Positions 1 through 64,000 of a stretch of 64,000 nucleotides of DNA are shown one piece after another. The position numbers and the translations under genes are program-made. Source of the stretch: Sialis fuliginosa (lineage: Eukaryota; Arthropoda; Insecta; Megaloptera; Sialidae); the NCBI GenBank assembly GCA_961205875.1, contig OY540812.1:17298001-17362000 (forward strand), given 5' to 3'. Position 1 is the first letter of the stretch. Every line of letters begins with the position of its first letter. Under the pieces are notes generated by a model that was not told the DNA's origin, did not search any database, and saw only the letters and a program-made list of their open reading frames with translations.

Positions 1-479
1 TTTGAACATATGGTATTATTTAGTATCCATGTACCAATTATATACATATAAAATTCAAAATGGTCGTACCCTGAGTTATAATTCTTCGACTTATAATGTT
101 TCAGAATTATGATGATATGTAGGATATTATATTAAATATTTTAGTATTAAAATTGAAAAAATTGATTTTGAATTTGAATTTATCTAGAAACATGAAATTT
201 TAGTGGTGCCTTCCTTTTATGACGTAAGCACTGATTAGGAAGGGATTTTCTGAAATTCAACCCCTGTGTAACTACTTGTATTATAAAAGTGAATTTCAGA
301 CAAAATAATCTTCCTAATATTAAGTGGGTATTGTGATTTTTCAAAGTTTTATTCAATAAGGGATAAAAATTGTTCTAAACTAGTACAAATGGTATTAGAT
401 TCTATAAATTAAATATTATAATATAAAGCGCATGAAGCTATATAGGCTGCTAGTTTTAATGGTATTTAATATTTTTCAG

Positions 480-528
480 ATACGAAGAAATCAGAAAACG
501 AATTAAACAACGAAAGGAAGAATTAAAA
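480..528 (+). CDS. Candidate internal coding exon (16 codons, charged helix)
   Basis: What is seen: a T-rich tract ending in TTTTTCAG precedes the segment and GTAAGG follows it, so both splice sites are plausible. One base completes an upstream codon, then 16 codons read YEEIRKRIKQRKEELK with no stop; the exon ends on a codon boundary. The other frames contain stops. The peptide is almost wholly charged and would form an amphipathic helix or coiled coil. If the donor is not used, the frame continues with V-R-L and stops at TGA 538-540, so an alternative terminal exon is possible. I do not recognise the parent protein. No other exon in the window can be linked to it. A 49-bp exon can arise by chance, but the combination of both sites with an open, non-random-looking peptide makes this the strongest coding signal here. 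Confidence 0.45.
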
Positions 529-1434
529 GTAAGGTTATGATACTACAATCTCTTTTTTACATTTCAAAAGTACTTTATTTGAATTTTATACATGTAATCA
601 TATATTAAGCACAGAACAAATTTGTTGAACGTTAGATAGTCCGTACTATCGTAGAGTATGTTAGAAATGTATAACAAATTTAATTTTATTGTGAATAATA
701 TTTTTTTAGTGATCTAATCTTCTCTAAAATATACTGAATGAAATATTATCAACGAGATATTATTTTTCAATAAAAAAAATGTACAACTATTAAATTATTA
801 TATGCAATAAAATTTGTTGCAATAAAAATAAGAATACAAGTAATTAAAAAATGTAATCGAATAATAATATTTAACACACTGACACAAATGTATTTGAAAA
901 AATCACAAGGCACATTAACTAATAGTTGTAATACAAATTTATAAAACCCTAGTGTCTGATTTTTGCAAATGCCTTTTTTTTTACATACTGTAAAGTCCCT
1001 ATTTACATTTAATCATTTTGCACAATAAAATACTGTAACTGTTGTGTAAATTTCAGTTATATAACTTGCTTAACCTTTTAAGGATGGTGCATGGAATGTC
1101 TTATCTACACTGCCGGCTAGTTTCTCGTAACATAAGGGTTATGCAGCAAATTTGTTTTGCAAAAAATATTAATTGATTTTGAAACTTCTTAATTCACAAA
1201 ATAATTGAGGATGAATGGGGGACTTTATGTACGTAAATTAATTTTTTCAATCTGATTTATTTTTCTAAATGACAATAATACAGTATATTATTTATGCTAA
1301 GTATTAACCCTTTACATAATGAGTTGCATGTTTATTTAGTAAAAAATAAAACAAAATAATAAGTATAAGTGCATAATATAATATATATGTTACATACTCA
1401 CAAGTTACAAAAGATTAAACATGAATTTTAACCC
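529..1434. other. AT-rich non-coding, nothing recognised
   Basis: Follows the candidate exon donor. Long A/T runs, no open frame of note and no inverted or tandem repeat that I can support. It would be intron if 480-528 is a real exon. Confidence 0.5.
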
Positions 1435-1853
1435 TTAACCCTTTAGAGTCAATTACATTAAGCGAGTTTACAAGCTAACAAGCCAGCTTGTTTACAAGCG
1501 AGCGAGTCAGATAGTAAGATAGTGATGATGACACAAAACTTGCCACTCGCTCAGTAGCCAACTAGCTAGCGAGTAAACCACATGTTGTGAATACATTTTA
1601 TAGACACTGAAACCAGGAATCACCAAGATACTCACAATTAGTGAACTAGCTACTATGATGACACACGGCTAGTTTACAAGTTAACAAGCTAACAAGCCTA
1701 TAAGTCAGCGAGTAAAGTAGCCCGGCTTTCAACTTTTGTAGCAGATTGTTTTCAAGCAGCTTGTTAGCTAGTGAAATGATTACACTGAGCAAGTTTACAA
1801 GCAGCTTGTAGCTTATAAACTTGCTCAATGTAATCGACGCTTTAAAGTGCTGA
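1435..1853. mobile_element. TTAA-flanked non-autonomous element with repetitive interior
   Basis: The left end is TTAA followed by CCCTTTAGAGTC and AATTACATT. The right end, reverse complemented, reads CACTTTAAAGCGTC then GATTACATTGAG, with a decayed CTGA where TTAA is expected. The ends agree over about 30 bp and then continue as imperfect copies of the same AAGCTAGCAAGCTTGT-like words. TTAA followed by CCCTTT resembles piggyBac termini; calling it a piggyBac-type MITE is inference. The interior (about 1460-1840) is a lattice of short direct and inverted AAGCTAACAAGC / GCGAGTTTACAAGC words. A wider TTAA-CCCTTTA pair at 1304 and 2133 could mark an outer boundary. No coding capacity is seen. 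Confidence 0.45.
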
Positions 1854-3181
1854 CAAACATTTAAAAACTTTTTTGAATTGCTGATTATATTTTTATGTTA
1901 TTATAAGGAAAAACATTGTTTTTTGTTATAAAACTCAAGTTGATTTGTATTTTTTACTCAAATTACCGAAAATTAAGTAATTGTTTGTTATTTTTTTATA
2001 AATACAAAATATGAATCCGTAATTCAGTTTTTGTTATTATTTTCTCTTATCATCATGAAGAAGCTCATCATTATTCTCTTATCTTTTCTATTAAGTATTT
2101 CTAAGGAGTATAAGACGCTAGATGATTAAGGGTTAAAAATTGAAACATAAAAATAGATATTTACTGAAAGGAGGTATAGATTATGGATATAATTGTGATA
2201 GACTTTAGATAAATCATATGAATTTATATAAATTTTATTTAAAATTGGACTGTATATTTTGTTCGTATATTGCATAAATATGTATTTTAATCATTTGTAA
2301 AATAATGTTCTGATTACTTAATTATTAAAATACATATAACTATTAATTGTCATTTTAAAGCTAGTGGAATGTAAACATCACAGATTTTAACTGGGTTTAA
2401 TTTTTTGATTAAAATAAAATTTGAAGTTAATTAGAGGGTACTGTTACTAGAGCTATACTAACGGCATTTGAGTAAGTACGGAGGGCACAGAAATTTATTT
2501 ATATTAAAATTTTAATATAATACAAATTTGGATTTTTTTAACAAAGATACAAAAATGATAGTTATGACTCTAATTTTGCAGTAAATACTTTTTTAACAAA
2601 ATATGAATATCGGTATATTCATTGGGAGATGTTTAAATATATAATATATAAAATAATAAAATAATTTTTAAAAATAAAACAATTTTTAGTCAATTTTGTA
2701 GGATGAGTGATCATTTGTACATAAAATGTATTGCATATTTAAAAAGTAATATAACATTTTGATTGTAAATGTTTCAGAAATTAATCTGTTCAAATGTGTC
2801 TATGTGTTTTGTTTAAATTTATGTAATGTATATTTAAAAAATATCTGTATTTTCTATGTCAAATTAGTTACCATTTTTCTCAAATAATATGGTTCATTTA
2901 AATCATTTCATAAGTAATGTTTTCAGTATTTAAACTGGTCTAAAGTATTATACACTAAAACAGTCGTTTAGTTGATGGCACCTTAAAATATTTTGTTGTG
3001 TCACTATTATTATTATTATTTATCACTGAATATCTAGGTATAGTAAGCAATTCTATTTTCGTTTATTGAAAATTTGCTAAATATATTTTTCATGCATTTT
3101 TTTGTGTAAACATTAGAATATTGTTGTTTGTTAAACAAGTTGAACCCTTGGATTTTACAGTATACAGTTTTAATGTTGCTT
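1854..3181. other. AT-rich non-coding, nothing recognised
   Basis: Very AT-rich with many short A/T palindromes, e.g. around 2490-2520. A second TTAACCC-type end in reverse (AAGGGTTAA) sits at 2128-2136. No gene or further repeat can be supported. Confidence 0.4.
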
Positions 3182-3323
3182 TAGGGTCGATTCAGAATAT
3201 TGAGCTGGTCTCGGTCCAGTCAAATATAAATACATAATAAACAATGAAATCATTCACACTATAGGTGTCGCTCAGGTCTCAGTCCAATCACATTCTGATA
3301 CGATAGTTTGGATCGACTCTTAA
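3182..3323. mobile_element. Small MITE-like repeat (~140 bp)
   Basis: The ends TAGGGTCGATTCAGA and TTTGGATCGACTCTTA are imperfect inverted copies. Inside, a 16-18 bp word (GGTCTCGGTCCAGTCA and GGTCTCAGTCCAATCA) is present twice in direct orientation about 66 bp apart. The segment is richer in GC than its flanks. No transposase capacity. The family is not identified. Confidence 0.4.
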
Positions 3324-4811
3324 AGTACTCTAAAATCGACAAAAATGTAAAATACAGTTAATACACTTTATAGAAACTTTAAGGTATTAAAAAATTGGTT
3401 ATATGAATTTTTGTTGATCTAATATGAGACTGTATTTTTTTATATTTTTATAAATTATTGACATGAATTTTAAGTATATTATTTTATGATATTTGAATCT
3501 TATTTTTTACATGACAATTTAAAAAAACAATGTTTCAACGTCAATTTATTTGTACATAAATAAAAAAATTGTATACCTATCTAGTTTTACTGCCTTCATA
3601 ATTGAAAAAAAAATGTAAGACTGTTTATTATATCACACAAAATGTTATATAGAAATGTTTTTCATTAATATACTTATTAATTTTTAACTATTAGTCAGTT
3701 TATTTTTTTTATCAGATTGAACAAATTTTTAAACACTCAAATCAGTTAAAAATTAATAAGTTTGTATTTTCTTTGCTGATATGTGAATTGTAAGAACGAA
3801 TTATAGATTAATTTTTAGAGTAGCTCTAACTAAAGAAATACAAAAAATGAATTGCTGTTTCTATAAGAATTTCTGACTATAAAACTATTTTATGATAAAT
3901 ATTTTCATAAATAATATAATACGATGAAATTATTAATAACAAATATTGTGTATGGTTATTTTTGTTGTTTTACATTTAATTAATATTATATACATTTATT
4001 TGGTGCTTATGAGACCATTTTCATTATCACATTATTAATTATGATAATAAACTTTTTGTAATGTAACAATTATTTAGTCAATATAATTTCTTTTTTATTT
4101 ACATATTTTGCGTTTCATTATTCATTAACTTTTAATAAGCTATACATTTTTGTTTCAGCTATTTTATTTGATTTTTAACAAAATTTTTTAGGTCAGTGAT
4201 TTCTAAATAATAATTGGCGTGTAGGTAGCGTAATTTAAGTCGTAATTTTGGTCATAATAACGTAGCGAATACTCAATGGACTCGATCAAAGAATAAATAT
4301 TTCTATAACTATAAAATGTCTTAGAATTCGGGGGTAATTTTTCTTTCGTTATTTTAAAGATTACAAAAAAAAAAGTTTTTTGCTAATTCTTCTATAAGCT
4401 GCAAATATTTCTCGTGCATTTTAAGCAAAAAAATATTAAATTCCTAAAAATGAAGGATATATAGGTAGCCTAAAAAGCATATGAATTTGCGAAAAAACTA
4501 ATGAGAATATAATTTTATATGACGTTTTAAAAAAAAATGTTTTTTATCCTGGTAAAATTAGGTATATCCCCGGAATGGTGTTAGTTGATATACCTCTCCT
4601 CTAAATAATGAAATTTTATACGCGCCTGAACTAATTCTAAGAACCACAGATCGTACGCTACAATAATAAAAAAATCCCCAGCCAACACTTAAAAAATGTA
4701 GAATGAATGTTCTACACTACTACATGGAATATTTTTGAAGATTACAGTTTATGGGATCACAGAAATCCAGTTAGAAGGATTGGAACGTTCCCATGTAGGA
4801 AATTACAAAGG
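3324..4811. other. AT-rich non-coding, nothing recognised
   Basis: Long poly-A/T tracts and AT-rich simple sequence. No open frame, splice pair, tRNA-like fold or terminal inverted repeat that I can support. Confidence 0.4.
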
Positions 4812-5086
4812 GGCCACGGTTGGCCCGGGCTTGCGCCAATGCTAGCTGACACTGGACCAAGATACAAATGATAACTTTGTTCAAGACTCGGCCAAGGCTT
4901 GTCGTACCAAGGCTGACCCAAAGTTGATGCAATCTTGGGTAAAGAATCAGTGACCCGAAGCTCGGTATCTGAAGGTTAACCCAATCTTGGGTAAATAATA
5001 GGTGACTGCAGCTCGGTATCTGAAATATTATATAAATATTAATATTGGGCCAAGCTTGGACCCATCGTCAAGGCTGGCATTTCTTA
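4812..5086. repeat. GC-richer repeat with a 52-bp direct duplication
   Basis: A unit starting CAATCTTGGGTAAA and ending GCTCGGTATCTGAA occurs at 4930 and again at 4982, a 52-bp period with several substitutions. The block is bounded by related words, GGTTGGCCCGGGCTTG on the left and TTGGGCCAAGCTTGG on the right, which look like decayed inverted ends. Composition contrasts with the flanks. It is probably an old non-autonomous DNA element; the superfamily is unknown. Confidence 0.4.
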
Positions 5087-5649
5087 CATTACCAACGTGT
5101 TTTATTGATAACATTTTATCGTAATAAGTTGAAAAAAGTTAAAAGTGTAATTTTGTTAAAAATATGTTTCTATAAGTAAAATATTCTGGTATCAAAATTA
5201 ACCAAATTCATGAAAGATTTAGTTATATTATGGAAAATGAGCAACTTTCCCATATTTTCCTTAACATAAATAAAGTGATAATTTAATTCAAACATAATAT
5301 TCATTGTCCGGAAAGTATAACAAAGGAGAGTTTCAGATATAAAATAAAAATTAAAGACAAAGGAAAACCGTGGGGTATGCAATCAATATTTATTAATTTG
5401 CATTTGCAGTAAGGACAGGTTTCATGTAAGAAAGGGAAGCAATCAAAAACACACCCCTATACACAATACGACCCTTGTGTGTTTCTTAAAGTGTAGGTGT
5501 GGCGTATCAACCATTAAAGACACGAAATTATTTTTGTTGTCTTCAAAGAATTGTTGGATTTCTTAAGCAGGTATGTATTTAAAAATTTGTGATACTATAA
5601 TAGAAACTACAAAATGCAAGTGTAGGAAGTTAAAAAGATACAAATACAG
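5087..5649. other. Non-coding, nothing recognised
   Basis: Ordinary AT-rich sequence. The short open frames on either strand are not preceded by convincing starts or splice sites. Confidence 0.4.
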
Positions 5650-5905
5650 GACCGTAACTAGAGGTTACGGGGACCCGGGGCAGCAAGTGACCGAGAGGCC
5701 CTCACTCTATATGCAAAATATAAAAATTGAAAGACTTTTTTTCGTTGCTACCGACCTCAATCCACAATTTTACGCTTGTAATTAATTTAAATGATCTTTT
5801 TTTGTTCTTTAATCTTGCGAACCCAATTTTTCCGCTGCTGCGCCCCACCTCTCTATATTCGGGTACTGCCAAGGTGGTAGTTACGCGGGAGGATATTAAA
5901 AAAAT
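5650..5905. mobile_element. MITE-like element with CCGTAACTA ends
   Basis: The left end reads GACCGTAACTAGAGGTTACG and is followed by GGGGACCCGGGG. The right end, reverse complemented, reads CGCGTAACTACCACC with GTACCCGA further in. The shared GTAACTA and ACCCG words are in the same order, as in inverted ends. The inside is AT-rich. It resembles the 'sGTAACTAGGGGGGCCC' class of arthropod repeats, an assignment from general experience only. Confidence 0.35.
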
Positions 5906-7305
5906 GTGAGACATTTTAAGATCATATAATGGCGTGTTTACACCAAAAAGACTGAAAACAGACAAAATGGCAACAAAATTTATATATTTTCTAAATTGAA
6001 TTGTTTTAAAAACACCGTGTTTCTGTTTTGTCATAATACTGACTTAGATGAGTAAACAAATCTAAATAGAGATATGGGCGATTGTCAGTTTTTACTCACT
6101 TAAGTCATGCAGTTTAAAATACATACCATATACTTTTTTTAACACATACAACCCTTACTTTTGAATTTCTTAGATTTAAACTATGCAATTTTAGACTCGA
6201 GCCTTCAGGATAGAGGCCTGTCAGCTCCCATTGAAATAATATAATTGATAAAATATCTAATTTTCTATGCTTAAAAAATCCAACTGAACTGATACATATG
6301 ATTAAAAAAAAGGTCAAGACGCGGTCAATATATTTTAAAAGCGAATATAAAATTTTTCATTTTCAGCCGTCACTGAGTACAATAACATCATAAGGCAATT
6401 ATCTGCCAACACAAAAACAACAACAGTATGCGCGATATTCACAAAACAAAAAGAAATTTAATTAAAATTTTTCAATTTAAAAATCCAAAGAATGCAATGA
6501 GATACTTAATCAGTCCATTGATAAAAAAATAAGTAGATATAACTAATATAATCATCAACGTACACACGTACCCCTATTATTATAGGGTTCGAGAACATTA
6601 TGGCCTACTCCTCCCCCACATAGTAATTTTATAAACGTTTCTAAAACAATATAGACAGACACGCGGACTTTCTCACGTTGCATCCTTTTATAAACAGACC
6701 ACCCAAAATTAATGCACTCAAATGCATTTATATGGTGCTATTGTGTTACAGGCAGGGAATTTAGACGATAAGAAATACATATCTTCAAGTTATAGTACAT
6801 AAGGTAAGTATCGTCTGATGTTTTTCTTTTAATTAATTTTCTGATTTCTACATTACGCTGATGTTTTATTTTTTAAGTAATTTTATAAGAAGATGGCAAA
6901 AACGAAAATTTAACGGCTATTATAGATTTTATATTGAAAACAGACCATGCGAGAAATTATAACATTTTACTATATGTTTTTATTTGTATAAAAATGTAGG
7001 TATTATATCATATACTTAATAGATGGAATAATTATTTTTAAACAGGTAATCAGGGGCGGGCTGGTTATAATATTTGCAAAGCAATAATTTATTTATAATT
7101 ATAGTGTTACGCTCACATTTATTATTAGCATTAAATTGATTATATAAATGGATATTATTTGTAGGATAATATGTAAAACGGCCAAATTTTGTGTACACCA
7201 AATCAGTACATTTTTCAAATTTTTTGCAGAATCTGGCTCAACCCAATTGGATATGGAGAAATGGATCCAATAACTTTATTTTACATATATATTAAGATTT
7301 TGCGT
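5906..7305. other. AT-rich non-coding, nothing recognised
   Basis: Includes a moderately less AT-rich patch near 6560-6680 but no frame or repeat structure I can name. Confidence 0.4.
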
Positions 7306-7700
7306 CTTCGTAATATTGAAGATACGAGAAGCTTTGTGATCGTTTTAAAATGAGAATAAAAAATGTTTCTCCGATTTAAAAATTTTAACTTGATCTTTCC
7401 GTTACAGGTCAAGACAAATACTTTTTATTCCGTATATGTCTGTCGGTAGAATAAATTCTTGTTACACACTTAACTCATGAACCACTGATAACTAACTTGG
7501 TTGGTTGGTTGGGTATGGGTATTGCTTGAGGACGGTCCCATTTCAAAATCATCAAAATCGTGTGTAAAGGAGAGGGAAAGGCCAGGCAATTTATCTGAAC
7601 ACTTTTTTGGTTTTTATTTAAATTGTTCAATAATTAACTACCTTTGGTAAATTTAGCACGAGGAAGCACTGTGCATTTACTTGGTGGTTGTTTTTTTATA
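7306..7700 (+). repeat. Interspersed repeat family A, copy 1 (truncated)
   Basis: Shares a long block with 16739-17545: ATATTGAAGATACGAGAAGC, then CTCCGATTT, a GTCAAGACAAAC-like word, a GTCTGTC stretch, 'aaaccactga', GCTTGAGGACGGTC, and finally TAATTAACTACCTTTGG and GCACTGTGCATTTACTT. Copy 1 lacks most of the interior present in copy 2. No protein is encoded. The 'aaaccactgaaccg' word is widespread in insect intergenic repeats. Confidence 0.6.
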
Positions 7701-8164
7701 TTCTGCAATTTTTTTTAAAATGAGTACGACTGGTCAAAATTGAGGTATCATTGCAAATTTTTTTTAGTTAGTTAAGGTATGTTTAGGTTAAGTTACCATA
7801 ATGTAGCGATAGCTTTTTTTGCTCAGCAGCACCCAAAAAAGTTAAGTCACCCTCTACTTGGCTCGATGTACTTCCTTTAACCTTGGGAGCCCTGAATAAT
7901 TGTCTACTTACTACATATATAATTCGCCACTCTTCTTCACGAGATCCTTATTCTTATGAGGCCCCAAGCTAGCGCCCCATGTGCTTATTAATAAATACGG
8001 CTCTGTCCTCACTTTTTATGCATCAATTTTATTTTCTAAATAAAATTACCATAAAAAATATTAACACAATCTGTTGAAGAAACACTGGTATATAGGTAGG
8101 TATCATCTCGTTGGTGAAAAAATAAACAATTTTTCTGCGTGAAACAATTGATTAGTCATTAGCG
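7701..8164. other. Non-coding between repeat A and a CpG-rich patch
   Basis: Mixed composition. A slightly GC-richer piece at 7800-7990 (CAGCAGCACCC, GGCCCCAAGCTAGCGCCCC) may be further repeat debris but has no second copy here. Confidence 0.3.
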
Positions 8165-8361
8165 TGCGCATTATTGCGCGCGCGGTTATGGTTGATACTC
8201 CGACGAGGAAGTAACTTGAGCACAATGTCTGACGGGCATTCTGCGCGGGGTCGCGAGGTCGAACCAGCGGACCATATGGTCTCTACAGGCCCGACCCTGC
8301 CTCTGTGGGAACTATAACAGCAGGAATGTGATAACGTTTGGACGTTTATCTGGATGTAAGT
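8165..8361 (+). promoter_or_regulatory. CpG-rich patch with strong donor: candidate 5' exon
   Basis: About 170 bp are unusually CpG-rich for this window (TGCGCGCGCGGTT, GCGCGGGGTCGCGAGGTCG). They end in TGGAT|GTAAGT at 8356, a near-consensus splice donor on the + strand. A 30-codon frame opens at ATG 8225 (context CACAATGT) and closes at TAA 8315; it begins MSDGHSARGREVEPADHM and matches nothing I know. The reading I favour is a 5' untranslated or alternative first exon with its promoter, because islands plus a donor are typical of that. A retroposon fragment is the main alternative. Confidence 0.3.
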
Positions 8362-9206
8362 TGCATCTGCTTTGTATTTTTGATGACCAACGTTTCTTCA
8401 TACTTTGGAATGCAAAGTTTAATGTTTCCATGCAGTTATCAGTAGGTGTAAGTTATATTTGTTTGGTCGGTCATGTTGATTCGATTTATTTGAAATGGTA
8501 AAATGGTGTTGAATTAGAAACATCTTGTAAGAAATAGTATTTTCAGGTTTGAAAGATAAGTTTTTTTTATCGTACACTGAGAAAAGGCATAATAATTTAT
8601 AATTGACGAGATTTGGTTATAGTTAACAATATATAGTTGCTAATGGTGAACATGCTATTTAGTTACTGCGTTAATAAAACTCATGTTGGAGCTACATATA
8701 TCGTTGTGTTCTTACTAATTCTCTAATTGATAACATTTATTAAATTTGTTAATAATTAACAAATATTTTCGAAAACACGCCAACTAAATACATTTATTTC
8801 CTACAACTAATTATTTTTCTCATTGTAAGAAACAAATCATATGGATTGTAAAATGATTTTGTCTATATAGAATTTGTTGATTGAGAAACTATTTCATTTT
8901 TTAACAATGTTGTAGAAAAAGTGTACATAGTTAATTTAAAATTTAAAAGTGTGTGGCAAAAGCATATGGATTTTCACGATTTCTTACATTATTTTATTAT
9001 TTAAGAGGCAGCTTCAAAAAGGAATTTGATTTTGAAAATAAACGTTGTTAAAAAATATGAAAATTACACTTAAAGGTTAATTTTACAATTTTTTATATTC
9101 TGCAAAATTACAGGGTATATTAATATTTTTGAATAAAATATATTTTGTTATATTTCTTTCAATGCATGTGTACAATCTTTTAATCGGTTACTAAATAAGT
9201 ATTTAT
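8362..9206. other. AT-rich non-coding, nothing recognised
   Basis: Directly follows the candidate donor and would be intron on that reading. No repeat structure seen. Confidence 0.4.
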
Positions 9207-10478
9207 TTAAGGAGTTTCCTGATCGATTTCAAACATATTTCAAAACGGTTACAGATTAATGAAAATTTGTTGTTAGGTTCCTTCATACTCGATAATACAC
9301 TACAATAAATTTCAAATGGATTCACTAAACCGTTTATGAGTTACAATGATTCTAACTTTCATTAGTTTAACATTGGTTTTAATGGGAAATACATGTATCA
9401 CCGGATATAAAAATCAAATAAAAATAGAAAAAACGGTTAAGCTTTTCTCAATTTTTTTGTGCATATAGTTTCAATATAATAGAATGTTTTTCTGAAGTTT
9501 TATGGACTTCCTCTACACCGTTTTTGTAGAATTAATTATAATATGACGATTTACGTGAAATATGCTTCACCAAACGAAAAGATCTGGCAACGTTGAAATA
9601 GTAATCACATGGAAACCAGTGATAACATATCTATATCCTTGTCACTCTTATAAACAATAATATACTTGAAATGAGAGTCAAGTCATACTTATTAAATATA
9701 TTATATAGTATTAATTAAATTTCAAAATAAAACAATACCACTGAATTATATAAAATAGTAATACTAATAATGAATATTTGCTGCTATGTATTTGATTCAA
9801 GAGATATTTATCTGATGACATTTCAATATAAAAGAATAACACTATTTAAATTGATGAAAGTAAAATTAAAATAATTATTATATTGTAATATATACCGCTC
9901 CAATTAACATTTTTATACAAAGCTCTGCTGCATAATTTGCTTTTAATTTCTAAACACTTCTTTTCTGGTGAAAAGGGGGTAAAAAATAACGTATTGACAT
10001 CTGACAGAAACTGTTCACAATGTCATAGTGTGCTGCCAATTTAAGAAAAATGAATTAATATTACAGCGTTGTCACGATCAACTCTTTTCTATGAATGCTA
10101 AATATTAACGTCAATAATTAAAAAATATTTGTATTTGTAGTATATAGACTATACACTTAACTTTTTAATGATATGTAAATGAGATTTAATAATGTAAGTC
10201 AATAAATAAATTAATAATTATTAGAAAAATTTAGTTTCAAGAAGATTGATTCAGGACATTTTCACTGTCAAAAGTTTTGTTTCTTAAAACAGAAAATATG
10301 CAAATATAATGTAAAAACGTCTACAAAGTTGAAAAATAGTTAAAAATAAGTAAGTATTCAATGCAACTTATTGTTATTATCAATTATCTTCATGGTTTTT
10401 ATTTGTAATACGTAGATATTTGAGAATTAAAAATTTTATGTACTTTTGCGCCCGATTGTATCTCAGGAAACTCCTTAA
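9207..10478. mobile_element. TTAA-flanked element, 1264 bp, GGAGTTTCCTGA ends
   Basis: TTAA|GGAGTTTCCTGA at 9207-9222 is mirrored by TCAGGAAACTCC|TTAA at 10463-10478: perfect 12-bp inverted ends with TTAA at both outer edges. TTAA duplication is the piggyBac signature, but the termini do not start with the usual CCC, so the superfamily is uncertain. The interior is AT-rich with no long frame, so the element is non-autonomous. Phrases such as 'ccgtttatgagtta' recall other arthropod non-coding repeats. Confidence 0.55.
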
Positions 10479-10645
10479 TTGTTTGGAACTAACTATATAT
10501 TTAAATAATCTAGTGTGAACCGAGAATATTTTTGAACCTCTGATATAAGGGGATCCGTTTCAAAATAAGTATACAGTTTTTTTAAGATCCTTTAAATCTG
10601 CAATAACTATTTATATTCGAAAAAAAAACTGATAAAATATACAAA

Positions 10646-10966
10646 ATGAAAAGCAGTAACGGGATAAAAAATATGCAAAATGATGAACAACAATGGGAAA
10701 TATGCAATTCTTATTTGCATTGTCAAAGAGACTTGTTACATATTGTTATTTTCGAGCATGTTGTTTATTATGTATATTGTATATACACATATATGTATGT
10801 GCTGCCATTGTTAGTTCTTGACTTATGTGGTTTAACTGCAATTTCTTTGAGTATGCATTTTTGCCGACGTTTCACTCATCTTGAAATCTCTAAAAAGATA
10901 TGTTCATTTTGTATGCGTAACATTTATTTTACTGAATATCTTACATTGCCTGGGAAAAGTGTTTAA
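10646..10966 (+). CDS. Uncertain 106-codon open frame, hydrophobic middle
   Basis: ATG 10646 lies in an AAAATGA context and the frame runs 106 codons to TAA. Residues about 28-72 are hydrophobic and tyrosine-rich and could form one or two membrane segments; cysteines cluster after residue 74. I recognise no domain. At this base composition about one frame of this length is expected by chance in 64 kb on six frames, and the frame sits between two transposable elements. It is listed because it is the longest ATG-initiated frame clear of recognisable repeats. Confidence 0.15.
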   Translation: MKSSNGIKNMQNDEQQWEICNSYLHCQRDLLHIVIFEHVVYYVYCIYTYMYVLPLLVLDLCGLTAISLSMHFCRRFTHLEISKKICSFCMRNIYFTEYLTLPGKSV

Positions 10967-10991
10967 ATTTTAGGATTAATATAAAAAAAGA

Positions 10992-11544
10992 TAAGGTACT
11001 GGCACCAGTTATGGCCGTTATAAGAACAAGGTTTACTGTGATTGACGGGCTTCTTTTTTGTAATTCTCATGAAATCGTGTTACTAATAAAACAAGTAACT
11101 CTTTATTTAATCAATTTAATTAACAAAGTCCGCAAATATAGTTTGTTTTTTAAGTTACAACCTTTTATTTTTTTATGTTTTTTCTTCAGTAATGGATAAA
11201 GTAAAACCAGTAATGGACACTTGCTAATGATTAGAAAATGATAAGTACTACTACACAAAATATATAAAAGAAAGAATCGTTAAATTAGAAACAATGTAAA
11301 GCAGTTGCTATGATAATATAAGATAATTAAGAAATAAATTATACTAATAATTAGTTTAAATGTCCACCATTTTGATACCTATTGGCCGATTGTAATCAAA
11401 TCACTCTGTAAGACAGTTAAATGTATATAGATTAATATTCATAAATGGTAGTAATCAAATATCAACAAATATTTTTAATTCAGTACATTAAATTAAAAAA
11501 TAGCCATTACTGGGGTCATATCTATGACTGGTGCCAATACTTTA
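10992..11544. mobile_element. TA-flanked MITE family M1, copy 1 (549 bp)
   Basis: The element spans 10994-11542 with TA on both sides. The left end is AGGTACTGGCACCAG; the right end is CTGGTGCCAATACTT, its imperfect complement. A second subterminal pair lies inside: CAGTTATGGCC on the left and AGCCATTACTGG on the right. The interior aligns with 59004-59441 over long stretches (GGATARAGTAAAACCAGTAA, GTAAAGCAGTTGCTATGATA, TAGTTTAAATGTCCACCATT). TA duplication suggests Tc1/mariner-type mobilisation. It is non-coding; the 62-codon frame inside is incidental. Confidence 0.75.
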
Positions 11545-11579
11545 TATATGGTCATTTATTAAGCGTGATACATATTTGA

Positions 11580-12075
11580 ATTTAAATAAAACGAGTTGTA
11601 TTTGAGATATAAAGGATCTTTTTATTTCAAGTTAAAGAGCATTAGATACCATTATGTTTTAAAAATAATATCGTTCAAATGGTCTCTATACGGGTTTGCT
11701 TGACGACGGTCATCCGAGAGGTCCAATTTTGAATGACTCGGGCACATAACTTGGTCTCAATCTCGCCAATGACGCAAATAACGTTATCCTCAAGGTCGGA
11801 AATTATTGCTGGCTTATTGGCATAGAACAGAGATTTAACATAACCCCAAAGAAAAAAGTCTACGGGCGTCAAATCACACGATCTTGCACCTCGTCAGTGA
11901 AAATTATTATTTGGCCAAAACTGGGATCGATTTCCAACTGCTCCAGAGTCCAATCAGTGAATGTGCGATACGTGTAATGGTCAGTAGGCTTTAGGTCTTG
12001 GACAGTTTGAATTTTATACAGATAAAGGCCCAAGTCTTTTTGCAAAATTCGCCAATTTGATGTGTTAGAAAGGTC
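11580..12075 (-). pseudogene. Mariner-like (Tc1/mariner) transposase fossil, internally deleted
   Basis: Read on the minus strand, 12050 to 11920 gives LQKDLGLYLYKIQTVQDLKP then YRTFTDWTLEQLEIDPSF and FTDE, the segment around the first catalytic aspartate of an IS630/Tc1/mariner transposase of the DUF4817 plus DDE_3 kind. After a deletion of what should be about 100 codons, the 3' end resumes at 11872 with SCDLTPVDFFLWGYVKSLFY, the block holding the third catalytic residue. A frameshift near 11680 separates it from the usual C-terminal HLNDIIFKT and stop. The N-terminal DNA-binding region is missing. This is a dead DNA transposon; the A/T-rich tail to about 11580 looks like its 3' end. Confidence 0.8.
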
Positions 12076-12974
12076 AAATTCAGGCGAACAACATAATTAA
12101 GTTCTTATGGAAAATAATCTCTTTCTGAGAATATCGAAAGTTATCGATGTTAACAGGTATTGATCTAATATTATTAAACACTTTCAATAATATAACATTA
12201 TTACTGAGTATTGTTAAAATACAATTTCAAATTTTTATACCTTGACTTACATTATTTTTAACATGATCAATATAATTTGCCAAACTTTTTAAGAATAAGT
12301 TTTTTGTTTTGCTAAAGGATAATAAATAACATTTTTTTCTACCTGTGGCTTGTGAGGTTACAGTAAATCACTAATAAAACCCTTATTTCAATGCTCCTTG
12401 ACCCATTAAATTACAAGGCATATAACTGTTTTGTATACAGAAGTCATGTAATAATGTAGGTACTGTTTGTGTATAATATTTCCGTATATATGGATACTAG
12501 CAGTGGTGTAGAAGATATTACATATAAATGCTATATTATATACTTATTTGATATTTATATAAAAATGTAAAAGATAATCAATGGCATTTGTGATGTTGGC
12601 ATTCACCGATTTGGAAATACACGGGGGAAATGTGGGGGGGAGGGAAATTCTAGTCAATTATAAAATTGGTAATTTAAAAAAAATCGATATGCAAATATGT
12701 CAATAAATTATTTGAAAAACAACCTTTTCTATAATCTTCAGGATATAAGTTACATTTCTTACAGTTGTAAAAAGTCAAGAGTGTCCAAATATTTTAGTAT
12801 GTACTATGTATATTGTATGTACATATATGTAAATATTAAAATAAAGGATTTAAAAAAATCATTTACAGACTTAAGTGGTAGTTTACATGTTGATTTGAGT
12901 CTCCTTTAGAATTACTTATGTAAAAAATGCAATCCAGGAATTAAGTCAATAATGAGTGTTTTAGTTTCTAATTT
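12076..12974. other. AT-rich non-coding
   Basis: No gene. A G-rich strand patch (CGGGGGAAATGTGGGGGGG at about 12620) is the only compositional feature. Confidence 0.4.
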
Positions 12975-13140
12975 AATAATTAAATGGTCACTGATATTCT
13001 TCTGTAGGCTTTCGTGGCCGTTGTCCATAGTAGCTAACTTTTCAGGCTGTTGTCCACGTTGTCGTATTTTTCTTACACTTGACGTTTCGACTCTCATGTC
13101 GGAGTCTTCTAATATTATTTTTATTTTAGACAGATAAATG
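12975..13140 (-). repeat. Retroelement-end-like repeat with hammerhead-like core
   Basis: On the + strand the block runs CTTCTGTAGGCTTTCGTGGC, TTGTCCATAGTAGCTAAC, GGCTGTTGTCCACGTTGTCG and then TTGACGTTTCGACTCTCATG. On the minus strand the core at 13112-13079 is TTAGAAGA, a 5-bp stem GACTC/GAGTC closing an 8-nt loop, then GAAACGTC. This spacing matches the class of arthropod repeats reading CTGAAGATGACC..GGTCGAAACGTC. I associate these with Penelope-like element ends, but that is inference. No coding sequence is attached. Confidence 0.5.
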
Positions 13141-13440
13141 TGATTAAAATTCGTAACACCATCTATTTTGGTATTAACATATATTATATCTACGATATTA
13201 CGATCATCCTTCCCTCTTTTCTATGCAAATAGCGTTTTTTAATATTTTTTTATTTAAAAAAGTATATTCCTTATTTTACTATCGAAAACCTTTATTTTTC
13301 GTGTAAACTTAAAAATTATTATTAATTTTATTATAGAGGATCTTTTTCGTAATTCACTTCAAAAATATTAGTAATTTTATTGAAGGACCTTATTTTTAAT
13401 TTTTGAAGTCATTGTTTCTTATTTTTTATATACAATATAT

Positions 13441-14212
13441 TTTTTTAATTGTGGACCCCTATATCGCGGGCCCCGAGTAGGGCATACAAAAACCCGAAAA
13501 ATTTACAAATCCCGGTTTTAGGTTTTTCATAAAGTGAAAAACCGGTTAACCGGTTTTTAGTCGGGTTTTTCAATTATGTTTAAAAAATGTTTTAAACTAT
13601 TTAAAAAAAATAATAAATTATTATTTGGGGGAAGGCTCTAGCCTAAAAATAAAAGTCAGTGAATGGTATATTTACGTATTTAAATTATTAATTGAATGGC
13701 CGAAAAAAAGCCTGGCCAAGAAAAAAATTCTTATGGGGTCCGCCAACAATTCCAATCTAGGGGTTCGTGATAGTATGTGGAGGCCATAATTGCAGCTATA
13801 GCAAATATATTTTGTATTATAATACATTATATTATATTGAAATAAATTATTTATTTATTTTCATCTCAAATGCGGAATTTACAATCTGAAATTGATTAGT
13901 CTAAATTTGAACTTGAAATGGTATAATGTCCTTTATTAACATATTATTATACACTTGATGAATAACCCTCAAATTCCATTTACTTCGCTATAATATTTTT
14001 ATTTACACATTACGCGTTAGTTTTAGAATTTAAATAAATTCACAACATAAATACTTCATGAATAACAGTAAAAAAAAAATTATTTGTCATTTAAAGAATC
14101 AAAAAAATTTTGGTAAATTTTAACAAAAAACCGGTTAACCGGTTTCGGTTAAAACCGGTTTGTATGCCCTAGCCCCGAGGCGACTACTTCCACAACCCGC
14201 CACTGGATATAA
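13441..14212 (-). repeat. 'CAGTGGCGG..GGGGCCCGCGATATAGGGG' repeat, split by a hAT insertion
   Basis: With 13478-14171 and one target copy removed, the minus strand reads CCAGTGGCGGGTTGTGG, AAGTAGTCGCCTCGGGGC, CCGCGATATAGGGGTCCAC, then an A-rich tail. This is the familiar arthropod type of repeat with a CAGTGGCGG start, a GGGGCCC middle and an A-rich 3' end. It predates the insertion inside it. Whether it moves by retroposition or as a DNA element cannot be told here. Confidence 0.5.
13470..14179. mobile_element. Non-autonomous hAT element with 8-bp target duplication
   Basis: The element is 13478-14171 (694 bp). Its ends are TAGGGCATACAAA and TTTGTATGCCCTA, a perfect 13-bp inverted pair. GCCCCGAG lies immediately outside both ends (13470-13477 and 14172-14179), an exact 8-bp target duplication, the hAT hallmark. 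Subterminal palindromes AAACCGGTTAACCGGTTT occur near both ends, probably transposase binding repeats. The interior has no transposase. Intact ends and duplication argue for a relatively recent insertion. Confidence 0.9.
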
Positions 14213-14222
14213 GACTTCACAA

Positions 14223-14400
14223 TTATAGATGCAAATATTCTGAAACCACCACGACCACTCCACCACTGTTGAATTGCTGCCCCAACATGAAGGCACACCT
14301 TCTGTAACAAAGATTTCCATCAAGACTTGACCGAGCACGCGCGAGCCGCTGCCGGGCATAGCTCATTGTGTGTATGTGTGAGTGTAATTAACTGACACCC
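14223..14400 (-). promoter_or_regulatory. Candidate minus-strand promoter / first exon
   Basis: On the minus strand a GC box-like GGGAGGGGGCGG at about 14410 is followed by GTCAGTTAAT, which fits the arthropod initiator TCAGT, and then CACACAATGAGC. From ATG at 14366 a 47-codon frame begins MSYARQRLARARSSLDGN and ends at 14223; a second frame from ATG 14359 starts MPGSGSRVLGQVLMEIF. CpG-rich composition ends at about 14330. The valine-rich end of the first frame looks non-coding, and splicing may occur earlier (AAG|GTGTGC at about 14297). No protein is recognised; repeat debris is an equal alternative. Confidence 0.25.
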
Positions 14401-14412
14401 ACTCGTAAAATC

Positions 14413-15180
14413 CGCCCCCTCCCAACGAATTGTTTTAAGAAACGTGATGTATATTAATTACGGTGTTTTGATTGATAGGATGTTAGAAAAATATGCACTT
14501 ATGAATTGAGGTGCCGTTAGATTTTAGTATATTGGGCGTAAGATACACCTGTAAGATCTTTAGGCTTCTGCGGTGATCTTTTGATGAAACTATACTTATT
14601 TTCTAGGTTCATGTTTGAGATGTTGATAGAAAGATAGTTGTTCTCAATATTTTTGCGGACCGTCTTCATTGTAGAAAAGATGAACCGCATAAAAATATTA
14701 AAACACATTTTTATAAAAACATAATAAAATTAATACTTGAAAAAACAGACACAAAAAAGTTATTGTTTAAAATATTTAATTTTGAAGTTTTGTGTATGGA
14801 TTTATATGGAATATGGAAACGCTGATTCAAATTTATAATTTAAAATAAATTATGAACATAATAATAATCAATTTGAGAAGATTTAATTCATTTATAATTG
14901 TTTTGCATTTAATACCAACATATAAACCTTAGAATTTGACACAGAGATATTACCAGATACCCACCTAAAAAAAAAAAATTCCTAATAGTTATTTTTCTTA
15001 CTTGTTAAATGTTATGTTTGTATTTTTTTTTGTACTCAGGTAGAACAGTTAATCGAGACAAATATTTCAAGAAAAAAAATTCATATAAATATGTATTCGG
15101 AAATTCTTCGTGAGGGATATCAGATCCCTAAAGATTTAGGCTAAAATAAGTTTTAATTTAATATTTTGAGAACCCATTGT
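14413..15180. other. AT-rich non-coding, nothing recognised
   Basis: No supported gene or repeat. The short minus-strand frame near 14517-14708 has no supporting features. Confidence 0.4.
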
Positions 15181-15311
15181 GATAAAATTTGTGTTTGTTT
15201 TAATCTGTAACGAAAAGATCGAGTGAAAATTTTGAAATCGAAGAATTTTTTTTTTCTCTTTAAGAGAAAGAAACGATCGCAACGCTTCTCGTATCTTCGA
15301 TAATGAAGCAA
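15181..15311 (-). repeat. Repeat family A, copy 2 (fragment)
   Basis: Minus strand: a TTGCTTCATTATCGAAGATA start followed by CGAGAAGCGTTGCGATCG, ATTTCAAAATTTT, CTTTTCGTTACAG and AAACAAACAC. This is the left 130 bp of the same repeat as 16739-17545, diverged. Confidence 0.55.
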
Positions 15312-15534
15312 CTCTTAACAAAGATGCAACACATTTTATTCATTATAGAATAAAAATCACAAGTGCTATGAAAAACTAAAATGTTTGTTTGTCGAGGCGA
15401 CAGCCAAAACTCTCGAACTCGAGTGCAATATTAAATTCAAGTCAAGTAAGCTTTGGAAAAAAGAATGGTTGATGTTTGAAATTTTTATATTTATTAAAAT
15501 TCTTTGCTTATTTTGTTAATGTATAACAGCAATG

Positions 15535-15610
15535 CCGTCTTTAGGGAGGGAGGCTGAGCGACCGCTCGGGGTGCCAGTTCAGAAGGGGCGGCGGACGGCC
15601 ACAATAGATT
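15535..15610. repeat. Short GC-rich repeat terminus
   Basis: ATGCCGTCTTTAGGGAGGGA, GACCGCTCGGGGTGCC and GGGGCGGCGGACGGCC stand out in AT-rich sequence and have the form of the 5' end of common arthropod repeats. There is no second copy here, so the family is unassigned. Confidence 0.3.
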
Positions 15611-16738
15611 TATGACGGATTAATAACAGTTAATTTATTATTTATATTATAAATTTCTTAGTTTTCAAATTTTGGCAGCAGCTTACCTACTTGACCTTTG
15701 AAGAATCTATATTTTTCAAAATACATATAAAAAATTATTCTAAATACATTTATTTTATTTGCTACTAAATTAAAAAATATTTTTAACTAAAGTTGTTTTC
15801 AACTTTTAAGAGGATTTAACCGTTTTAATTTTTAATGGACTCATCTAAATATGTGTGTATGATGTATATGCCATTTGTAATATATATGTAAAAAAAAATT
15901 GTTCTATATCACAGGCGTATAAAGTCGTTTTATTTAGTGTGTTACTGTCTATACATGATTTATTGAACAAAAAAATTAAGTAAATTTATTGACAAAATAA
16001 TTTAAATCTGAATAGTATTAATTTAGTTGTGGTCTAGTTTATACAATCAACTGAATTCGGTATATTTTCATATACAAAAGAATTATAATAAAAACAGCAA
16101 ATTGACCTTCTTTTTACAATCACACAATTGATGTAAATCACATTTCTGTAACCAGCATGTGACATGAACGAAATAGAGCAGTGAATTTGTTGAAAGTAGG
16201 ACTAATGCATTTTTCAAAACCGTATTTTTGTAAAAAAAGAAAAACGTACCCATTTATAAATAATTATTTGATAACTTGATCGATCCTAACAATATATTAT
16301 TATCATAATATTATTAAATTCTTTAATCTTTTTTGCTAGCTATATTTTCACTTTCAAGTAATTTAACGATAATAACATCTTTATAAAATGTTTTGCAGCG
16401 GAATTTTAAATAATAACAGCATGTATTATATTTCTAAGAACAGAGAACAAAACACTATAATGTGTGTATTAAATAACTTGTAATTTATTTACAATTACAA
16501 ATATTATACGTAAGATAATATGTGATAAGTACCCAATTTCAAACTGACCTTCGTATATACAAATATAATAATTCTAGTTTTCTACTACCCACGTGTAATA
16601 CTTACATCATCAAAAAATAAACTACCATCTAAAATTTTATACTGCGTTTAATTAAAACAAACACTTTTGAAAGAGTGTGTGTAATATATTTTTAATAAAT
16701 ATACAAGATGTTTAAAAAATTAACCTCATTTATTTCTT
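15611..16738. other. AT-rich non-coding, nothing recognised
   Basis: No supported features apart from A/T runs. Confidence 0.4.
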
Positions 16739-17545
16739 ATGTTGCTTCCACGCAATATCGAAGATACGAGAAGCTTTGTGATCGTTTTAGATTGGGACAA
16801 AAAAAATGTTCTCCGATTTCAAAATTTTAAATTTATCTTTCCGTTTCACGTCAAGACAAACACTTTTTGTTACGTGTCTGTCTGTCTGTCCGTCCGTGTG
16901 TCCGTCTGTCCCCTGAATCCGCATAACTCATAAACCACTGAACCGATATTGTTGAAACTTTGTCAGATGGTTGGGTCTGGCTTGAGGACGGTCGCATTTC
17001 ATCAAATCATCAAAATCGTGAGTAAGGGGGAGGGGTGACACTCCAAAATATTAAATTTTTCAAGATATCTCAAGAACGACACATGTTACGTGAAAATTTT
17101 ATAGAATATTTTTTGTAGAGCATTAAATTTCCTATAATATGGGTCTACAACGTTTGTTACAAAAATTTATCTCAATTTATTTTAAAAATTCGTGTTTTGT
17201 TTTTCTAAATTGATATTTGCTTGGACATATTAAATGTCATTTTGACGTTTTAAATGTCATTTTGGCGTTTTAAATGTCATTTTCACATTTGCATAAATTT
17301 AGATTTAGATTGAAATTGCAAAAAATTAAAAATATATAAAAAAATATTCAGGTGCGTTTTAAGAAAAACTAATATTTTTTAGTAAAATTGTATAAAAATA
17401 AAATGGTTAACCAACTCCAGGCAATTTATATAAACACTATCGGTTTTTATTTAAATTGTTGAATAATTAACTACCTTTGGTGAATTTAGCACGAGAGAGC
17501 ACTGTGCATTTACTTGACAAATGTTTTTTATACCATTTGATGTCA
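16739..17545 (+). repeat. Repeat family A, copy 3 (longest)
   Basis: The most complete copy: GCTTCCACGCAATATCGAAG, a (CTGT/CCGT)n tract at 16877-16915, the CATAAACCACTGAACCG block, GTTGGGTCTGGCTTGAGGAC, an interior absent from copy 1, and the end shared with copy 1 (TAATTAACTACCTTTGGTG, GCACTGTGCATTTACTTG). No protein is encoded; the 64-codon frame at its start is incidental. The copies at 7306 (+), 15181 (-) and 39701 (-) are truncated relatives. Confidence 0.65.
17231..17290. repeat. 20-bp tandem repeat, three units
   Basis: Three consecutive units starting TAAATGTCATTTT, differing only in the last seven bases (GACGTTT, GGCGTTT, CACATTT). They lie inside repeat A copy 3 and are missing from copy 1. 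Confidence 0.8.
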
Positions 17546-18185
17546 GTAGAAATAAAAAATACAGCTGCAGATCAATTTTAATTCTTCGGATCCAGCTTGA
17601 TTTATTCGTTGAAGATTTAAATTGTTAGTAAAAATATGTGATGCGACAATATTGTAAGACCTAGGAACATATCTTATCCCACCGCTAATTACAGACTCAT
17701 CAACTCACAGAGTTATCAAAATTCAACCAAAGAGAGGGATATGATGTTAATTTTTTTATTTCCTGTATCCAAATAAATGTTTATATTATTATAAAGGTTT
17801 TTAATTAATTTATAATTGTTATATAAAACTTATTTTATCCAGAATAAAATCTAGTATAAGTTCTAGTTCTAACATTTTTCAGACACTCTGTACGTGTGAA
17901 GTATTCCTACATAAATATTAATTTATATATGCGCGGTATTCATAAGCTTGCTGATTAACATAACTGGATAACGCTCATCGATTTGCGTTCTTGATACCAT
18001 TGGCGGATTCATTGGGACCAAATCGGGCTGTAGGATTCCACGTAGAGTAAAGTGAAGCATAATTCCCGGTTCCATAAATAAGAATTAAAGTATACTTATT
18101 TGATTAGTAATTAATTTATGTTTAATTATCGATAAAAAATTGTATACTAAAATATTAACTCTTGGATTTGTTTTACATCTACCAG
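17546..18185. other. Non-coding, nothing recognised
   Basis: A slightly GC-richer stretch at about 17930-18070 has no frame longer than chance. Confidence 0.4.
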
Positions 18186-18292
18186 GACTCGAAAAAGAAT
18201 ATTTTACGATCAAAATTATTCAAAGAACAACAACAACCGATAAAACAAAAAATAGATAGGCATCTTGTGTACGGACCCAAACCATATTTTCA
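18186..18292 (+). CDS. Low-confidence exon-like open segment
   Basis: A T-rich tract ending CTACCAG is followed by 35 open codons beginning DSKKNILRSKLFKEQQQPIK and including DRHLVYGPKPYF. The frame stops at TAA, or could splice at CA|GTAATT. The residue mix is protein-like, but the donor is weak and the phase does not join to 18874-18949. No family is recognised. A remnant of a transposon protein is as likely as a host exon. Confidence 0.15.
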
Positions 18293-18873
18293 GTAATTTC
18301 ATGAACAGAAGAATCGGCACATTCCGAGCATAGGATGATAATAGGATTGGATGGGAACATATTTTTTAAGTATATGTATGTACATAATCAGATATTAGCT
18401 CATATAAAAAAACAAAAATTTACACTAAAGAATAGAGCACTGTTATTATCATTTTCACAAGTTTATGAAAATCGACCACATCTGGTATTCGACATCATTT
18501 TATCAATGGATGATTCCATAATATATGAAATGAATGTACTATCTTAACCTATCCATTTTATCTTTGACCATATTTAGTTTATATCAAAATATTTCTTTAG
18601 TTTGATAATATAACATTTAGTACCGTAAAAATATTCTTCAAAACCCATTAAAGTGAGAAATAGTTTATAAATAATAATAAATCTTTATTAATTAAAATTT
18701 GTATAAAACTATAAAAAACTTTTAATTTTTTTAAAAGAAATTGTTGACATGCCAAAATAAAATAATTTTTAAAAGTTTATAAGTGATATTAAACATAAAA
18801 GCATGTGTCGTATAATTATGTTTCTCTTAAAATAATATGTATTAGTCGAGCCTCTCTCATATATTCTTCACAG

Positions 18874-18949
18874 GCGCTACTGATTTGTCCGATACCATCG
18901 TACTTTCTTTGTGCGAAAGTCTTCACGCCCGCGGCCTCGGCGAGTGTGT
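18874..18949 (+). CDS. Candidate internal exon (76 bp) with good splice sites
   Basis: CTCTCATATATTCTTCACAG is a strong acceptor and GT|GTGAGT at 18950 a near-perfect donor. Between them one frame reads ATDLSDTIVLSLCESLHARG then LGEC, with no stop, and uses GC-ending codons unlike the surroundings. Frame 1 is also open and reads ALLICPIPSYFLCAKVF; frame 2 stops at once. The CpG-rich sequence continues to about 19020, past the donor. The product is not recognised and no flanking exon is identified, so it may equally be a non-coding 5' exon. Confidence 0.3.
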
Positions 18950-19741
18950 GTGAGTTACTGGCGTCGGTTTAAGGCCGTCGCGACGTCCGGCACGCACCCA
19001 CTCACCCCCGCATCAAGGTTGTGCAATAAAAAACAAGCACATGAAGGACGTATCCAAATTGTAATGGTAATTGTTAAAATAATGTGTTTTTGTTACATAT
19101 CATTAAATGTTTTTATATATTTATACACTTGTATGGTATTTTATATACCTTTGTTTTAGTTTTTACGGTCTATATTTAAATCAAATTTGATTAGTCCTTG
19201 GCTATAGTTGAATTATTATTTTTTTTTTTTGATATCGTTGAAGTTTTATTTCGGGGTTCTTAAAGTATAAGATACCTTTCTTAGCAAATATTGTAGCAAT
19301 TCATTTGTTTTATATATTATGATAAAATTAATAATTAAAAAAAAATTTTGATGGTTATAAAACAGGGTCGGCTTGTAGAAGTGGTCTTTTTGGGAACAAT
19401 TTATTTAAGAAAATGAATGGTTTCATTAAGTACTGGTCGTTTAAGGATGATGTTCATGTTTAAATTTACCTTGTCCTTAATTAGAGATGACCTATAGAAA
19501 TATACTATTTATATTTTGTAGTGCAATCTATAAAATCGACAAAACAAATTAATTCTACAAAATTTCAAATTATTCAATTTTTTTTTTTGAAAAATAATTG
19601 TATGAAAAACAACACAGTTTATTTTTGAAGTTAATTTGTTTTTATAAATACTTGTAAATAACTTATTCAGGATGGCCACAATAAAATGCAATCTACATAA
19701 ATACAAGCAGGTATGTAAGTTGAAATGTAGAAAAACCTCTC
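18950..19741. other. Non-coding between exon candidate and TTAA element
   Basis: The first 70 bp remain CpG-rich (AAGGCCGTCGCGACGTCCGG), then AT-rich sequence follows. CAGGGTCGGCTTGTAG at about 19365 looks like a single terminus of a common repeat. Confidence 0.35.
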
Positions 19742-20465
19742 TTAAGGGGGTTGACCACTTTTGACAGCCGAAAATAAGCGAATTTTAAAGATTTTTTGTG
19801 TCGAAACTATTGATTCTACATAATTAAAATTTTTTGTTAATTTTATTACATCTATTAATTTTCAAAAACATTTTTTTTAAATTAAAAATGGCGACTGTAC
19901 GATCTTGCTTCAGAAACAGTTGCTACCTGAGTTGTTCCACTACAAGCATCCTAGCGTCTGCTGCATTGATCGGTAACATCAAAAACAAGAAATATTAAAT
20001 TTTTAAGACTCTCACCTTCTACGCGAATTTAAAAAAACTAAAGAAAAGTGAAAATTCTAAAAATGGTACGTGTTTGAAAAAAAAACGATTTTTTATGAAA
20101 TTTTTACTATATTTGTTAATGAAAAAGTAGTTTTTTTTTTTAAATAAATTTCAAAGAACTTTAGGTTCACATAGGACATAGAAGGTAATATTATCTATTA
20201 GTGTGCAAAACTTCAAAATGATCGATCAAATAGTTTTTGAGTTATCTTACATGAGGTTAATAAAGTTGTTTTCAGAAAAACGCATTTAATGTTTCAAAAC
20301 TCAAATGTTAGAGTTGATAACTCAGTAGCGTTCACAGACTATAACTTCAAAAGAGGTGTAAATTTCGGTTTAAAATTTTAGGACGATATTCTACACATGT
20401 TCGACAAAAAATGTATGCAAAAAAATATGATATTTTTGAAAGTTTTATAGTGGTTTCCCCCTTAA
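19742..20465. mobile_element. TTAA-flanked non-autonomous element, 716 bp
   Basis: TTAA|GGGGGTTGACCACTTTT at 19742 is mirrored by ATAGTGGTTTCCCCC|TTAA ending at 20465. The inverted ends share GGGGG..ACCACT with mismatches, and TTAA borders both. The interior contains sentence-like non-coding phrases typical of these repeats ('gatcaaatagtttttgagtt') and no long frame. A piggyBac-type mechanism is inferred from TTAA only. Confidence 0.6.
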
Positions 20466-20701
20466 GGTATAAAATCGATTTTTACCCCCATGTCCTCTCA
20501 CTATGCATTATAATGTTTGAATTGATAAAGTTAAAATATTTTTAATTAAAAATATCACCCTCTTCGTATTTATACATATATAAACCAAAAATCATCAAAT
20601 AATTTTTTAGTTAAATAAAATTTTGAACGAGTTTTTAAACAGTATCATGACAATAATGTTAAACATTTAATAGAATTTTAGATTGCAGCTTAATAATTTA
20701 C

Positions 20702-21182
20702 CTAACCCTAGACCGGTTCTTCATTTTACCATATTAAAAAAAGCCATTGGAACTATAGTATAGGTATTTAATATGAAATTATATAGAAAAACAAGTAATA
20801 CATATTATGTAAAAATGTTAATATTTGCTATTATTATTCTAGTATTTTTGATACAATTAATGCAAATTGTTCGATTTTTGCTAACAAAATTAATGATGAA
20901 ATTAGTAATGTCAAATCACTTATATAAACAGAGTAAATCAACACATTTACAATAAAATTCATTTGAATTAATATTATTTGAATCATATTATCAAAATGGA
21001 CCTGAAATTCCTCTTTAGTAAAAAAAAATTGTAACCCTTTTGAAAATATTTTTAGTAAATTAAAATTCTACAATGAAGTACACACTGACAACAAATAGGT
21101 AAATCCGGTTAACCGTTTTTGAAATCAGATGTTAAAGTAACGTTATGGGTCCAAATGGACCCAAGGTCCGGTCTAGGGTTAA
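20702..21182. mobile_element. piggyBac-type MITE, CCCTAGACCGG ends
   Basis: Left CCCTAGACCGGTTCTT at 20706 and right CCGGTCTAGGG ending at 21178 form perfect 11-bp inverted ends. The right flank is TTAA and the left flank CTAA, one change from TTAA. TTAA followed by CCCTAGA is close to the canonical piggyBac terminus, which makes this the best-supported piggyBac assignment in the window. The 60-codon frame inside (20773-20955) is not recognisable as transposase. Confidence 0.65.
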
Positions 21183-21229
21183 AACCAGTTGAAATACACG
21201 AGCAAAAAAAAATGTCGCGAACCGTGTAG

Positions 21230-21320
21230 GTTGTATAAACGCGAAGCTGTGTTTACGAACGCTTTACTTGAGATTCGAACTCATAACCTTTTGTACCGGT
21301 TACTTATGCTACGTATCCAA
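21230..21320 (-). repeat. tRNA-like SINE head (minus strand)
   Basis: On the minus strand TAGCATAAGTAACCGG fits a degenerate A box and GAGTTCGAATCTC a good B box. The latter forms a T-arm TGAG-TTCGAAT-CTCA with a 7-nt loop. No complete cloverleaf or acceptor pairing is visible, so this is a decayed tRNA-derived SINE or tRNA fragment rather than a functional tRNA. Confidence 0.4.
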
Positions 21321-21367
21321 TATACATATGTAAGTAGTTGTTGGATGTGTGTATGAGTTATGTGTTT

Positions 21368-21470
21368 TGTAGATCGCGGTGTGCCGTGGACGCGTTGTTA
21401 TACGTTGCTATGCGACAGCCCGGCGTCTAGCTTAACGCCAACGCGTGTGCGCCGGCCTTGTGAATTGTTG
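21368..21470. other. CpG-rich patch
   Basis: GATCGCGGTGTGCCGTGGAC, GGCGTCTAGC and ACGCGTGTGCGCCGGCC contrast sharply with the flanks. A TTTTGTAG acceptor-like tract precedes it, and one + frame stays open for 38 codons from CGCGGTGTG. It could be an exon, a promoter island or repeat debris; I cannot decide. Confidence 0.25.
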
Positions 21471-22795
21471 ATTAGTTTTTTGTTGTAAAAAATAACAGAT
21501 AATGTTGTTTAGCCAAATTAGGCGACCGACTCTTATATTTATTTTTAAATTTAATATACAAACAAATATACTATGTGCATGTCATATTTTACATAATTAG
21601 TAAAATATAAAATTACCTACGGTAACAAAAGTACATTATGTTTTATTTTTTCTAAATTAAGAAGTTAGGTCGAATTTAGTTACAAAATTCGCAAGGTTTC
21701 GATGAATCCCCCTCCCCCTCCACTAAACTGAGGTCCTAAGTAACTGCTTATTTTTTATGGGTAAATCCGACCCTGTGTAAATATGTCACTTGATCTTGTT
21801 GATTTCATTGTTTCCATAAAAACATAATTATCTATTTTCACCAATCTATGTTATTAACCACTCTATTTATGCTAACAGCTTGGTACCTATCGGTTAAATG
21901 CCAAATGCAGGGTTCTGAAGGCTGTTAGATATAATATAATAGTTTAGAAATAACAAAAATTTTCATTTAGTTAATATAAAAAATGAGAAATTAACATTTA
22001 TATTTTCTTCATTATAATTTATAATACTGTTATAATTGTTTTTACACGGAGTGACTTGTAAAAACAGTTTTTTACCCTATTGAAATACTAATCAGATTAA
22101 AATTAGATGAAGACAAATCGAAAATACGTCCTCAAATCCGTTGATCAATTTTTGAGATATCGTCGAACAAAAAACTGTCAAGTATATATGTATACACATA
22201 TGTATATATTATTGTACTTTACATACACGCATATATACTTTAAAAAAATTTACGACTATTATTATTGAATTCTTCTATACATCTAATAAAAATAAAAATT
22301 CAAATTCAAATATGGTTTGTTAGCAGGGGTTATTTTAGTGTGTAGTTGTAGCTTGTTTTTGCAGTTTCAAAAATCAAAACTGAAGTTGTAAAAGCTAATT
22401 TGTATAGTTGAAAAATTGCAAGTAGAAAGAAAAATATAAAAAAGTGTAAGTGTAGAGCAAAAAAAGATCACTATACTTTGTAAGAGATAAATATACAAAG
22501 TGTAAAAAAGATATTTGCAGTTGAAATTTTTTTTTAAAATAAACCCTGTTTGTTAGGTATCAAAATGTGTATATTTGGTAAAAACTAACTTTATTCAGAG
22601 TATCTATGTACAAAAAAATTCAAAATAACCGTAGAAGCATTAAAATTTGTAAAGAGTACATAAATGAAAACTATACTACACTAATCTAAATATGTTCATA
22701 TTGATGTAGTCGTATTCAATTTATTTTTATAATCTTAAGATTCAATCGTAGTTATTTATTATACTTTCGTAAAACTAGAAATCACCCAACACGTT
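21471..22795. other. AT-rich non-coding
   Basis: CCGACCCTGTG at about 21768 is a single common-repeat terminus, and 'tccgttgatcaatttttgag' at about 22138 is a phrase common in insect repeats. Otherwise nothing supported. Confidence 0.35.
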
Positions 22796-22836
22796 GTTGA
22801 TCCTTTACTACCTGTAAAGTAGTGTAAAGGATCAAC
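22796..22836. repeat. Short hairpin, 13-bp perfect outer stem
   Basis: GTTGATCCTTTAC and GTAAAGGATCAAC are perfect complements 15 bases apart, with an inner partly paired ACT/AGT. The hairpin is compact (41 nt) and lies outside any larger element that I can see. Too short for a typical miRNA precursor; more likely a MITE relic. Confidence 0.6.
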
Positions 22837-23487
22837 ACCGCCTGCTATTAAATAAAGCAAAAAATTCATTGAAATGTTATTGATGAATGAATGTATGATA
22901 AATAAGGATTTTTATTTGAATATACAGGTATTAAATTACGCCTACGTGAAAAACAAACTGTTAGTTCAATTGGATTAATCAATCATATCATATTTGGGTA
23001 TGTGTAAAAGACATCTGTAAGGGTTGTCTTAGATTTCATCGTTGCTGTCGGCTCTTTATAGAATATGATTATATGTGAATTAAAAACATTTTTTGTCCTT
23101 TCCATTTCTTACGTATGTTACTAAAACACTAGCTGGGTTATTCGCTGTAGCTCGGATGGATGTTAAAATGCCACCTCAGCTTACCTAACCATACAAACCA
23201 TACATAGGTAGTTTTCATATCACAACTCATATTTATTATGGTATGTGATCTGAATGATTTTCTTCGACTTGCGTCACATAATCTTTTACTGCTTATAAAT
23301 ACATATATGTACATACATAGTTTATAATAATATGTATAATATAGAACTATATAAAAAACATTCTGTAGCGAGTTATTTATTAAATATAAATATAGCAGAT
23401 TTTTATGTAAAACTAATTGAACTCAACATAAGTTATATACATGATCTTGATAGGTATATACATACATAGGTATGTTACAGTTTATGT
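22837..23487. other. AT-rich non-coding
   Basis: No gene or repeat supported. TACATATATGTACATACATA simple sequence at about 23300. Confidence 0.35.
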
Positions 23488-23785
23488 CAGCGATTCTCAA
23501 CATCTTTACCATAACGGAACCTTGAAATAATATTCATGTTTGAAGGAACCTCTAAATTGTTTTTTTTTTATATATCATGTTTAATATCCTCTTTTATTAT
23601 TTATGAACATAAAGTTTATAAATAAAAAAATATCATAATTTTTCTATTCGTTCAAAAAATTATCCCCATAACTGGACGCACAAAACACAGATAATAATTA
23701 CTACAATAACTTAATTAGAATTTCTCATACAACTCTATATAGAGTTCCAGGGAACCCCGGAACGTTGAAAGTAATACGGTATAGC
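23488..23785. mobile_element. Decayed hAT-like non-autonomous element
   Basis: CAGCGATTCTCAACATCTTT followed by ACGGAACCTTGAAATAAT is the classic start of hAT MITEs with a CAGnGnTTCTCAACC terminus. Near the other end TTCCAGGGAACCCCGGAACG and TTGAAAGT read as the complementary half, but the outermost bases have decayed and I find no 8-bp duplication. Confidence 0.45.
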
Positions 23786-24547
23786 GATCCCTTTTTTCAA
23801 TATTTTTGTTCTGTTTAGCCTCCTGATGAGATAACGTAATTATACATAACATAATATGTTACTTCCGAAACCTGAAGGAATACTCCAGTGAAATATTAAT
23901 TAAAATCGGTTCAGTGGTTCTTGACTATTTTTGAGATCATTGATGACAAACAATCAAACTCAAAATCTCTATACTTGTTTCTTATAATGTAAATACATAT
24001 TATCAGCAATAACATACGTAAAACGTGATATTGAGATTATCAGATATGTATAAAACTGTAATAACACATAACTTTCTTTGTTTCATATTTTACCCGTGTA
24101 CTAAAAATATGATATTATAATTACAGTAGTTGATAAGATAAAGAATTTATAAGCTTTAGAAGTTGAATTCCCTTATACAGAGACATGAAATAAACCGTAG
24201 TCAGTTCTTTTGCTCGTCTAGGTATTGTGAGAGGTATATGTTACGTCAATGAATGCAACAAAACTTCTTTATTAACTCTTGAATAGGCTAGATATGTATG
24301 TATTATGTATGTATAAATAATATATGTACAAATGCTGTATTTCAGTGGCGGCATGTATTAAAATTATATGTTACCTATATCATCTTTTCGCGTTTCTTAA
24401 TTATTATACATCATATTACTAATCTGAAAATAAGAACATTATAAAAAAATAATTTAATATTACCTACTTAATTTATTTTTACTTTGTTATTATGTATCTA
24501 AGAATGACGTCAAAAATGTGTAAGTGATGTTGGCAGTTGATAGTTTA
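23786..24547. other. Non-coding with a repeat phrase
   Basis: Contains 'aaatcggttcagtggttctt' at about 23913, the reverse of the 'aaccactgaaccgat' word of family A, without the rest of that repeat. Nothing else supported. Confidence 0.35.
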
Positions 24548-24863
24548 ATGCCCGGTATTATAAAGAATTTGCTTGAGTTCATTAGTTTCCAGCAAACGCT
24601 ATCTGCTAGGTATTAAATATAAATGACAACACACCCACAGATGTGACTAATGAAATCATACATATCACAACCTTGACGCATGCGCGATAAGTACAATCAG
24701 CGATTTAAAATAAGTACTGCCAAGTATACCTCATAAAATGCATTTACATTATTATACATTTATTACCACTGATTTTAAAATATCGAGCAATTTCATAACA
24801 ATTTAACATCTAGTTAGAAGTAATTTGCATTTGCACTTTAGCAAATTCTTTATAATACCGCAT
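24548..24863. mobile_element. MITE family M2, copy 1 (316 bp)
   Basis: ATGCCCGGTATTATAAAGAA at 24548 is mirrored by TTCTTTATAATACCGCAT ending at 24863. The ends match 26851-27163 and more distantly 35812. An internal AGCAAAnnnnnTAT inversion continues the stem. Non-coding. The target duplication is unclear. Confidence 0.6.
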
Positions 24864-26850
24864 AAGTCTACTGTTTTTTAATATGTAATTTTTATCATTA
24901 CTCCTTTGATTATTATTCATACATATGAACATTAAAATACTTTACTAATCAAATATACATAGGTACTATGTGTGTAGGTACTAATATTGATCGTATTGTG
25001 AATAAGACAGTTATAATAAAATCTATTCATTTAATGAAATACATTTTAATTATTTATATCTTTTTATTTATTAATAATTTGCTCACAAAAAAGCAAACCA
25101 AAATATTATACGGGGTATTTCCAACGCGACTGTCAGCTGTTTAATGTTATTTATGAATTTTAACAATCTATTATAATTTATACAGAAACCAATTCCATAA
25201 AAAAAATTCAAAAAATAATGCAATTCGGTACCTTGGTAGAAAGATTTTTTTACTAACAATTCTTTAAAATTTATATTTTTGTTTAATAGTTAACAGGAAA
25301 TACGCACGAGAGGAACATAATAAAAACATCTAAAATTTGCAGGTTTTTATTGTTTTAAATTCGTTATTCATAGTAATTATTATTTTATATTTGGTCCGTT
25401 TTTAGTGTTTTTCATGGTTATGTTTGTACCTGAAATAACTGAGAACCTGTTGACATACATAGATCGCATGAATAGATCAAGAAATGGGAGCTCTATCAAA
25501 CTTCGTGGTTGTATGTAATTTCGTTATGAAAAGTGTAATTTCAGAAAAAAATTAATATATTGTTCTAAATAACTGATTTAATATGTCATGAAAAATCTAG
25601 CAAATTTGATGTTTTGTCTTTTATAATAATGTGTATGTTATAGAGCTTATAACTCATATATTTTACATCACGAATTGTAATAGGTATAAAGATAGATATT
25701 ATGGATTGTTTTACAACTTAGTTATTATTACTAACTAATTAACTTTTAAAGAATGATATAGTATTAAAAATGCTTCTGTAGTGTATTAGATAAGTATAGT
25801 TGGAAATTTTTAAAGATAAATGAACTGTTTACATTTAAGTTTTTAATGTTCAAATGAAGCTAATAATGTTGTAAAATAATCGAAAGCATCCTAATGTTAA
25901 TCAATACACTTTTAGTGTTTACGACCAAATATAAAACGAATGATTAACTTTGAAATTTACAGGATACAAAGTATTTTTGACTGTTAATAGGAAATCAGAT
26001 TATTTGTACTTGACTGAAATAGCATTGGATTTTCAATATATAACCATTAACTACTTAACACAAATGGCAACTTATGATAATTAGTAACTTTACGAAATAC
26101 ATAAAATCACCACGATATTTGACAAATTATTTCTTCATCAAACAAAAATTCGCGCCGTCACTGTCATTACATATAAATATTACATACATACCTCTACATA
26201 TATGTATGTATGACCTAAAGCACGGCTTTGCATGTAATTAAGAACAGTTGACATTTTTACACCGTGTCCAGCCATTCATATTCAAATCATTGAACACATT
26301 TTATGTTCCTGTTTTTTGATATTGGTACATTACCCACAGAGCCAGAAGTTATTACTTTAATAGATGATTTTAAGCAAGTAATAGCTTGTTTTTCATGATA
26401 TACAGTAATGTGTTAACTTTTTTGTTTAATATAGCAGCTAAAGGTATTGTGAATTTATGACATTGGTATGTGAGGCGCTAGTCCCAAGTTTTTTTAATGT
26501 AATTATTAAAACTTATAGTTCACCTATAAAATATTTGAAGTCTCTTTACCAGAAGGTGAATATTAAATTATAGTTATCTTCATTTAATAATTTAGTATTT
26601 TCTAGTAAATTAATAATATGTATATATATATATTATATTTATTATCTAATTTACATCAATTTAATCTAAATTTAAACTAATATATTAAACATAAAATGTT
26701 TGTGAGTTTGTTTATTTGTTAACATTTATCTCAGTAATCAAAATGAAACTTTCAACGTGTTCCTTAAGATCTTCTGAATATTTGTTGGAGGGTACCTAAA
26801 ACAGTTAGTATTATGCAAATACATATAAATGCGTGTATGGAACAGGTCTA
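24864..26850. other. AT-rich non-coding, nothing recognised
   Basis: About 2 kb without supported genes, splice pairs or inverted ends. Confidence 0.4.
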
Positions 26851-27163
26851 ATGTCTGGTATTATAAACAAGCTTACAAAATTTGCTAGCTAGCAAGCACT
26901 TTCAATGAGGTTTATAATCTATCTGATAGTTATCTTGAAGTTTCATGAAGTGTTTGACAATTTTCGCGCGAGTGGTATTATAACAGTGGCGGTATTATGA
27001 AAATTATTTTGTACGGTCAGAGTCGCCAACTGTGTTACAATAAGTTGATGTATCACTGGTCTAAATTCCATAGCTAATCCATAGATACTATCACAGAATT
27101 AATACCCAATTTGAAAGTGTTGCTAACTAGCAAATTTGATAGCTCCTTTATAATACCGGACAT
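26851..27163. mobile_element. MITE family M2, copy 2 (313 bp)
   Basis: ATGTCTGGTATTATAAAC at 26851 and TTTATAATACCGGACAT ending at 27163. Inverted ends extend about 55 bp through ATTTGCTAGCTAGCAAGCAC and its counterpart near 27125. CAGTGGCGGTATTATG at about 26985 repeats the terminal GGTATTAT word inside. Non-coding. Confidence 0.65.
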
Positions 27164-29061
27164 GAATATCGAAAGTTACAAGTAATTTTTGTCATTATTT
27201 GATTTATTAGTGTTACATAGATTGTACAATGTTCCGTTCAATATTATTAGTAGTAAAAAGAATTTATATGTGCTTTATTGTTAGTCTACCACTGTTTTTA
27301 TATTTTAATAAACATTTTTTTTGGTGCGTAAATATTGGTGTTATAAATTGTAGGAAATTATTTGTGGCAAGAAAATTTTAAAATATAGATATTTTATAAG
27401 AATTGGTAATCCATTTTTTATCTGATATTTTTATAGGTCAGTTGTATACATTTTTTTGGCTCGTAATGTTAAAAAAGTAATGTTATTTGTCAAATTTTAT
27501 AAAAAGTAATGAAGATTGAAATTTATTTAATTTTTAGCAAACAGAAAATAAATAATACATGGTTATTACATGAAATTGACAAATGTATAAAATATATAAG
27601 AAATGTAGTACATTTTTTGAAGTATCGTAATTTTTTGTCACGCAAGCTCATATACAAATGTATAATTGTATATGTGTATACAAACATAGTACATTTTTTA
27701 ACAACCACAAATCAACAATTGTTATTTTTGAAGTTAGAACAATATTATTTAAAAAAAATTAAACATTAAAATTCTATAATATTTAACATAGTGGTAAACC
27801 TGAAGAAAAGTTATAAATAAAAATGCAATACGAAAATATTTTAAATTGTATTGACGATCTTTCTATTTATTTTAAATTATTCATTTATAATATACCTGCA
27901 TCTCAATTATAAAAAATACTTTTAAAATTATACACATCGAGAACCCCACAGTTATTATTTCTAATTTAAATTTCTGGTATTGTAAATTCAAATACAAAAT
28001 TACAAATATATACATACTTACATATCCGGAAGGGATAAATGAAAAGGTAAAATTTCTCAAGTATTCGATTTTATCAAATTATCTATAATTTATAAACGTT
28101 TATTTCTACTGTTAGTTTGTATTTTTGATGAATCAATTATACAGTGATTATCATAGATAAAAACTCTTGTGTATTTTCTGTTCGAAAGTGTATTATTTGA
28201 ACATTATAAAGTTCATTGGAGCGTGTTTAATAAAATTATAAGAAATTGAACAAAAAAGTGAGAGTAAGTAAGTAAGTATGATTTGAAAACTATATTTATG
28301 CAGGTTTATTGGTTATTTTGTGAATTATAAAGTAAAATGAATTAACTTGTTTTCCTTACTTAATTATTTATAATGTACCTACTATTGATAAAATAACTAT
28401 TCATGTAGATACACTCTTTCTAAAGTTATTGTTAGATTTTGATGTATATTTTAATTTTTAAATTCTCAGGATTGAATTTAGTTAATTTACCTCGTGACAC
28501 AAGTATATTTTTCAATAAATAAGAAAATAAATGAAATATTTTTTTATTTTGTGTATTTTAGAAATTGATGAAAAGAGTAAACCAATTTGGCTACTAATAT
28601 TATATTAACGTCTACATAAATAATGTTAATTAATAGAAATACACTCATAAAAAAAACTAGACAAAAAATGACAATAAACAGGGTTAACAAGATTGATTAA
28701 TCAAATTATACCAAGAAGGATTTGAAAAATGTAGCCAATATCTCTAATTATCATTTGCTAATCAAATTCTCTCATAAAAACGACATTAGAGTGTAAAGTA
28801 GATTTATTGGTTATAATCGTTTGTAATAAATGAATTTAAATATAAAAAAAACAATAATTAATGCAATTACATAACGCACGACAAGATAGCTTACAATTAG
28901 TGATATTTAAGATAAAAGCCTGTACTGTCATACCTCGTGTCCTCATATATTCCTCTTTTTACTTAATTATTACTTAATAGTTGAAAATGAGGACTATAAA
29001 TCAAAATTATTTTATGTATATGTCTATAGGAGAGTAGTGAAATATTAAAGTTTATAATATG
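27164..29061. other. AT-rich non-coding, nothing recognised
   Basis: The 86-codon frame at 27509 is A/T-rich, overlaps a frame on the other strand and has no supporting signal. GTAAGTAAGTAAGTATG at about 28265 is a short tandem run that could mimic a splice donor. Confidence 0.4.
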
Positions 29062-29089
29062 ATCATAGCTCCAAGTTGTGGAGCTATGA
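29062..29089. repeat. Short hairpin (TCATAGCTCCA stem)
   Basis: TCATAGCTCCA and TGGAGCTATGA pair perfectly over 11 bp around a 5-6 nt loop, 50 bp upstream of the next CpG-rich patch. Function unknown. Confidence 0.6.
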
Positions 29090-29139
29090 CTTACGACGAT
29101 GTTTTACTAGATGTGCAATATACCTATTTATATCTATGT

Positions 29140-29242
29140 ACATCTTCATGACTGCGCGTTCAGAGTTCCCCACAGGTGAGAGAGAACGCGGTGAGTTACA
29201 CTCCTGAGGGCCAGTCTTGCGCGAGCCGGCGTGCCGGTAAGT
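29140..29242 (+). promoter_or_regulatory. CpG-rich candidate 5' exon with consensus donor
   Basis: GACTGCGCGTTCAGAGTTCC holds an initiator-like TTCAGAGT. The CpG-rich stretch ends at GTGCCG|GTAAGTG (donor at 29237), close to consensus, and a weaker donor CG|GTGAGT lies at about 29190. A short upstream frame (MTARSEFPTGERERGELHS) starts at 29148. The layout resembles 8165-8361 on the same strand, so the two could be alternative first exons of one gene. Inference only. Confidence 0.3.
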
Positions 29243-29497
29243 GTTGTTTGTTACTGCTGCTATACTTGGGTCAGTGCTCACTTCTTGTCGCGTGTGATTG
29301 TTATGTTTTGTTGTTATTTTGTTATCAAAGTGTACGCCGTTGGTTTATAGCCTATAGGTCAGTTGAAATGTTTTATTAATTGTTTGTACTTATTTTATAT
29401 TTGGAAATATTTTAAATAGAATTTGGTATTTGATGTGGTTTTTGTAACATGTTTTATTATTTTGAAAAGGCTTGACAGTTTATTGTATATCATTTTT

Positions 29498-29722
29498 CGA
29501 AAATTAGATAAGTATAAAATATTTATGAAATACATTTTTTTTAAATAATTTATAATTTAAGAATTATTTGATAAAAAAAATTATCTATACGAAAAATAGT
29601 AAAATTTATATAGGTATAAGATATTTATGAAAATATATATTTTTTTCAAAATAATTTATAATTGAAGAATCATTTGATAAAAAAAGTTACCTATAGGAAA
29701 AATAGTAAAATTTATTTTATAT
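29498..29722. repeat. Tandem duplication, period about 102 bp
   Basis: TATAAAATATTTATGAAA at 29513 and TATAAGATATTTATGAAA at 29615 begin two aligned units that continue through AATTTATAAT, GAATTATTTGATAAAA, a TACCTATA/TATCTATA word and GAAAAATAGTAAAATTTAT. A partial third unit ends it. Several substitutions separate the units. Confidence 0.75.
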
Positions 29723-30655
29723 TTTAAATATAAATTAACCTTTATTATAAAAAAAAAATATAAAGGCTATTCAAACTAGGTATTCGTTTGTGTATATAAT
29801 ATTTTAATATATGCAGTATTAATTATGATAATAAATGTGTCGCCACCTATTGGAGAGGGTATTTTGATATATGGTAGCAAGGATATAAATTAATTTAAAA
29901 ATATTTTTTTTATATAAATATGTTTAAGATTATAGAGGAAGTAGAATTCTAAAAATGATAAATTGTTTTGACACCAAAAAACCTTGCACTTTATAATCTG
30001 TGCTACTAGTATTTACGACACATTAAAAAGAATGTGTTCCTTTTAAAATCACGCTGATTTAATGTCCAGATTGTGTAGTATAAACGTTCAAAAGGCGCGG
30101 CGAGAATTCGTTGTCAAAATAATAATATACTTATTCGTTTCAGGTCTAGTCGTATCAGTTTCACTTTAAATTATTGTTGAATTTTATATTTTAAGTTTTA
30201 ATGTATGTATGTATTTTTGGATGAAAATTCTGATATTTTACTGATACATTACATGCATAGGGTCATAATTTAGGTTACGTAAAAATACAATACAAATGAA
30301 TTGTATAATTAATATATTACCTACAGCAATTGAATATGGTTTTAATTTATTTGATTTTTCCTTTAAGTGTTCGTAACTACCCCACTTTCGCCTACTATCA
30401 AAACGTAAAATAGCTATAGAAAATTATTTCTTTATTAAAACAAAAGAGTATTTGAAATAAATATCATTAACACGCAAGAAAAACATATTTATTTTCTTTT
30501 TATTGATAATCAATACTTTTAAAACTGCTGTGATCACCACGACTTTTTAAAATATTTTTTGATTCCGCAGTGTTTCAAAAATTATTATAATAAATATAAA
30601 AATGACCAAATTGATTTTTTCGATTGTCAGATTTCTTTCAAAATAGCTAGATAAA
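29723..30655. other. AT-rich non-coding
   Basis: Nothing supported. TATCAGTTTCAC at about 30155 fits an initiator by chance-level match only. Confidence 0.35.
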
Positions 30656-30950
30656 TAACACAGCTACACAAAAAAAGTGCGGAGCCAAAAAACCGTCCTA
30701 TATATAGTATTCATCGAGCATAGTCGAAATCCAAATTTTTGGAATTTTCTGCATCCCAGTTTTTTTTTATTTGAGCATGAATTTTGGATTTGGTTGAATT
30801 TTCCAGGTTGGTTAAACCCAAAATTCAAACTAAAAAAAAACTGATAAGCAGAAAATTCCAAAAATTTGGATTTCGACTATGCTCGACCAATATTACAATG
30901 CTATTTAGATCGCTATTTTGGCTCCGCCCTTTTTTTGTGTAGCTGTGTAA
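30656..30950. mobile_element. Snap-back MITE with TAA duplication (289 bp)
   Basis: The element is 30659-30947, with CACAGCTACACAAAAAAAG and its complement CTTTTTTTGTGTAGCTGTG at the ends and GGAGCCAAAA shared inside. TAA flanks both sides, as for PIF/Harbinger-type elements, whose target is TWA. A second, nested inverted pair, TCGAGCATAGTCGAAATCC with AATTTTTGGAATTTTC, fills most of the inside, so the whole element can fold back. The 65-codon frames on both strands are symmetrical by-products of this palindrome. Confidence 0.75.
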
Positions 30951-31286
30951 TTGATTCAGAGAATATCAAAATTAATATTTCTATCAAAATCTTAACTCTT
31001 TTCGAAAATTTTCATCATATGTTATTATACTTAACTTATATATGTAGGTATAGAAGAAAGTAAAAATAACGCGTGTGGAAGAAGAATGGATGGAATATTA
31101 AGTAGTGTAACTTCAGTCTGATTAAAAGATTAAAGTTAAAACCTATACTTAATACACAACATAAACTAAAATAAGTTTGACATGCTGGTACTAAACAGAA
31201 AGTAATGTTTGAAAATTATCACATATAGATCAACAGCACATAACAATTAAAACGTGTCTCTTTTAAAAACCAGTAGATTAACTTAC

Positions 31287-31320
31287 CCGATTGTGTAACA
31301 ACTGAGCTGAAAGTGACTGA
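31287..31320 (-). promoter_or_regulatory. Candidate minus-strand initiator and 5' exon end
   Basis: On the minus strand two TCAGT initiators (31320 and 31305) precede ACACAATCGG|GTAAGTTAA, a consensus donor whose intron would begin at 31286. The exon would be about 35-100 nt. Only the core motifs support it. Confidence 0.2.
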
Positions 31321-31334
31321 AGCTCGCTCCTAAA

Positions 31335-32079
31335 TGAAAACGAAATACGTACGAGTGTATGCAGTCGCTGTAATGTACAAATGATTCTAATTAAAACGTA
31401 TTATTAAATATTACGTTTAACAAAACGCTTTGATAGTGTGAGGTTATGTATATTACATTAAAATGAATGGATTAATTAAGTACATTAAATGGGATGATTT
31501 ATAATTAAAGATAATAACCTTTTTATCTGTATATTTAAAGAAAAGCTTTATTAATTACTTGTGTCATTAGTTTAAATTAATTTTTTTTCTTACCATTATA
31601 AAACTTTTTTGTGCTGAAATGATTACATCATATTTTCAATTTCTTATATACTAATATGAAATATGTACTAATAATATAAGACAGAAAATCAATAACGAAC
31701 ATTTTTAAGACTGTGATTCTGATGGAGATATCCTTTTTCACTATTTTTACCGTGAAGTCTGTGTGTCTGTTTGTAGACACTAACTCAAAAACGACGGAAT
31801 GTATTGAAGAGTAAAATTTAATTTTTAAGATTTAAAAAACATGTAAACCTTATCGTGTGCACAATTATTTATTTTTTAAGTAAAGTATATTAGTATCTAT
31901 AATTTATATTTTCTTGATTCCCTCCTATACTATTTATATATATATAAAAGTCACGAGGTGGCCACATCAGTGCAGTAATTTAAATTAAACGTATTTACTA
32001 TCTATAAATAGTATTCTCGGTTATTGTTGATTATCATATAAAATACTAATTCACTAAAAAAAGTAAAAATATAGATACA
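31335..32079. repeat. AT-rich non-coding with repeat phrase B1
   Basis: At 31755-31830 GTCTGTGTGTCTGTTTGTAG followed by ACACTAACTCAAAAACGACG recurs with variation at 51238-51300, a shared insect repeat phrase. Both copies are short and without defined ends. Confidence 0.4.
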
Positions 32080-32470
32080 ACTAGCGGACCCGTCCCGGCT
32101 TCGCACAGGAGTTAATATTTCACCCCCTGTGCCATATGGAGGGTTGTAATTGTTGTTTTAGCTGACCGAACAAACATTGTTCTGCCCAAAAATAATTTGT
32201 TTAAAAATCAGACCATAAATTCACGATTCCATCTACCATTTTTTATAAAAATATTTCTTTCCACGTAACTAACACATATTCTGGATATGAACCAAATCAG
32301 ACCATAAATACGAATTTTCGTAAATATCTCGACTCCAGCACTACCTACTAGATAAATTTTTTATAATAATATTTTTTTCCACGTAACTATCATATATTTT
32401 GAATATGAGCCAAATCGGATCATAAATACAAATTCTCGAACCCAGCGCCACCTACTGGGTCCAAAAAAAG
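32080..32470 (+). repeat. 'CTAGCGGACCCG' repeat with internal ~117-bp tandem units
   Basis: It starts ACTAGCGGACCCGTCCCGGC and TTCGCACAGG, a phrase found at the start of many insect intergenic repeats. A unit holding TTTCCACGTAACTAACACAT and then AAATCAGACCATAAAT recurs about 117 bp downstream (TTTCCACGTAACTATCATAT, AAATCGGATCATAAAT), with a third partial copy at 32206. Units end in ACTACCTACTAG / GCCACCTACTGG. No protein is encoded. Confidence 0.6.
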
Positions 32471-35400
32471 ATAAACCTAAAGGAGCATCTAAAGAACATA
32501 TGGTAGGAATATGACTTCGATACGACCAGTGGTTTAAGCCTGATAAGAACACATACATAGGTATCAACGTTTTTACATATTAAGATATAAATAAATGTTG
32601 TTTTGTGACTTGGTAGAAATTAAATATTTATTTATTTAAACTTCGGAGATTAAAAACTAATTAATATGTAAAACTACTTGAAAATTATCGATTGTAAAAT
32701 ATATTATACATATTAGGTATATTTGATTGCAAAATTAATTTCGTAATTCGATTTTCGGGCCTTCGAAGCTTCCAGGATGTGAAAAACTCAATTGTTCAGG
32801 TATAAACCTGGCTTTGGAAATATAAATGCTAGGTTAAGAATACAAAATTACGAAATAGAATTTGATAATTAAAACCGCATCGAGGATATTTGCTAAATTG
32901 TCTTGCACAATTTTCTATCCGCTTCCATATAAGTTTCACAAGCAAAGCTATTTCTTTATCAGAAATCGCAATACATTTAACCTTAAACCTTTCAAAGTTA
33001 TTCATAAATTAAACAAAACAAAATAAAATGTGCATATTTAGCGTTAACACAAAAGCATTCTGGGAAACGCCGTCTATTTTTTGTTCATGTTTGATCCAAA
33101 TAGCCATAAATATTTTAAATAGTAGAAGAATTCTGTTCATTAAAATGTTTGCCTAACATCAATAAGTTATATATATTTTACGTGAACAAAGTCTGTAAAA
33201 TAAATTTGAAGGACTGAAATGATATGATTTAAAAAAGCCATTAAACATCTTTATGATTAAAAAAGTTATTATTATAGTTTAGGTTTGAAAACTTTATGGT
33301 TAATAGTTAAACAAAAAAACTTTTTTATTATCTATTTAAGTATGCTAATTTACGAATTTTAGAAGTTTTCTACGAAATTTAATTATTACTCTTAAAACAA
33401 AAGGACAGTCGTAAAATTCTATAAAGTATATTAAACGCGACCTTATAATGAAGCTGTCAATTTTTATTTTGATAAAATCTAGATATGCAAAATTTCACAC
33501 GTAATTTTTCGCTTTAAGTTCAGTGGTCTACAAAACAAAAAAAATGATTTATTATAAGAAATATTATTTATGACTTCAACAAAAAAAAAGTTATCTATTA
33601 ATATTTATTAATACAATATAAAAAGTATGTCTTTTTAAATGTTTTATGTATCTTTGTTTTTATTATTAGTTTTAACATACATTTCAACAGATAAAATTCA
33701 ATTAATTAAATGAAGATTTAATGCTTTGTAGATCACACTGAGGGTAATTTCAATTTGTAATTATAATTACTCCTAGGGAGGGACATAATTATTATTATAC
33801 AGTAATTACATAATAGCATATTAAGCTCATATATCAGGATTATAAAAAAGTGTACCTAATTTAATAATGATAGTATTTTACTTTTAATTAGACAAATACA
33901 TCCAGACCTTCATTATTTTAATGCACTGGTCTTATTTAATTTCCATAGTTTTATTCATAACTTGAATATTCGTTTTTCTAAATAATGTTTAATATGTATG
34001 TAGATTAAATAGTTATGGTAATTTTAATAGTTTTAAAAGTGTAAATTCACTTGCCAATATTAGTTTCGTTGCTTATTATTGGATGAAAGCGAAAAAGTAT
34101 TAAATGTTAGATGGTACAACATTCGAATGCAAAAGTAAATAACTAGTTTACGGTTTGCTAATTTTGATACAAAATAATTGGTTAGAACTTTCTTGAATAC
34201 CTAAGAAAATAATTCTACATTTCCTATTCCAACTGTTTGATAATTGGACTTAATAATTTTGACTTTTCAACGATCAATATATGTCTAGAACCAATGATAT
34301 GTGCAATAATACATTATAACAAAAAATCTTGAATAATATATTAATTTTAGCGGCGTTTCTTTACAAGATGCGAAATAATTATGTTAATTCTCAGCTACTG
34401 CAACTTTGTGCGCTCACACACACATCGATGTGCAGATATAAGTGTACACAAAACACTAGATACCGAATTGCAGTGCTATAATTATCTGTTATTAGCGTTT
34501 GCTTCTTTAAGAGCTTTTCGGTTCGGATATCAGCAACTTGTGTTTTTATCTATCCAAACTACAGTTATGAATATGAGCTATCAAATGACTATAACACTAT
34601 GTTATTAAAGTATTCTTTCTACGTTTCCGCGAGTGAATTCACACTGAAAGTCTATAACAAAAAATTGTAAACATTCTTTGAGTTTTTTTTAGGAAATGTT
34701 TTATGATAGCATTATAGTTGAGTTGTTTCATTTTTTTAGATGTATATATTAGTATATAACTGTTCAGTTAAAAAAAAAAATATTTCATAATTGTTTCTTT
34801 GTTACACTAAATGAAAGAGAAAAGAGTAATTTATTTTATTTTATTTTATTTAGTTATTATAAAACTGTTCTTATCTTGTATTGAAATACATTTTGAATCT
34901 CATTAATACATTAAGTCAAGTGAATGGATTTTGACCAGAACCTTATTAATCTCATTTTAAGGTCCGTCTGCCCGTTAAAGCAAAATATATAGTAAACTAT
35001 ATACATTATACGCATACATAATTAATAATTACATATATGTATAAGCTAGGAATTTGAACTTTTAACTAACCCACGCTGACTTTTTTTTTTGAAATAAAAG
35101 TTATAATCAGTAGAACTTGATCCTATTTTTATTTTTTAACTCAAAATTTGCAGCAGTAAGGGATACAAAACAGTCATTTCATATGGCCCCTTGCCTTTTA
35201 TCTCGGTAAGTACCGGTATAGACTTTAGTGATACTTTCAACAACAATTACTGAGACCGACAATATCAAATGTAGCAATCATTGAGAATACCCATTTTAAA
35301 GTAAAATAACGAAGAATTTTTATTATTTTTTTATGAAAAATGTACTAATTTTATTTTATTATTGTGTTAGCTCCAAACTTATATAGATCTCACATGAGTC

Positions 35401-35811
35401 TTTAAGCAATTTAATTAAGACAATATGCGTATAATCACGACATTTAAAAGTTAACAAACGTAATAAAACTGTTCTCAGAGTCTTGCAAAATACGAGATGT
35501 TCCAAGCGTTGCCCATCCGTGCGTAAAGTAGAATTTGTTGTTGCAGATCTGATAATTATTAATGGAACTAAATATAGACACGCCGCGGTTTCGTTATTGT
35601 TTCATATTCGCCGTAATTTACATCGACTGCCATAAATAATTTCTACGGCGATTATAACAAATTAGTTACGTCGAACTATTGATATCATATTATAGCTGGC
35701 AGTTAAATTATCATATTAGAGTAGAAAATAATATGTTTATATACTTATAAAATGACTTGATATATTAATTTTTTGGGGGTTAAATTTTAACTGGTATTTA
35801 TTTATCTTTAT
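32471..35811. other. AT-rich non-coding, nothing recognised
   Basis: 3.3 kb with no supported gene. The 75-codon frame at 34381 has no signal. A small hairpin CGCCGTA..TACGGCG lies at about 35610-35655 in a somewhat GC-richer stretch. Confidence 0.4.
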
Positions 35812-36024
35812 ACCCGGTATTATCAACCAATTTAAAACTCCTTTAACCTAAATTTTGTATATTACAAACATGATTTAAATCAATATTTAGGCTCTCAATG
35901 AAAAATGTACATAATATGCGTTGTAAAAACATAGTGAAGAAAAATAAAAATTCATTTAATTAAATGTATTATGTTTGGTTCTGTTAATAATATGACAGTT
36001 AGTTAAACTTAGTAATACCGGGCG
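35812..36024. mobile_element. Element with M2-related ends (213 bp)
   Basis: TACCCGGTATTATCAACCAA at 35811 is mirrored by TTAGTAATACCGGGCG ending about 36024. Termini resemble M2 (CCGGTATTAT) but the interior is different. Non-coding. Confidence 0.45.
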
Positions 36025-36053
36025 TTAGGGGAGTAAAATGAAAAGATAATTAT

Positions 36054-36889
36054 TTAACTCACAAGGGGAAGCAACAGCACGGTTAATGAGAATTTCAATG
36101 AGCTTGTGGTATGTCAAACTAGAGCAAAAATAAAAAGACACATGTCCAACAGTTTGATCTCATAGGCCTTAATTACAAAGATAATTAACTTTGAAAATTT
36201 GTCTATTCAATATAACCGTGTATTATGTTCGCTCGAAACACGGCCCTGCGGTCAACGCGCTGGCGTCTCGCCTGGAAAACAATGGTTCGAATTTCGGTTT
36301 TAAGATTTTGATTTTAATTTTAATTTACAATTATTTTTTATTTTTTTGTACACATTACCTCTACCACTAGCGTAAAAATCGATGAATTAGACATAAATAA
36401 AACATATATTATTATTGACAATAGATGTTTGTGGTTTCTTTCAAGTTTGTTTTTTATTAAAACTTTTCAATTTATTAATTAAAAACTAATGAGTTGTGTC
36501 AATAATAAATTAAATTTACTTTAAAACAAATTAATAATTATGTACTGGCGTATATATCAATATTTTCATGTGAAATCATTTTATTTTTTTATTTTCGGGT
36601 TTTAATTCTGAAAAAGTAAATTCTGTAATTTACTAGTTAATGAAAATATTTTTATTTGGTTTAATTTGTGTGTAAATAATTGAAACAAGATTTTACGACA
36701 GCATTATTACACGAACATAATACACGGTTATATTGAATACACAAATTTTCAAAGTTAATTATCTTTGTAATTAAGGCCTATGAGATCAAATTGTTGGACA
36801 CGTGTCTTTTTATTTTTGCTCTAGTTTAATATACCACAAACTCATTGAAATTCTCATTAACCGTGCTGTTGCTTCCCCTTGTCAGTTAA
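36054..36889. mobile_element. TTAA-flanked MITE with ~174-bp inverted ends
   Basis: The element is 36058-36885 (828 bp), with TTAA on both sides. The ends CTCACAAGGGGAAGCAACAG and, from the right, CTGACAAGGGGAAGCAACAG begin arms of about 174 bp (36058-36231 and 36712-36885) that match almost throughout. The middle carries a tRNA-like stretch (36241-36297) and AT-rich filler. TTAA suggests piggyBac-type mobilisation, but the termini are not typical of that family. No transposase. Confidence 0.75.
36241..36297 (+). repeat. tRNA-like module inside the TTAA element
   Basis: CGGCCCTGCGGTCAACGCGC and TGGCGTCTCGCCTGG are followed by GGTTCGAATTTCGG: an A-box-like and an exact B-box-like word at SINE-type spacing. 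GC-rich against an AT-rich background. Probably a SINE head captured by, or inserted in, the DNA element. No full cloverleaf is seen. Confidence 0.45.
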
Positions 36890-38135
36890 GAATTTTCAGT
36901 TAGAATCGTTTTGGAATAAAGTGATATTAAATAACTTGGAATTGAAATGTGGATGTTTTTTTCAATTGTAAAAAACTTCATATAATTAATCAATATTAGA
37001 AAAAAATCAATTTGACTGTAATATACACATACTTTTTCTTACAACTATATCACTTTCTCGAATCTGCTCAACGAGATAATTTGATGTTTTACATTTTGCA
37101 ATAACTGATTGTAACAATCCATCATGAACTTTATAAATTTGTAGGTTTCACTTTTTCTTTCGACACGCGGTCGAAGGTTTACACAAAATCTATATTATTA
37201 TTGTCTATTTTCGTTTACTTTTGTTGATTTGATGTACGTTTCTTGTATTCGTGGCTGAATAATTAATACTAGAAATCACTTACGACTTGTTCTTAATTGG
37301 CCTGCTGGTAAAACAACGGGGGGCTACGAGATTTAAATCATAGGCGCCTAGTGGGGATTTTTATCGTGTGAATTCAGTTTGAACGTGACGTTGTAATGGA
37401 CATTGTTATGTAGGAAGTAACTGACAGACGAAAGTATTAATTTTATTTGAACATTAAAGTTTTATTATTATATAACTAAAAATATTTTTAGACTTGAGAT
37501 TAACTACAATAGTTTTATCTATTTTAAATATAATATTAATTAAAATTATTTAAAAATAATAAAATTCATATTTACATTAGAAATATCAGTTTTCTATCAA
37601 TAACATAACAATCTTCGCAACGTTCCTTTGTTAAACGATAATATGAACAAAATTTAGAATATTTCCAAACCCCTAATACGATTAGCACCAAAATTAATAG
37701 GTCTCCCAAAATAATTGAAATCGATACATTTTACAGAAGTTATCTTCTGTAAAAACTTATGCGGAAAATAAATTTTTCTTTATGTTTTGAAGGTAGTACA
37801 ATCATAATCTGTCCTTATTTTTTTGACGTAAAAATTAATATTGTCTGAACACCTCAATGTATTATATTATTGGGTTGAATAAGGTTGGTTAATTTATTTT
37901 TATAATTAAATTGTGTACCTGTTTTTTACATTAAGAACTTGTTTTATAATCAGAAATTTAAGAGGTGAAGTTATTGCAGGATTTTCAACTGTTCTGACAA
38001 TATAGGTTTTTACACTGACGATATAAACCGATTTTATCCGATGTAAGCTTATGTATGTGCCTAAGTCGTGTTTTATATGAAGTTGGTGAACTAAAAACAT
38101 CTCATTTCAATACAGGATAAATCTATAAGAATACC
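36890..38135. other. Non-coding
   Basis: A GC-richer patch at 37300-37360 (GGCCTGCTGGTAAAACAACG, GGGGGGCTACGAGATTTAAA) may be another decayed SINE-like piece, but its B box is poor. Nothing else. Confidence 0.35.
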
Positions 38136-38366
38136 ATGCCAATTCAACGTGAGAACTATAGTTACAAAGCTTTTCGACCTTTTCACCTTGACAGTGAAAT
38201 ACCAGACATTGTTTTCTTTAAGAACATGCAGAGAATCCTAAATGCGATTTTACTGGAACATCGTAACCTTGAGAGTAACCACAAAAAATTCCGTACATGC
38301 ACTCACTTCAATAAATACTTGTATATAGACAACTTTGTCTTATATCTTGATTTCGATCGGTATTAA
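38136..38366 (+). CDS. Uncertain 76-codon open frame
   Basis: ATG 38136 in ATACCATGCC, a reasonable context, opens 76 codons starting MPIQRENYSYKAFRPFHLD and ending at TAA, followed within a few bases by AATAAA. Local GC is higher than the flanks and the residue mix is protein-like (charged, aromatic, few A/T-run lysine or asparagine stretches). I recognise no domain. No splice sites tie it to a gene. It could be an orphan small protein, a transposon remnant or chance. Confidence 0.2.
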   Translation: MPIQRENYSYKAFRPFHLDSEIPDIVFFKNMQRILNAILLEHRNLESNHKKFRTCTHFNKYLYIDNFVLYLDFDRY

Positions 38367-39700
38367 ATAAAAATACATAACACCAGAGCCGCATTTGAAT
38401 AAGATAAAGGAGACAGATGCCTGCGGCCCGATTTAAAGTTATTTTCTTGGACCATTTTAAATTAATGTTTATTTTACTTATACATACTTATATGCTTTAT
38501 TAAAATTAATTGCTTTTATTTTTATGAATACTGATTAAAATGTTATTATGTTGAAGCAAATAACACCTAAATGCTATTTTGCATTATGTACATATTATGT
38601 ATCTTAGGGTGTGTCAAAAAAAATATTGTGAAGTGAAAAATACAAAGGAAAACTAAAATGTAATAATTGCCTTCTAATAGTATTAAATGTAGATAATCCC
38701 GTAGCTATGAGTGAATTAATTAATAAAAATGTTTAGATTTTTGTTGTTTTTATTTATTTTTATAAATGTCACAGCTATTTCGGAACAAAATTCAAGAGGG
38801 AGTATATTTCAATAACAATATATTTTCTATTAAATGTAAATTAGCGAAAAGAAATAATTTGGGCTTATGTCTGACTGATGTCATAAAATGCAAATTTCTC
38901 GAGTGGGTGTATTTGGTATATTTCAAAATGCGACAGGTTCGAATATTTACGTAACGGTTCCGATAATGCATTGACTTTATCTACACCAGTCCTGACTTCA
39001 CAAGCAACAAGTCGTGACTTTCGTTTTTTTCCGTCAAATATTTTAATAGCCGCTATACTGGAGCTACTGTCTTTGTGTACGTTTTGAGTACAATAGATAT
39101 TTTATATATGTGTTATATCGGTATGTACATTGTTGTAAGCATCTAGGTTTCTTGGTTTGTGTTTATTTTATTGATTATAGTTGATATTTTTTGGCTATTA
39201 TGAATTGTTAGTTAACAGATTAAAAAATTATTTTATGAAATAATATTTTGACGTGAAAAAATGAGATTCTGAGTTGTGCATCCTTACAGTTTCCAATATT
39301 TTATTTTATATTCTTCAGTACCTCTTCGGCAAGACTATAAGCTACTAAATATTTCCAGTATCTATGGTACGAAAAAGCTATTAAAATCGATAGCTGTCAA
39401 TGAAATGCTTGTTTTTTAGAAAAATGTATTATCAGTGAAATTTTATTTCATACTATTTGATTTTTAGGGTTCTGTCAAAATGGAAACTCTACTAGTGAAG
39501 TTCTTATACGCGTTTGTCCGCAACATAAATCAAAAATTAATTTTGAATTTACATATATGTAAAATTGCCTGTTCATTCTTTAATTCATTATTTGCTGCGA
39601 TTTAATATGTACGTAAAAAAATTCTTAATGCACAGATTGTCAAAATGCGCATCTTGTTGAGCTGATTTAAAAACGAACACATATTAGGTACACCATTAAA
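38367..39700. other. Non-coding, nothing recognised
   Basis: GAGCCGCATTTGAATAAG with GCGGCCCGATTT at about 38390-38435 looks like a common-repeat terminus. The rest is AT-rich. Confidence 0.35.
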
Positions 39701-39917
39701 ATAAGTTTAATTAATATCGGTTCAGTGGTTCACAGGTTATGTGTGTGACAAGGATTCAGGGGACAGACACACACATACTCACGGAACGAAAAGTGTTTGT
39801 TTTGACCTGAAACGGAAAGATTAATTTAAAATTTTGGAATCGGAGAACAATTTTTTTGTCACATTCTAAAACGATTACAAAGCTTCTCGTATCTTCGATA
39901 TTGCGAGGAAGCAAAAT
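39701..39917 (-). repeat. Repeat family A, copy 4 (fragment)
   Basis: Minus strand: GCTTCCTCGCAATATCGAAG then ACGAGAAGCTTTGTAATCG, TCTCCGATTCC, GTTTCAGGTCAAAACAAAC, a GTGTGTCTGTCCCCTGAATCC tail and AACCACTGAACCGATAT. It corresponds to the first 230 bp of copy 3 with moderate divergence. Confidence 0.65.
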
Positions 39918-42399
39918 ATTTAGGTAAAAACTGCAAATTTTGAAAAATGGGAACATTGAAAATTTGGGTAATTCCAGGAAAAATAGTATCATTCATATCG
40001 ATCAACATTGAAGAAACTTGCACATTGTGTATGGTGTACACTGTACACATTGCTGTATTTTTTTTAACTTTTCAAAGCAGTTCACATTTTTAAATATTTT
40101 TTGGTTAACTGTACTTTTTGGTCCAACTAAGTATACGTAAAAGTCGTACAACTATAAGTTATGTAAGGTTAAAGGTCATTACGGAAGCTTTCTTATATTC
40201 AACATGTACATATTATCATATATTAATATATGTATGTTTAATATATTATATTACTTACAGTTGATTTAATATTGGTTACATATTTCGAATATTTAAATTT
40301 AAAAAGTACAATACAGATTATTTACGTAGTTTTTTATTATAATTTGACATTTATAAATTAATGTTATTATATTAATGTGTTGTAAATAGGCGTTAATGTT
40401 ATTATTCAAGAATACAGGAATGTTTAAAAATAATTCATGACTCAGAAATCCATGTGTCGAAAATTGTCCGTGTGCATACATTATTTAAAATGTATTTATC
40501 TGAGAGAAAAAAAACGTCATGTAAATATTTGTTTGAAGTCTTTTTTATTTTATTTTATTTTAAGGAATGTAAATTGTTAATGTAAGAGCTTGACGGTTTT
40601 AATATCCATTTAAAACTTTTGAATAGAGCGAAACTTCTCTAAAACGATCAGCTATAATTACTAGAATACGGTTGTTTTTGTAAAATGTATATTAAAAAAA
40701 TTGAATGCTCCCTTTAAATACTGGTCATTTCAGAAAGGAATCGTTTAGAATTGAGAATGTACCTTCATATAAAAATATTAATTTAATTCTTTTATTTTCA
40801 GATTCGTCTTCAAAATAACAAAAAAAAAACATGTGGTGATTGTTGAGTGCTTTGTTAAAAACCTATGTAAATCATTTAATTGTATTCTATTATTGAAACT
40901 CGAAAGTAAAAGTTACAAATTAATTAGTGCTATAAGGACTGCCAGGCATGCGACATCGAGGGATTGTCGACACCGAGAACCGAACCCTCAACCTTCCAAC
41001 AACATTCATTAATATCAAAGGGAATTTTATGACGTACTATCATTTGACAGCCACGCAAGGTATAGTTGTTTTTTTATTTTCGTTTTTTTTCATCTTCTAA
41101 AGTGCTTTGATATTTACTGTTAAGCCACCGCTTGGTTATTTTGATGTAGGAAGTGTTTATGAAAATTGATATCTTCGATAGTAATTTGTTTGAACCTGTT
41201 GAAAGGTAACCGATGATTTTATTTTGTTTCTTAGAATACCTTATAAGGAGTTTGATCAACTGTTTCTATGTGACAGTTATGTGAAGAATCAGGGGCGTGT
41301 TGTTTTTGTTTACTTATATGGTTTTGCCAAATTTAGCTTTCTTTATTTTGGCAATAATTGTTTCAAGTTTGTCCATTCGGAATGTTGTTGATTTCTTATT
41401 ATAGCTATTATAAATTTTGAATAGTAGAATTATAACAAAATAAATATATGTATATTTGACTAGGTATCGAAATTATATGAGTTATATATATAATTGCATG
41501 CACTAAAAATAAGATACTATGCTCTTTGTACACTGGAACATAAATTTTAATATTTTGCGTTAAATTTAAAGTCGTATTGTGTTAAATAAAATAAAAGTGA
41601 ATAAAACCAATATGTATTTTTAGATTTTTTTTTCGAAAATATATATAAAGGTTAATTTAAGTAATTATGTATAAATTTGGCTAAATTGAATGCCGGTATG
41701 ACATCACAATTGTTAAAATTCACGTATATACATAGTTATTCAGAATAGAGTTGATACGAAGGGAGGTTGGTAAGTTTTGGTTAGGTTAAAATATAGAAAA
41801 TCACAAAAATCATCAAAAAATCTTATTAAAAATATTAAAACGTCAATTCGATCATTCAGTGCAAGGTATTAATTATAAGTAGAAAGTATTAAAATTTATG
41901 TTCAAGTGTACAAATTGCGTACCTACTATAAATTTTTTGTGAAATGATTTAAAAAAAGTGAATTTAAATACAAGCCAAGATATAATAGGAATATATTTCT
42001 AATGAATTAAATTAGTTTATTTCACGATAATTCAGATTGATCACAAGACTTATTTTTGTTTAGTCTTTACAGAAACGAGACCAGCATAATTTTTTTCGAG
42101 ACTAAACTGGCTTAAATATTAAGCCAATGCCAGATTTTATTTTACAGAATGAAATTGTTGCAGATAAAAAATATTTATTTTCATCTTGTAAATATTAAGT
42201 CTCGTTTTGTAAAAAAATAAGCCAATCTTTTCAGTCTAGTGTAAATTTATAAATTTAGAAAATACATTTCATACGTTTATTTATAATTATAACATTCATT
42301 GTAATATAAGTATACTTTAGTTAACATTTAACTTAACGATTAATAAGTATGTTTTGTAAACATGATTTAATCTATTTAAAATAGCTCTATGTCAAAGAA
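39918..42399. other. AT-rich non-coding
   Basis: A GC-richer patch at 40935-41005 (GACTGCCAGGCATGCGACAT, CCGAGAACCGAACCCTCAAC) may be a reverse SINE-like piece. At 42067-42210 TTTACAGAAACGAGAC and GTCTCGTTTTGTAAA form a possible 140-bp inverted-end element. Neither is firm. Confidence 0.35.
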
Positions 42400-42404
42400 A
42401 TTGG

Positions 42405-42480
42405 TTCACTTATTAGTGTTTATGGAATTAGGTAATAGCATAATCGATATTTATTGTAGATTCGATCTCTACCGTGTGAC
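42405..42480 (+). repeat. Decayed tRNA-like segment
   Basis: GTAGA-TTCGATC-TCTAC at 42456-42472 is a perfect 5-bp T-arm with a 7-nt loop. The following CGTGTGA can pair its last four bases with TCAC about 48 nt upstream of the arm, where an acceptor 5' strand would start. The D and anticodon arms are not convincing. Likely a tRNA-derived SINE head. Confidence 0.35.
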
Positions 42481-45400
42481 CATGCATGTTTCAATTCACT
42501 TAAAGAGTTCTATGTCATGTGTGTGACCGGGTTTACGATTGATTTAACTGCATATAGGTACTGCCCCATTTAAAAAAATATTAATTTTTCAAATACATGA
42601 ATCAAGAAAAAATATTATAATTAAGTAGATTCATTTATAATTACACATATACATGATATACACGGTCATAAGGGCGTAGTTTTTGAAAAATAATAATAAA
42701 TTAAATTTGATATTTTAAAAAAAAATCTGAACTATCACCAAACAGTCTTAAAATACTAAATTGCCTAAATAATAAATTGCACATTTTTCAATATTTACAA
42801 TATTTCTTTCAGTGATATTTACTATCATTTTCAGAATTTGTAACTCATAACCATATTGATGTTCTTAAGAAATATACGTATAGTAACACTAAAATAATTA
42901 ACAGTGGTAGAATATGATTGGCCAACAATTATTATTATTCAATACGTAGTTATAAAAAAACCACAAATCTTATGAAACTCTAATAAGAAATTCAAATACA
43001 CAATGCAAGAAAAAATAAACATTTAAAATTTTAGTACATTACACTTGACGCAATATAGTTGCCCTAGTTTCTAATATATACATATATTTTTTTTAAATAT
43101 TTATCATTTGTAACTTAACGAACTCACCCATATATTGTGTTCACAACAATTAATACTATTAGTCTGCTTTAATTTACTTAAAACATTATCATTGTAAATT
43201 GTAAACCAACACCCTAAAATATTGTGTTTGGCCTAATTTACGAGTTCTAGTGCAGAGGGCGCTCTATGCGTTTTGCACGACATTATGCCGGACTGTTAAG
43301 TGAGGGTGAAAAAGTTAACCGGAAAGGGTGCCGATGTACTTCTTTGATTAGAAATGATCCAGTTTATTTTACGCAAAGTTTTTAAAGATTTGCTTTGTCC
43401 TCTTATCCTATATACTTTTATATTATTTATGTATGTTATCTGCCTATAAACTGACTGCAAAAGTTTAGGTGGGTTTATTGTTAAAACGTGATTGATATAT
43501 TTAACCTAAAAGTTTGTTTTAACTAGGACGATATAAATTAACTTTTTGGTCACATCTTCTCGACCTTGGTATTGGTAAACTTTATTCTTGAAATATATTA
43601 TTAAAATAAATTTTTTATCGGCATAAAATAAACACCTTCAAGATATTGGATCTTTCATATGAAACCTTTGTTCCACCTAAAGACTTTAAAAAAAATCTAT
43701 GATAATATATACTGTGTATATCATATAATTATGTGTATTATTAAACATGTTTGAATATGGTTATTATCTAACATCTATCCTAATTGTGGAATAACATACC
43801 CATTTATAGATTGTTGATTTTACAGACAAACTATGTTTTTGTGTAATAAAAAAATTTGAAAGCATCGATAGCCATTTAAATACTTTCAATTATGAATAAT
43901 TCATTTTGTATAGCACAATTATGTTAATTAAGTCAATTATATGTAATGTATGTTGTTTAAATCTGTATATAGAATACAGTGGTGTAGAATATTAAATAAT
44001 GATAATGTTTTTTTATGATTTATATCAATTTTGAAACATAAATCATTTGCATTTTTGTATTTTTTCATACTTTTGATATACATATATAGTATTTAACAAA
44101 TTATATAATCATTGCTAAAAACTAGTAGTCAGTAGGTATCTGAAAAGCGTTTAATTTAATAAATAACAAAAAATTAGTAACTTCTGAATAAGATATGGCG
44201 GACCTGTAATCTCGAAAAGGTACAACTTCCGAATAATATCTAACTTTTCTATTTTATAACACGTGGTCGGGGCAATATAGTTGCCACCAAATTTTTGTTA
44301 TTCTTTTAAATACATAGATTACAAATATATCAATTTTCCTTTGTTTAGTATCTACGTCACTGGTCTTGCAATGCAACATTATTGTAGTTTGAATTTAATT
44401 ATTGAAATTTAATATTATGATGAAATCAACTGAAATTCGTATTTTTTTTTTAAATATTCTGAAACTTTTTAACACATTAAATTAACACTTTTGAACTGTG
44501 TAATAGTTGATAATAAAATCTTAATACCTGTAATTAGTTTAAAATATACAATTATTAGCGGTCATTAAATTCAGTTTGATTAATTATTTATAACACAATT
44601 TTCGATAATTAGAATGCAAATAACTGCATATAATTATTATTTTAATACGGGATACTTTATATAACAAATATATTTGATATGCTTTTAGTAATTTAAAGTT
44701 GTGTAAAAGTTTTTTGCATTTTATTTTGGTATTTTATTATTTTTAAATTGCATTTTTTACATTTTACTGTAATGCAAAGTAAAATTCTAGTCTTTGCATA
44801 TATGAAAATCAATGTTTATTAATTAATATCTCGTCATGTCACAAATGTTAATCTGATTATTTTACGCCTTATCAAAATAAGTTCAATTAAAAATATAAAA
44901 AATAATAGTTTGGTTTTCAGTTGATACAACAGATTTTACATGTCACATAACAGGTTTTGCAACACAATTTAATCGAGATAGATATATTAACATCTTAAAA
45001 ATTGTTGTTGAGTACATAAAATTATTCCCTGTTTAGCGACATTGCACTCTGAAATTATAAATTTTAATAGTTAAAAATGTTTGTTACATAATTTAGCTTT
45101 ACCAATAACTCTGACAATTATTTTATTGGCTACAAAGTTACAACTCTTTCAGTTATGTTCAATAAAATCCGGTGACCTTTTTGCCAGGTCAATTGCTTTT
45201 TTTTAGATTTCACAAAATCTAAATAGTTGCATCCCAATGTTTATAGCCTAATTCGTTTCGATTATTCCATTTGGAATTAATTTAAAACGAATATAACTTA
45301 CTCATTTTTTATCAATGTGTTAAAACAGGGAATTTACAACGATTTAGTTCTAAAGATTTCTATATTTAAATGAAATATAAGCTATTTGTTTAGCCATAGA

Positions 45401-45649
45401 AAAAATAAAAGAATGATTCACTATTACGGCTTAAACAAAAATTAACGATGTCTGATTGTATTATTTACTGTTAAGTTATAATTGTAAAAATTAATAGATC
45501 AATGTTTTTGATGAACTTTACTTAAAGACTTGTAGTTAATAAACAATTAAAAAAATCATTTCAATCAGAAGTTTGTGTGATTTATAATTATTCCAGATTA
45601 TTCGCCAAACAAGAGAATTTTTTTAGTCCACCCGGTATACAAACTACTC
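42481..45649. other. AT-rich non-coding, nothing recognised
   Basis: 3.2 kb with no supported gene or repeat. A GC-richer short patch at 43250-43340 includes AGAGGGCGCTCT. Confidence 0.4.
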
Positions 45650-45920
45650 TATAAATAGGTTTGTATATTCATTAGAATAAGCATCAACAATAGGCGGCGT
45701 TGAATCGAATGCGATTTACGATGAATGTACCGTATTTTCCGGACGTTTGTTTGAGTAGGTACAACCGCCGTGTGGTTTGACTGACTTGATGTGTTATAAA
45801 TAGGGTTGTATATTGTATTTTCATAACAAACAACAGTGATTTACGTTGAAGTAAGCACCGTGTTTTCCGGATACTTGTTTGAATACCACTGTCGTGTGGC
45901 TTGACCAGCTGGACACGGCA
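45650..45920 (+). repeat. Tandem duplication, 145-bp offset, TATA box in each unit
   Basis: TATAAATAGGTTTGTATATT at 45650 and TATAAATAGGGTTGTATATT at 45795 begin two units that share CGATTTACG/TGATTTACG, ACCGTRTTTTCCGGA, TTGTTTGA and CCGTGTGGTTTGAC/CGTGTGGCTTGACC. The second unit runs into a GC-rich stretch that leads to a candidate start codon at 45970. TATAAATA is the canonical arthropod TATA box, so this may be a duplicated core promoter. A minus-strand frame of 104 codons also crosses both units and cannot be excluded. Confidence 0.5.
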
Positions 45921-45969
45921 CGCTCGTGGGCTATGTAGAAGCTGCGCCCAGCGGCCGGCCGGCGCCGTG

Positions 45970-46145
45970 ATGGCGACAATGCGATCGCGATCTATCAAAC
46001 GAGTAGTTGCCGCTCTGCATTGTTGGGTGTTGCTTCATACTATCAGCGCACTTACACATACATACATACATATCGCGTATACATTTACATATATGTACCT
46101 TCACATATACACAAACAGGCACGCGTCATCCAGTAATGAAAATGT
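45970..46145 (+). CDS. Candidate first coding exon with signal-peptide-like start
   Basis: ATG 45970 (context CCGTGATGG) opens a frame starting MATMRSRSIKRVVAALHCWV and then LLHTISA: a basic stretch, a hydrophobic run of about 14 residues and a small-residue end, the plan of a cleavable signal peptide. The frame stays open through a CATA microsatellite translated as LTHTYIHI and on to a donor-like GT|GTAAGA at 46146, just before an in-frame TAA. Upstream lie a CpG-rich leader and two TATA units (45650, 45795). The product is unknown. The microsatellite inside the frame and the lack of an identified second exon lower confidence. Confidence 0.3.
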
Positions 46146-46303
46146 GTAAGAGATTTATTATAGCGACATATAAATACCCATTAATGTACTTACAGTGTTC
46201 TATAGGGTTTTCAGAAACGTGTATACATTTATTGTTTTCTTTAGTTGAATGATTGTTAATGTATCAAAAACTATAGGTTTTTAAATGTTAAGTAAATATG
46301 GTA

Positions 46304-46418
46304 TATCTTGACTTCTGGGTGTAAGTCGCGTCGTTTTGTTTATTTCAGCTAATGTATGACGAAACGTTAGCTGAGATAACGACCAAAAAGACTTGGCTTA
46401 CATCCAGAATTCACGATT
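46304..46418. repeat. Palindromic repeat family H, truncated copy
   Basis: Left ATCTTGACTTCTGGGTGTAA and right (reversed) ATCGTGAATTCTGGATGTAA start arms of about 50 bp that meet at TGTATGACGAAACG. The arm phrase (CTGGG-taag-CGCGTCG-TTTTG-TCAGCTAACGTT) is the same as in the palindrome at 63733-63940. The central hammerhead-like part is mostly lost here, leaving ACGAAACGTTAGC. A 63-codon frame starting within it is incidental. Confidence 0.6.
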
Positions 46419-46785
46419 TACTTCAAAATCAAAGCAGAAGCCTGAACTTAATTATTCATTTTCTAGTTAATTTTTTTAAAGATATTTACTGCAATATACT
46501 ACTATGTTATATCAAAATGTTAATAAATATAAAAACTTACTAGAAATACAATTTATTTACATGGTTTATTTTTTTTAGGAAATTATCAGAATATCGGAAA
46601 CTGGACTTTTTTTGTACATTATACCTTAGGGCCTTAGGCCAATGTGGAATTTAAAATTTGTGTTGGTGTACTAAACATAGCAATCAACAAATATTTCTTG
46701 ACCACCATACGAATTTTTGATTTGAGATAAAATATATTTACTTCATTTTTGATCGTAGAATTTCGCGGTTATTCAATTGTATAAA

Positions 46786-46978
46786 TTTTTTATTATTGGG
46801 TTTTATTTCGCGTCGCACTTTAACGTCACTTGACGTTTTGATCAACAGCTCGTGGTCTTCTTCAGAAGTGAAGTGTCGGGTCCAGAAGGTGTAGCTGCTT
46901 AAATAAGCGTTGGTGTTTGCTAGAATGTTTGTTAAGTGACATTAAAGTGCAACGCGGAATTAAACCCGATAATAAAAA
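46786..46978. mobile_element. Inverted-end element with hammerhead-like core (193 bp)
   Basis: TTTTTATTATTGGGTTTTAT and, from the right, TTTTTATTATCGGGTTTAAT start arms of about 46 bp that continue through CGCGTYGCACTTTAAYGTCACTT. Just inside the left arm, the minus strand reads CTGAAGAAGACC, a loop, GATCAAAACGTCAAG, a variant of the CTGAAGAAGACC..GGTCGAAACGTC motif. Non-coding. Confidence 0.65.
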
Positions 46979-49139
46979 CTTTATGCATTTATTTAATGTT
47001 TATTTTTATTATAGAGATGATAATTAAATCCAGATAACAATGAATTATTTATAGAACATTACTTTCTACTATATTGCCACAGTATTATAAAAAAATCTCA
47101 ACTTCAAATTCCAGAAAACTTAAAAAGCTATTATTTGATAATTTTTGTTATCATGCTTCTTTGATGTCATGATGAAAACATCTAATAAAAACAATTTATA
47201 CAATTATTTTTAAGATAACTTTATACTTAAACTTTTTACACCTGTAACGCAATGTGAGGTATTGGTAATATACAGGCAGTATTTTAAAGTTCTGTTTGCG
47301 CATTTGCAATAAATGAATTGATCCTTATATGATACTTGTTTGTAAGTAGTAAAACTAAGAATTACAGCCTACTATGATAGCAATAACCTAAGAAGTACGT
47401 CGTTAAATCTCAGGGTTTTACGCCACCCACACTACAGAAGTTACGGACAAATACTATTCTGCATGTTATGATATTATTATACTGCATTATAGATCCGTTT
47501 ATTTCACAATATGTTATGTATCTACGAGTATAACACTTAATAAATTATACTTCATGGTACATACTTAGGATAAAAATATAAATCAATATGAGCTTGTGTG
47601 CATGAAAACGCTTAACCGAAAAGGGAAATAATCATGAGTTTATTTGAAATTGTGTAATATCAGAATTATTACAGTTCAAAGCATATAGGATGCATATTTG
47701 CAATACTAATGAGAAATAAATGGGGTTCTAACTTCTGCTTTGATATCTATGAGTACCTACTATGAAACGATTAAGAAAAAAAGTCGAATATATACAATAT
47801 ACATGTGTATTTAATAATACCATGGTATAAATGTCTATATAAAATAATAATATCGTTTTCAAATATTTTTTATGTTTGACTATAATGTAAAATCTACCTG
47901 ATATTTTTGGTATCAGCATTAAATTCTTACGTGGTTTGTCCTTTAAGTTTTTTTTTTGGTGGCATATAATGTAAATAACGCTTCATTATTAAAATTAAGA
48001 TACCAATATTAAACATAATTCTATATCTCTTCATAAAGTTAAATATATATAAATATATATGCCCTTTATATAATGAGAAATATTAATTTGCTAACCATTA
48101 ATATTTCAATTAAGAAATATAAATTAAATTACTATTGATGAGTTTATATTTATGGTGCTTCTAAGAAGAAATGTCTTGCAAGGTTCCCTTTTAATTTGTA
48201 GTCATCAAAACTCAAAGTATATAATGAAGATATTTTACCTTAATTAAGTATAATTAGTTATGAATAATATTTATAATTACCTATAATTCAAACGGTTTTA
48301 CTATTTATGCTGAAGGTTTCCTAGCCTTTTAGGTAAAATTATTGACTATTTATAGATTATTGATTTTGTGAAAATAGAATGAAAAAATGTAAACAATTCT
48401 TATGTGTACCTATATGTACCTATGTATTCATATATATATGTTATACATGTATATTAATTTCTTATAAATATTTATACCTATGAATGCATTGAAATTTTCT
48501 TTCATTTTTATTCCCCAATTTTTATCTTTCTAATAATATTTTTTAATTAAAAATTTTAATATATCTTTATGAAAGTATTAATTAGCCCAATAATTTAATA
48601 TATCAACTCCATGATAGCAAAAAGATAACTAAGAACTATTCAATACCGAAATTTATCGGAAAAAACATGAAACAACTTTTGGTGAAAATCAATACTGGTA
48701 TTCTTATTAAAATATTTAATAATTTTTTTTATTATGTTAACATTTTTGAAAGTCAAAAATACAAAATAGATTTAAAAGTACATTATATACATTGTACTAC
48801 GAAGTGTGGACGAATTGATGTATCCAATATAGGTATTTTTAATTCTATTTTGTATTTATTTGTATATATGTATTATACAATAAAACATTATTATTTTTTG
48901 TATTAAATACTTACTACTGTCTCAGTAAATATATTAAAAAAAAAGATCTTTATATGTTTTAATTTTTAATAAAGTATTTATTTTTCGGATCTTGTCAGAC
49001 GAGACAATAATTTTATAAGAACACGAATGATTTATCTTATTCTCATGATTACGAGGCTTTTAAGATTGCCTTTAAAATGTTTTGTTGTAGACGAGATATC
49101 ATTTAAAAAATCATCTCAGGATTAATGACGCTAGACTAT
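46979..49139. other. AT-rich non-coding, nothing recognised
   Basis: 2.2 kb without a supported feature; A/T simple sequence and TACCTATATGTACC-type microsatellite remnants near 48405-48450. Confidence 0.4.
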
Positions 49140-49300
49140 GTGCTTTATGAGCGGCCGGTATCTTTGTTCTCTGTTTTATCGTGACTTGAGAACTGGAGGG
49201 ATCTTGGTTACAATTCACAGCTAACTTATATCTGGTTCTGTCTTGTGTGCAGAAATACCGACGTAACGTTTAACGGCCGAATGTCCGTTTTAATAACGGT
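49140..49300 (+). other. GC-richer patch: SINE remnant or exon
   Basis: GAGCGGCCGGTATC is followed by TTGAGAACTGGAGGGATC and TTGGTTACAATTC, which recall decayed Pol III boxes, then CTGGTTCTGTCTTGTGTGCAG, a strong acceptor, and a 46-bp segment ending ACG|GTAAAT. That segment (49253-49298) has one open frame, NTDVTFNGRMSVLIT. Both readings are weak; I lean to a SINE remnant because the flank is SINE-like. Confidence 0.25.
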
Positions 49301-50248
49301 AAATAATGTATAGATTTATCCTAAATATTATTTTTATCAATTTTTCAGGGTATGGATCGATGATATTTGAATTTATAATACAAAACAGTGGTGATTTTTT
49401 TTACTATTAAATATAAATTTTATTTTTATTAAAATATTGTTTGATCTTACTGAGTAAATCGTATTGGGTTTTTAATTAGCTTTAGGGCGGTAATTATTTG
49501 ATCTCAATACTCAATTATTTCGAATAAATATAAATATAAAAGTTTTATGGAATTTATCAGGTACCTATTGCATATTTTGTGCATAATTTATACAGATTTA
49601 TTTTACAGCATTAGCATGGATTTGTTTTACAAAATTTCTGTCTATTGTTATTAAAATTCAATACAAAAATATAACATAATAAATTTAAAAGTAGAATAAG
49701 CTTGTATGTATGTACAAACAATACGTAATAATTGCCAAAAGAATTATTTTCTGCAACACCTATGATTAATGTGGGTTTTTATGGAATGTTATACATACAT
49801 GCATCTAGATATCACGTCATACATACATACATACATACATTAATGCACATGTGTATATATGTATGTATGTGTATCAACTCACGTCTCATACGTGATATAG
49901 TTTTGTTTGTATGTATACATGGTTTTGTGTATTATAATATGGGTGTTGCATAGGTCATTCACATTTTTATTGATTTGTTGTACAGTGCCCTAGTAATTTT
50001 TTCATACTTTTAATTGTATCATAAAGGTTATTTATTATAGTTACATGTAGGTAATTTCTTTATAAACTATTATTATTTTTAACACTACAGATCTATAAAA
50101 ATTTGTATGAAATTAACTTAAATCGAAAGAAATGTTTTGTAATTTTTTGGATTTTACCGATGTAAAGAATCAAATAATTGTATTGCTGATACTTCTAAAT
50201 ATACTTGTTGATTAAGTCAATATTTACGTTCAATATATTGATTATTAT
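49301..50248. other. AT-rich non-coding with CATA microsatellite
   Basis: (CATA)n at 49818-49842 with GTATGTATGTGTATC following; otherwise nothing. The 73-codon frame over it is microsatellite translation. Confidence 0.5.
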
Positions 50249-50330
50249 CAGTGGCGTAGCTAGGGGTTGGCGAAACTGACCCCTGCCAGAGGCGCAAAGA
50301 CTAAGAGGGCGACAAGTTCAGTGGTAATGG
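50249..50330 (+). repeat. 'CAGTGGCGTAGCTAGG' repeat terminus
   Basis: TCAGTGGCGTAGCTAGGGG followed by GACCCCTGCCAGAGGCGCAA and GAGGGCGACAAG is a typical arthropod repeat start. The far end cannot be placed. A similar CAGTGGCGTA occurs at 59695. Confidence 0.4.
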
Positions 50331-53300
50331 TGATGGTGACAGAAAATATAGTGATGAGTAAAAAAAGGTTGCCATTTACACAATAAGATGGAAAAATAAA
50401 TAAATGATCTTCACTTATATAAGAGTGTGCCTAAAACGATATGATAACGAAGACAAAAAAATGGGGGTGCAGTTACCTGTTACTACGCATCTGATAATTA
50501 TTGATTGTCTGTTTGGGCAACAAAAAGATTTTATGCTTCTTTGGTTTCATTAATATTGCTTTTAGAAACGAATTTTTTGTATGTCTAAATAGAGGTTAGA
50601 GATGTTGCTTTAAAAAAAATACTTTCGTAAAAATATATTTGTATATGCTCATACAGAAGAAAGTAATGAATATAACTAAAAGTTGATATAATTGAAAATA
50701 AGCATATGAAACGAAAAAAAAAATTCGCATACTTTCTGTTCATTAGTTTTATCTGTATATTTGCACATTAAGTGTTATTTTTCAAGGCACGAAGGCGGCT
50801 TTTGTTATTAATTGTTGTTAATGTTGTGTTTGCATGAATTAAATCATTAATATGAGGCTTTCATACACACTTGTGACTGGTGTAAGACCTGTTTGTTTTT
50901 ATTATTTTTGTAACAAAGTATGTGCAAGTGTAGAATTCATAATTTCGCACGGATTTGCAACAAAATATCTTATAATAAACAAGTTTGTAACAAGTGAATA
51001 GGAACTTTCAGGTGTATTATAAACAGTTACCATAGAACATAACATAATCTTTTATCCAAGAAAATTCTTAGTAGAAGGCACATATTTGTAAATATGACAA
51101 ATAAAAAACAATCTTACTTTTTTAAATTATACCTAAATATGTATAAAAAAGTAATGATGATAATGTTCGAAATATAAATATTAAGAAAAATATTTATAGT
51201 AAACTTTTTTAATTTGTTTTGACTATTTTCTTTATAATGTCTGTGTGTCTGTCTATATACAGACGTTCTAACTCAAAAACGATAAAACATACTAGAAGAG
51301 TGAATATTTATATTAAGGATTTATATGAGCCTTAAATGAAAAAAAATCTATTATGAATGAAATATGACAAACAGAAACGAAGTTTACCACTGTCTAATTT
51401 TTTTTGGCTTTTTTGAATGGTTATTTATCAACAACTAAGCTCCTCCAAGTTTTTATACACTATAAAATAGAGATTGGCCTAATGTGTTTGTGAGAACCCA
51501 TATACAATTATATAAATAAGTACATTTGATCTTTAGTACCCATTGAGCTGTCGAAATGTGCCATATGTATATGAAACAAAAAAACTTAAATAAATGTGCG
51601 TGTAAATAATTCAGCAAACTTTCACATTTCATGCACTTTTTTTTAATTTAAACGCACAGCAATTAAGGTACTTTAAATTTTTCTTTTAATTTATACGTGC
51701 GATGGGCTGGAAAAAAAGGTATCGATTAAATACGGTTTCACTATTTTTTGTCATGACTGAATTTTGAAAAGCTACACATGTTTCAAATGTTAACTTTAAT
51801 AAATATTATACCTATGTAATTATGGTCAATGAAAGATTAGCTCTAATATTCTGAATTTGAATTGATAAAATTATTAGTTATAAGACCAAATAAAAAATAA
51901 TCAAGAAAATGATGTTTATAAACTTGTTAGTTGAAATGTGCAAATTTTGTATAAAAATAAACGTTTTACTTTTATTTGATTCACTACACAAGTATTTAAA
52001 TGTAATAAATTGTTTTTACTTTGTAATAATAAAAAAAGTTAAATTTATGTATAATGGTTTTTAAAAGAAAACACGGATTCTTAACATGCATCTTAATTTA
52101 AAAAATATTTAAAAATATATATAAAAATATTTAAATTATATTTAATCTCAACAAAATATTAATAATAATATTCTTTTGAGGACAAGAATTTTAAAATTTA
52201 TTTAACTGAAATCCCCTGAAGGGAAATATTGTCAGCCTATTCCATATATGGTTACATACTTTACTAATTACTGAACATTTATATAAATATCTAATTAATT
52301 GGTATTTATTATTATTATTAAATTTGTTGTTTCAATCAAACATATTAAAAAAATCTATTTACAGTAAGACCGCTTTCACTTTTTTTATGTAAATAAAAAA
52401 ACCATATGGTTTTTTTAGAACATCTTAGCCTTAACCTGTAAAAGAGATATTATCTGTGTGTTGTATTTACCGATTATTATATTTTTTTTATTACTGTCAT
52501 TATAGTTGTCTAATTTAGAAGAGATCTGGATACAGATAGAAGTTATTTGTGTACATTTAGTTATAATTGCTGATCGTGATATCAACCCACATTAAGTTTT
52601 TGTTATTATTTTGAGGTATGATGTTTCTATACTTGGGTTTCTGTGTGTAATCATGGCCATTATTTTGTTGTTGGTGTAGCTGAAAATTGTAGATTGTAAG
52701 AGAAAATTATAAGGTGACCTTTCTAGGTCACCAATTCTGTAATGTACAGTTATGTACTGAGGGATACATGACATCGCCGTACATGTTTGGTTGAATTTTG
52801 TGTTTTTATTTTGTCGTAATTTAAACTATTTATTGTTGGGTGTCATGACTACCTCTTGCCTTGATCGCCCCTGGACATTTTCATATCTAGTTTTTGTAAA
52901 AAACTGGATGTATATTTCTATATTAATGCCATTAATATAGAAAAAAGAATTACAACAACAAATGAAATTAATGAAGCGTGAAATGTAAATGTTTTGATTC
53001 ATTCATAAATCAACTTAAATGCTGTCAATTTTAACATTACAGATTTCGTTATTTATAGCAGTTTTATTTGGTTGTTATTGTTATATATTTTTAGAATTAT
53101 GTAGTAGTATGCATATGGAATGAAAATTACCGCGTATATGTAGTGTAAATTCAATTGTTTGAATAAAATGTAACTTAAAAACAATATAATATATTGTTTT
53201 AAAAGCTGCATAAACAATTGAATAAATTATAAGACACATTAAATGCAGGACAAATAAAATCATTTTCCGTAAGAATATCCAATTTACATTCCACAGTAAT

Positions 53301-53559
53301 TAATTTGAAGAATTATAATGACCATTTGTATAAAATCCGAAGCGAAACATTCTAAAAATGAAAGAATGCACCGAGCGCATAAATTTTATTTATATAATTT
53401 ATAATACATATAAAAACTAAATCGTTTATAAATACTACACATAACATGATATATGTTTTGTATAAATAATCATTAAACGCAAGTTTAAGTATCATGAAAA
53501 ACAATTATGCAATTTTTAGTCTTAATAAAAATTTCGAGGATGAAAGTATATCGAGAAAT
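50331..53559. other. AT-rich non-coding
   Basis: Contains repeat phrase B2 at 51238-51300 (GTCTGTGTGTCTGTCTATAT, CTAACTCAAAAACGATAAAA), related to 31755-31830, and a small palindrome GGTGACCTTTCTAGGTCACC at about 52714. No gene. Confidence 0.4.
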
Positions 53560-54190
53560 AATATTTAAAAAATGGCACGCTGGTGGTAAATTTATATTTT
53601 CTGATGAGAAGTTAAGACACAGTTTGGTCTGCTAGGATTTGAGGATATCACAGAAGACAAAAGACACGTTCCGAGATTCTAGAAAGCTGCGTCGGTCATG
53701 GTTTGGGGCGTCATGAGCCCAAGAGGCAAATTAACAATAATTTTTATTGAAAAAGGTGTAAAAATCAATGCAAAATATTATTTGGAGGAAGTATTGAAGA
53801 AAAATGTCATGCTAAATACCAAAAATTTATTTGGAGATGATTATTATTGATTTTAACAAGATGGAGCTCCCTCCCACACAGTAAACATTATTCAAGCATG
53901 GTGTAAGGATAATTTGGCTAATTTTTTGTTGAAAAATGAATAGCCGCCAAGCTCTCCCGAATGCAATCCTCCGATTATTTTGTATAATCATATATGTTGT
54001 CTAAGCTCCCAGATTACAAATTCTCAAATTTGCAGCAATTTAAGAATGTTATTATCAGAATTTGGGACAAAATGCCAATGGAAACAGTGCATGCCGCTTG
54101 CTAGAACTTAGAAAGAAGATTGAAACTAGTTATCAAAGTTAAAGGAGATGCTATTCCCAAACACTTCAATACATACATAATATGTCTACT
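53560..54190 (+). pseudogene. Tc1/mariner transposase fossil, second lineage
   Basis: Conceptual reading gives KKWHAGGKFIFSDEK (first catalytic D), then MVWGVMSPRGKLTIIFIEKG, VKINAKYYLEEVLKKNV, QDGAPSHTVNIIQAWCKDN (second D) and PPSSPECNP where PPSSPDLNP is usual. The C-terminal third follows: IWDKMPMETVHAACQNLERR and LKLVIKVKGD. At least three in-frame stops (replacing W or Q codons), frameshifts near 53630 and 54100, and loss of the DNA-binding N-terminus show it is dead. It is a different lineage from the fossil at 11580-12075. Terminal repeats were not found. Confidence 0.85.
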
Positions 54191-54405
54191 TTAAGAATTG
54201 AATAAATACTTAACTGAAACCTTATTATAAATTTAATATTTTAGGGTTTTTATTTGTATCAGAATATAATTGTCACGGTGTATGCATTTGAGCAAAGTTT
54301 ATTACGATTTTTTTGTGCAATAATACCATATTGATTGTACAATACAAAAAAAAAAACAAATACAAATTATTCATATTATCCTGATAATCTTCATTGTTAT
54401 GTATA

Positions 54406-54953
54406 GGGTCGAGCGGGGTAAATATGAAACACCAAAAAAATGGGGTAAAAGTGAAACAAGCTTGCAACTAAAAAACTAATTTGTTTATAGAAGAATTATA
54501 AATCATCATTAAAGGTTTGTTAAAGCGACCTGAAAATATGATGTGTCACCCCTACAGATTTCCCTGTTAGTCGATGTCAAAACGTGTGAATTAAATTTTA
54601 ATTCTTTGCACATAACTTTCTGTATAGCTCAGATATTAATTAAAGTTACAATTTTACATTGAAATGATAAATCAAAGTTGCCTTATAATTTTCAAGAAAT
54701 ATTTTCCATTAGAGGCCTGTTTCATTTTTTCCATTACCTGTTTCACTTTTTCCCAAATTAGAGGTTAAAAATGAAACACGCTTTTTCCACTTTTAAATTC
54801 CGTGTTGTATCGTACAGTTCAAATGACGTAAGTATTTAAAATGGTTATTCATAAGCGCATCTAGTAGAAAAAATTAAAGTATGAATTTGTATTGTTAACT
54901 GTCAAAAAACATGAAAGATTTGTATTTTGTTTCACTTTTACCCCAGTTGACCC
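54406..54953. mobile_element. Non-autonomous element with GGGTCnAnnGGGGTAAA ends (548 bp)
   Basis: GGGTCGAGCGGGGTAAATAT (54406) and, from the right, GGGTCAACTGGGGTAAAAGT (ending 54953) are followed by TGAAACA in both. The words GTGAAACA / TGTTTCAC recur at least six times inside in both orientations next to TTTTTCC or AAAAATG. Flanking bases are TA on the left and TT on the right, so any TA duplication has decayed. Non-coding. Confidence 0.65.
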
Positions 54954-56019
54954 TTAACAATTATTTTGAAAAGTACATTTCATACCTTTAACTATCATTT
55001 ACATTAAAGTACATATGTAGATACTAGTAAAAAAAGCACCATCAATACCTACATATATTATATAACAATCCACGTGTATGAAAACATGCTATATTATATC
55101 AATTACGCACATGTTTTAAAACAATAAAGTTCACAATATTGTGAAGTAATATGATAATGGCTGTGAATATGGCCCAATTGTTTTTGATCTAGTTGGCCCG
55201 GACGTATGGCGCTCATTAGTTTGTGAACCGTGAAGGCCGTCCAAGGTGGCTGTGAGAGAGTGGCGTCAACACATACATACACACACTAACATAATGTGTG
55301 TGTGTTCATAGAAACTTCCAATTCACGTATAGTTAGGGAAGCAGAAGTGTTTTGGATGTACGAATATTTACTTTGAATTTTGATAGTGTTGGAGATTAAT
55401 ATAGTTAATTGGTATCTATATTTTTTTGGCAATATTCTAGGAATATATGGTTGAATAGAAATAATTATTTAATAAGAATTCTTAACCAGTTTCTTACGAG
55501 ATTTTTTGACAGTGTTTGATGTATTCTTTTATACTTTCAGAAGAAAGTTTCTTGTATAGAAAATGTTCACTATTATGTTCACATTAATATCTGTAGTTTA
55601 AAACTAACAATAAGTATAGGTGTTAAATACTATTTATAATTAGCAATTATCATTACAAAAATCAGGTAGGTACGTATCTATGTATTACAAAAATGTCAAA
55701 ATGTTAATCATCATTAATATAATAAAATACAAACACTTGAAATTGCAATGTACTAAAATATTAAACTCAAAAACGAATAAATAAATATTTACTTATTATT
55801 GAAAAATCTATAAATAACTAATTTCACTATTTTTAATGAAGGTTAATTGTAATGCATAATTATATGTTCAACTGTAATTATATAATATTTACTCAACCCC
55901 ACACAACTATCAATCGGAATAAATTATTTACTAATTGATAAAGATATTTGTTTTGAATTCAAGCGTATTGGGGAATACCAAAAATATTTGAAAAGATGTA
56001 TTATTTTTTATAAATATTA
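54954..56019. other. AT-rich non-coding with a GC-richer patch
   Basis: 55185-55275 (GTTGGCCCGGACGTATGGCG, GTGAAGGCCGTCCAAGGTGG) is CpG-rich and followed by a short ACATACATACACACAC run. No frame longer than a few codons; a possible 5' exon or repeat piece. Confidence 0.3.
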
Positions 56020-57776
56020 GTGGAGTCATATAACCGAAATTTTTTTTTTAATAAAACAATCTCCCCCTACAGCGATTTTATGATTTTAAAATGTTCTAGG
56101 GATCAAGAGAAGTTCATAACTGAGTTTGTGGATTAATCCGTTTTCCGCGCGGTACTTTTTTCACGACTTTTCCGGAAATTCATCGATTTTTCCTGTTTGC
56201 GGTTTGATTTTTCGCAAATATCTCCGCTTCTACTTAATACTCGTAAAGAACTCCTCTATCGATCTGTGGGAGGCGGAATACTATAACTTAATTTATAACC
56301 TCAAAAAAAATTACAAACTGCGCATATAACAGATTTTTTATTTTTTCTCAATTACTTAGCAACAAGTATGAATATTTTGATGAAAATAAGGAAAAATGTA
56401 CCTCTTATGATCCTTAATAAACCTACCAAGTTTGATTCCTAAATATTCAAAATTGCCGCCAAAATTTATATTTTCAAAAAAAAATTGATTGACGCGCCAT
56501 CTTTGGGCAAACCATCGTAGAGCAAATTTTTTTATCTCAAATTGTAGGGTATTTTATGCCCTTTTAAATGATGTATATATACTTACCCATACATTCTAAA
56601 ACAAAAAAGTTATTAAGATTTTTCTGAACTGATTTTTGCTTTTTCGGATTGTTGCCGTAAATACATTTTTCCCGCTTAACTTTCATTATTGTTCAAAACA
56701 AATTACAAAATTTAAAATCTAGTTAAAAGATGAGTGTTTGAAACAAATTTAACATATTTTTACTATATTAATTAGTAGGTCACCCCAAAAATTCAGAAAT
56801 TTTAAAATTTCACCCGCACAAATTAATCAGTTTTTGTTGTTGGAAATATATTTTATTTGCAATTTAATTTTTAGTAACGAGAAATTTTTTTTTATTAAAT
56901 TCAAAGTTATTTATTAGAACAACATAAAATTACAGACGAATACTCAAAATATATATGTATTTTAACCGAGCCTCATAAACTGATTAATTTGTGCGGGTGA
57001 AATTTTAAAATTTCTGAATTTTTGAGGTGACCTACTAATTAATATAGTAAAAATATGTTAAATTTGTTTCAAACACTCATCTTTTAACTAGATTTTAAAT
57101 TTTGTAATTTGTTTTGAACAATAATGAAAGTTAAGCGGGAAAAATGTATTTACGGCAACAATCCGAAAAAGCAAAAATCAGTTCAGAAAAATCTTAATAA
57201 CTTTTTTGTTTTAGAATGTATGGGTAAGTATATATACATCATTTAAAAGGGCATAAAATACCCTACAATTTGCTCTACGATGGTTTGCCCAAAGATGGCG
57301 CGTCAATCAATTTTTTTTTGAAAATATAAATTTTGGCGGCAATTTTGAATATTTAGGAATCAAACTTGGTAGGTTTATTAAGGATCATAAGAGGTACATT
57401 TTTCCTTATTTTCATCAAAATATTCATACTTGTTGCTAAGTAATTGAGAAAAAATAAAAAATCTGTTATATGCGCAGTTTGTAATTTTTTTTGAGGTTAT
57501 AAATTAAGTTATAGTATTCCGCCTCCCACAGATCGATAGAGGAGTTCTTTACGAGTATTAAGTAGAAGCGGAGATATTTGCGAAAAATCAAACCGCAAAC
57601 AGGAAAAATCGATGAATTTCCGGAAAAGTCGTGAAAAAAGTACCGCGCGGAAAACGGATTAATCCATAAACTCAGTTATGAACTTCTCTTGATCCCTAGA
57701 ACATTTTAAAATCATAAAATCGCTGTAGGGAGAGATTGTTTTATTAAAAAAAAATTTCGGTTATATGACTCCACTA
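56018..57776. mobile_element. 1755-bp near-perfect palindromic element with TA at both ends
   Basis: The element is 56020-57774. Ends are GTGGAGTCATATAACCGAAA and TTTCGGTTATATGACTCCAC, with TA immediately outside each. Left arm 56020-56833 (about 814 bp) and right arm 56978-57774 (about 797 bp) are inverted copies differing by a 14-bp insertion at about 56527-56545 and a handful of substitutions. The 144-bp middle is unique and AT-rich. No arm encodes a recognisable protein; the 67-codon frame at 56126 is repeated inverted on the right. TA targets suggest Tc1/mariner-type mobilisation of a foldback element. The arm identity implies recent origin or ongoing gene conversion between arms. Confidence 0.9.
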
Positions 57777-59001
57777 TATGTACTTCTAGATTCTACTAGT
57801 ATATTCCAAAAATGTATTGAAATGGTAGTTAACCAATAATCTAGCCTTATATTTCAAAAAAATCTATAATAAATAGTAATCTAAACATCCTGGTTTGGTT
57901 TTTGTGTTAATTATGAATAAATAATTAGCTAGCTAATAATTATGAAAGTATTCAAGTATTTATTCATGCTTATACAAAGAAAATTCACAGAAGAGGTCAT
58001 TGAAGTATTGATCATTTTTTATTTTATATTTAATATCTTCTTAGAATAAGTGTGTTTCTTATAAACAAATTTAGTTTATCGTTTTATATTATATACAGGT
58101 ATAAGTCCAGGGTGAGTAAAAAATATGGAATATAGCTTATATTTTCTAAAATATTCATTATTTAAAAAAATGTTTTAGTAAAAGTTTTTAGAGAAATTAT
58201 TTCCTATGTAATGTTTACGTTGCTATGGCATTCAACACTATTTTTTTAAATGATAACATAACATTTTATTGATTTTATGAATAGATCTTATTTTTTGCAT
58301 ACAACCCTGTAAAATTTTAATAAAATTGCAAACGAAAAATTTTGAGAAAAATTTAATTTTATAATTTCATCTCACATTAACTACAACTTAGTTAACCAAG
58401 TAAGCTTTGAAAAATGACTGAAACTTGTAATGTATCAAAAAAGAATAATTTATATTATTTTTATACCAATTCAAATAGATCCGTGTATTGCATATTTAAT
58501 GCTAATAATAAATGAAAACTTAAAAATCATTTGCATATAAAAAAATTAAAAATTGTATACAAAAATGCAAGAAAAAATAAATATTATTTTTGTTGATAAA
58601 TTTAACGTTTATTAGTTGTCTCACATACGAATTGCTATTAAATTTAAATTGTTATCAAGTTTACAACAGCAAGTAAAATACTGTTGGATTTTTTAAACTT
58701 GTTTTTACTTATAAGGTAGCATGCTACTTTTATTATTATTTTTTTAGTATCACCTCTTCAAAAATAAATACATACATATTAAAAATACAACTTGTTTAAA
58801 AAATGTTCATGTAATTTTATAAAAAAAAAAAAAAAACAACTATGATGTCATTGTATATTATTACATTATTTTAATTTTTTTCTACAAACATATGTTAAGG
58901 TTTAATATAATTATTCATAAACTATGGGAACAATAAGCATAACATATAATGCACCTGGATAGAGAATCAATACATAATGTAGAGTTGTAAATACTAGAAG
59001 A
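57777..59001. other. AT-rich non-coding, nothing recognised
   Basis: No supported gene or repeat; a pure A run lies at about 58822. Confidence 0.4.
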
Positions 59002-59443
59002 TAAGATAGTGGCACCAGTTATGGCCGCTAGGTTTACTGTTTTTGTGATTGACGTAACTATTTATTCAATTTAATTACCAAAGTCCGCAAATATAGTCTT
59101 TTTATAGCCTTTTATTTTGTTTATGTTTTTTCTCCAGTAATGGATAGAGTAAAACCAGTAATGATCACGCAGTGATGGACACTTGTTAATGATAACAAAA
59201 TGATAAGTACTACGACACAAATGATATGAAAGAAAGTATCGTCAAATTTGAAACAATGTAAAGCAGTTGCTATGATAAAATTATAATTAATAAATAAATT
59301 ATACTAATAATTAGTTTAAATGTCCACCATTTTGACTGCTACAGTTAAATGTATATTCAGAATTGGTAGTACTCAAATATCAACAAATGTTTCTAATTCA
59401 GTAGGTATATTTAATTTAAAAAAATACTGGTGCCATTACCTTA
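59002..59443. mobile_element. TA-flanked MITE family M1, copy 2 (438 bp)
   Basis: The element is 59004-59441 with TA outside both ends. Left end AGATAGTGGCACCAGTTATG, right end ACTGGTGCCATTACCT. It aligns with copy 1 through GTTTACTG, TCCGCAAATATAGT, TAAAACCAGTAATG, GATAAGTACTAC, AACAATGTAAAGCAGTTGCT and TTTAAATGTCCACCATTTTG, and lacks about 110 bp relative to it in several small gaps. Confidence 0.75.
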
Positions 59444-61520
59444 GTTGTAAATAGATATATAGATGAAATAGTTTACCCATTGCCAAATAAATGTCCTCAA
59501 TAAATTTAAAAAACTAGCCTAAATCAGTTAATGGAAATTTTGAAAGCCATTACCAAATATTTCAACAAAACCGATAAATAATTTATTTACTCTCGAAAAA
59601 CAACGGTTGTAATGAATTATGTCAACGTAAAGTTTTCATGTCAATTAAAAACAGAAACCGTGTACAAAAATATATACAAATAATTTATTCATCAGTGGCG
59701 TACAGCGAAGCAGAGAAATGAAGTTATTGTGATTACTCTAAATATGTTTTCGGGTTTTCTATTTATTTTTAGTGTCTGTATGTTTGTTTCTACGTTCATA
59801 TGTGTATATATGCAACATTTTTTGTTTGACGATATCTCGAAAGCTGATTAATAGATTTTTATGCGTTTTTTGTACGATTTCTCTATCTAAAATAGATCTG
59901 ATTAGTTATAGAATAACAAAGTTGTTTGTAATTCCTTTTTTACGAATCTTCTTGTATAACTACAGTTGCTGTAGTTCTATAAAATATATATAATCCTCAG
60001 TTTTTTATTTTTGATTTGTGTTTACTCTTTGTAAAAGAGCTAATTTTAATCTTATTTGATTCTGTTATAACGAGGTAAAACCCTCAATGAAATATAAAAA
60101 AAACATCCTTCGACATATTAAAAAAAATCTCTTTCTTTAAAATTAAAAGTACTGGATATTTCTGATGTCTATAAACTGAAATTTTGATACTTGTCGTTCT
60201 TATCTGTACAAATTTTTATATTATTTACGCTTTTACGCCTATGATATTTATCCATTATGTATATGCGAAATCAAGGTCACAGTGAAAACGTCAGGTATGA
60301 AAAAACCGCCATACAAAAACAGATAACAAATTTCATCGCTGATTGTTATTAATTACATTTGCCTTATCTGATGTAATGATTGTTTATAATTGACTGAATA
60401 TCAATAGTCAAAACAAATGGTTCTTTTTAACAAGAAATTCTAAAGTCATTGAATGATGATAATCATGTTTTTTTCTTTATTCTACTGAATAATTTAATAA
60501 ATGTAATTTATGAGGACTGATTGAATAGCTTTTTTAATTTTTTAAATTTGAATTCTGCTAATTACATAGATTTTTTTTGGACATAAATGTTTATATAATA
60601 TTATTTCCACGCAATTTAAACTAATGTTTCATCTTCGTTATCAACGATTTTAGTAGATTAAATATGTAGCCTTTATAATATATTTTATAATAAGTATAAT
60701 ATTAGTGTATAATAAAAAAAAAGCTACAACCACAATTTTTATACAGAGAAAAAATATTGTAAATGGTACGGTATAGAAGTAAGATTAGGTATACCGAAAA
60801 AATTGTAGGAATATAAATTCTTAAAAATCTTGATTAAAAAATGTATTTATACATTTCTTGTACATGAGTATAAAAAAGTAAAATTTAATAAAATAATGTG
60901 CAACTTTCTATGTATAGAATTCGATATGCATTTATTATAATTATTGATTGATTTCGATTAGTTTACTATTACTGCACAATATAGGTCATTTCAGTAATAT
61001 CATATGCCAGGTCGAGTAAATAACAACAAAAGAGGAGATGCTCATTCAAGAGATCAGCCCACTATATTATATATGATTTGATCACGCTCTTTTGTTTTTT
61101 CTACTGAGTATTTATTGTGTATGACGTTAGGGTAATGCCTTTTGAATACATTAAGCACTGTCAATTAATCAAAATATTGAAGTAGGCGATGAAATATCTC
61201 TCTTTTGACACTCGAGAAGGCGTAATGAATGCGAATTTTTTGCAATTTTGTATATCCGATGTGGAAGAGAATGTAAAATATTTGTAAAATGGAGAGCTAT
61301 GAGGTTTGAAATATTCTGATTTTTTCTTTTAAGTACCGTTTTATGGATTATACCGCAGGCCTAGGTTATTGCAGTATTTCCAATACATTAATTAAATGTT
61401 ATTTATTTTAAAAATTGAAAAGTGATTGAAAAATTTGTAATTTTTTTTGTAATATATCAATTTGTATAGTCTGTGCCAATCTTTTTACAGGTAATATATA
61501 TTTACAGGTATAATATATGT
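59444..61520. other. AT-rich non-coding, nothing recognised
   Basis: CAGTGGCGTACAGCG at 59695 is a repeat terminus; 'gacgatatctcgaaagctga' at about 59829 is a common insect repeat phrase. A 25-codon frame starting MPGRVNNNKRGDAHSRDQ at about 61006 is too short to call. Confidence 0.35.
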
Positions 61521-61521
61521 A

Positions 61522-61638
61522 TTTTTGGGAGAATTGACTTAGATACAGGAATTCATTCTATATAATATCTATCTAATATCTAGATTCTAGATATTATCTA
61601 GAATGTTTTTCTGTATCTAAGTCAATTCTCCCAAAAAA
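61522..61638. repeat. Hairpin repeat with 27-bp arms
   Basis: TTTTTGGGAGAATTGACTTA, continuing GATACAG (61522-61548), is the exact complement of 61611-61637. Between them lies a second palindrome around CTAGATTCTAGATATTATCTAG. CACTTACACCACTATGGC-type sequence follows directly, a phrase of another common repeat. Probably a tiny snap-back MITE. Confidence 0.75.
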
Positions 61639-62996
61639 GTGACTTACACCACTATGGCTTTCACCCCTTCATATATATTAAAAAAAAAACTGATAATGTT
61701 TTACAGTTTTTTCTGTATGTTCCTACTTGACACGAAAACTACTGAACTGATTTTGATGGAACTTGAAAACCGAAGACATCATGATGAGGCATGATTGAAT
61801 TAAAGCAGGCCTGTATTAATTTACAAATAAATATATGTATATATAAATTACAAGAAAAATCAAAGAAAGTTGTGATATCGATATAATTAAACCAAAAATT
61901 TATATATATATCGGATAACTATAAAGGCTCATAATATATTTAGAAATAATAAGTCACAATTCATATTTTATAATAATATGTTAAGAGAGTACACATTTTA
62001 ATTTTGAAATAAACGAGAGGAACTTCGAAAAAAAATTTTAAAAATTAAATATATTTTTTTAATACATATCTTTATCTTTATATTTGCGATTATAAAGTCT
62101 ACTGCGAATTAAAGTTATGATATAATATAAACTACTTTTCTAATAATAGAAAAAAATCACTACAAAACAAAGAAAATGTATGCATATTGATATTATACGT
62201 ACCTACGTGGTTATTTTTAACATAGATTTAGTGATAAGTAAGTACTAAATATGGTAAGGTGATATAAAAATAAACATTTCTATTTTGTATTTAGTATAAT
62301 ATGTAATCGTTGTTATATTTTTAGATTTCACTTGTACTTATATAATAATGTTTGTATGGTAGGAATTAAATCTCAATTATATTATTATTATTAATTTGGC
62401 GAACTTTCCACTAATATTTAAATATAATCATCTTGATATATCTAGAATTAAGTAGGTAATATCTTATTGGTTGTATACATACAAACTTTAGGTACTCATT
62501 GTCAGTAATATATAGAATGTCTTTTTGACAATGTTAGACTTAAAAATAGGTAATATAAATCATTCAAATCTATAAAAGTATTGCATTAATATCCATGAAC
62601 AAAAACAGTCGCTTTTTTTCAAAAACATGAATGCTGTTTTAATTATTCAAAGTAATAAATCTTCATTATGTTTTATTTTTTGTAGTAATTAATTTCAATA
62701 AAGCAAATTATGTTTGTCTTATATTTTAGCCAATAGATATATTAACGTTTAATGAATAAAGTAATAAAGATATCCAAATTTAATTTAAAGGTCAAAACAC
62801 ATTATAAAAAATAAGGAAGTAACTACTTGTGGTGTATAATTAGAGTATTTGAAAAATTTTATATTGAATTTAAAGTGATATTAATTTATTGTATAATTTA
62901 TTGGTAATATTTGTTTGTTAGTTTCCAACAGAAATGGAAACAAATAACAAATAAAAGAATATTAACAAACAACAGACAAAAACTATGGTTATGACA
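61639..62996. other. AT-rich non-coding
   Basis: 'aaactactgaactgattttg' at about 61738 is again the family-A-like phrase on its own. No gene. Confidence 0.4.
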
Positions 62997-63189
62997 TATC
63001 AAATACAAATCCCCTAACCATAAAAATTGTAAGAGTTTAGACTTACACGCGTTTTAATAGTAATGCTATCATCATCAGAGTCTTAAAGACACTATTTCTT
63101 TAAGACTCTGATGATGATAGCATTGCTATTGAAACACGTGTAAGTCTAAACTCTTACAATTTTTATGGTTAGGGGATTTGTATTTGATA
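62997..63189. repeat. 193-bp near-perfect palindrome with two hammerhead-like cores
   Basis: TATCAAATACAAATCCCCTA on the left is mirrored at the right end, and arms of about 90 bp match with about five differences around a centre at about 63093. The right arm reads CTGATGATGATAGCATTGCT then ATTGAAACACGTGTAAG: a CUGAUGA box, a 5-bp stem ATAGC/GCTAT, and GAAAC followed by the palindrome CACGTG. The left arm carries the same on the minus strand with GAAAC changed to AAAAC. This is the arrangement of a hammerhead core with short stem III. No coding. Confidence 0.75.
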
Positions 63190-63463
63190 AAAGAATATTG
63201 TTTTGTATGATGCAGAACTATCGTTATAATTTTTGAATTATTCCTATTTTCTGAATATGATGATATCATTTCAACAATTATAGTTTCTAGTAATATTTTC
63301 AAACGATTTGAAAAACGTTGTAAATTAAAAAAAAACCATATTGCATGGTCATATTTTGTAATAAAAAAATAGTAAAATCGCGGCAAACGCTATAAAAACT
63401 TTAACGATAAATATTTCATAAGTAGAAACATAAAATAAAAAAGGCGAGGCGAAGGTATGTACA

Positions 63464-63732
63464 ATGTACGCACATATTCGGAACTTGTCATACCTTTTAA
63501 AGGTTAATTGTTTGAATGTTCGTAGGTCGACAATTGGTCGCACCCTTTCGTCGATTGTACGGAGTTTTCTAACTATTTATATCTTTGCTATTTTCCCCCG
63601 TACACAACCGATTTATTGGTGTACCATGTATATTCCGACACGCGATATTCGTTGTGACTTTTTTACACTTCGTAGTGCAAATCTATATAGGTATATATTT
63701 GTGTTATTTATTTACATTGGGAAAGGTTGGAA
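63464..63732 (+). other. GC-richer segment with a 127-codon frame running into a palindrome
   Basis: A frame from ATG 63464 runs to 63847, beginning MYAHIRNLSYLLKVNCLNV. The last third is the palindrome arm at 63733-63822, so the frame is at least partly an artefact. The upstream 270 bp are richer in GC than average (ACAATTGGTCGCACCC, GACACGCGATATTCGTTG) and probably belong to the same repeat. I recognise no protein. It may be the body of the retroelement whose end is the palindrome. Confidence 0.25.
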
Positions 63733-63940
63733 TATGGATTTTGAGGATATAAGCCGCATCGATTTGGTCGTTCTATCGGCCAACGTTTCGTCGCACATGG
63801 CAATGGACATATTCAGGTCTCTATTGAAAGAAAATCACTTTTATTAGAGCCCTGAAGATGTCCACTACAATGTGCGATGGAACGTTGGTTGATAGAACGA
63901 CCAAACCGACGCGGCTTGTCCCCAGAAATCAAGATCCATA
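63733..63940. repeat. Palindromic repeat family H, full copy with hammerhead-like cores
   Basis: The left arm 63733-63822 starts TATGGATTTTGAGG and the right arm 63845-63940, reversed, starts TATGGATCTTGATTTCTGGG. Both share AAGCCGCrTCGrTTTGGTCG, TTCTATC and CCAACGTT. The right arm reads CTGAAGATGTCCACTACAAT then GTGCGATGGAACGTTGG; the left arm, on the minus strand, CTGAATATGTCC..GTGCGACGAAACGTTGG. The 22-bp spacer is AT-rich. The arm phrase is the one at 46304-46418. Confidence 0.7.
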
Positions 63941-64000
63941 TCAAGATCACCGCGGAAACAATAACTTCTGGTTCTGATGTTTTTTGTTTAAAATAAATAT

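Follow-up and report, generated by a model that had tools for sequence, protein, structure and literature searches.

Short inverted repeats in the Sialis fuliginosa genome are probable pseudo-LTR insertions of Penelope-like elements with a candidate hammerhead core

RESULTS

Repeat copies in the window

The window, a 64,000-nucleotide stretch of Sialis fuliginosa contig OY540812.1, contains copies of four families of short repeats (F1 to F4), whose arms carry a hammerhead-like core and in some cases a tail. The F1 copy is a single arm with a tail on the minus strand (12997..13110), with a 99% match to positions 22 to 135 of the 135-position F1 arm at locus L060. It ends inside the core (13079-13112, minus strand), where the family match starts only at core position +4; the CTGA is missing, and stem II (GACTC/GAGTC) and GAAACGTC are intact. 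No adjoining second arm was found by sequence inspection or in a scan with one representative stretch per family; elsewhere, 30 of the 40 other F1 loci sampled are two-armed. F2 is present as a full arm with a tail (46747..46925, minus strand; 86% identity over the whole 183-bp reference), the core of which (46832-46866, minus strand) retains CTGAAGA and has CAAAAC in place of CGAAAC. Inspection and the representative scan placed a second, shorter F2 arm without a tail at 46935..46990 on the plus strand.

The F3 copy consists of a left arm with a tail (62963..63094, minus strand; 97% match), in which the core (63047-63078, minus strand) reads AAAAC instead of GAAAC, and a right arm without a tail (63097..63190, plus strand; 100% match). 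The right core is intact from 63108 (63108-63140), with helix I AGACT/AGTCT, extra base T, stem II GATAGC/GCTATT, and stem III ACAC/GTGT, and cleavage is predicted after 63142. The F4 copy has a left arm without a tail (63750..63830, minus strand; 85% match; core 63780-63816) and a right arm that includes part of the tail (63836..63957, plus strand; 86% match; core 63852-63888); both cores are damaged, with GGAAC in one and CTGAATA in the other. A first-pass annotation of this DNA had located four such cores and two partners and held that each family keeps the CTGAWGA-like box, a potential stem, and (C)GAAACGTY. Cores do lie at these places, but only that at 63108-63140 is intact, the others being decayed or damaged, and the copy at 13079-13112 has kept its stem II and GAAACGTC without the box. 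An old F4 inverted pair at 46302..46446 (46302-46338, minus strand, 89%; 46351-46446, plus strand, 76%) was absent from that annotation.

Within the window, the motif CTGAWGAN{4,30}GAAAC has 2 exact matches compared to 0.21 expected, and 1 of 100 shuffles gave at least 2; this is weak evidence by itself, and the case rests on genome-wide counts. One of the two exact matches is in an unrelated-looking place at 39289. An Rfam scan of the window at gathering level returned nothing; at a lax E value, microRNA families scored below threshold on the palindromes, which we read as hairpin artifacts.

A conserved core with the layout of a type I hammerhead

The plan of a CTGAWGA box followed by GAAAC, first proposed from the window, is borne out genome-wide: CTGAWGANN{10,34}CGAAACRY has 4,608 matches compared to 26 for the reversed control, and CTGATGAN{4,30}CGAAAC has 2,002 against 62. 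The core is laid out as a type I hammerhead carrying one additional base (9') that separates A9 from stem II. The elements CUGANGA, stem II, GAAA, and helix I around the predicted cleavage site are present in representatives of all eight families examined, although the extra base is ambiguous in family D (G beside G).

Over the eight families, 30 of 32 helix I positions pair, compared to a mean of 18.5 for swapped controls and 7 to 13 for slid controls (all families shifted together, with G-T scored as a pair); the spacing of the cleavage site from GAAAC (3 or 7 nt) had been chosen by hand for each family ahead of this test. Scored in the same way, stem II also pairs at 30 of 32 positions with one base skipped, compared to 12, 13, and 6 with 0, 2, and 3 skipped. 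F1 is represented by a short insertion (L060) and not by a coding copy, and F1/F2 and F3/D are sister pairs, so that the eight families amount to fewer than eight independent cases. Pairing of both helices is much better within than between families, and the stem II sequences of L184 and L185, two loci of one family, differ in a compensatory manner (GGGCC/GGCCC versus GGACC/GGTCC). These results support the suggestion in the first-pass annotation of selection on an RNA structure: pairing is kept across the eight families, and the core behaves as a structure held by compensatory change.

Stem III is loopless and palindromic (ACGT or ACACGTGT) in all eight families, and the hammerhead therefore probably works only as a dimer. 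The Rfam model Hammerhead_1 (RF00163) scored 16.7 bits in L007, below the gathering threshold of 34, and had no match in the other four of five loci tried (L002, L058, L061, and L067) or in the window. The predicted minimum-energy folds of the monomers also count against this reading: helix I and stem II are for the most part present in only five of eight families, and the folds of F4 to F7 pair the extra U with G12, which the active core would need opened. The core is a candidate self-cleaving hammerhead.

Association with coding Penelope-like elements

We identify F3 as the pseudo-LTR (pLTR) of a Penelope-like element (PLE) that encodes a predicted reverse transcriptase. In L079, the F3 pLTR and tail surround an 815-amino-acid frame that scores 50.6 bits to the reverse transcriptase family PF00078, and an 854-amino-acid frame of family D scores 55.9 bits (cutoff, 29.6). 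The GIY-YIG family PF01541 stayed under its cutoff of 22.6 bits, at 22.1 in L007 and 18.6 in L079, and was not listed at an E value of 0.01 for L078 or a 74-amino-acid piece of L066. A further accession, PF26215, is one that we take to be Penelope associated.

With a single 74-amino-acid query, coding C termini were found directly ahead of the pLTRs of F1 (L171 and L172), F2 (L087, L173, L174, and L188), and F4 (L175, L176, L177, and L187). The query has no Pfam match and shows a slight likeness to L007 (E value of 0.002 over 15 residues), and a profile of these C termini aligns best, weakly, to the extreme C-terminal end of the proteins of F3 and D. Neither a reverse transcriptase nor a GIY-YIG domain was recognized in the F1, F2, and F4 coding sequence covered, which comprises these C termini. 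The F1, F2, and F4 pLTRs likely belong to coding PLEs as well, on weaker evidence than for F3.

Among 30 regions downstream of protein matches, 20 contain a core, either recovered by motif and stem search (L163, L164, L165, L167, and L169; L171 to L177, L184, L185, L187, L188, and L189) or recognized by eye after being missed by the stem filter (L178, L179, and L186). No core was found in L161, L162, L166, L168, L170, L180 to L183, or L190; L166 has one unrelated-looking match, and in L180 to L183 the frame seems to continue past the start of the examined stretch, with the pLTR not reached. The first-pass annotation contended that a shared core with unrelated flanks speaks for selection and against descent of the entire element from one source. 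The second half of this contention is not supported: the families look like the same part (the pLTR) of related PLEs, the flanks of which have diverged.

Two-armed insertions mostly carry one tail

Two-armed insertions are head-to-head, with cores facing outward and a variable junction. In a typical pair, one arm runs through the tail and the other stops ∼30 to 35 nt earlier. Among 106 two-armed insertions (105 distinct, L071 and L210 being one insertion), 89 have one tail, 4 have none, 13 fit neither description, and none has two; this count omitted loci without two scorable arms (22 of 60 for F3, 4 of 20 and 6 of 20 for F1, 7 of 20 for F2, and 0 of 25 for F4), and the tail cutoff was not identical between scripts. 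The F3 sample covers 60 of 81 regions built from the first 100 of 685 places, and the unbiased F1 sample covers 20 of 45 regions, themselves built from the first 57 among the 100 places listed out of 272; the best-hit samples of F1, F2, and F4 are biased to complete copies, and five second views of the same place (L031 and L047 to L050) were first removed from F4. L127, scored as tail-less, carries tail letters after an internal deletion.

The insertions have target duplications of ∼12 bp; for F3, duplications of at least 9 bp were found in 24 of 38, compared to 0.9% in the control. Duplication length and junction vary, some junctions having microhomology and several having filler letters, and truncated and single-arm copies occur. 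Among the first 100 matches listed for each family, neighboring arms face outward in 21 of 21 pairs for F3 and 23 of 24 for F1, and neighbors recovered with the GIY-YIG query (145 places taken from a listing of 152 matches) comprise 14 outward, 6 same-strand, and 0 inward pairs. Six minor alleles are common to both arms (control mean, 0.56; maximum, 3 in 300 shuffles) and 62 are confined to one arm, in a test that left out L013, L017, L022, and L025 as repeats. One and the same change accounts for four of these six shared alleles.

The sampled arms have two fixed outer end points and mostly one inner end point, with ends at −17 to −11 in 43 of 94 F3 arms and 17 of 34 F1 arms; the F1 and F2 references are clipped at −17 and −64, respectively. 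L003 had suggested that arms stop where the hammerhead would cleave; this idea was rejected, as only 2 of 94 arms in F3 and 0 of 34 in F1 end within 2 nt of the predicted site. Most sampled arms run through the predicted site, which suggests that the templates were mostly uncut, and the rarity of ends there means that cleavage in life is not indicated by these data. Six F3 arms end 4 nt upstream of the predicted site; they are at best partly explained and count against our interpretation.

DISCUSSION

Our results point to the four window repeats being short pLTR insertions of four different PLEs, a reading that, jointly with the mechanism outlined here, we regard as highly probable. PLE hammerheads, their dimers, inverted pLTRs, and one-sided tails are already known. 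The minimal PLE hammerheads of Cervera and de la Pena (2014) and Lunse, Weinberg and Breaker (2017), as represented in parts of later articles (PMC6155905, PMC7761336, and PMC6466107), resemble the cores found here in their pLTR position, type I layout, missing or tiny helix III, dimeric action, and great numbers; as far as these reviews allow a comparison, the extra base before stem II in all eight of our families may be a difference. We found neither the one-tail count nor the extra base in all eight families in the portions of the literature consulted, which describe the PLE hammerheads through reviews.

In the proposed mechanism, transcription would start at an initiator-like A ∼15 to 19 nt upstream of the core in F1, F3, and F4 and further upstream in F2. 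The PLE endonuclease would then cut both target strands, and reverse transcriptase would use two internal start sites, a different one for each strand, with both cDNAs extending toward the RNA 5' end before being joined. Start sites near the mRNA 5' end would yield short, pLTR-only insertions. The hammerhead would act, if at all, as a dimer, most templates being turned into insertions uncut. Priming of reverse transcription on both cut strands of the target is consistent with the inverted shape of the insertions.

The excerpts of PMC11167929 that we consulted describe a protein, PAc (Poseidon of Anolis carolinensis), that cuts and extends both strands and uses two internal start sites with the tail between them. 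PAc further shares with our elements the pLTR, the tail, a hammerhead at the junction of pLTR and frame, and AT-rich targets, and uncut RNA is its main substrate in vitro (PMC11167929, in part). From the position of its start codon at stem II, we infer that PAc has the same extra U. According to the same excerpts, cleavage required the protein, and the start site in vitro did not differ between strands (PMC11167929), which counts against the use of one start site of each kind proposed here.

One rival concerns the mechanism step only and not the identity of the elements: the first cDNA, or an antisense RNA, might fold back and prime its own copy as the second arm. Such self-priming was proposed for rotifer Penelope elements (PMC3846280, in part), and the head-to-head palindromes, alleles common to both arms, and microhomology at some junctions fit it. 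Fold-back should, however, bring the tail into the second arm, and two tails occur in 0 of 106 insertions and exactly one in 89 of 106; filler letters at several junctions would also require an additional step, and we consider self-priming unlikely. The Adineta vaga Penelope elements, as far as that source was available, also have inverted pLTRs in head-to-head order, an optional 31-bp tail on one, 8- to 10-bp duplications, and an initiator-like sequence, but they differ in their low copy number and in the self-priming model put forward for them (PMC3846280). The word "hammerhead" does not occur in the text of that paper (PMC3846280).

Another possibility, compatible with our preferred reading, is that the core is kept as protein code, with the motif as the N terminus of a reading frame that starts within it. 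In F4 to F7, frames of 33 to 72 codons in the loci used begin at an ATG composed of A9, the extra T, and G10.1. The F1 and F2 frames start from an ATG within loop II and begin MRVETSS and MLVETSS, and the PAc frame begins at stem II (PMC11167929, in part). The core ATG gives just 10 codons in F3 and 12 in D, yet both retain the core, and helix I covaries although it lies partly upstream of these ATGs; we judge this explanation improbable.

The first-pass annotation had suggested retrozymes, small nonautonomous hammerhead elements that in animals spread as circular RNAs, and had proposed a search for tandem or dimeric copies. The type I hammerhead and small size agree with animal retrozymes, which are said to coexist with PLEs, but the excerpts consulted describe direct tandem repeats and circular RNAs, whereas our elements are head-to-head pairs in the DNA (PMC7229834). 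Direct tandem copies do occur in the coding elements L079 and L080; the arms of the short elements face outward in nearly all neighbor pairs among the first 100 places listed for each of F3 and F1, and the ends of sampled arms fall at two fixed outer positions and, in most cases, a single inner one, rarely at the site of predicted cleavage, making retrozymes very unlikely. Foldback MITEs, nonautonomous DNA transposons moved by a transposase via terminal inverted repeats, would likewise be short, palindromic, and numerous with target duplications, but the one-sided tail, the varying duplication length and junction, the truncated and single-arm copies, and the identity of F3 to the pLTR of the coding PLE L079, which is already refuting for F3, leave them with almost no credibility.

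A more speculative extension of the PLE reading, which we consider unlikely, is that the palindromic stem III serves as an RNA dimerization signal. Two pLTR RNAs would be held in one ribonucleoprotein as a hammerhead dimer, each being copied from one cut target strand, from the far start site for one and the near site for the other. If true, this would account for the loopless palindromic stem III in all eight families, the twin-cDNA insertions, the presence of one tail and never two, the rare alleles common to both arms, and the mostly uncut templates.

The hammerhead motif is of a known kind, and the copies obey a strikingly regular rule on how the two halves of an insertion start. Their anatomy explains short palindromic repeats that are liable to be mistaken for MITEs and that Rfam scores, below threshold, as microRNA precursors. 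More broadly, over 100 natural insertions were read for the start and stop points of reverse transcription. They point to uncut RNA as the usual template, to a division of the two start sites between the arms, and to retention of the extra base and the palindromic stem III across families, and each of these points is testable in the existing purified PAc system.

Results

The hammerhead-like core was compared across the eight repeat families that share it (F1 to F7 and D, of which F1 to F4 occur in the window; one representative locus each). It opens with the first strand of helix I, followed by CTGAWGA, a single base, and stem II; GAAA, a palindrome, and the predicted cleavage position come next, and the second strand of helix I closes it. 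Such a core, numbered in the usual way, has the layout of a type I hammerhead. Helix I is built, for example, from CACTT/AAGTG in F1 and F2, AGACT/AGTCT in F3, GCC/GGC in F4, GTAC/GTAC in F5, ACTA/TAGT in F7, and GCTC/GAGT in D, and 30 of 32 positions pair when each family keeps its own strands, compared to a mean of 18.5 when strands are swapped among families (30 was attained in 0.02% of 20,000 shuffles) and 7 to 13 when one strand is slid by 1 to 3 positions. Stem II reaches the same figure, 30 of 32, but requires that a single base after CTGAWGA be left unpaired; skipping 0, 2, or 3 bases leaves 12, 13, or 6 of 32 pairs, and swapped strands give a mean of 19.5. The extra base is A in two families (F1 and F2), T in five (F3 to F7), and G in D. 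The first-pass annotation, which suspected selection on an RNA structure, pointed to compensatory change in stem II as the evidence to look for, and two loci (L184 and L185) indeed differ by a double compensatory change. In F1, F3, F4, F5, and D, the minimum-energy fold of the monomer has most of helix I and stem II; counting against this reading of the core, the folds of F2, F6, and F7 do not, and the extra U is paired with G12 in F4 to F7. If stem III requires a partner, a weak monomer fold is what one would expect, the folds themselves being no proof of that need. The reference list of PMC6155905 includes work on a viroid hammerhead whose core has an additional nucleotide.

The core also overlaps potential coding sequence. 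In F4 to F7, A9, the extra T, and G10.1 form an ATG that opens a frame of 33 to 72 codons, counted with the flanks of the representative locus, while in F1 and F2 the ATG lies in loop II and the frames start with MRVETSS and MLVETSS; the frame from an ATG at A6 is 10 codons long in F3 and 12 in D. Core conservation may therefore be partly coding, though hardly so in F3 and D. The start codon of PAc, the Poseidon Penelope-like element (PLE) protein of Anolis carolinensis, is described in the accessible part of PMC11167929 as lying at the start of stem II, and because of that position its core probably has the same extra U.

Exact motif matches in the window number two against 0.21 expected, which is little above chance, and in the 392-Mb genome the excess is overwhelming (2002 matches versus 62 for the control); the fuller plan CTGAWGANN{10,34}CGAAACRY recovers 4608 versus 26 for the reversed control. 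Direct reading upheld the annotated box, stem, and GAAAC-like end at three of the four places in the window; the fourth, at 13079, breaks off within the core and has no CTGAWGA box. Of the three box-bearing places, two are damaged, as is the partner arm of the remaining one. The proposed inverted repeats were recovered as two at 63 kb, with 7-base loops and arm complementarities of 97% and 80%, and an unequal one at 46.8 kb, and the 13-kb place is a single arm. At 46302-46446, some 300 bp away from the F2 element, there is an older inverted pair of F4 whose arms point outward, and weak F4-arm matches (E of 0.007) at 8349-8407 and 14557-14580 are possibly older remnants. A further long imperfect hairpin at 30719-30881 has a sub-threshold microRNA-family score in Rfam and no match to any of eight PLE references.

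Several coding elements carry the core. At locus L079, an element whose pseudo-LTR (pLTR) and tail match F3 is present in two tandem copies plus a partial, inverted one; its 815-aa frame includes a reverse transcriptase domain and matches GIY-YIG below threshold. The F3 repeat is a PLE pLTR. At L007, a frame resembling GIY-YIG (22.1 bits; cutoff, 22.6) ends about 60 nt upstream of a D core. Coding C termini precede pLTRs of F1 (L171 and L172), F2 (L087, L173, L174, and L188), and F4 (L175, L176, L177, and L187). These were located with a single 74-aa query from L066, which gave 103 matches, those of the F2 and F4 types having roughly 43 to 58% identity to it. The query had no Pfam match, and directly compared with L007 it gave an E of 0.002 over 15 residues. 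A profile of the C termini aligned best, weakly, to residues 753 to 804 of the F3 protein and 775 to 826 of the D protein (domain E of 0.018 and 0.008, against three sequences). Because of this match, the position before a tailed pLTR, and a presumed likeness to Penelope C termini, we read them as Penelope's, and the F1, F2, and F4 repeats are very probably PLE pLTRs. In three F5 pLTR copies (L178, L179, and L186), the core is soon followed by a long AT microsatellite. Five GIY-YIG-query matches about 7367 bp apart on one strand at G000:C10:3223636-3253527 are a long tandem array including a Penelope fragment.

Neighboring arms mostly face away from each other: among the first 100 listed places of each family, 21 of 21 F3 pairs within 3 kb are outward, as are 23 of 24 F1 pairs (one same-strand), and GIY-YIG-query neighbors within 8 kb comprise 14 outward, 6 same-strand, and 0 inward. 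In most two-armed insertions, one arm stops at the near point and the other continues through the tail (F3, 28/38; F1, 16/16 and 13/14 in two samples; F4, 21/25; F2, 11/13), so that 89 of 106 have exactly one tail (88 of 105 when an insertion sampled twice is counted once), none has two, 4 have none, and 13 have an end fitting neither point. Of 38 F3 insertions, 24 have flanks that repeat 9 bp or more, frequently 12 bp, whereas flanks taken from different loci do so in 0.9%; F1 duplications are 5 to 16 bp, a figure without a control. Arm junctions are variable, with microhomology or filler.

Among 45 insertions there are 6 cases of a minor allele present in both arms, compared to a mean of 0.56 and a maximum of 3 for arms of different insertions (300 shuffles); two of these alleles are absent from every other sampled copy, four amount to one change, and 62 minor alleles are confined to one arm. 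The shared alleles fit two RNAs from a common source, or a single RNA that was copied for both arms.

Arms end 11 to 17 nt upstream of the core in 43 of 94 F3 and 17 of 34 F1 cases and mostly 11 to 19 nt upstream in F4; F2 arms extend beyond this, several of them by 64 nt or more upstream, the limit set by the clipped reference. The common end starts with the A in TTAGTG (F3) or TCAGTT (F1), a context resembling the arthropod initiator, and so probably marks the 5' end of the RNA. The predicted cleavage site is passed by 86 of 94 F3 and 28 of 34 F1 arms, and ends within 2 nt of it are rare (2/94 and 0/34), so that the insertion templates were mostly uncut there. Six F3 arms (L112, L113, L128, L135, L136, and L148) end at core position +31, 4 nt upstream of that site; these are only partly explained, some by junction microhomology and one by an internal deletion. 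Single arms at L127 and L113 skip stem II or part of the core between short repeats, as if reverse transcriptase had jumped the hairpin.

Discussion

The core-bearing pLTR insertions belong to a known type. That Penelope pLTRs contain hammerheads, that these are minimal, and that they act as dimers has been described before (PMC6155905, PMC7761336, and PMC6466107), as have inverted pLTRs, tails, and short duplications (PMC3846280); the available portions of PMC12910113, PMC5718144, and PMC10085705 added nothing decisive. The one-tail rule and an extra base common to all families were not found in the literature searched, two key papers lying outside its scope.

In the available text of PMC11167929, insertion by PAc in vitro does not need cleavage, in agreement with the mostly uncut templates here. 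There, the purified protein cuts and extends both strands and has two internal start sites, which flank the tail. The simplest account of the inverted shape would be that each cut target strand primes one cDNA. No strand difference in start site was seen in vitro, whereas the insertions here have one start site per arm; such a division of the two sites between the arms is more than that study showed.
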